64,000 nt of DNA. It comes from Hippasteria phrygiana. Its lineage: Eukaryota; Echinodermata; Asteroidea; Valvatida; Goniasteridae. The notes beneath the pieces were generated by a model, which ran no database searches, was not told where the DNA came from, and saw nothing but the letters and a program-made list of their open reading frames with translations. The stretch's first letter is position 1; every line of letters begins with the position of its first letter. The DNA lies in assembly GCA_037893225.1 (NCBI GenBank), contig JAZGUH010000199.1, forward strand, positions 3,410,001 to 3,474,000, written 5' to 3'. This document shows, piece by piece, positions 1-64,000 of this stretch. The position numbers and the translations under genes are program-made.

Positions 1-973
1 TTCAGAAAGGCACTCTAGTCCAAAAAGCAACAGAATGAGTTTCCGTTAACAGTTTATCTTGTCAACAATATCGTCCATTTCTATTTCCAATGGAGCAGGT
101 TCTTCTGTAAAAATGCAGTTTGGCTGAAATTACAGTCAACATGATGGCCGGCGCGGCTGTTTATAGACGTGCAATTTTCAATGCAAAAATGGGCAACGAA
201 AGCATATATCTCTCCAGTCAACCCGGTGTATTCTAACGACTTGAAATCACTGTCGAGGATTCTGTAGACTAAATCAGGGCTACACCCGAAATCCTAGAGG
301 TAGAAACGTTACAGAAGGCAACATTTCAAGCAGAATATGTAGTCAAATTGTCACGTAAACAACTGCACAAGCCAACGAAGCGATCAGCTGCCGAACAACA
401 GCCCCCATGACAGATACACACATCCGCCTGACGTCATATGTAGTTCCATTTATAACATCGCTAGTGATGGACAGGATGGTTTTTAAAACGTTTTTAATGA
501 TTTTCTTGGATAGTTAAAAATTAAATATGAATATAGATCATTAAAATGTTTGAAAGGCAATTGTCTTTAAGTAAAAAGTATTAATATTGCACGTGTTAAA
601 ATGTGCTAAGGTTGCTATAACCTCTAAACTTTTGTTTCCGGGGTCTTGAACTTTGACCGCACAATAAAATTATTGCCGTGTGTGAATCGGGTATTTGTGG
701 CTACGGCTTCAGTTTTTTCATTGGCGTGCTATGGTGAATAGCCGTAGCCGTAGACAAATTGCCATTTCGGACTCAGCCATATTTTTAATGATCAGTCTGG
801 CACCGCCGATAGTAGCGTTTGATATATCGTTCATAAGACTTTGGAAGCATAAGGGACTAAGACCAAACATGTGCTAATTTTTGTGTTTTTTTTGCAAATT
901 TGGAGCAGACGACCACTCAGACGGCTGGTGGAACGGCAGGTGTCAACATTTGTGCTGCAATTTTCGGAGGAAA
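1..973. other. Upstream flank of the DARS2 gene, no gene recognised
   Basis: I see no convincing coding exon here. The stretch should hold the promoter and 5' UTR of the synthetase gene if the first exon is placed correctly at 974. The only clear structure is a short hairpin at about 695-756. No TATA box stands out, which is usual for a housekeeping gene. Confidence 0.4.
695..756. repeat. Short inverted-repeat (hairpin) element
   Basis: The left arm contains GGCTACGGCTTC and the right arm GAATAGCCGTAGCCGTAG. A related copy with the same arms (GGCTACGGCTTC and CCGTAACCGTAGAC) lies at about 58533-58593. This indicates a small dispersed non-autonomous element and not a gene part. Confidence 0.4.
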
Positions 974-21872
<20,899 letters not shown>

Positions 21873-22054
21873 AGTTGTGACGAGGGTGGATGCAATCCTA
21901 CCAGCGGGTTCCTTTAGCGTGTCTGGTGAATGCATGAATAAGTTATGGATGTGTCACAAGGGTTAATCCTAACAGCCTATTACCGTGTCGTATCTGGTGA
22001 ACAAATGGATGTCATCGATGTGTGACGGAGATGATGCAATCCTGTTCTGTCCAG

Positions 22055-22382
22055 CTGTTATTAATGAGGTGCTGGTGTGGCAATACCGGCTTGAGCAGCC
22101 AAGCATACTAATGCAAACAACAGGCATGCAACTTTTCCTCGGATCAGCTGATTTCCTCGTTTTTCACTTCACACTTATGCCATTGAAATTTGAAAAACAC
22201 TGTACAAAGTCTTGTAAAGATTGGAATTTCTTTGTTTTTTGTGAATTCCAAGTTGCATGCCTGAAACAATAGACAATGGATTGAGTATGCAAAATAATGC
22301 GCATAGACGACAACCGGCCTAGTGGTTTTTTTTTTCTTTCAAACTGCGGCCATGGCTGTCGTCCATATACAAGAGGTATTAA
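22055..22382. mobile_element. piggyBac-like MITE (TTAACCC family), left end unclear
   Basis: It contains GAGCAGCCAAGCATACTAAT, ACAATGGATTGAGTATGC and GCGCATAGACGACAACCGGC and ends at CCATATACAAGAGGTATTAA. The left boundary near CTGTTATTAATGAGGTGCTGG is degenerate. It ends directly before a cysteine-rich exon candidate on the - strand. Confidence 0.55.
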
Positions 22383-22388
22383 AAGTAC

Positions 22389-22628
22389 CTTGATGTTGAG
22401 CTTCAATGCCCTGATGTGGGCATCATAGTTTACCCATTGACTCCCTCGCTGGTCACAATTCCCAAGCATTGTACAATCTGTACAATCCACGCAGCTTGTA
22501 ATCATGCTCCTTAATTTTGTAAGATTCAGCTTTACACTGCAACAGTGATGAAACATGGTAGACAAAAATGGATACAATTTTAATAAGTTTCCACAAATTT
22601 TACATTTTATTGGATTTAAATCATCCAT
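22389..22628 (-). other. Orphan cysteine-rich exon candidate, 80 codons
   Basis: On the - strand an open stretch lies between an acceptor-like TTGATACAG and a donor-like GTACTT, exactly 80 codons long and phase 0. The first codons read MDDLNPIKCKICG. Eight cysteines follow a CxxC ... HHCC ... CxxCxxC...C layout, which suggests a metal-binding or disulfide-rich segment. I do not recognise the family. It could be a lone exon of an unseen gene, a domesticated or degraded transposon protein, or chance. Confidence 0.25.
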
Positions 22629-23079
22629 CTGTATCAATATGTTTAGTAGAAATATACTAATCTGATTACTTAGTCCTTATTATTACCAGTGCAGGTTTTA
22701 TTACTCCCTAGGATGTGTGGAAAATTTTATTAAAATTGGAGGATTAAGGACTGTTAGGTTTAATAATTATGACAATGCCTGAATGTGAAATTTCAGAAAA
22801 GCCTACGTACATGTTAGTCACAGCATGGAGAAAGGATCCTTCCTCCATGGTCACAGCCACTTTATATACCTCCCCTGCAAGGGGTATTTATAATACCTAC
22901 AAACGATTATTATGCTAATGTTGTGCCTTCTCTTTCTTTGTAAGTTGAAGCGAGAGCACTCCCTGCCACTAATAAGGTGGCAACACGTTTGGGAGTTACC
23001 CCGCCTGGTTCTATTGGTCTGAAAATTGATGTAATTTCTTTGCGGGTATCTATTGAAGATTTATCCTCTATTTAGATCT

Positions 23080-23218
23080 GGGCTCTATTTCATAAAAGTT
23101 AGGAATATTCCTATCTTGGACTGAGGAATAATAATTGTTCCTAAATCCAGGAATTTTTTTTAGGAACAATTATTGTTCCTAAGATAGGAATATTCCTAAC
23201 TTTTATGAAACGGAGCCC
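23080..23218. mobile_element. Fold-back MITE, about 40-bp inverted ends
   Basis: The left arm GGGCTCTATTTCATAAAAGT(TAGGAATATTCC) is inverted as (GGAATATTCCTA)ACTTTTATGAAACGGAGCCC at the right end. The centre has the palindromic pair TTAGGAACAATTATTGTTCC. No coding capacity. Confidence 0.8.
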
Positions 23219-24507
23219 TGGACCCAGGAAAACTGGCAACCTAAAATGTGGCCAACCCCACCACCTCTGTTGTAGCCCTTTACCTAGAGTGGCTTTTAGC
23301 CTTGTATTGGGCAACTTCCATAAAAAAACCAAACAATTTAACAAAACCTTTTTATGGTTTGAACATGACCCTCTATATGAAAGCGTCCATGGCTGATCAC
23401 TCAGGTGTCTCTCACTAAAAACAGTACAACCGGATTTAATAATAATAATAACAACATTTAGTATACCATACATCCGGCAGACTGATTGTCGACAGTGGTT
23501 CCTTTATTCATCCAAAAAGGGTGAGATAATATCCTTTCTAACCTTAATTTCCATTTAAGGATATAGTCAAGGTAATTTCCACAACTGATATTGCTCATTT
23601 AAACAATGATACGATGAGCTGTCAGTGCGATGTTAAATCAACCTTTGCTTTATAGGCCGTAATTCTTTCGTAATTCTTTTCGTTTGTTTTCTTTGCAACA
23701 TTCCAATGATTTTTGGTAGTTAGAGGGAACTTTCCAAGTTCACTAATGACCCGTTATTTACTTTAGGCCTATAATAAAACCTGGTTGATTACTTCCCATT
23801 TTGGCTATAAGTAATTTTGTCACATTATTTTTGTTAGCAAAAATAAACATTTGGCTGGTATTTTTGTTTCAGTCAGTGGAATTGTTTTACGGATTGATTT
23901 TGAATTTCCTTTATTTTTTGTTGTGTTCGTTCGATTTGCCAGACCTTAAAATGATTTGGAAAGAGACCATTATAACCCTGACCAAGTCTCTTTCCTTTTA
24001 TAAGTTTTGTCCGTTTCCCTTAACTTTACTAATTACGTCCTGTCTTATACAAACTTCCTGTCATGTCATACAAGAAAACGGACAATTCCAGTGGCGCAGA
24101 GTTCTGATTTGGGTAACCGGTCCTTCGAGCATACACTCTTGTGTGTCACTGGAAAACGTCGACTGAGGTAAACATCTATTTTGGCAAACCTTGCTCAAAT
24201 CCGCCTCGTCATAGAGTTTGGCTGGACCTTTGATTTGATTGTCCTGGATTCAAGCGTACGCTTGTTAAAGGGTCCGCATATACATGTAGATAAGCTTATA
24301 TCCTGGATTGCCCCATGAGCTATATTTATATTTCTATCTATATTATTATCGTAAGGTCTACTCTGTAGTTGGTACAACAAAACCGAATGAAAAAACACAT
24401 TAACTAACGGTTTTCCTGTCAGGTCTATGCACCTCGGCTATTTAACTTGAGATATTCCCCCTCAACAGAAATATTTCCAAAAGAAATGCTAATTCCATAT
24501 TTTCAGA

Positions 24508-24782
24508 CCAAAGTGGGCCAATACTGCACTCCTGAGGCTCGATTGTGTGGCCCCAAAATGAGCTGTCGTGGAGGGACTAAACATCCATCAATGGGAGACT
24601 TGGGACGTTGGTGGCAGCAGACATATCGGTCCTTTTTGTTAGTTCTGAGCATGCGCACGACTGGTGAGAATAATGCGGAGTACCGGTATTTCTGCTGCAA
24701 CAGCCACAAGCGTCTCAAGTTCCACATTACAAATTGGAACATGTACACAAACGGCACAATCGGGCGCCTGCAGTGCAAATGA
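24508..24782 (+). other. Orphan exon candidate ending in a stop, six cysteines
   Basis: It follows an acceptor-like CATATTTTCAG. About 91 codons are open to a TGA. Readable landmarks are KVGQYCTPEARLCG, MSCRGGTKHP, WWQQ, YRYFCCN and a final LQCK. Six cysteines and a Trp/Tyr-rich, low-repeat composition look like a secreted disulfide-rich domain's last exon. I cannot name the family and see no linked upstream exon. It could be chance. Confidence 0.3.
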
Positions 24783-26929
24783 AAATATAATAATACACGA
24801 TAGCAGTAATCACACAACATAGTTAATGACATTAAGATTAGAAATACCCGAGGATCATTGGGGAAGCTACACAACGGAAACTACCTGTTTACGTGAAACC
24901 GTTTTCCCTCCTCAACTACACCTCCGTGCCCAATAATGGGAATTTTAGTCCTCGAGTAAAACAAAATAAAAATCGGCCCAATAGTTTTTAACCAGGCGTT
25001 TGGTTATAATACCTTTGAACTAACACTCCCAAGTTCGCGGCGGGTAGACGAATTTCACGTTAGCCCGCTGCGCACTTCTGGGTGAAAGTTAGATGTCAAT
25101 GCTAAACAAACGGTGCTATTCAACAAATTCATTCATGCATGAATGAATCCCCGACATAAATGGCAGCGCGGCGCACGTTTAGCATAGTCAGCTGTTTACT
25201 TAGCACTGGGAGCCTCGCTCTCAAACCCGGACGTGCGCAGATCGGTGCTATTTTCGTCATTTCAGGATTCTTCTGTTGATAAGTGCATTACATTGCCATT
25301 TGTTGAATGGTGCAATGAACTTACCAAACGACTATTTCATGTACATGTAATTAGAAAATTATGTGTCGGTTTTGGTAGGATGATAAAGAGGCAGAGAAGC
25401 AAAAATTCATTTTTTTTTTAAATGTACCTTTGATTTATAACCAATGCCCAATTGTCAGTAAAAGAAAACGAAATTGCTTTGCTGGGGCAAAAATACTCCC
25501 AAAAACATGACCTACGTTGAACCCCGCCATTTCAACTTGCCGACTTCACCGATTATCTGATGTCAAACTACCCGACCCTGACAATCTGTGCCTATTTTCT
25601 CGGCCTTTGCCCACTCGGTATCGGACACATCTCCTGAAACGAAAAGAGCAAACGAAATAATTCTCCACAGAATATTCACAAAAGAAATCTTTTTCGTTGG
25701 TGTTGCCGCAAACCTCTATCCTGACAGACCCGTCATCCCACATTGTATGTTCCTACATTTGACACCCCCCCCCCCCCTTAGTTTGCGGTTTGGTTGTATA
25801 TCCTGGGACTTTTAAATCATCGAGATCAGAAAATGGATTTAAATTGAAGTTAGACTTGATTAGGGCCTATCAGTGGTGAATCTAGCATCTTTTTTGTCGC
25901 AAAATACATTGAAATATTAATTCTACCCGCCAAGAAGTTAATTAAAGATGATAGAACTCGCCGATAACCAGCAGCCTGTATCAATTATGGTTTGGTGGTC
26001 GATAGCGTCTTCGGTTGAGCCAAGGTGGTTGAAAGACTTCCTCCCCATTAAGACCTCTGCGGCTTGAACTTTTTAAAGAAGGAATTTCCCTGCGCTCATC
26101 CACCAGGGTCATGTCCTATCAATAGGGGAAGGAAGCCTTCTTCCGTTTGGGGAGGAGGAAAGGAATTTCGGTACCTTTTATCCGCGTGCTTGTGTTTTTT
26201 TTGTGTCATTTTTTTTCTCATGATTTAAACAGAATTTTGAAATGACTCGTGGTTTGTGTTGAGGAAGTTCTGTGGCTAAAATAAAAAGAGTGATTGGTTG
26301 GCGAGTCACAGGTGAGGAATTTTTGTCCAGGATTGGTTGTAATTAATGAGGGTTTCCTGTAGCGTATTATCCTGAACAGCGATCGCTTCCAAATATGGGG
26401 CGTGGTGGAGGCGCGACTCCGCGGGGGTGAGGGGGTGTCTGAGGGCTAGCCCCACCACCAAAAATAACCAAGCTAACCAGATTAATCCATTCCCCACCTC
26501 AATCACACCCCCTCTCCAAAAGGAAGAATGTTGATAGCTTAATTAAATATTTTTATGCTTTCGCTCTAACTTCTAAATGACAAAAAAGCTCCTTTAAAAA
26601 AAAAATTAATTAATAAATAATTTTTTTTTAAATTATAAAGTTGAGAGGTTAGCAAAATAATACAAATGAGATCCCCTAAAAAAGGTTTTTGGTCACGGTA
26701 ATATTTTTCATTATTTTAAATCTTTCGACAATATTCAAAGTTTCCAAAATATTCCATAATACACCATGCCATCACAATAAAATGAAATATAGTTCTGAAA
26801 CAAACCCGATTAGATTGGGGAAATCCTATCCCGTCCACCAGAATTATAGCATTGTGTATAACATTACAGTTGATAAATGGAAAGTACGGCAAGAAATATA
26901 ATTACGTATAATTCACGTTCATTTTATTC

Positions 26930-27763
26930 GAAAAATATACCATTTCTTTTGTTGTTAAATGTTTGTATAATAAGTTTGATGTAAGTATCCACAGTTATGT
27001 TTCTATTAATTCTAGGCATTGTGATTTTGTTAAGTTTGTTCACAAGGGGGGTCGCACTAACTGCTTACACAACTCTCTATTTGTTAGGTTTCCAAGATTA
27101 TGGGATAGTTTACCATCTAATGTTAAGGAACAAGTTGTACTTAATATGTCCAAGTTTCTCAGTAGTTTGCGTAATTATATTCTGTCTCCCGGTAAATCCA
27201 TCATAATTCCATCCTAAATAGGCGTGCACCTGAAACATAGAGTCTTGGTTTGCTTACATGCGTGCTTTTCTATTGCCCTACGGGATGCCTGGTACCCTGA
27301 GACTACCATGGACTTGTGCGCATGTAAGCTAAGTGTGACGTCATTATGTTTTAGGTCTATTCTGAACTGTTACAATCTGTTATTTGTGTACATAATGTAT
27401 TTATTTTAAGGAGATTTAATATCATAAATGTATTTGAAATCCGTCTACATATTTATTTATATATACTTCATCTCCTGCATATACTGTAAGCAAACCTATT
27501 TATAACTAAATTTGTATTTTTTTTGTATTACTATAGTATTGCCTTGCATTTTTTTTTTTTTTCATTTTGCATATATATATGTACATGTATTTAATGTTGG
27601 CATGGCTACATTTGGAGAGCCACTCGATTGTGATTTAGTTCACATTTGGCAATCCTTCAGGGGTGTTACCATGTCATGTTTTGTTTTATGTCATTTTTTC
27701 ATCTGTGTACTGTACCTTTTTATGTTTGCCCTGAGAAATAATAAATGAAATGAAAATGAAATG
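26930..27763 (+). mobile_element. Non-LTR retrotransposon 3' fragment with TGAAA-type tail
   Basis: The open segment 26963-27217 encodes a LINE ORF2 C-terminus: GGRTNCLHNSLFVRFPRLWD, SLPSNVKEQ and MSKFLSSLRNYIL, matching the 'R.T....F..R...WN.LP..V....L..F...L' pattern. About 500 bp of 3' untranslated DNA follows and ends in AATGAAATGAAAATGAAATG, a LINE tail. 5'-truncated. Confidence 0.7.
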
Positions 27764-29641
27764 CTTAAATATTCCAAAATAAATACTACGAAATATTTAG
27801 CGAATCGACGTTCAGAAAAGACGTTTAAAAAATGCTTTCATATTCTAATGGAAAAACGGAACAAAATTGCTTTTGAGAGACTAAAAATAGTTTTATAAAA
27901 TGCACATGGTAGCAAAAAAATTGCACCTGTTTGTAATACTTTGCATTATATGAATATGTTACCCTATAATTGCCATATTTCTGAAAGTAAACAAACCATA
28001 ATTATAATTTTCTATTGAGAAAATATCATACAATAATAAAGCGCAAAGATTATAGCTGTAAAAATTGCAAAATTGCTTGGATATAAATAGTAAGGATATA
28101 AATAGTATTTCTATAAATAAATAAATATAATATTATAAACAGATGTATTGGTAGTAACAACAGTCATAAATAAAACATCTGCGATTAAAAGACAGTTTGG
28201 AACATAGTGCAAAGTACGTACAAGAAAATCTAAAAACTAAAATAAGTTAAACCAGTATTTACACAACAGTGATATTAATTAGTGAACAAATACAGTGGTA
28301 ATCATAACTTATATCCGTGTGATTCTCCGGCAACGTTCATTTTGGATCGTTGTACTAGCCTGCAGTCGCTTTAAACTATTTACTGATATAGTGACCTCGT
28401 CTGAAAATTACCCTAACGTACTTAACTTAAATATCAAATATTTATTTGGCTTAGTATACATTAATGTCGATCGAACATTCTTCATACACTGGCATTTCAC
28501 GGAAGAACTATTTAAAGGTATTTCAAGTAGTAGTCTCGAGTACTATTTCATGAATATCTATAGCCTAGTAGACAACAACACATTACAGTATATAGATACT
28601 TGGCGAATATCACCATACAACAGTCGTAGCAAGGTTTGCTAGGTGAGTAAAAAATTGCACAACGTATTTTGTTTATAAGGAAACAAATACATATAGAATA
28701 ACCTAAAGAAATACCTAAAACTGTACAACCCGAAAATGTACAAGTCCGCTATTAGAATCCAAAAATAGAAAATTCTTTGTTTCGAAAAAAATGGCAATCA
28801 TTTTGATTTGCATGGACGGCATTCCGTAAAAACATAGCCAGTATGTTTTTCACACGTTACAGCTTCATGAAATTGGTGCTATCAAAATAATATCGTCACT
28901 GCTATTTGTTTTTTATACTCACCCTCTATCTATAGCATAACCTTAATTCAAACTTGCATACACCATGCATGCGGTCTTATACCGACCGGATTTCTATACT
29001 CCTTTTACAACGGGAAACAATACACGACTACAGGCCGAATACAGTGCTGCCTCATTCTATTGATATTGCATAATATCCTACATTTGACTGATCTGATTAT
29101 ACAGGGAAGGAAATGATATAAAAACAGGACAGGTGATGTCTTGTCTTTAGAAAGTGCCTCACATACTTTTCTCGGAATAATAATTTGGCATGAGTCCAAG
29201 ACGCCATTCCATAATGGTTAAAGTTCCTCACAAACACAGATGGCGTAACTTTGGCATCAGTACAAAACGTGCAATAAATAATTAAGTGTATTGTCATTAT
29301 ATCGTTTGAATATCTCTTTGTGTTAACCCTTGTATTCTTTTTCAAGAATTAATGCATACAACCATCTTATATTTATTTTACGTTGTTTAACTAATTAGTC
29401 AAACGTAATACTGAAGAAATCTCGCAGCAGTTAAGTACCGTCAAAGTGGTCCTTTCAAATCGATACACACATTGATAAATGGCAAGGCAAAAGTTAAATC
29501 GTTACGTGAAAGACTTGAATAGTTAAATTAGCAGTGACGTTAATAGAAAAAATTAAATTCATAAGTTAATATAAAAATCTCTTAAACACACACACACTGC
29601 AAAATCCAGCTGTAGATATTTAAATAAAGCATGTCCATCTA
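27764..29641. other. AT-rich intergenic DNA downstream of cytokine-like gene A
   Basis: No coding exon recognised. The AATAAA on the - strand at 29372-29377 could be the polyadenylation signal of the gene to the right, about 265 bases past its stop codon. Confidence 0.4.
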
Positions 29642-32600
29642 CTAGTGCCTATTGGCCAAGATTCTGTAGTCCCTTCTGACGTAGGGCAAGTAGGCGTGAA
29701 ACTCCTGGAATACAAACAGTGTCCGCACGTTCCGTTCCTGTGTTGTGACGTTAGTAGGGAAAGGTGGAATGGAAGACTCAAATCTTATGATGTGGGCCTC
29801 TTCTCCTTGAAGAAACAACTGGGGGAGAACAAATAACACCGACATTTAATGACTTCAGAAATTACTTAAGTGATTTAATGTTGATAGATTATGAGATGTG
29901 AGTTTGGCATTGAATGTTTTAATTGTAGACGTCCACTGCAGATTCCGGCGTTACTTGGCGCTAAGTTGTTGTTTATAATCCCGAACAAATAATCCTGTGA
30001 TTTGGCTTCTTTTTGCCTCACAGGCTCTCGAGAAGTATTGAACAATATCAGTGCTATTAAGTTAGCCAACACCGGGAAAGGGAAACTCCTCGTGTCATTT
30101 TATTGACCATCCGTCGTGTGACGGTTTTGCGTGCACTTATCACATGAATCCGAGTGTAAACGTGATTCGTGCGCTCTGTCACCGCAGTATTTGTGATGAG
30201 TATTGTCGCAGCTATTGTTGAACATGGTCAAAACACTGCAACAGCCGAAAATGCGGTGGTCAATTCAACAGTGTGCCAGAATTCGTGTTCAAGAAAGTAT
30301 AAAACAGTAATTTGCTTTTGCTGTAATGTTCAGAAATAGCAAATAAAGTTTTATGTGCAAAGCGCATATAGATGCTGGGGAAAAAGGAGAAAAATGCCGT
30401 TCTTGTCGCCTGGTTCCCTAACCCGACAAAACGGAGTTATTTATAAACGTCAGGAAATTATCGGGTCGGGGAACTAGACTATTTCCAACGATCGCTGGAA
30501 ATTGATAGACAAAAATATATCAAATTTTCTTAAAAATGACACTCCCAGCACACCATTGTGCCATGATTTCACAGGATGCTTGAGACTATTATTTACTTTA
30601 AATAAAATAAGATATCTCATAGGAATTCAATAGTTTTGATTTTTGATGTTTGCAAATGTTGTATATTTTCTTTAACACGTGATGACGTCATTGCAATCAT
30701 TGCATGGATTAATACCTAATAAGTTAACAGGCCCACGAAAGCTATTTCATTCTTGCTTCCTCTTTCCGAAACAGTTAAGTATTGATTAAGATATTTTCAT
30801 GTTGTGACGAGTTTCTAAATCATAATTATTATTATAATGTTTGCCAGGGTTAGCTGTTGAATTTTACCTTTTAATTTCGATAGGATGACTCTTGCTTTCT
30901 GCCATAATGGCCTTCACAAGCACAGCCCACCCCAACCTGTTTGATTCTTGTCTTTCGTTAGTGTAGGCTAAAAATCAAACTTTTTGAGAGAAAGATTTTA
31001 CTTTTTTGCCCAACAACAAAGAGTCAGAACAGGAAAATCTCCGAACATAATCCATTCTTGTTCAGAGTATGCAAAGGTGCACAGCGTGTGCTCATACAAA
31101 GTCTACACGTATTAATTTTAGACTTGTATTTTCTTTTACGTATTTTGCTAAATAAAAACTTAAGTAAAGTAGGGAGTGCCATTGTGAGAAAATGGCCAGC
31201 CCGACAGGTGTAGTTTCTTTTATAATAATAATAATTGTGCCACGTGTTGGAGTAAAACAGCAAGTTTCACTCCTATAGTGTATAATCAAAATGAGAGGAC
31301 CCTCTGAAGGCTTCCCATATTTGTCTATTTCCGGTCCTTTATGATGAGTGATTCAACGTAAAATCTTTTATTTTCGAGTTCCGGCAAGATGCTGACTTAC
31401 CGTGATATCCGCCCGCTCTATGACTAAGCGCAGTTTTTGTAGAACCACCTCAACGCTCCCCGAGACGTTGGCAGTTTCGCTCTCCTTCACTCTTTTTAGC
31501 GTGTCTTTGAAGAGAACGAGGTTGTTGTAGTGAAGGATGACCAGCTCTGAATCCTGAAATGGATAGGACAAGAGGATGATTAGCGTCTGTGTAATACTTA
31601 GTGCTGTTGTCAAGGATGTGTTCTGTTTGACAACAGTTGTGTCAAGATGGATACTAAAATAGAGAATAATATGTGAGAATAATTTATGAAGCGAACATGT
31701 CGCTACATTATTACCCCTGCTCATCAGGCCTATCAATCATTCCTGAAACCTCAGCTAAGTGGGGAGTATACAGCCCCGGCTGCAAGTTAAGCACACTCGG
31801 CTAATCAAACACATAACCATAAGTTACTCCTGGGTGGAAAGAAGCAATTGTGACAGTGTCTTGCTCTAGGACATATCAAGCGAACCAATAATTCGTAGTA
31901 TCACCCGGACCTCTACTCCAGTGCACCAGACCAAGAGACTACGGCTTTAAGCTGAAAGAGAAAATGGCCAGCCCGACAGGCATGCGGCAAACGGGCGACT
32001 CTGCTCGGAATAATACCAAAAGGGCGACGCGCGAGTTGCCCATTTAGAGCACTTTCACCACGCACCCTACTAAAATACACTCCAAATGGGCGACTTTCAC
32101 AATGCGGCGACAGTTATGTGTCGCCCAATTCGACCGCGTCGCCCGAACCCACTCTTTTCGAGCATCATGTGTCGCCCCAACCGGCAATTGAGGAAAATTG
32201 TGCCACCTATGAGAGTGACACAGCAAGTTTCACTCCAAGAGTGTATAATCAAAATGAGAGGACCCAAGCCGTAACAGTAGTCACACTCCTGTATAAATCG
32301 TTAACCTCATACTTTCGATGATCTTTTGTCGACCGAAGTTCAAACCACTTCACTGCACAAAGAGGAAGTTTGCCTTTCTTGTTAGAGAAGAGAGAGTGGC
32401 CTCATATAATATAACAATGCCTTACAATATCCCGTCCCATTGTGGTTTGCTCTCCAATAACGAGTCTTTATTTGATTGTGCCTGACGTCAGACTGACACG
32501 AAAACGTCACCCATGCGTGCTTTATCAAAACAACTTTCCACCATACTCAATGGAATGAGAACAACTTTTAGTTACGGCTCATTTGGCACAATTCAACAAA

Positions 32601-35600
32601 ATCGTCCTTGTACGGGGTTAATGTTGCCGTGGCAGTTTTCTAATGTGTTATATTACAGGCGCATTTTTTCACTAATCAATCGGATAATGATTTGCAGTGT
32701 TGCTGTTAAACTTGATGACGTCAATGTCTTCCCTTCCATCTAGAATATTTCACAATTCAAACGACTTGTGAATAGATACCTTTTATCCCTGTGATTTCTG
32801 TCTGCTCTTGTCTTTTGTAATTGTAGCCCACACCTTGAGTGGCCTCTTTGGCCTGGTGTTGGGAGATTCCCAATACACTTTCCCACGTCTAGTGAAGCAG
32901 AGATGTATTGGAGTCCATCACAAGTCCCTGCAAGTCCATCACAAGCCCTCCAGTCCTAATCCCAATCACAAGCTATTCAAATGAGCTTTGACAAAGGCAT
33001 TCATTTGTCATTGTTCATCCAGTTACTTGTGACCGGTTTTATGAAAGGACTTCTGACTGGACTTGCGAAAGGACTTGTGAAAGGACTTGCCGGGAGTACA
33101 ACTCTGCTGTGAAGGCCTGTACCGTCACCTTCATCTTGTTTATTGTAAGTCTTATTATTAGAGACCTTGAAAGGGATTACCTGCATTAACCGAAAGCAGT
33201 CATTTTTTTTTTTTGTACAACAACGGGCCTACCACAACAAAATTTCCTTCAATTAGTCACGATTTGGATATTCCAGACTGACGTCATTAAAACCCAAATA
33301 ACGTGACCCTTGCGAAGCACAAAACCCGTGACCAAAACATGTCCCCGTTTAGGCGTCCAAACCGCTCGGGTTTTTCACCGTCCTTGCGAAATTGAGAAGC
33401 ACGACAAAGCGCTTCTTCCCCGGCGGGTGATAATATATAGTAAAACTTAAAATTAATCTGTACTTTTAATTGAAGAATAGGATGAACAATTTGTGGATTA
33501 CGGACTCAGTCACAGTGGATTGAACACAAGAATTTTCAAATTTCTGCTAACTAGGAACCCAGTGCGTTATCAAGGCTGTTATTTTTGTGCTCACATAATT
33601 ATTTTAACATATATAGTTTAAAGATATACTTTCCGTACTCTTTTGGAGTTTCTCCCCGATTTTTGTATTGTTATTTTCTAGCAATGCAAAAAACAAAGCA
33701 CACTGGAAATACTTGGAAATCGGCATTTTGGCTTTTTTCAGTGTTACAAAATATAACAAATTTTGTTTGAGATCATAATATTAAGAAGTTACTTTTTTAT
33801 GCAACTTTCATTTTTTGGGGTAATATTTTGAAACGGAAAAAAAATCAAAAATGCGGATTCCCAATTTTGAAACAAGTATTTCCAGTGCTGTTAAAAGTTA
33901 CTGTATCCAGTTTGAATGAGGCGTGGAATAAAAAATTAGTTCATTTTTAACTGTCGAGTTTCATTTTTTTGCCCCTTTTTAGGATTTAAAACCCCAAACA
34001 TGCATTCAGAACCGTGCCTGACTTTTCAGGAAAAAGCGACCGGTGAAAATCCACAGTTAAAAATAAACGTCACGTGCAATTTGACGTTGAAAAATCAGAA
34101 AAAGAGCGATTTGATTTGCCTACCGAGTAGCTCTGCCTAGAGTTTCTGTCCGGGAGATTGTGCTCATTTGGCAGGTGCGCCAAACCCATGGGCCTGTCTC
34201 GAATCACAGGCTCCGGGTCATTGGCGAAACGGTCGTCCTTCTGGAGAAAGGTAAGAAAAGAGAATTAGAGTTAAACTTTCACTTATGTTTGCAATTTCAA
34301 TGACTTGAACAAAAAATGATAGCCCTGGTGGATTGCTTGTAACTGGTGTACAGCGGTACATCTTTGTGTTTACGTAATGCGTCTTCTAAATCTTCATAAC
34401 TTGTACCATGGAGGTATCCATGCTTGTACACAACGACGAGTTTAACGCCGATCTGCGCACTTCCGCGTTTGAAAACGAGGATCTCAGGGTGCACTACACT
34501 AATTCATGTCCGAATTTATGCGCCAGCTCATCAACATAAAATGTTTACCCCACAACTTTTTTTGAAAAAGGAGAGTTTGTGCCTCCAAAAATTGTGGGAT
34601 TGTGTAAACATAGCCCAGCATCAACTCCCTGGTTTCTGGGCTTCCATCTGTGTGCAGACTTGATAAAATTACTGTTGAAAAATGGGTCCTATTTGCCCGA
34701 GAAAGTGGAGGGATGCCATGTTAAAAATTTGGAGGTGGGTTTGTTTTGTGTCAATAATTAAAAATGTAATTGGTTAATAAACAGATGCACTGTGCTGCGT
34801 CTGGCAGGGTTAGGGTTATCCCTAACCCTGCCAGACGCAGCACAGTGCATCTGACAGCTTGGCCTTGCTGCACTCTGCACACAAGTCAATGTGACAAAGT
34901 ATGCAATCGGACAGGGTTTCTAGCCAAAATACACTGGAGGGTTAGGGTTTAAAAGTGACATTTGTTTGTGTAGACCCCAGTGATGCTGGGGTACAGGTTA
35001 TTTGGCCCTGAACTTTGTTGATTTTACACGGTTGTCAATGGGAGCTTGAATTAGTGTGGTGCACCCCTCAATGTCACAGTAAACAACTTTATGCTGATCG
35101 TGCGCCTGCTCTGCCTTATATGGCTTATGCATTAATGAATGTGCTGAAAAGCGTTGTTTTGTTTGCCACTGCCATTCTCGCTTTCAACCCGGAAGTGCGC
35201 AGAAGGGGCCAATGTGAAATTCCTCTATTAGCAGTTGTGTTTGAGACTTGTCAGTTTGTGTTTTGTGTCATTTCGCCTTTGAAAAAAAATATGTTGGATC
35301 GACGTCAGACCCTCCAACTTTCATCAACTTAATTACTGTAGCAGTTTAGAAATCGTCTGTCATACTGCATGTAAACATCGACCTGTGTCGGTGTGTACTA
35401 CACTTGAACTTTGGAAAACCAAACAGAATTTTTTTTTCAGTGCAATGTGATTTGCAGAATTTGGGTGCAGAAATTACCGCGGTCTTAGCTTTCTTTAAAA
35501 TAGCTGAATGGATATACTCACATAACTCTGAAACAGTACTCGATGCTCTCCAAAGACTTCGGCTACTTGCTGATGGAGGAAACTGTAATGTACATTGAGG

Positions 35601-35872
35601 CTTTCGGATATGGTCTGTCCGTCCAGCAACAGGCCAGGACTGAGACGCGGACTTGGCGAGTAGGCCGGGATCGTTGATGGAGACTCCCCCGTGGTAGGGA
35701 CCCGAGTCTCGACGGGGGCACCTGTCGCGGAGCCAGCTGAAACACCTGTTGTCTGGTCCGCTGACCTCCGCAGTCTTGCCAGAAGACTCGTGGGGACTGG
35801 CGATGCGCCGATACCCACCAAGGCAACCCCGATGAGAAGGGTGGACAGCACTAACCTTGCCTGCAGTTGCAT
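29642..35872 (-). CDS. Secreted IL-6/CNTF-like helical cytokine candidate A, 4 exons, 265 aa
   Basis: Exons in transcript order: 35522-35872, 34124-34240, 31401-31553, 29642-29818 (117, 39, 51 and 58 codons plus stop). Every intron is phase 0 with GT-AG borders. Signal peptide: residues 1-23, then S-P. A basic site RLRR|SAD ends at residue 36. Residues 40-84 are Ser/Thr/Pro/Gly-rich. Four helical segments can be read: A 86-117, B 158-180, C 188-206, D 238-262. Helix D reads VRTLFVFQEFHAYLPYVRRD, like the CNTF/CLCF1 last helix (KVLQEL..W). N-glycosylation sites are at N185 and N230. No cysteine anywhere. It probably acts outside the cell on a gp130-like class I cytokine receptor. It is a paralog of the gene at 47940-52475. 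The gene structure is strongly supported; the cytokine family is an inference from architecture. Confidence 0.85.
30298..30675. mobile_element. TTAA MITE (GTAGTAT family), copy 3, inverted
   Basis: In inverted orientation it carries AATTTGCTTTTGCTGTAATG, GGTTCCCTAACCCGACAAAA and GTGCCATGATTTCACAGGAT, and ends ATTTTCTTTAA. It lies in intron 3 of gene A. Confidence 0.65.
31189..31303. repeat. Dispersed repeat, short copy
   Basis: It starts AAAATGGCCAGCCCGACAGG and ends GTATAATCAAAATGAGAGGA. The same two ends bound the longer copy at 31961-32265 in the next intron of the same gene, so this is a deletion derivative or partial copy. Confidence 0.6.
31961..32265. repeat. Dispersed repeat, longer copy
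   Basis: Same ends as 31189-31303 but with an extra GC-rich middle containing short inverted units (GGGCGACTTTCAC, GTGTCGCCCAATTCG). It is a non-coding element in intron 2 of gene A. Confidence 0.6.
32898..33107. mobile_element. ACTTG-rich MITE, copy 2, inverted
   Basis: It runs CAGAGATGTATTGGAGTCC to GGGAGTACAACTCTG and is the reverse complement of the element at 10056-10279. Intron 2 of gene A. Confidence 0.7.
34441..35212. mobile_element. Large inverted-repeat element with nested MITE, intron 1 of gene A
   Basis: The left arm has GATCTGCGCACTTCCGCG and TGCACTACACTAATTCATG. The right arm has TTGAATTAGTGTGGTGCACC and CCCGGAAGTGCGCAG. The element at 34782-34951 is nested inside. A related end is seen at about 25215-25245 (CTCTCAAACCCGGACGTGCG). 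Confidence 0.5.
34782..34853. repeat. Perfect 34-bp-arm palindrome
   Basis: The arm CAGATGCACTGTGCTGCGTC(TGGCAGGGTTAGGG) is followed by TTAT and then its exact reverse complement. It arises from head-to-head ends of the AACCCTAACCC MITE whose body continues to about 34951 and which is also found at 4781-4926. Confidence 0.9.
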
Positions 35873-35970
35873 AGTTGCCAGTTCTTCTTTTTCTCTCGGA
35901 TGAAGTTGAAAGCTCTACTTATCTTGGCACCCAACTTTTGAATGATTGAGACATGAACTGATGGGTGCGT

Positions 35971-35978
35971 TTTAAATA
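35971..35978 (-). promoter_or_regulatory. TATA-like box of cytokine-like gene A
   Basis: Read on the - strand this is TATTTAAA, about 100 bases before the ATG at 35872. It leaves room for a short 5' UTR, as expected for an inducible secreted-factor gene. Sequence match only. Confidence 0.35.
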
Positions 35979-38900
35979 CATGTCTGACATCCGCCACTAG
36001 CGGTGGCGGTATCATTAATAGGCTTTGTTTGTGCTATCCACATATTTTGGGTATGCCGTGTGCTAAAATTATGCGATTACACAGCGTGGGTGATCGCTTG
36101 CACTACCGTCATGAACTGTCGCATGGTGACTACCCGCAGCATAAAGCCATGACGTCACGGGATACCCAGAAGTCTGGCGCTGAATACCGTGGGGAAATAC
36201 CCAAACACCGGCGACGCTTCTGTGTCCACACATAGTTGTACACATGCATGGTTTGAATGGTGTACGCATTGGAGTCGCTGATCCGAGGTCAGCGTTTCGT
36301 ATAGTTCTTTGCACTGTGATTATACCATGGAGGTATAAAAAGGATACAAAGCCCGTTTGTTCACAGCCCATGAGATCCGTTTTGTGATCTCACTTTGACC
36401 AAAGGGAACATCGATAATGGGGTACCAGTAGTCATGCACGCGATGGCGTGTCTTATTATTGATAACATGCCGGATACATTTGTCGATAATTTTAACGGTG
36501 TAATTTATAACTGTCGTTTGTCAATGGTCACTTTCTAGCGAAAACGTAGGGCCTACTCAGGGTTTTGTCGAATTTTTGTGGATTTTTGTTTGGCCAATTT
36601 TCGAGCTTGACAGCATCCCAACTGGGATCTCGTATATTTAGTTAAAGGAAACATGCTTCTCAAATTGACCGGATCACATTTTATTTCCTAAATAAATTCA
36701 TTTATATGTATTAAATGTGAATTAAAAGCCAAACTGGTTCAAGTGAAGTTTTAGTGTGATTATTTGCCGCTAAAAAATTGACCCCCCCTTTTTGAAATTT
36801 GTTGAGACTCAAATTGAGGGCGCTGTTCGTGACGTAGACCGAGGCACCGAAATTCATGGATCGACTCGATAGTCTGGACCCGGCCCGTATACACACACTA
36901 GGTCTACACGTGCAATTTCGTAAGTTGCAGCAACAACTAACATCGAACTTACCCTGATTTTCTCCCTTTTAGCGAAGGCTCCTCGGGGAATGGGCCGCTT
37001 AACTGCATTTGCCTATATCTTACTCACATCTGGAAACTTTGTTGGGATGGCAGTGGACTTGAGCATATTTTTAATGGTCATCCCAAAGGATTTGAAAATA
37101 CCAGTATCGAAACACGACGGCTCAAAGTGGTCGCTACATAATGCTGAGAAGCTGCTGGGGCCGGACCACTACGCTCTTGTCACCTTCACTTTCGCCGTCC
37201 AAATTCTCCGATATTTGTTTTGCTGCACCCAGCAGCCACACACCTTGTCGGCATGGCCGAAAAACACTATATTTTGCTTAGATTTTGGACGAAGAATTTT
37301 CGCCGTACAATGTACACACAAAGCATACCCGTGATGAATGGGTAATGTGCCTCGATCTACGTCACACACTTATGTTAATAAGGGTCCCACTCAGGGGGCG
37401 GAGTAGCTTGGACAAACATTTTCAAAAATTGTTTTCTCATATTTAATCTGGGAAATAATTGTCTCTGGACACAAAATATCATTGTCAAGATAATACTTTA
37501 TTGTTTTAAGCAGGAATAATGCAATATAAATCCTAAATCATGTTTCCTTTAAGGTTAGAAAAATGGTATTAAAATTATACAAATTTTTTGTGTACTTAAT
37601 TTTGTATTTTAATTATAATTTTTATTTCATTTGGTTTTATGATTTTAATTTGTACTCTGCAAAAGGGATTGTATACAAAAAGAAACACCTTGGCACTTCA
37701 TTGGTTTTCGTCATGGAACAATTGCTTGATTATAAACGCTATCGACAAATCAGCCGGCGCCATTAGTGCAGATTATATTCCCCAATTTGGCTGTGTGACG
37801 ATTAACGTTTCAGTAGGTTGTGAGTTGGTTGTTTTTTTTCACTCGTCAGTGGAAAATAATTTTGCAATCGGGTAGGCCTACAAACTTAGTTTGGCTTTGC
37901 GGTTTAATGTGTGCGTTCATTCAATTCATGCTGAATTGAGCAAGTGTGGTGAGATCAAGATTGTCGGCTGTCCCGAATGCTCCGACGATTTCATATTTTG
38001 TCATTCTCATTTTTTGCTGAAGGATGATGGATTTTCCGAATGTTGTATTTAATTTCGTCACATCCAAGAACTTGCACAATTCATTTTAACCACAAAAAAA
38101 ATTAAATAGAAATACTGGAAATAATTTCGTAAGTTCGAAGTTCTTCTATAATGTACATTTCCCGCTCTAACTTGTATCAGTGATTTCACGCCATTCTAGT
38201 TAATAAGTAGTTGGTGACATATATTATTTAATTTTAATTGCAGTAAATACACATTTGGTGCACGCTACTATGAACTTCTCGAATTGCCATCAATAATGAA
38301 GGAATGTGATAAGTAAATATACAACGCCTAAAATAAGTTTTGAACGTTAATTTTGCGTTCGTTTTTAACGCTCCGCATGCTCCCAAACGTTCTGTGTGGT
38401 CACCCCATCCCCAAATAAAGTCGCCTCTTGTTACCGGTACTGTGCCTCGACAACTCAGGATGTTTCATGCCTTACTAGGCGAGGCAGGGTGAAAACGAAA
38501 GGAGCTTATAGGACATCCTGGAATGAGTCGGTAATAATTAGTTTATTTTTTATTATTTATTTTAATTTTATTTCCTACCAGATCCTGTTTCCATAGCTCA
38601 TACCTTTCACAAAAGAAGCCCCGTGGAACACGATTTCTAGCCACAGTGAAAAAAAATCCTAATTTCCATAACCGGAAGTTATTCAGTTAACAATAAAACA
38701 ACAACAAAATCTTGATTTAATTTATTCGTGATGAGCATGAGAAATTTCCAGTATGAAACAACTACATGTACCGGTACTCTTGCCTCAACTTATACCCAGT
38801 TGAGCAATGTTTGGTCTATTGTGCGCCGTGTATTCAGCCTTTGATTGGGTATGTGACTTTCGTTTTGACTCTTCCGGGAACTAAACATTTGAATGAAATG

Positions 38901-40625
38901 GAACGACTGAGTTATCGTGCAAAGCTTGATCGGTTTGCGCAGGCGCGCAATACCGAAGAAAAGGTTTATGAAATAAACGATAAACGGAAATAATGACATT
39001 AATTAAAATGAACAAAAGTCAAAGAAAAGTAATTATTGTTAAATGTCCATGCCTGATTTCCATTTTTTAGAAACACACAACAATTTCAGATTTAGGCCTA
39101 GATTAGTTAGATCACTGAAGAAAATAGAATGGAAATTATTTCACAAATGCGTAACCATTCAAAGGAAGTCAGTAAGATTGTGAACATTTCTCAAGGTAAT
39201 GTTTCAGTTTGTCACTATAGAATGACCAAATCAATTAAATGAATGATAAAATCACCAATCTCCACGAGACTTAAGTGACACAGCAATAAAAATGAAATCT
39301 ATTCCAGTTGTTGCAGATGTAAAATTGAAATTAATAATATTAGGAGCCCAACGGTGTCGTAGAACGAAATTAAAGTTAAATATTTGTCCACCGAATTTGT
39401 ATGAGTCAACTAATTATAAGTTTTTTTTGTTAAGACGTCTTGCTGATTTCAGGATTATTTTTTGGTTTAGATTGTTTTGTTTTTATCATTCTTAAATGAC
39501 CTCTGCGACCCGAAACAGTCTTCTTTTAATTCTGATGACCCTATTTTTAGAATTTTGAACCGTTTCTTTTGGTAGAAAATGCGGTTTTCTTATGCATTTT
39601 TCAGCAACGCCATACAAATTAAATGCCTCCGAGGTTTCGTGGATTTTATATTTTTCTTAAATCTCGCCCCTGTAAAATGGCATGAAAAAATACTTTAATA
39701 GCAGAACAGGAAGTTGAAAGTCGTAGTAAATTGGCTAAAAAGGTCCACGATATGGCTTTAAGCTCTTAGCATTCTATTTCGACGACTCTTCAAACTATTT
39801 CCCGTTGTTTTCTCACGTAGTGGTGACCTGTCGTAGTACGTGACAAGCATTCTGACAGGAAAAGTGTATCAATAGTATGTGTTGGCTAGTAATGCGTTGC
39901 CCTTGGACACGGATCGTAAACAACACCAACCTTAAATTTGGCCCGGATGCCGGTATTTATTTTTGCAAACTGAATTGAATCGAAATTCGTGGTATATGGA
40001 TCGACAGCATACCGTGAGACCAATGTAATTATAATTGAACAGGACATTGTGTGGGGCATTGTAGGGACTGCTTTTTTCCTATGCCGTCGTATGTAGCAAA
40101 AACAAAACAATTTTTATTTTTTTTAAGGAAATTCCCTAAGGAGGAATTAAAACTGCAGTGTCAGTGCTTTTTGGACTTGTCACCCCGAAAAAAAACAACC
40201 TTTTAATTGAATTTCTAATTTGTTTTGAGTTTTCCAATGTGACATTCCACACACACAAAATCAGCCACTGATAAGTGACGGGTGTAAGAAGTTTTCAATT
40301 TAGAGTTAGGAGCGGTACGATCCTAATTCTTGCTGTTAATGTATTGGGCAATCTTTGCGCATAGAACATAACAATTATGGGGTGTAGAGTGTATAGTGCT
40401 TTTTCGTTCAAAAAGCGCTCCTGCCAACGCGTGCATTTCACTTTTAGCGACGTCTGTCTATACGCATTTTTTACCAATGACCTATATTAGGCATTTTTTT
40501 TTTATTGGTCAACAATATTGTGTGCAGTTTACATAAAATACAAAACATATTACAAGGAACATCGTTTGAAATCCCCAACATAATATTATTTGAAACTGGG
40601 TTTTTTTCCTCATCACATAGAGACA

Positions 40626-41017
40626 TTAAAGGGAGTATACACAATTTGCTTTTGCTGTAATTTTCATAAATAAATGGGTTTGAGGGTTAGTATTTTATAG
40701 CGTGCTAGCAAATACTGCAACACTGACCTGTTTAAAGTTTTGTGTGTATAGATGAAACAGAGAGAAACAAATTATGTTCTAGTAGTCTGGTTCCCTGACC
40801 ATACTTTAGACAACACGGAGCAATTTATAGATATCAGGGAATTATCAGGTTGGGGAACTAGACTATTGTCGGCCGACAATCGTTGGGAAAACGATATAAA
40901 TTTCCACTTTTCTTGAAAACGACAGCACACCAGGTGCCATGATTAACAGTCTAGTACCGGTACGGTATTTCGTAATAGTTCAGTAGTTTTGTTTTTTGAT
41001 GTTTGCAAATGTTACCA
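40626..41017. mobile_element. TTAA MITE (GTAGTAT family), copy 4, inverted
   Basis: It starts TTAAAGGGAGTATACACAAT and contains AGTCTGGTTCCCTGACCATA and GTTGGGGAACTAGACTATTG. The right end (TTTGCAAATGTTACC) is eroded. Confidence 0.7.
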
Positions 41018-41877
41018 TTCGAATAATTCGACGATATAACAAGAATCCCCAAATCCATTATGTCATTTGGATCGAAATATCCCGGATGTTTTTTATTTGG
41101 TTGTTGTGGTCATGCAGTCAGGTAAGGAGGATTTTTTTTTGGGGGGGGGGGGGGCTATATTGGCCGGTATTTGGCTATAATGTCCTAGGAATTAAACACC
41201 GAGCTTCCTCCGAGTTTTGACTGATAATCGTCTGCAGATCCTGGCTGGCTCTGTCATCTCGAGCCAGTCGACGGGTTGAACGGTTCGGTGTTAAACCGGC
41301 TCACGGATCTTTGACGCCATGCTTAGCCGGACTTATTTAATTCGATCAGATACTCCCCGTAGTTAAAGAAACACGGAATGGGACTTTCTATGACATAAAT
41401 TCATCGAGGAAGCGTTTTCCATGCATGGGTTTCCAGGTATTTTGTTAGCAGTTTGGTATTTTTGGTTTTTACGTAAACGCAAATTTTCAAATTCGTGAGC
41501 CAAAGTATGACGTCACCAGTATGGTGTCGCTACAGATTTCAAACGAATTAAAAACCATTTCTTTTACTTCCAAATAAGGAAATCAAGCATGGATTATGCT
41601 GGCATTGTTGTGGGGTATGTTCAAACAGTGTGGAAACACGTTGGACTGGATGTTTATTACGCGGTCCCTCCAAGTGGGCGAATATTGCAATACCCCAAAC
41701 AGGATTTACTCCTATACTCCAGCCGCGTCATGAAGTATTGTTTCTGTTTGCAGTTATAGGTGTGTCTGTCAGGGTTCAAGTTTTAAGGACCGTCCCGGTG
41801 TCATATGAATATCCGACTCCTCTTCCCTATTGGTTAAACCCTCTCACGTGACCGGCCGCTCTCGATTCATAGATCAC

Positions 41878-42034
41878 TTAAGCCCGGTTCATACTTCATG
41901 CGCATGCGAATGCGAATGCGAATGCGAAGCGAATTTCTTGACGTCAACAATTGAAGTTTCATTGTGACGTTCTCCGTTACCTTGACGAATTCGCTTCGCA
42001 TACACATTCGCATGAAGTATGAACCGGGCTTTAA
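41878..42034. mobile_element. TTAA-flanked MITE, AGCCCGGTTCATACTTCATG ends
   Basis: TTAA at both borders. The left end AGCCCGGTTCATACTTCATG is inverted as CATGAAGTATGAACCGGGCT. It contains the hexamer run GCGAATGCGAATGCGAATGC. Degenerate relatives are at 47117-47300 and 48303-48476. Confidence 0.8.
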
Positions 42035-44427
42035 GGCATATACAATACTACAATGTGTTTCACTTTCTGTTTTAATTTACTTTTATTATCACTGTATTAT
42101 CTCGTACAATTTGTCTGATTACACTTCGATTTAATTTTTTTCTTTATGTTTATCTTACTATTTTATTTTCTCTCATTGAATGTGTTTACAAATTCTCTTT
42201 TAAACTTTTTAATTTTCTAGTTTAAAACATGTATTTGTTATTTTTTTATTGTACAATTTTAGCGTTGTTTTATGTTTTTCACTTCCAGTTTTAACTTACT
42301 TTTTAATTTATTTCACTTTAATTTATAGTGTATAATTCGTATTTTAAGCCTTTGTTTTTCATCTGGGGAGTGGTTCGAGATGAACTTTACAGTTTTTTTC
42401 CACAACCCTTGACATTGTCAGAAATTTGATGATAATAATAATAATAATACAATATTTCATGGTGACAAAATTTCACGCTACACCGGCGTTCGAACTATTA
42501 AGAGAAACCAGCTAAGAGTACGCTTGTTTCGTAAACGGGGTTTCCCCTATACTGTTTCTATGATATTGTCACAAGCTTACTCTCAAGGCAGATAAACCAC
42601 AACACACAGGTATTCTAGAAATCAAGCGATTGAAAAAAATGCTGATGTAAGACCACATCAATTTGTTTTGTTTAAATACGGATATCGACTTTTCTTTTTT
42701 TCCACCCAGAAAGTAATAGACTTTGACTCATAATGACGCAGTTGTGGTAATCAGTCCTGCATGGGACCAATTTTGCGGAGTTGTGAAGTGTTGGGAAGCT
42801 TATTCGACATTATTATGCATGCAATCATAAATAACCCCAACAAATTGATTTGCAAGAAATATTTACGGGATTGCAATAAGTTGACCACATGTCCCCAAGA
42901 AGTATACAGTGCCCAGAATTTTAACTTGTATAGTTACCCTTAAACGATACAGTGTTATTTGAACTCCCCCCCCCCCCCCAAAAAAAAAAAAACACAACAC
43001 AACAACAACAACAACAAGAAAACTTTAAGTTCGGCCAAACATTACGCATTATTATTGTTCAACATTGTTGTGTGTGCAGTCAACAGCGCCATTGATTGCA
43101 GGAATTAAGGCGTTATACGGAATTTCAATAAGTTGACGCACTTTTTCAAAAAAGTGTACAATGTTGATAATAATGTGGCTTTATTTACTAATTGAATACT
43201 GCTTTGAAATTACCTGGATACCAGGTATTTGAAAAACTTAATCCCCCACTCCCACCCCAACAAAATGCCTTTCGCACCGTTTCTGCAAAGTTCGGGCAAA
43301 CAAATTACAGCTAATTACTTGGCCATGACATGTGAATCGATCAAATTCAGAGAACCAAGTCAGTCTATACATAGGTCCCAATTGTTGCTTTCAAAGTCTG
43401 GTTTAACGGGGGTTCATTGCTGAGGTTCATTGAACGCGAATTCCCAACATAAAAGACACGAGCCGAGGAGGGCCATGCCATACAACGACGGAACACAATT
43501 TCTGGGCACTTGTGAACGTCAAACCTGAACTCGACCTCTGCGGCGAACTCGAGATGATCAGAAGTACAATTTGATATTTACGATGTGGGTGAAGAGTTTA
43601 TTGGTTTGCGTCGGTTATGGGAACTTAAGATCCCGGAAGTTTTTCACTGCGTTCAGTGTGGAAGTAGTTTGTAATCGAAAGGATTACAAATCCATTAAAT
43701 GGAGTGATATTAGAATTAACAATGCAGTACATTATCGGCATATTATTATAGTATTGTCGATTAGTGAATAACTTAATTGTAACAATCCTTTTTTGTCAAT
43801 ATTGTTACTTGTGGGCTGTTCCCAAATTTACCAACAGTTTTTATTTCGCGTGTGTTGCATTACTTAATGTTTAATTAACCCTGGCACAGTCCTGAATCCT
43901 CCAATTTTCAAGTCCGTTGTTCACACCACGTATACCAAAGGGAGTTGGGGTTAATTTTTAATCACTGATATAAACTCACTTGTTCACACTGCACAATCGA
44001 GATCAATACACTGAGGAACATTGATATCGTGCACGCTCATCAGGATCAGCAAGATTCGAGCTCCCAGTTCTGTTTCCTAGTCTGGTATCGTACGTCATCC
44101 AACTCGGAATTTAACTCTGGGGCTTTATGCACAAAATCAATGCGGAGGTACTCCCAAACTATACACGGTGGTTCAGAATGACGGGTTCTTTAGAGTGCCT
44201 GAAAAATATTTATAAAAGGGACCCTACCGGAAAAAAAGGTCTTGTCTGCCCGCGGCTTCATCAGCCCCACCGGGCATCTTGTATTGTCATTAGGTACCAT
44301 AGTGTCCATTTTGATCCGTTTGTGGAGTGCTATCGCCTAGTGCACTGGCCTCAACAGGTCATGCAGATATATAGTAGATCTATAGACGCGGCGAAATTTA
44401 TGAAAAGGTAACCTGAAGAGGCATTTT

Positions 44428-44596
44428 TACGGAAGCGTAGAAGGGCCACAGGAAAGTTTTTAAAAATGTGTTACGACGAGTTACCGTATCTCGCCGCGGC
44501 GAGATAGAAACACAATTTAAAGTAGGCCTAACTCGCCGCGGCGAGATAGTAACACATTTAAAAAAAACTGTCTTGTGGCCCTTCTACGCTTCCGTA
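44428..44596. mobile_element. MITE with TACGGAAGCGTAGAAGGGCC ends and two CpG palindromes
   Basis: The left arm TACGGAAGCGTAGAAGGGCC(ACA) is inverted at the right end GGCCCTTCTACGCTTCCGTA. Inside are two copies of CTCGCCGCGGCGAGATAG, each a self-complementary core. Confidence 0.8.
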
Positions 44597-45360
44597 CATT
44601 TGAATAATTTGTACTATTGACGTTATTCACCCACGTGACCAGATGAAATGTAAACAAAGATACCACGTGTGGACCGCCTTAGAGTGATGATAGTACACGT
44701 GTCGTGCGTGAACCGGCACGCTTGACTGATTTACTTGAATAAGCACTGTCCATGATGACACGTGAACAAGGTCTATCATGGCTTGTCTCTTCTTTTTTTT
44801 TACGGTTTCGTGACATGTCGGTATCATGCAGGAACGGTTTAGCCTCCCAAATCGGCGCGGTTTCTGTGTCGGTCAAAGAAAATGTGGTAGGTCCCTCGAA
44901 CCATGGAGGAAGTGCTCGAACTAATGTTATGAAGCGAGCCGTACTCATGGAAGACGTATAGAGGGTGTCTGTTGAATGGTGGTTGGGAAAAGTCAGGAGT
45001 TGGACACTGCTGGAGGTCACTAGTTCCGCTGCCGGGCATTTTTCATTCGCCGGTTCCTGTATTGTCAGCTTGTACGTATAAAACGTGTTTTCCAGCAGAC
45101 AACAGTGCAAACGCGATACCGGTACGCATAATTATCGCCCACAAGTTTCACCGGTGTCGCCATTTTCACAGCGCTGCATGTAATTAGCAAAGGTCATGGT
45201 ACGCTGCCCAGAATGCCGCGCGTTTCCTTCTCAAAAATCTCTGAAGCGCACGCGCATCAGACGTTCCTTGCGCCCTGTTTGGGCGGTGGATGGGCACGAG
45301 CGAAGGATGGTAATGTTTTATAACGCCCTCTGTTGATCTTTACATTGTTCTTATCAAGAC

Positions 45361-45604
45361 TTAAGGTGATTTCTCAAACCCAGGCTTCTGCTCGGGCTTC
45401 AGCTTCAGCTGCAGCTATTCCCCAGTCCCATTGCCAATCTGAAGCCTTGAATATGGAAATATATTTACAGACTCTGGCTCCGGAATAAAACATCAGACTT
45501 TGATATCAAAAACAGTATCCAAGATCTTGCCAAATCTGGGAACATAAAATTACGCGAAGCCGAAGCCCGAGCCCAAGCCACCGTTTGAGAAATGCCCTTA
45601 TTAA
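45361..45604. mobile_element. MITE with CATTTCTCAAAC-type ends
   Basis: It starts TTAAGGTGATTTCTCAAACC and ends CGTTTGAGAAATGCCCTTAT. The subterminal repeats GCTCGGGCTTCAGC and GCCGAAGCCCGAGC are also inverted. The TTAA at each edge suggests a piggyBac-type target site. Confidence 0.65.
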
Positions 45605-47116
45605 TGCAAAAGTGTAACCGTGTGACGAGAGCGCCCTCATGGTATCATTATGATCAAAATGTCGGGTATATGCAGTCTGCAACCGCATTAATGTCCAGTG
45701 ATTTCGTCCGTCCGACTGACCAACGCTTTCCTTTTAAAGAAGTGGACAACGCTGAACAGGCAAATGTGCGAAGTCAATAATGTTAGCACCTCAGTTGGTG
45801 ATTGTGAGTTAGTCAGATTTCGGCTGGTTTTTGTCTCTCTTGTCAATATTGAATCACTAGGATTAAGAAAGAACTTGCTCAAGTTTGAAACGTTAGGCCA
45901 GCTAATTTTGTTGATTTGTATATTTCAGGTCAATTCAGTCAGTTAGCAGTTTGCAGCAGTTTAATTAATTTGTTATTATTAAATCGTGATAGATTCTGTG
46001 AACGCCGCTTTTGCTGTATGATACTGCGTTTATTTCCATTTGAATTCTTTCTGATGATGATTTTCAATCAAAGAAATTGGAGAATCCTGGCTTCAAATCG
46101 ATTAATAATGGCAATAAAGCCTTAACTTAGACATATGGATGCAAAACCACGAGGGTCTTTCAAATGGGAAGTATAGCTGATTAATGGCAGTTTTAAAAAA
46201 ATATCGTGTTCAGATTTTCTCTACGGAAGAGGGGGTCTCTGCAAGCCACCAAAAACCAAACAAACATGTAATAAAAACCATATTTTCATGATTCATTTAA
46301 CATTTGTATCTATAGACCCACTGAGCTGAGGCTATCGTAGCCGGCATTGTAATTGACTGTAAACCTGCCCCACACTAAAAAACTTGGGGTTAAATTTACC
46401 CAATAATTTGTGGGTGAAACCTGCAAGTAACTAAAATTTGGGTAAACAGACTCTCATCCGATTGTGTTCAGATAGGCTTACCCAAATGTTGGGTATATAG
46501 TTGCAGTTTTCACCCACAATTGGATACATTTAACCCCGATAATTTTTCAGTGCACCCCTGTTTACAAAACATCCGAAAGAATGGAAAGCCGTGATTACCT
46601 TGTTTTCGTTTCGTCATTTTTCTTTGTTTATCCATGTTCCTCATTAATAGCTTTCCTAACATAAATATTGGCATACCAAGTAATTATAAATAGATGTTTG
46701 AAAATTCGAACGGAATGTGTTAAGATAAAATGCCTTAACTACCGTACAATGCTGTTAAATATGAATATAGAATATAAATATATCATACTTAAATATGCAT
46801 TTATATATAAATACTAATAAAATATTGCTCATATCGTAATACAAGTTCCTTCTTTCTATTACAAATTTGATAATTTCAATAAAACGCGCACTCATGACTT
46901 TTTGGTATAAATAGATAATTTCTAAAAAGATATTTGGCTCAAGTCGTGAAGAATTTTGATTGAATTAGTAGACAAGTTTAGTACACAACGGCATACTCGC
47001 TTAAATTCCAACATTATGAACAACAACGCAGTAAACAGTGAAGTATTAGTTTATAAATAAGTACACACACTTTTAAAATATAACACTACTGATGGGAATT
47101 ACCATCAGTGATTGAA

Positions 47117-47300
47117 TTAAGACCGGTTCATACTATACGCGAATGCGAAGACGAAACGAATGTGACGTCATGAAAGATTTCGCAAAAGTTGCAACGAATT
47201 CAACTTTATTTTCGAATTCGCAGCGGGAATGTTTTGCGCCGACTTCATAAATTGACTTTGCGTTCGCAAGCATAAGACGGCTTTTACGGCGAATATCGCC
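47117..47300. mobile_element. Degenerate relative of the GGTTCATACT MITE
   Basis: It starts TTAAGACCGGTTCATACTAT and carries CGCGAATGCGAAGACG and GCGTTCGCAAGC. The right end is eroded. It lies just downstream of cytokine-like gene B. Confidence 0.45.
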
Positions 47301-47939
47301 TTTCAAATTCACGCTCTTTATCAAGCAGTTATTGAAATAAATATGGATTACAATTGCGTTATCAGAATTATAATGCATTTCACGTACCCAGTTAATATTT
47401 TACCCGTACAATGTACTGGTTTTGCTAAAATGTATAAAGACTATATATCCTTTGTAGATTTCGTAAAATTTTCAGTGAAACAAAAATTTCTGTCCGAATT
47501 AGGACAAACCGGAGACGGCACCAGGCTTAGCTTTGTGATTTGAACATTGATGTCGTGAGTTATTCTTAATTTTATTCAGCATAAATTAAAAGCGTAAACG
47601 TTTCAGAATATACACTGAAGTACACACACGCGTAATCTAGTGATAAAATATTGAAATTCATTTTATGAAATTATGAAAGATTTCTTTGGACGATACTAAT
47701 ATTAATATTATTATAAAATACTAATACTTTATAATTATTTATAGACTCTCAATAAATACTATGTCGTCCCTGTGTTTTTGGCACGTTTTACGCTAAGAAA
47801 GTCACAGAATAATTGCGTATTCCTTGAATACAAAGAGGTATAAATAATTGGTACACGTTTGATACATCGCTGTACTTAAAATATTAAATATTAAAATAAA
47901 TATAAAAGTAGACTTTTAAACGCTTGAAGCGCTCAGGGA

Positions 47940-50900
47940 CTACTGGTGACGTCCATCGAGATCCACGTAGTCATCTACCACGTGTCCCATGTAGTCTTTG
48001 AACTCTTGCAGAACGTAAGTCGTGCGGTTGTCTCGCTCTGAGTTTTGGGAGTAGGTGCCGGCGGGTAAAGCTTCAAATGACAGGGTCGCGGCGATCGGGT
48101 TGAGCAATGAGCGCTGCATTAATTGGAAAGAAAGAAAGAAATAAATTTAAAGAGGCTATCCGTGCAAAAATTGGTGACTGAAAGTTTCAGTGTGGTTGAT
48201 TCCTCCGCTAATGAATTAGGGAAGAAAACTCAGTCTGTATTCTTGAACAGAAAATGCACTTTAAACACGGTGCACTTTGACCTAGTATGATGTGCTATAC
48301 AAGTAAAGGCCGGTACTTCGCTCGAATAATGCGAAGCGAACCAGACATAATGAAACATTCACGGCTAAGATTCGCACAAGTTGAAATGTGTTCAACTTTT
48401 GCGAATTCGCAGCGCTAAAATTTGGCGTTGACCTCATATATTCGCTTCGCATTCGTATTCGCGTGAAGTATTTTTTTCTTTTTCATGATGATACATCCAA
48501 AAACCAAAATGAGACCGGATAAGACCGGATAAGACTGAAATATGTACGCGACCTGATTTGTTATGCTATGTAATCGCCGTGTCATTATTGTGGTGGCCTT
48601 CGATTGTAGTGCCTTGTTTGATAAGTTTGTGTCTTATATTTAACGGTTGGCATGCAGCAATTCAACAAATAGTGTTTATATCCTTTTTCAAATGCAAATT
48701 TGAAGGAGTGTGTATAGGGAGAGAGCTCTTCAAATGAAAGCTGCGGTGGAATCACGTGATCGCACAAGGCTTCTCTCAATTAATTGCATGCGGCTCACCT
48801 TCCCTTATTATGAACAACAACAACAGCAGCAGCAGCACCACCAGCAGTTATTTTCGGTGGTTGTTTTCCTATTCGGTCGATTCACAACTCGGTGCGCCGC
48901 CAGCGGCAACCGGGGAGAGGCCAAATAACGCAGTGCATCATGGTAAAATTCGACATCGCAAAACCGGAAGTGGGTATCGCCAATGCATCGACCGTACTTC
49001 TTACACCCCTTCTCTGCTAAATCTATCAACTCCTCTCTCTTCTTTCTCGCACAAGGTATTCCCTGATTAGTCAAAAAATTGCTTTAACTCATCCAATCGG
49101 ATTCGCGCGAAATCCATACTGCTGTATTGTCCACCATCTAATACAACGCGACAGACGCGATGTCGACCTGAAAGTGGGAAATTGGCCTTTCCCGGCTTGC
49201 CGCTGGCGGCGCAGTGAGTTGTGAATCGACCGAATTGGTATCAGGTTCTCTTGACTAATGTACATACCACTTCTTCTAGTCGCTCTATCAGTAAGTCAAC
49301 TTTCCCAATAACGTCATTGAACCGGTCCTGGAAGTCGTCTGATTCCGTGTCTTTAACCGCCTGAAGAACCCGCCTAAAGTCGTGTAGCTCCTCGTAGTGG
49401 CGATCCGCAATCTCCTCGTCCTGCATAGCATTACATGTATATCATGTTGATTATATTTTACCTGATACGGTCGACCGATTTGGACATTTGAAAGGCCAAC
49501 GGGTGGTGCTATTAGTATTAATAATGACTTGGTTCAGAAAGGCTTAGACTGTTAGGGGGGGGGGGGGGGAGGGCGGGGGTTCCGCTTCGAAAATTTCTGT
49601 CAATGGATATAGCAATTCACTAAGCGTGTCGATGGCAAAGCTTATGCCGTATCCATTAAATACCGGATAGACCTATGTGCACCTTTTAAAAATGTCCATT
49701 GTTAGTATTTGAAGACACCTTATTAGGCCTACATCCTCTAAATAAGAAAACCTAAAGACGAGGGCGTGCTTCGTAGAAAGGTGTGAATATGGCGGACTAA
49801 AACAATGTAGATAGCCTAAGATATTGCCCGTTCGTGGTGGTAAGCACTTAAAAAGACCAACCAAAATGACATCGTCACGCCTTGTGCCTATTCAATAAAG
49901 CCTTGTGCCTATTCAGTAAGGCCCAGTGCGCTTTCAGTAATACATGACGATGTCGTTTTGGTGGTTCTGAAACAGTGCCTTCCGTTCGGGGGTAGCCTGG
50001 TTGCCGTCTTAACCCGCCATGTTGACATTCGCGAAGGGCGCCCTCGTTTTTAGGTTTTAAGGGTCCATTAACCCCTTGCGTACGGATGACGCCAAATGGC
50101 GCAAAAAAAGTGGCACCAGGCCGGATGACGCCATTGGCCGCTATTTGTGCAGTTTCAATCCATTGTTGGATTATTGTTTATGTTACGCTTGACTGCATAA
50201 ACACATTATGGCCGTTTCGCCTGGCTGGGAGAGCCGCAGCGACACCCTGACGTCTCAAGGGGTTTTAAGACTGATTGTGGCTTGGATGCTGACCAATAAA
50301 TAGACCAAAAATTGCCTACGCCGGCTAAATCACAATTTGCGACCCCTCAGATTCTCTGCTTTTAGAGCATTTTGAGTGCCATGAACTTGAGGGTTTGTAA
50401 AAGAGAAGGCTGAAAGCCGTGCACAGGACTGCCAGCTTGTATTACTGTGAAATTCAGAGGGGGGTCATCTTTAGATAGAAATTTCTCCCAAAAGTCGTCG
50501 GTTAATCCCAAAAAATTGAACAGAAACTGAAACAAAAAATTGATGAAATACACTTTAATTTGATGTGTGTCTCAAACACCTTGGAGAGTCCTAAGTATTT
50601 TTCCTAAATTTTGGAAGTTGGCGTATTTATTATTGGCGGTCTGTGGAAGTTGATATACGGTTGCACAGCAGTGCGACCGTACCGTTAGTCTGGTTCCCTG
50701 ACCTGAAGATTCCCTGACGTCTATATCTTAGGTCAGTTAGTCCGAGTGACGTCAGTGGCATCATTCAAATTTAATAATCTTGCAAAATCCAGTCGGCAGA
50801 ATACTGCAAGATAGAGTGGGGCATTGATGTTTCAGTTTTAATATATATTTGAGAATTCAAATTCCAGGATCTGTAACGGGCCTGACAGACATTTTGTGTT

Positions 50901-52475
50901 ATTGCAAACATCAACGTTAACAGCCGAATGTTACCAAAAACAAGTTCGGAAAACTTCAGATTTTTTTGGAAACTGGCAGAATTCTGCCAGTTTTCGTCAC
51001 GTGACATTGGCGGCTACCGGACCTCCATATGAAGCACGATATGGGGGAAAAGGGACCCCCCTCTTTTGTGTTGGTCATTGTGTTCCCGGAATCTCAGGAA
51101 TTCTTTTCAGAAATCTAGGGGGATGTGTTAGGTAACAATAGTCTGGAGAGTGTATAGGGTATAGGGATAAAAGGGGAGGGGGGGGGGGGGGTACCCTTTT
51201 CCCCCATATCGTGCAGGGTATCCGGACCTAATATTCGTCAGAAATAGTCAGAATATTTTGGTCTGCGAACCAGACTACCGTACCGTAAGAATACTCACCG
51301 AGACCATTGTGTCCTGCGTCGGCTGTGATGAAATACTCGGTAATACTATAGAGGGCGCTGTTAAATCACCTGCACCTACGAACGTGTCCACGTTATTGAA
51401 GCGAGCGCCCGTCTGTGAAGAACAACAACAACAACAACCACAGTTTAGATAATTTGGCGGTACCCACGTTGATTATATACTGACAGTTATGGCTCTGCAT
51501 GCAAAGTGCAAACGAGTTTTTCAGACGGTCCTTTTTTAGAGGTAGGACATGTGTGAAATTCTTATCAAAATGATGCTCATTGATACTCTCAAGAGAAAAT
51601 AAAGGGTTCAAGAGTTAGGAAGATTCTTTTCTCAATGATACTTATTGATACTCTCGAGAGAAATACAGGGTTCAAGAGTTAGGCAGATTATTTTCTCAAT
51701 GATACTTATTGATACTCTTAAGAGAAATACAGGGTTCAAGAGTTAGGCAGATTATTTTCTCTCTAATATGCAGTATTGGTTTGAATATGGAAAATGGAGA
51801 GCATTTGTGACCAGGCGCAACGAAACAGATGGAAAGTCGCAAAAGTTGCAAATTGATATTATGGTATTTCCTGAAGGTAAAAGCAATAAGCCTGTTTTCC
51901 TTCCTCCATGCATGATTTGATGATGTGTGTGTTGCTGTAGTTTATACCTATAGTCCCTGCTAACCTTTTGAAGCTGAGTTTCAATCCGTTGTTTTAGGAA
52001 ACTGAAGCGCAAAGTTAGAGAACTTTGCACAGTTTTAAAAAAGAAACCAAAATATTTCGAGATTGAATTGACTGTTAAAATTTTGAAATATGATACAATA
52101 GGGCTTTTGAAATGTAAAAGATGTTAAAATCCCAAATTTGACTTTCTAATAATAAAAAAAACTGCTATTTTTCGCTCAATTCGTGCTGGCAGGCCGCATC
52201 TGGATGACATAGACTTTGCTGCCATGCCATCACAGCAAATTTACTTTCAAGAACGAGTCGTAAATACTCACGTAATCCTCGTGGAGACTCCTGACGGACT
52301 TCTCCACCCTCTTGGCGTTTTCCGATAGGAAAGAGATGTGCCTATCCAATTCGTCGGCACTCCTCGAGGCACGATTATGCTGACTCAGGAGGTGCAGGGG
52401 CGATGCCGTGGCGAACCTCATAAGGTACACAGCGGCAAAGATCGCGAGAAAAACAGAACGTCTGCACTTAAACAT
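47940..52475 (-). CDS. Secreted IL-6/CNTF-like helical cytokine candidate B, 4 exons, 214 aa
   Basis: Exons in transcript order: 52272-52475, 51299-51412, 49268-49420, 47940-48113 (68, 38, 51 and 57 codons plus stop). All introns are phase 0 with GT-AG borders. Signal peptide: residues 1-24 (MFKCRRSVFLAIFAAVYLMR...), then S-P. The processing-like site RASR|SAD ends at residue 38. Helices: A about 41-68 (ends VRSLHEDY, compare CLCF1 LRSLAGTY), B 107-130, C 138-157, D 187-208 (TTYVLQEFKDYMGHVVDDY). An N-glycosylation site is at N186. The only cysteine is in the signal peptide. Its length fits the family (CNTF 200, CLCF1 225). It aligns with gene A in every exon, including HY..L..F in helix B and IER at the end of helix C. 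It probably acts as an extracellular signal. Gene structure is strongly supported; the family is inferred. Confidence 0.87.
48303..48476. mobile_element. Degenerate relative of the GGTTCATACT MITE, intron 3 of gene B
   Basis: Ends AAAGGCCGGTACTTCGC and ATTCGCGTGAAGTATT, with TTCGCTTCGCATTCG inside, relate it to 41878-42034. Confidence 0.5.
48868..49238. mobile_element. Inverted-repeat element, about 50-bp ends, intron 3 of gene B
   Basis: The left arm has ATTCGGTCGATTCACAACTC and CGCCGCCAGCGGCAACCGGG. The right arm has CCGGCTTGCCGCTGGCGGCG and GAGTTGTGAATCGACCGAAT. Non-coding. It ends only about 30 bases from exon 3 of gene B. Confidence 0.75.
50068..50267. mobile_element. piggyBac-like MITE (TTAACCC family), intron 2 of gene B
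   Basis: It starts TTAACCCCTTGCGTACGGAT and ends CTGACGTCTCAAGGGGTTTTAA. It is the best preserved member and the reverse complement of 11412-11629 along its length. Confidence 0.75.
51571..51766. repeat. Three tandem copies of a 64-65 bp unit, intron 1 of gene B
   Basis: The unit includes TTGATACTCT(C/T)(A/G)AGAGAAA, GGGTTCAAGAGTTAGG and AGATT(A/C)TTTTCTCAATGATA. Copies two and three are nearly identical. Confidence 0.8.
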
Positions 52476-53284
52476 GTTGTCGACTTAACAAAGTGCACTC
52501 TTTAAAGTTGAACAGTCTTAGTTACTGTATAAGTTGCAGATAACAAAAATCGGGCAATGTTGACTGCGCCTTCGACTGGTATATTGCCATACTGGTATTG
52601 CCATACACTATTTAAGTGTTTTGGTGTTTGTATACGACGAGTGAAAAGTTTGCACCGTCCCGGCTTTGCCCCGCCCACAATGTGAAAGCCGTCTCCTGAT
52701 TGGCTCGCTCCTGGGCCCTCTTGCATGTGTGAGCCGAAAAAGAAAAAAAATTAAGAAAAAACCGAAAAAAACCTCCCCGGATTTATCAGCCATAATTTCG
52801 GCGGATCACCGGAAGTGCCCGTTGACGTAACACGGAAATTGGTGCTAGCATCCTTGCTCTGGAACGGATCAATACTTTCTGACTTGGTCTATTCCGATGA
52901 ATTCTGATTAAATAAAAAACCACCGACAATCTAAGGTACCTTCATTCTCTCTGACCACTTGTACCGGATACGGGGATTTTGCAGGACTCCAAAAAGAAAG
53001 TCTACAATGTGCATCTTTGAAAATTAGAAACCACCAAGATTGAATGAATAAATAACGTACAAGTACATTCAGCTCTTTAAAGGCAATAAACATTATTAGC
53101 AAACATCAAAGAACAAAACTACTGAATTATTATGAGATACCCCCCTTGACTGCAATATTAAAAAATAATAGTCTCAAGCATTCTGTGAAATCATGGCACC
53201 CGGTGTGCTGTCATTTTCAAGAAAAGTGGAATTTGTGTACCGGTATCAATTTCCAGCGATGGTCGGGTGACCATCGTTGGAAAT

Positions 53285-53582
53285 AGTCTGCTTCTCCCGA
53301 CCTGATGACAATGACAATGACAATGACAATGACAATACATTTTATTTCCCTGTACAGCCTCTACTGAGGCAGAAGAGAACTTAAAAATTAAAATTTAAAA
53401 AGATAATTACTAAGGTTAGTTGCGATAATAAAAAGTCTGCTTCTCCCGACCTGATGACAATGACAATGACAATGACAATGACAATACATTTTATTTCCCT
53501 GTACAGCCTCTACTGAGGCAGAAGAGAACTTAAAAATTAAAATTTAAAAAGATAATTACTAAGGTTAGTTGCGATAATAAAA
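53285..53582. repeat. 149-bp perfect tandem duplication
   Basis: 53285-53433 and 53434-53582 read the same, from AGTCTGCTTCTCCCGACCTG through the ACAATG run to GTTAGTTGCGATAATAAAA. The duplication spans the junction of host MITE and LINE tail, so it occurred after the LINE inserted. Confidence 0.9.
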
Positions 53583-53990
53583 ATAATTTAATTAAAAATA
53601 ATACCAGACATATAATTAAGACAGAACATTTACAACAAGACAAAACCGAAACAAATACAGTATATAAACTAGGCACCAGTAAAAAGCAAAACATAAGGAA
53701 TTCTAAAACTTATCCATGAATTGAGAACAGAACTTTGCGAGATTTTCAAGTTCTTTAAAGTTGGTTGTATTAAAGAGACGCGTCATTTTGAGGGTGTTGG
53801 GCTTATGAAAGTAATAGGGCTTGAGATATTTGGCTCTAATCAGTGGCTGTCGATGGGCATTCAAACAGGTAGTGAAATTCATCACCTAATTTGTCTTGTT
53901 GGCACAATACACAAACTCGACAATCCCTACTTATATTTTGGAACCGACCAGTATTGATAGGCAGCCTGTGGTTACCATATCACGCGCATC
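53303..53990 (-). mobile_element. Non-LTR retrotransposon 3' end, reverse strand
   Basis: Read on the - strand, 53703-53885 encodes a LINE C-terminus (ELENLAKFCSQFMDKF) with nearby out-of-frame remains of a D-E-F-H-Y-L-type tail, so it is frameshifted. The 3' end carries a (TGTCAT)n tail at 53309-53336, a typical LINE terminus. The 3' part is duplicated in tandem. Confidence 0.65.
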
Positions 53991-55184
53991 TAGTTTTACC
54001 AAGTAAGTTTCAAAAAATTACATCTGAAGCCAACTGCGGTATATGAAATTAAAGTCGGACTATCGTGGCCTTCAAGTGCCTGACGTATTGCTCCGTTTTG
54101 TTTTAAAGTAGGGTCAGGAAACCAGACTACAAGAACAGTTTTTTTTTCCTTTATTTTCCCGGTATCTATGCACACAAAACTTTCAACAGGTCAGTGTTAC
54201 AGTGTTGCTATAAAATACTAACCCCCAAATCCATTCATTTAAAAAAACGGCAAAAGCAAATGTTGTATATTCAAATTTATAGAGTGAATGACTCTTTAAT
54301 CGGTCCTTATAATTTGTTATAGAGAGGTTTGCACTTGAAGGCACTTGATAGTTGAAAACCTTATAGCCAACTCCGTCAGCAGATTCAGCTACAAACTGAA
54401 AGTCCGACTTTAATTTCATATACCGCAGTTGGCTTCAGATGTAATTTCTTTTCTCACCAAAGTACCACGTGTTAATGTTATTTTCCCACAAGCCATGCGA
54501 GCATTTTTAAACAGCATTCAATAATCCGACCTTGTATACTATACAATCCGGTTTGTTCGGAACGCATCCTACAGCCCGCATACTTGCTAGTATTTGTAAT
54601 GTTTATAAATACAATAATTATAGTCAGAATGTTCAAAAATTGACGCATTGGTGTTTTCTCGATATTATCCATTTCTATAGGACCCGGGTTCAGTAGCCGC
54701 CGGAAAGACGCGGAGTCGGTTTTGTGTCTTGACGTAATTAGTGCGTAATTAGTTTCCTCGCTACCACTAAAATGAACATTTCTTCATCGCCAACTCTATT
54801 ACAGGTTTACGCTTTAAATATACATTTTCAGGCTTATACAATTTAAACTTTTGTAATTGAAGGTTCCCCAAAGCTCTCTCTTCACAAATGTCTTGGTGAT
54901 TCTCACTATGTGCTCTTAAAATGTTATGTAAAATGTCCCCAACACATGCGAGATGACAGACTGAGGTTGGTCAACTGACTGGTGTAGGCAATTTTAACAA
55001 AGTTAATTTAGTTACCCAATTTTTACTGATCTAAATTCCACACAATAATATTTTGCAAAGTCCTCCAGCGCTTCAGCAAAGACCGAAACGGTCTCGTTGT
55101 GCATGCTTAACTTTGAAAATTGCAATTGTAAATAAAATTATGTTAATTTAAGAAATGATCAACAATCTTTAATTCTTGACCCCG

Positions 55185-56319
55185 TTAACTTTCTTCTTTC
55201 GGTTTACTTTTTATTTCTTTTCGACTTGGTATTAAAACTGGCCTTTGTGTCCTTTCCTCTGCTTTTTCTTTGGCCCGTGGTGCCCGATCCAGTGGCCTTG
55301 GTGTCCTGCGAAATTTGGCTCTCTCGAAGGCCAAAGTGGCCTTCGAAATTGAAGGCTTTCTTGGGTTGGAGTTCTGCTCACGTGAATCTTTACCAACGCT
55401 CAGCCTTATTTCGACATACATCCACTTTGTTAAGTGTGACGTCCCCCCCATAACCAGCATGAACCACGCCTACTTCACACGGCCTGGCTTCAACTATGAT
55501 CTGTCGTCTTATAGAGATGCATTGCGCAATTATATCACGTGTGAATTTGTGTAAGGAAATTGGTCTCCCCGACATACTGGATTCCACAAACCCTGCAAGA
55601 AATGAGAATTATATTATGACATTAGAGGTGTTGCAAGCAATGTTACCATTGTGAGTAGTGCCAGCCAAATGGCCAGAAAAGGAGTCGGACTCCTGCATGT
55701 GAGTCTGGCAAACAACACATCTGGAATTGCACTTAAAAGTACCATGCTGTGTATCCAAGTGGGGACCTCGGCTCGAACAATCAGGTCTCGTATTGCTATA
55801 AGCCAATACTGGGTTGTTAGGGACGGCACGGGCAAGGCGATCTGAAGTATGAAGGATGTGATGGTTACCGGGGATGGTTGTCATTAGTAATTTTACGAAG
55901 AGGAGGGAGACTAGGATGAAAGGTGGTGACCAAGGGAATCTTGAGGTCGGCATTAGAGCTGGGCGCCTTTTCATTGAGAGCACAATTTCAGGGGATAGAT
56001 TTGGCTCTGCCGATAGCACGTTGAACTTAACGGGAGCTGTGACCCCTGGTTGCATTCTGTTGGATTCAGCTAGAAAAAAACCCCGAAGATTGTTAGGCCG
56101 TGTCCGAATTACTTGGCTTCGGCTTGAAATTACACACGAGTCTATGGGAAATGGCTGCAGTCGCTGCCATAGACATGTGTGTAACATCCAGCCGTAGCCA
56201 AGTAATTCGGACAGGGCCTTTACACTTAAGGATTCATTGCGAGACTGTCGTCGCGCTTCTGCAAAGTTCCCCTTAATGGACCATGCGCAGCTTTGCGTAA
56301 TACAAATGCCGTATTTCAC
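55185..56319 (-). pseudogene. Penelope-like retroelement C-terminal remnant (GIY-YIG type)
   Basis: On the - strand a long open segment (56319 to 55609) carries HHILHTSDRLARAVPNNPVL, a Cys-rich CNSRCVVCQTH and ACNTSNVI. After a frame break, CGIQYVGETN appears. The order 'C..SNVIYLI.C..C..QYVGET' is the start of the GIY-YIG endonuclease of Penelope-like elements. Frameshifts and stops after YVGETN show it is dead. A MITE (56096-56220) sits in its upstream part. Confidence 0.55.
56096..56220. mobile_element. MITE with GGCCNTGTCCGAATTACTTG ends
   Basis: The left end GGCCGTGTCCGAATTACTTG is inverted as CAAGTAATTCGGACAGGGCC. About 125 bp, no coding capacity. It has contributed chance open frame to the overlapping retroelement remnant. 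Confidence 0.75.
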
Positions 56320-56664
56320 AACGTGAAGAAACTCACAGCGAACCCCCTATCAGCTTGGCACATCTGGGCTGTACCGAAGAAAATTTCAAAGGGGGCTGAA
56401 TGTATTTCTGTCAAAGCTCTATGTTCCTGCATTTTGGGGTGTGTCACCCTTAAAAAAAAAATTAATTTTCAAAATGAAATGAGACGTTCCATGAAAAGAA
56501 TCAACCGACGAAGTAACACATTTATTAAATTTTACATTTTTGACTTTCCTGAGTGTTGGTGTGTGGCAATCTTTGTGTGTAGCAGATAATAAAACAATAG
56601 GGTGCACAGTGCAGTAAATTCTGGTTTCGTAAAAAAAATGCGGCTTTCCCCCGAAATTCGTCAG

Positions 56665-57080
56665 TTAAAGGTAGTATCATTTGCAAACATCATAAAACAA
56701 AACTACTGAATTATAACGAAATACCGTGCTAGTCTCAAGCATCCTGTGAAATCGTGGCACCTGGTGTGCTGTTGTTTTCAAGAAAAGTGGAAATTCACAT
56801 TGTTGTTCAACGATAATTGTCGGCCGGCAATCGTTGGAAATAGTCTAGTTCCCCGACCTGATAACTCCCTGACATCTATAAATTGCTCCGTTTTGTCTCA
56901 AGTAGGGTCAGGGAACCAGACTACTAGAAAAAAAATGTTCTCTCTCTATTTCATCCATGTACAAAAAACTTTAAACAGGTCAGTGTTACAGTATTTGCTA
57001 GCATGATATAAAATACTAACCCCCAAATCCATTTATTTATGAAAATTACAGCAAAAGCAAATCGTGAATACTACCTTTAA
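56665..57080. mobile_element. TTAA MITE (GTAGTAT family), best-preserved copy
   Basis: It runs TTAAAGGTAGTATCATTTGC to GTGAATACTACCTTTAA, with exact inverted ends inside a TTAA duplication. Internal landmarks: GCATCCTGTGAAATCGTGGC, TTGTCGGCCGGCAATCGTTG, GGGTCAGGGAACCAGACTAC. It serves as the reference copy for this family of at least six members. Confidence 0.85.
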
Positions 57081-58610
57081 ATTCAAATTTTCAGTGAGAG
57101 CATGGACGCAGCAAATGTATTGGAAGGTACCCGATTTTTGAGAACCTTATTTTGTATATTGTGAAGGCGTTTCTTTTCATTCTTAAATTTTTTTTTTTTA
57201 GACAGGTTTAAAGTAAAAACATTTGCTAAAAAAGCACTAAAAATAATGTCCCCCAAAAGTTTTTTTTTAGTGGCGTTATTTTTTTAGCCCATCCCGTAAA
57301 TCAGCAAAAGCCTTAAAGTGAAAAGCTAAAATAAAATAACCATATATAGATAAATTTGTGTAAATATTCTTGTATTTGTGTCAATATTCATTTTTTATTT
57401 AAAATGCATGCAGGGCTCCACCGGAAACCAGTTTGAAACCTTTTAGGCGCACCCCGGGTAAAAAAAAAATATATAAATAAATAAAAAAATAAATAAATAA
57501 AAAAAAATAAAAAAAAAAATAAAAAAACACTAGCCCACATCCCATTTAGTTATTTATCTAAACTCAGAGGGATACATCTTCCTTGCCCCCCCCCCCAAAA
57601 AGAAAAAAATGACGTGATTGTTGTGTGTATTTTTGTTGGTTTTTATTCCACTGTCCAATAAAATATATATAAATAGTAGATTACTAATGGATTTGTTTTT
57701 GCATTTGTGCGCCGTTAAAACTCTCTCGAACATATCATTGTGGCTCTATTTGGAGATAAAAGTACTTGTGTAACTTGTTTTCTCGTGCCGATTACGTCCT
57801 CTGTGTTGTATTGAATTTTCTTTCGGTTTTGGTGAGCCGAATGCTGTTTTTTTTTATTGCCTGGCGGAGGTTGTCCCGGCTCGTTGCGTTATCGACCGTA
57901 CTTTCCAGGAATAGTGATGCACTTTCTAGTTTTATCCAAGGTCATTGTTTTTTAATTCAATGTGCGAGAAAACAAGAGGTTTTGACGTAATGGAATTTGA
58001 GTGCTAACGGTGGACAATAAATGTCATATGATTATAGTAAATAATACATCGAGGTGGTCCCATAATATTGTATAAATTTGTGTACAACTTTAGCAGCCCG
58101 AAATCCAATCCACAGTTTTAGACGACGAGGAATAATACACAAATTACAAAATCATATTGGACTGTAAAATATCGGGCCTAGAAATAGGTGATAAAGTCTT
58201 ATAGGGGGGCGTCAAAATGTTTCCTGAATTTCAACTTCTCCTTTTTTTCCCCAGCAAAATAGGTCTCCTGTAACGCCCGTTTCTTGTTATGATAATATTT
58301 TTAGTTTCAAGAAAATGTATTTCTATCTTGTCAAATCCAATACCGAATACAGAATGTAAAGAGAGAAAGGTGGAGGTATGCTCACAATGGGACAAAACGA
58401 TAATGTGAAAACACGCACAGACAAGCAAAGAATACCTGTATGTATTCCTCAAATGGCCCAGTTCCGACGGGCGTCGTTCGCATTTGGGCGTCTCAATTTT
58501 GTTTCAAGATTTTGGCTAAGTCGGAATGGCTTTAAGGCTACGGCTTCTGGTTTATACCGATGGCATGCTATACAGTGATCCGTAACCGTAGACGAAAACG
58601 ATCGTTTCTA

Positions 58611-58756
58611 ACCAGTGGCGTAACTGGGTGAAATTTCTGGGGGACACCTGGGGTGTACACATTCGAGGGGGAACTGAAAGTACAATGTTTGGGGGGAGGG
58701 GGGAACCCGGTGGCACGGATGTCAGCTGTGGGAGGGGGGGACGTTCCCCTGAGTAA
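58611..58756. mobile_element. CCAGTGGCGTAAC MITE, partial copy
   Basis: It starts ACCAGTGGCGTAACTGGGTG. The body matches the reverse complement of 59772-59992 (GGATGTCAGCTG...GTTCCCC). Its end runs into the mariner-type element at 58765. Confidence 0.6.
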
Positions 58757-58950
58757 AAAAAAAATATACACTTTTAAAATTGACCATAGTTTTATTCTGT
58801 AGCAATATAGATAAGCTATTTTCATATGTACTTTTAGAGTAACTCTTCCTGCTTCTTTTGATGAAATTTTTACTGGATTAGTTTTCATGCATGACTGCAC
58901 AGGAGAAAATTAAGGGGGTCGGGTGAAATCTGAGTTGCGCCAAATGGTCA

Positions 58951-59065
58951 TAGAGTACCGAAGTCTGACGTCAGTTGCCGCGGCAATGGTTCCAAACACA
59001 TGCAGTTTAGAATGTATTCTGGTTCCAAACATTGCATTGATTGACGTCATCACTTCGGTACTCTA
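58951..59065. mobile_element. Nested MITE, TAGAGTACCGAAGT ends
   Basis: TAGAGTACCGAAGTCTGACG on the left is inverted as TTGACGTCATCACTTCGGTA(CTCTA) on the right. It sits inside the mariner-type element. A related end (AATAGAGTATCGAAGTG) is seen at 6266. Confidence 0.65.
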
Positions 59066-59097
59066 TTGCCTTGAATCAACCGGTGGAGTGGCCCCCA

Positions 59098-59322
59098 AGA
59101 TCTCCTGATCTGACCCCTCTTGACTACTTTTTTTATGGGGATATCTGAAAGCTCGTGTTTTCACCACTCCTCCAGCAAACCTTGATGACCTCTAGGAAAG
59201 GATAACTCGTGAAATTGACATTCTCAGACAAGACAGGGAGATGATTCGCCGTGCTGTTGCAGGAATGATGCGCCGAGCACAGCTGTGCATTGAACGAGAT
59301 GGTGGCCATGTTGAGGACTAAG
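59098..59322 (+). pseudogene. Mariner-type transposase C-terminal remnant
   Basis: The reading begins RSPDLTPLDY and, after a one-base shift in a T run, continues WGYLKARVF and NLDDL, then a TAG. It resumes ITREIDILRQ, MMRRAQLCIERDGGHVED and a stop. 'SPDL.P.DYFLWG.LK ... R...CI...GGH.E' is the C-terminal pattern of IS630/Tc1/mariner transposases. The frameshift plus in-frame stop show it is inactive. The catalytic N-terminal part is missing. Confidence 0.75.
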
Positions 59323-59771
59323 ACACCGTGGAATTTAATTGCCTTTTTAATTTAATTTAAATGTTTTAAATAAACACGAAGTTTAGAAGCTAATGGAATT
59401 CTTTTTTGTCTCTTTGTTAGACAATGGTTGTGTTCTTTTAAATTGTCTCTTTCTTATCCAGCCCTGACCAGTTGGCGCAACTAAGATTTCACCTGACCCC
59501 CTTAATTGTCTCCTGTGCAGTCATGCATGAAAACTAATTCAGTAAAAATGTCACCAAAAGAAGCAGGAAGAGTTACTCTAAAAGTACATATGAAAATATC
59601 TTATCTATATTGCTACAGAATAAAACTATGGCCAATTTTAAAAGTGTATAGTTTTTTTGACTCGCACTGTAGCCTATGAGAAGATATGGGGTTTGCTCCG
59701 TGGAAAAACAATCTGTGAAGATTTGTGGTAACTAAATATTAAAAAACATAAACAAATTAGCAGAATAGACT

Positions 59772-59992
59772 GGTTCCGGTACCGTAACTAGGAGGGGGGC
59801 AAGGGGACACGTTCCCCCAGCTGACATCCGTTCCCCCCGGGTTCCCCCATGTGAAATCTTGAAATGTACAACAAATTGAACAAGCTGCAGTTCATGTATT
59901 TCAGTGCCCCCTTGAAAAAAATATGTGCACCCCCAGGTCCCCCCCCCCCCCAGAAATTTCACCCAGTTACGCCATTTACTGGTTCTTCAGAG
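59772..59992. mobile_element. CCAGTGGCGTAAC MITE, inverted copy
   Basis: It runs GGTTCCGGTACCGTAACTAG to CCAGTTACGCCATTTACTGG, with GCTGACATCCGTTCCCCC and a C run inside. Same family as 13399-13583. Confidence 0.6.
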
Positions 59993-60618
59993 AAGTTTTG
60001 CATTTAATTTCCTGTCAGCATGGTTTTTTCCATCTTTAGGAGAAACCTTTATTTCCTCAGAACAACGCCACCTTCTGCCTTCTAAGTAAACGACCTCACC
60101 TGCAAATACCCCGAAAAGTGTGTTCCAGATCAGCCATTGTCCGCTGATCCGGTGTGGTACTTTGGCACCACGTGGGTCCGTGCAGTTATGATTGACAGAC
60201 TCAAACTATATGAAGGCAGATTTCATGACAGTTCCAGACATTTTTTTACCACTAGATTCCTTGTCATGGACGTAAATCCCGGGGATGGGGTATATAACCC
60301 CCACTGTTTGACGGGGTGGGGTGGGCCATTGGTTCACCCCCCCCCCCCCCCCCCCCGATTTGTGTGGTTAGAAACAAAACAATGCAGATTTCGGCGTTAT
60401 CTTGTAACTTTCCAACAGTCAAAATGTAGGCCTATATAAAAAAAAAAAGCCGGAAAACAAATAGTACAAATTGCACCGATTAGAGACATGCGTGTGGAAG
60501 TTTGTATTGGATGTACACGGCCTGCATAGAGTGACCAGAACTTTGTATAAATGAAAAGCACCCCTTGTATCATGTTGTTATAAGCCCCCCCCCCCCCCCC
60601 CCCCCCCCCCCTCGCTTT

Positions 60619-60764
60619 CCGGTGTCACGGTCTCATTTATCCGGTGTGCCCATTTTTTCCGGAACGCTATTTAACGCCACTGAACCCTAACAGATACATC
60701 ACTGCGCATGTATTTGTTTCAGAAAACTGGGCACACCGGATAAATGAGATCGTGACACTGGCCG
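60619..60764. repeat. Inverted-repeat element with about 40-bp arms
   Basis: CCGGTGTCACGGTCTCATTT(ATCC) is inverted as (GGAT)AAATGAGATCGTGACACTGG. It is flanked by a long C run on the left and a C/T-rich stretch on the right. Confidence 0.7.
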
Positions 60765-63700
60765 GGATTTTTGTCATCCCTCACTCCCCCTCCCCCACTC
60801 GCCGGCACGCATTTACGCCACTGTTCCCAGTAGCTCTGTGCGTTCGATGGTATTTTTGTGTAAATTGCACTATTAGTTTTGGAATTGCCATACTTAGATT
60901 TTAGGTTTAATCATGTACACATTTAAGCCTATGTTAGCTTTTACATCTACGTGAATTTGTACTGCTTTATGTATGTTACTCGTTACTTTGTACCGGTATG
61001 TCAACTCCGCAGTCACAGCGAGTGCTAGTGAAAAGTATATCGTTTCGTCTTGTCATTTCAGAGTTTTCGTCTTGCTAGTCTGCTCATGTAAATGTATTAT
61101 CTGTTTTTACTTGTCTTTCAAATTTAATTTTCTTTAAAAGTTTTTATCTTCTTATCTATAGGTATATCGTATTTTTACCTTTTCTTAATTCGTATTTTAA
61201 TTTGTATTTTGTATTTTATCTTGCTTTTATTGTTGGCAGTGGTTTGGATATATACGCATTTTTTTATGACAGTTTTTAAAACTTTTGTATTTCCATGACA
61301 GCCACTATTCAACAATTATTTTAATGTCTAAAAGATGTAAAATAAGTAAATAAAAAAATTAATAAATAAAATGTCTTTTTTTTTAAAGATACATGCTGGA
61401 AAATACTGGATTTGCATTTATCGTATTAAAAATTCAAATGAATAGTGCAACATTTTTTTAGATAAAAAAAAATAAAATACTTGTAGGGCCTATTCCGTTC
61501 AGCACTGTGACAGTCATGGGGGGACTTTTGTCTTGGCGAACTCCTGTCAGAGTTTCCACGCTCGCTGTCGAAAGCAGTGTGTGATTTGCCTATTTGAGCA
61601 GTTTAAGGTCTGTTTGCGTATGTGCGTGTTTAGTTTCTAATCTGTTGATATAGGCCTAAGTAGTCCAAACTTCCGGTTTTGAAATGCGCGGGGCTCAATA
61701 TAGTAGGCCTACGTTCCTCTCATTTGCACTCATTTGCGATGCACTTCCTGATCCAAAACGACGTCACTCTTACAAAGAGGATAGTAATTGAGAGTTTTTT
61801 TTTTCATATTGCCGTATAGCGTCACCAATCGGCAGGGCTGTCGCCAGCCCCGGTTATTGAGGACAGAGCCAGCTAGGTGGGACATCACAAGAAGAAAAAA
61901 AAACCTCTACACACACTTTTGTATGACTTTCAAAGAACATTCCATGTTCCGTCACACCTTAATGATTTTCTCTCAATCACCTTGTTTTTGTTTAGGCCTA
62001 ATAGAAACACACAATCTCTTTAATGCTTAATTTCGCCATGGATTAAAAAAAAAAAAAAGAAGCTGCCATGCCGACAATCTGCTGACTACACAGCCAGTTA
62101 TACTATTGTGGCTATAGGAAAGTGAAATAATGTTGATGCTTTTGGTTTTGCCAATAGGAGGGGGGTTAGTTTCTAGGGTGACTGGCCCCTCCCCTCCCCA
62201 TTAGCGACGGGCCAACTTGGCAATCTTAGTGCATTGCCGATAAGGCGTGCAAGTCTCGTGCAAAGCGTCTTGGTAGCAGACACCGACCAGTCTGGCGATG
62301 GTCTCTTTAGTCTGTCTTTACAATACAGCATGTGAAGGACAGAGTAATCGGAAGTTGGGGCCAGATCTGTCCTCATACTATTGTCGTCAATTCGCAACAT
62401 TCTTCTTCTCGGGTATATCATGCCTGGTTACAGACGTTGATGACCAGAGTTCTCTGTTATGAGCTGTTTGAATAATTTGTCAGATGTGCGTTATTGATCG
62501 TTGAAACATATCTTGTGCGTTGACCGCGCCCTCGGCTTCTCTCCACAGATCATATTCTGTTCAATGCCGCCCTTCCGTACAAGTATATGGCCGAGAAATT
62601 GCATTTGTCTTTTCTTGATTTCTTTCATTATATTTCTCTTGTTCTTGCATCGATTATTTCAGTATTTGACACTCTGTCCCTCCATGAAACCTTCAAAATT
62701 CTTCTCAGAAACCACATCTTGGTTGCGTGCAGTCTCCAATATTTGTTAATATATATTTGTTTTTTGTAAATTGACTTGCCTCTTGTCCATTCCGAAGACA
62801 ACATGGGACATTACTATAGTTCCCCAGACGGAGAAAAACATCATGAGTTGTGGCTCCCGTAGGCTAGACAGTGTACCCAGAAGTGTGTTTAATCTCGTCA
62901 AATCTCGTGGGATTTTTAGGTCAACGTTCCATGCCAGCTATGTTGGTGGGGTTTTATTTGTACATTATACCGTTTACGATGCACTTTAATAGGCCAATGC
63001 TTAGGGGTATATGCGTTTCCGGGTAGTACGGAAATGGGGTGCCCGATTGGAAAAAAAAACACAGGTACTCGGGGACCTGTTGAAGAAAGCCAATCCCAAA
63101 AATGAAATCTCGGAAATTGCTGTTCATATTTTTGGGGGTAAAAGTCCGCGTGTTAATACTACCACATGGGTGCATCAGTGCAGCAAGATGCAAGTGTGTA
63201 GGCCTACAGTGAGCACTGTAGCTTTACGGTGTAAAATGTATATTTTTTTTTCATGCACCCTGGTTTTCATTTAGAAAATTTCCCACAAATGACATTCAAA
63301 AATGTGGTTTTTCATCGTCTGAGAAATTAGAAAGTAATATGTTAATTCAGTTACGGGTACTCGATTCCATAATCCGGAACCGGTTCCTCGGGTGCGCAGC
63401 CCTAATTTTGTGAATACATCTTCCTGTCTACGGTGCATCCGGTAGGCCTATACCTGAAACACGCGCTTCTAGTGACAATTTTTTTCTCATATATTATATT
63501 ATCTCTAAGCCAATTTCCACATCCGTTCATAAGCTGCCAGTTATGAATTGGTTCACCTCTACTTTGTTTGTCCATCCGGGAAAGGAGAGGAGTGAAGGTT
63601 ATTATGTCCGCCTATAACTCGCTCGTTTTTAACTGTCCTTTTTCAGCAAGCACAAACTTTTCAGTGAAGATTAAAAGTTGTGGCAGAAAATTAGGCCTAT

Positions 63701-64000
63701 CTGCAATATTGCTCTTAATTTTCCTCCCGCAAGACTCGAATTCCAAACCAAGAAAAAAAGGTAGGTGAGTATAGGTCTCACCAATATAGTGGACGAATAT
63801 TAATTTCTCCATAATGAAGACCTATCCTCTATTTAGATATGCGCCCAGGAAAACCGTTAGCCTGATGATAGGGTTCCAAAGAGTGAAAATTCACTCTATT
63901 CGAGTGAAAATTTCCCACAGTCTGAAACTAGGGACCAGACCTTTAAGAGTGAAATTCATTCAATCGAAAAGATCGACTTTTCACTCGAGTGGCGACTGAA
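60765..64000. other. Right flank, no gene recognised
   Basis: AT-rich DNA with LINE-like 3' UTR texture at 61140-61375 (ending in AATAAATAAAATG). The TAGGCCTA-type motif recurs at 61650, 61705, 61997, 63200, 63443 and 63692. I see no exon that I would defend. Confidence 0.4.

What the first reader, a model, noticed from the sequence alone, without database searches (positions are those of the whole stretch)
29642..52475. Tandem pair of IL-6/CNTF-like helical cytokine genes in an invertebrate
Two same-strand genes, 12 kb apart, encode small secreted proteins that match each other exon by exon. The proteins are very divergent in sequence but share length, signal peptide, four helical segments and intron phases. 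The last helix resembles the receptor-binding helix D of CNTF, CLCF1 and CT-1. As far as I know, ligands of this superfamily are well described in vertebrates, with the distant Upd proteins in insects, while invertebrate deuterostome ligands are poorly known. This pair could be such an undescribed signalling system.
Basis: partly seen in the sequence, partly recalled or inferred. Interest (0 to 1): 0.95.

Follow-up and report, generated by a model that had tools for sequence, protein, structure and literature searches.

The report
Starfish IL-6/CNTF-type cytokine gene cluster
A genome that is very likely a starfish's carries a small cluster of genes for secreted proteins that, from their predicted shape and gene layout, appear to belong to the same broad class of signals as our interleukin-6 and ciliary neurotrophic factor, a class best known from vertebrates.

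Summary
Minus-strand genes A (52475-47940, 214 aa) and B (35872-29642, 265 aa) each have four exons, GT-AG phase-0 introns and near-equal exon sizes after exon 1. They are 31% identical over 178 residues. B has an unnamed, 51% identical ortholog in the starfish Acanthaster planci, so the window is very likely from another starfish. A third paralog, C, lies about 11 kb beyond the window.

Against: no single-sequence search is significant, several profile subsets fail, FxxK is absent; expression, JAK, STAT and binding are untested.

Best reading: a starfish cluster of IL-6-type cytokines, probably signalling through that receptor. Fold and kinship are well supported; ligand activity is inferred.

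The parts
52272..52475 (-). Gene A exon 1: signal peptide (by eye), RASR-SA site, helix A
   Evidence: its last 31 residues align with B (0 of 1000 shuffles)
51299..51412 (-). Gene A exon 2: AB loop (38 aa)
   Evidence: weakest exon in the A-B comparison (19 of 1000 shuffles as good)
49268..49420 (-). Gene A exon 3: helices B and C (51 aa)
   Evidence: also found by a whole-genome search with the Acanthaster protein (E 0.57)
47940..48113 (-). Gene A exon 4: CD loop and helix D, stop codon
46940..47939 (-). Downstream of gene A (transcript end not mapped): AU-rich elements; TATTTAT 5 times in 1000 bases, mean 0.43 in shuffles
   Evidence: 1 of 300 dinucleotide shuffles reaches 5; in the first 500 bases 3, 1 of 300
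35522..35872 (-). Gene B exon 1: signal peptide (by eye), RLRR-SA site, variable linker, helix A
34124..34240 (-). Gene B exon 2: AB loop (39 aa)
   Evidence: weak there, E 6.9
31401..31553 (-). Gene B exon 3: helices B and C (51 aa)
29642..29818 (-). Gene B exon 4: CD loop and helix D, stop codon
35765..35776 (-). RLRR, furin-like site also present in the Acanthaster protein (RLRR-SA)
   Evidence: processing is inferred
52362..52373 (-). RASR, RxxR-type site at the matching place in A (RASR-SA)
   Evidence: read by eye from the sequence; processing is inferred

Best explanation
A and B (with C beside them) are a tandem family of secreted long-chain class I helical cytokines of the IL-6/CNTF type in a starfish. 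Each is made as a pre-protein, is probably trimmed at an RxxR site, and folds into an up-up-down-down four-helix bundle without disulphides (the mature parts of A, B and the Acanthaster protein hold no cysteine). By analogy with IL-6 and CNTF, the bundle would bring together gp130/LIFR-like receptor chains, activating JAK bound at a box-1-like motif and STAT through YxxQ motifs in the receptor tail. AU-rich elements after the stop codons suggest short-lived, inducible mRNAs. Shown: gene structure, paralogy, one ortholog, and presence of a gp130/LIFR-like receptor gene. Predicted with good support: fold and superfamily. Inferred: secretion and processing, receptor pairing and signalling.
Against: No Pfam family reaches its cut-off for A, B, C or the Acanthaster protein. 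Only the Acanthaster protein has a cytokine as best Pfam hit (IL11, E 0.08); A's best is FMP23 (0.0061), C's is ICAT (0.19), B has none. Sequence or profile searches of PDB find no cytokine, though human CNTF does not find its own relatives that way either. Single-sequence hhalign is at noise level for CNTF (15 of 36 shuffles as good). The profile signal weakens or vanishes for some subsets: LIF+OSM 0.69 and IL6+GCSF 0.34; CLCF1+CT-1 without CNTF 0.055 or worse, B+Acanthaster alone 0.025-0.029, A alone 0.023-0.033 against the three-member profile; C alone 0.33 against CNTF+CLCF1+CT-1 and 0.41 against CNTF+CT-1. Best Foldseek E is 0.017, none at 0.001 or below. The layout match is to IL-2, a short-chain member (recalled), so it argues for class I, not for the IL-6 branch. 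Helix D lacks FxxK. JAK, STAT, expression and binding are untested.
Confidence: 0.83

Rival explanations
1. They are long-chain class I hormones of the growth hormone, prolactin or leptin branch rather than of the IL-6/gp130 branch, and act through a simple homodimeric receptor.
For: Growth hormone, prolactin and leptin chains are among the fold matches. GH+PRL+leptin against B+Acanthaster aligns 125 columns collinearly at P 0.038 (0.099 in the other mode). GH+PRL is reached by only 3 of 100 column shuffles. The exon layout is not specific to the IL-6 branch.
Against: CNTF, IL-11 and CLCF1 rank first. GH+PRL scores higher when reversed, and no hormone profile is below P 0.038. The receptor found has an Ig domain and a LIFR/gp130-type module.
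Confidence: 0.08
2. They are unrelated secreted helical proteins (for example lipid carriers or structural coelomic-fluid proteins) that reached a similar bundle by convergence.
For: Helical bundles are common folds; sequence searches give no significant hit. For the weak model, bacterioferritins and BAR domains mix in from rank 12 on.
Against: Apolipoprotein, ferritin and globin profiles stay at P 0.019 or worse over 34 columns or fewer. The listed fold matches of the better model are all class I cytokines or hormones. Three phase-0 introns fall at the class I cytokine positions.
Confidence: 0.06
3. They are class II helical cytokines (interferon or IL-10 type).
For: IL-10+IL-22+IFN-beta against A alone gives P 0.011-0.012 over 22 columns, the best profile outside the IL-6 type.
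Against: That match covers one short helix out of register (query 104-125 against 143-164 of 167). With all four proteins it is 0.027.
Confidence: 0.02
4. Gene models are wrong or the genes are dead.
For: No RNA evidence was available; A has no known homolog elsewhere.
Against: Intact frames and good splice sites, AATAAA/ATTAAA signals downstream, an end-to-end ortholog of B in another starfish, and conservation of the same positions in A, B and C.
Confidence: 0.01

Closest known systems
CNTF / CLCF1 / CT-1 (IL-6-family cytokines that bind LIFR)
   Different: Has a signal peptide, unlike CNTF (recalled); lacks the FxxK motif at the start of helix D; identity to CNTF chains 12-18% in structural alignments.
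IL-11, IL-6 and G-CSF
   Different: No significant sequence match; IL6+GCSF+IL11 profile P from 0.0072 to 0.73 depending on query and alignment.
Insect Unpaired (Upd) ligands of Domeless
   Same: Secreted, helical, invertebrate ligands of a gp130-like receptor (PMC7378365, passages).
   Different: Not compared here: no Upd sequence was at hand.
Uncharacterized protein LOC110976436 of Acanthaster planci
   Same: End-to-end ortholog of B, 51% identity.
   Different: Unnamed; no function assigned in the sources shown.

Membership tests
Long-chain class I helical cytokines | Four-helix up-up-down-down bundle with long AB and CD loops | tested here: met
   a prediction of the Acanthaster ortholog with pLDDT 58.3, pTM 0.48; A, B and C themselves were not folded
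Long-chain class I helical cytokines | Exons = signal peptide+helix A / AB loop / helices B+C / CD loop+helix D, phase-0 introns | tested here: met
   with helix positions, boundaries agreeing within a few residues; published layout for IL-2 in PMC6070626 section 22; the IL-6 layout is recalled only
Long-chain class I helical cytokines | Secreted (N-terminal signal peptide) | tested here: inconclusive
   hydrophobic N-termini read in the sequences; no predictor was run
Long-chain class I helical cytokines | Binds a class I cytokine receptor and activates JAK/STAT | not testable with these tools
   a receptor gene is present; JAK and STAT searches did not complete
IL-6/CNTF/LIF family | Profile similarity to family members above controls | tested here: met
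   only CNTF-containing profiles reach P below 0.001; not LIF+OSM, not CLCF1+CT-1; CT-1 sequence recalled
IL-6/CNTF/LIF family | Match to a curated Pfam model (IL6, IL11, CNTF, PRF, LIF_OSM) above cut-off | tested here: not met
   human CT-1 as recalled also falls below the cut-offs, so this is not decisive
LIFR-binding subfamily (CNTF, CLCF1, CT-1, LIF, OSM) | FxxK motif at the N-terminal end of helix D (recalled) | tested here: not met
   read by eye in the CNTF register: S..D in A, Q..N in B, A..N in the Acanthaster protein, S..N in C (sequences)
gp130/LIFR-type receptor (C684 gene) | Ig domain followed by cytokine-receptor module | tested here: met
   Ig_3 33.3 bits over 30; LIFR_D4 33.8 over 25 and IL6Ra-bind 26.2 over 24.3 on the next exon; the fn3 pieces stay below cut-off (E 0.015, 0.17), one piece has no match; exons not joined; in the genome scan IL6Ra-bind scored 23.5, under cut-off, and rang in 0 of 14 control genomes
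gp130/LIFR-type receptor (C684 gene) | WSxWS motif | tested here: not met
   no match to W[ST].[WY][ST] in six frames of 29.7 kb; the expected exon carries VWSNKS instead

The most novel reading that the evidence does not exclude
Starfish possess a homologous IL-6-type axis: a tandem cluster of true class I long-chain cytokines and a gp130/LIFR-like receptor with YxxQ motifs. IL-6/CNTF-type ligands would then predate the split of echinoderms and vertebrates, and would be the missing ligands of invertebrate deuterostome gp130-like receptors.
Probability: 0.75. Interest if true: 0.88.

Novelty: new member of a known kind. Interest (0 to 1): 0.82.

Why it matters
A 2026 survey by BLAST (identity 30% or more, E 1e-5 or less) reports IL-6 only in jawed vertebrates, while IL6R-like receptors reach back to molluscs and include a sea urchin; [quoted passage not shown] A 2012 paper says the sea urchin has no apparent cytokine receptor signalling system (PMC3296744, passages read). 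An echinoderm ligand cluster with a candidate receptor would give such receptors a ligand, date the origin of IL-6-type cytokines, and give starfish immunity and regeneration research a directly testable signal. It also suggests that similarity searches alone can miss such genes where gene layout plus predicted structure find them.

Tried and rejected
Single-sequence hhalign against 13 vertebrate proteins: at noise level for most, so not used. LIF (19.1), IL-10 (17.5) and G-CSF (15.5) exceeded all 36 of their shuffles, but over 10-15 columns only, and reversed IL-10 scored higher (19.2).

Sequence and profile searches of PDB: no cytokine. Control: human CNTF finds only CNTF chains and chance hits.

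PF01291 in the own genome: none, but the control genomes rang nowhere either, so it says nothing.

Protein searches for homologs of A and with residues 84-253 of the Acanthaster protein: nothing new. The whole-genome search with the Acanthaster protein missed A's exons 1, 2 and 4 and gene C, so it does not exclude further paralogs.

A first structure model was too weak by itself (pLDDT 41.7). No class II cytokine is among the 50 listed rows, which excludes nothing.

C533 hit (E 0.21, three stops): regarded as chance, not followed.

Gene C's exons 1-3 were not found by HMM at a useful E-value (exon 3: E 6.2); they were picked by eye from open frames and splice sites.

Pfam on ten other window ORFs (of 43 listed): one match, below cut-off. 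Rfam: none.

Paper searches for an echinoderm IL-6-type ligand: none seen in the listings, in an open-access library only.
Full report
What is there. On the minus strand of the window lie two four-exon genes. A runs 52475-47940 (214 residues), B runs 35872-29642 (265 residues). All introns are GT-AG and phase 0. After exon 1 the exons encode 38, 51 and 57 residues in A and 39, 51 and 58 in B. The proteins align at 31% identity over 178 residues (E 2e-15; 0 of 1000 shuffles). Conserved columns in A, B and the Acanthaster protein include HY..L..F...L..V in exon 3 and RT..V.QEF..Y...V..DY..L..R in exon 4.

Whose genome. With B, the only protein found at E 1 or less in a 5.8-billion-sequence collection is the uncharacterized LOC110976436 of the crown-of-thorns starfish, 51% identical from end to end (E 2.1e-68, 2491 candidates). 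A found nothing, and a search with residues 84-253 of the Acanthaster protein found only itself. The window therefore very likely comes from another starfish; its assembly is 944 Mb in 1285 contigs. In that whole genome the Acanthaster protein finds B's four exons, A's exon 3, and one weak, interrupted hit elsewhere (6 matches at E 10 or less). It missed A's other exons and gene C, so further paralogs are not excluded.

A third gene. HMMs made from the A, B and Acanthaster exons, run over the window plus 10 kb on each side, recovered A and B and one new exon 4 on the same strand at about 71.3 kb (E 0.0014). With more flank (134 kb in all) and that exon added to the model, a second, identical copy appeared at about 74.8 kb. 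Upstream of that second copy I picked matching exons by eye from open frames and splice sites (the HMMs did not find them at a useful E-value): 77551-77399, 76103-75996, 75681-75508, 74866-74681 in window-extended coordinates (window base 64000 = C199:3474000), joined by phase-0 introns. The first of these begins inside the signal peptide, after a 3' splice site in phase 1; the exon with the start codon was not located. A phase-1 intron at that place is what I recall for vertebrate IL-6, G-CSF and growth hormone genes. The duplicate near 71 kb is 100% identical over 679 bases and 99.75% over a further 1216: a very recent duplication or an assembly artefact.

Fold. The Acanthaster protein was folded with separately aligned exon translations of the window as extra rows. 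With B's exons alone the model was weak (pLDDT 41.7, pTM 0.31). With A's exon pieces added it rose to 58.3 and 0.48, and to 74-79 in helices B and C. Both models have helices at about 71-111, 145-169, 172-198 (178-198 in the first) and 221-252: long AB and CD connections and a short BC link. Exon boundaries, carried over from B by alignment, fall within a few residues of the module boundaries: signal peptide and helix A, AB loop, helices B and C, CD loop and helix D. That is the layout published for the class I cytokine IL-2, with three phase-0 introns (PMC6070626 section 22, read). IL-2 is a short-chain member (recalled), so this speaks for class I as a whole.

Sequence kinship. Single sequences give nothing: PDB searches and single-sequence hhalign are at or near noise. 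Human CNTF is equally unable to find CLCF1 or LIF in PDB, and human CT-1, as recalled, falls below Pfam's cut-offs, so the test is blind at this distance. Profile against profile does better. Starfish A+B+Acanthaster against CNTF+CLCF1+CT-1 gives P 8.7e-5 over 156 collinear columns, with 0 of 100 column shuffles reaching the score. In the same call: CNTF+CLCF1 0.0087 (0 of 100), CNTF+CLCF1+CT-1+LIF+OSM 0.002 (0 of 100), IL6+GCSF+IL11 0.012 (0 of 100), but IL6+GCSF 0.34 (19 of 100) and LIF+OSM 0.69 (63 of 100); controls GH+PRL 0.095 (3 of 100), EPO+TPO 0.22 (11 of 100), globins 0.41 (24 of 100), ferritins 0.69 (77 of 100). In 160 comparisons (16 target profiles, 5 query sets, 2 alignment modes) the six with P below 0.001 all contain CNTF; the best profile outside the IL-6 type is IL-10+IL-22+IFN-beta against A alone at 0.011. 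The signal depends on combining members: against the three-member profile B+Acanthaster alone gives 0.025-0.029 and A alone 0.023-0.033, and CLCF1+CT-1 without CNTF gives 0.055 at best. Adding gene C, found without any vertebrate sequence, gives P 2.5e-4 for CNTF+CLCF1 over 152 columns and 3.7e-5 to 7.8e-5 with CT-1; 0 of 200 column shuffles come near (maximum 22.0 against 35.8). C alone gives 0.0011 against CNTF+CLCF1, but 0.33 against CNTF+CLCF1+CT-1, 0.41 against CNTF+CT-1 and 0.58 against CLCF1+CT-1. These P-values are not corrected for the number of comparisons. In Pfam the Acanthaster protein's best family of 24,736 is IL11 (E 0.08, below cut-off); A, B and C have no cytokine hit.

Receptor. 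The IL6Ra-bind family finds one sub-cut-off exon in the genome at C684:415428 (E 0.052). Around it, on one strand within about 15 kb, lie an Ig-domain exon (Ig_3 33.3 bits, cut-off 30), that exon (given alone: LIFR_D4 33.8 bits, cut-off 25; IL6Ra-bind 26.2, cut-off 24.3), pieces resembling fn3 domains (fn3 E 0.015 and 0.17, below cut-off; one further piece without a match), an exon I read as transmembrane followed by IHIPDIKLP (box-1-like, by my reading), and a long open frame with two YxxQ motifs, YVKQ and YVTQ. WSxWS is not conserved (VWSNKS). The exons were not joined and the model is incomplete. JAK and STAT families could not be searched because the service did not answer.

Other hints. 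The regions after A and B hold more AU-rich elements than shuffles: 5 TATTTAT in 1000 bases after A (1 of 300 shuffles), 2 TTATTTAWW in 500 bases after B (1 of 300). Other counts in the same table are unremarkable, for example TATTTAT after B, 55 of 300. The mature parts of A, B and the Acanthaster protein contain no cysteine. An RxxR-SA site precedes the mature part in A, B and the Acanthaster protein (A by eye).

Verdict. These are most likely IL-6-type long-chain class I cytokines in a starfish: a tandem family of at least three genes, with a plausible gp130/LIFR-like receptor in the same genome. FxxK, the LIFR contact motif of the CNTF/LIF subfamily (recalled), is absent at the matching place in all four proteins (by eye), so they should not be filed as CNTF-subfamily members. 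In print, IL-6 is reported only from jawed vertebrates (PMC13203501, passages), and the sea urchin was said to have no apparent cytokine receptor signalling (PMC3296744, passages). I saw no report of an echinoderm ligand in six searches of an open-access library. Function remains to be shown.

Noticed in passing
window-extended 77551-74681 (C199:3487551-3484681), minus strand, L015: Third paralog C of the cytokine family, outside the window; its helix D (FVLQEL) looks the most CNTF-like by eye. Its first coding exon found starts within the signal peptide after a phase-1 3' splice site.
   Followed up: yes
window-extended 71467-70789 = 75016-74338, and 70795-69582 = 73215-72000 (L014, L015): Identical partial copy of gene C's last exon and its downstream DNA (100% over 679 bp, 99.75% over 1216 bp): a very recent duplication or an assembly duplicate.
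   Followed up: partly
C684:413366-428475 (L008, L009, L011), plus strand: gp130/LIFR-like receptor gene: Ig domain, cytokine-receptor module, fn3-like pieces, transmembrane and box-1-like exon, long open frame with YVKQ and YVTQ; no canonical WSxWS.
   Followed up: partly
46940-47939 and 29142-29641, minus strand: AU-rich elements (TATTTAT after A, TTATTTAWW after B) above shuffles just after the stop codons, as in unstable cytokine mRNAs.
   Followed up: partly
helix D of A, B, C and P0001: An arginine seven residues before the glutamate of QE(F/L) is kept in all four proteins and could be a receptor contact; noted by eye.
   Followed up: no
35522-35872 (gene B exon 1): B and its Acanthaster ortholog carry a long, fast-evolving S/T/P-rich linker between the RLRR site and helix A that A lacks; possibly O-glycosylated.
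   Followed up: no
6567-6905, plus strand: ORF that looks by eye like the tail of a LINE-type reverse-transcriptase ORF; Pfam gave no match.
   Followed up: partly
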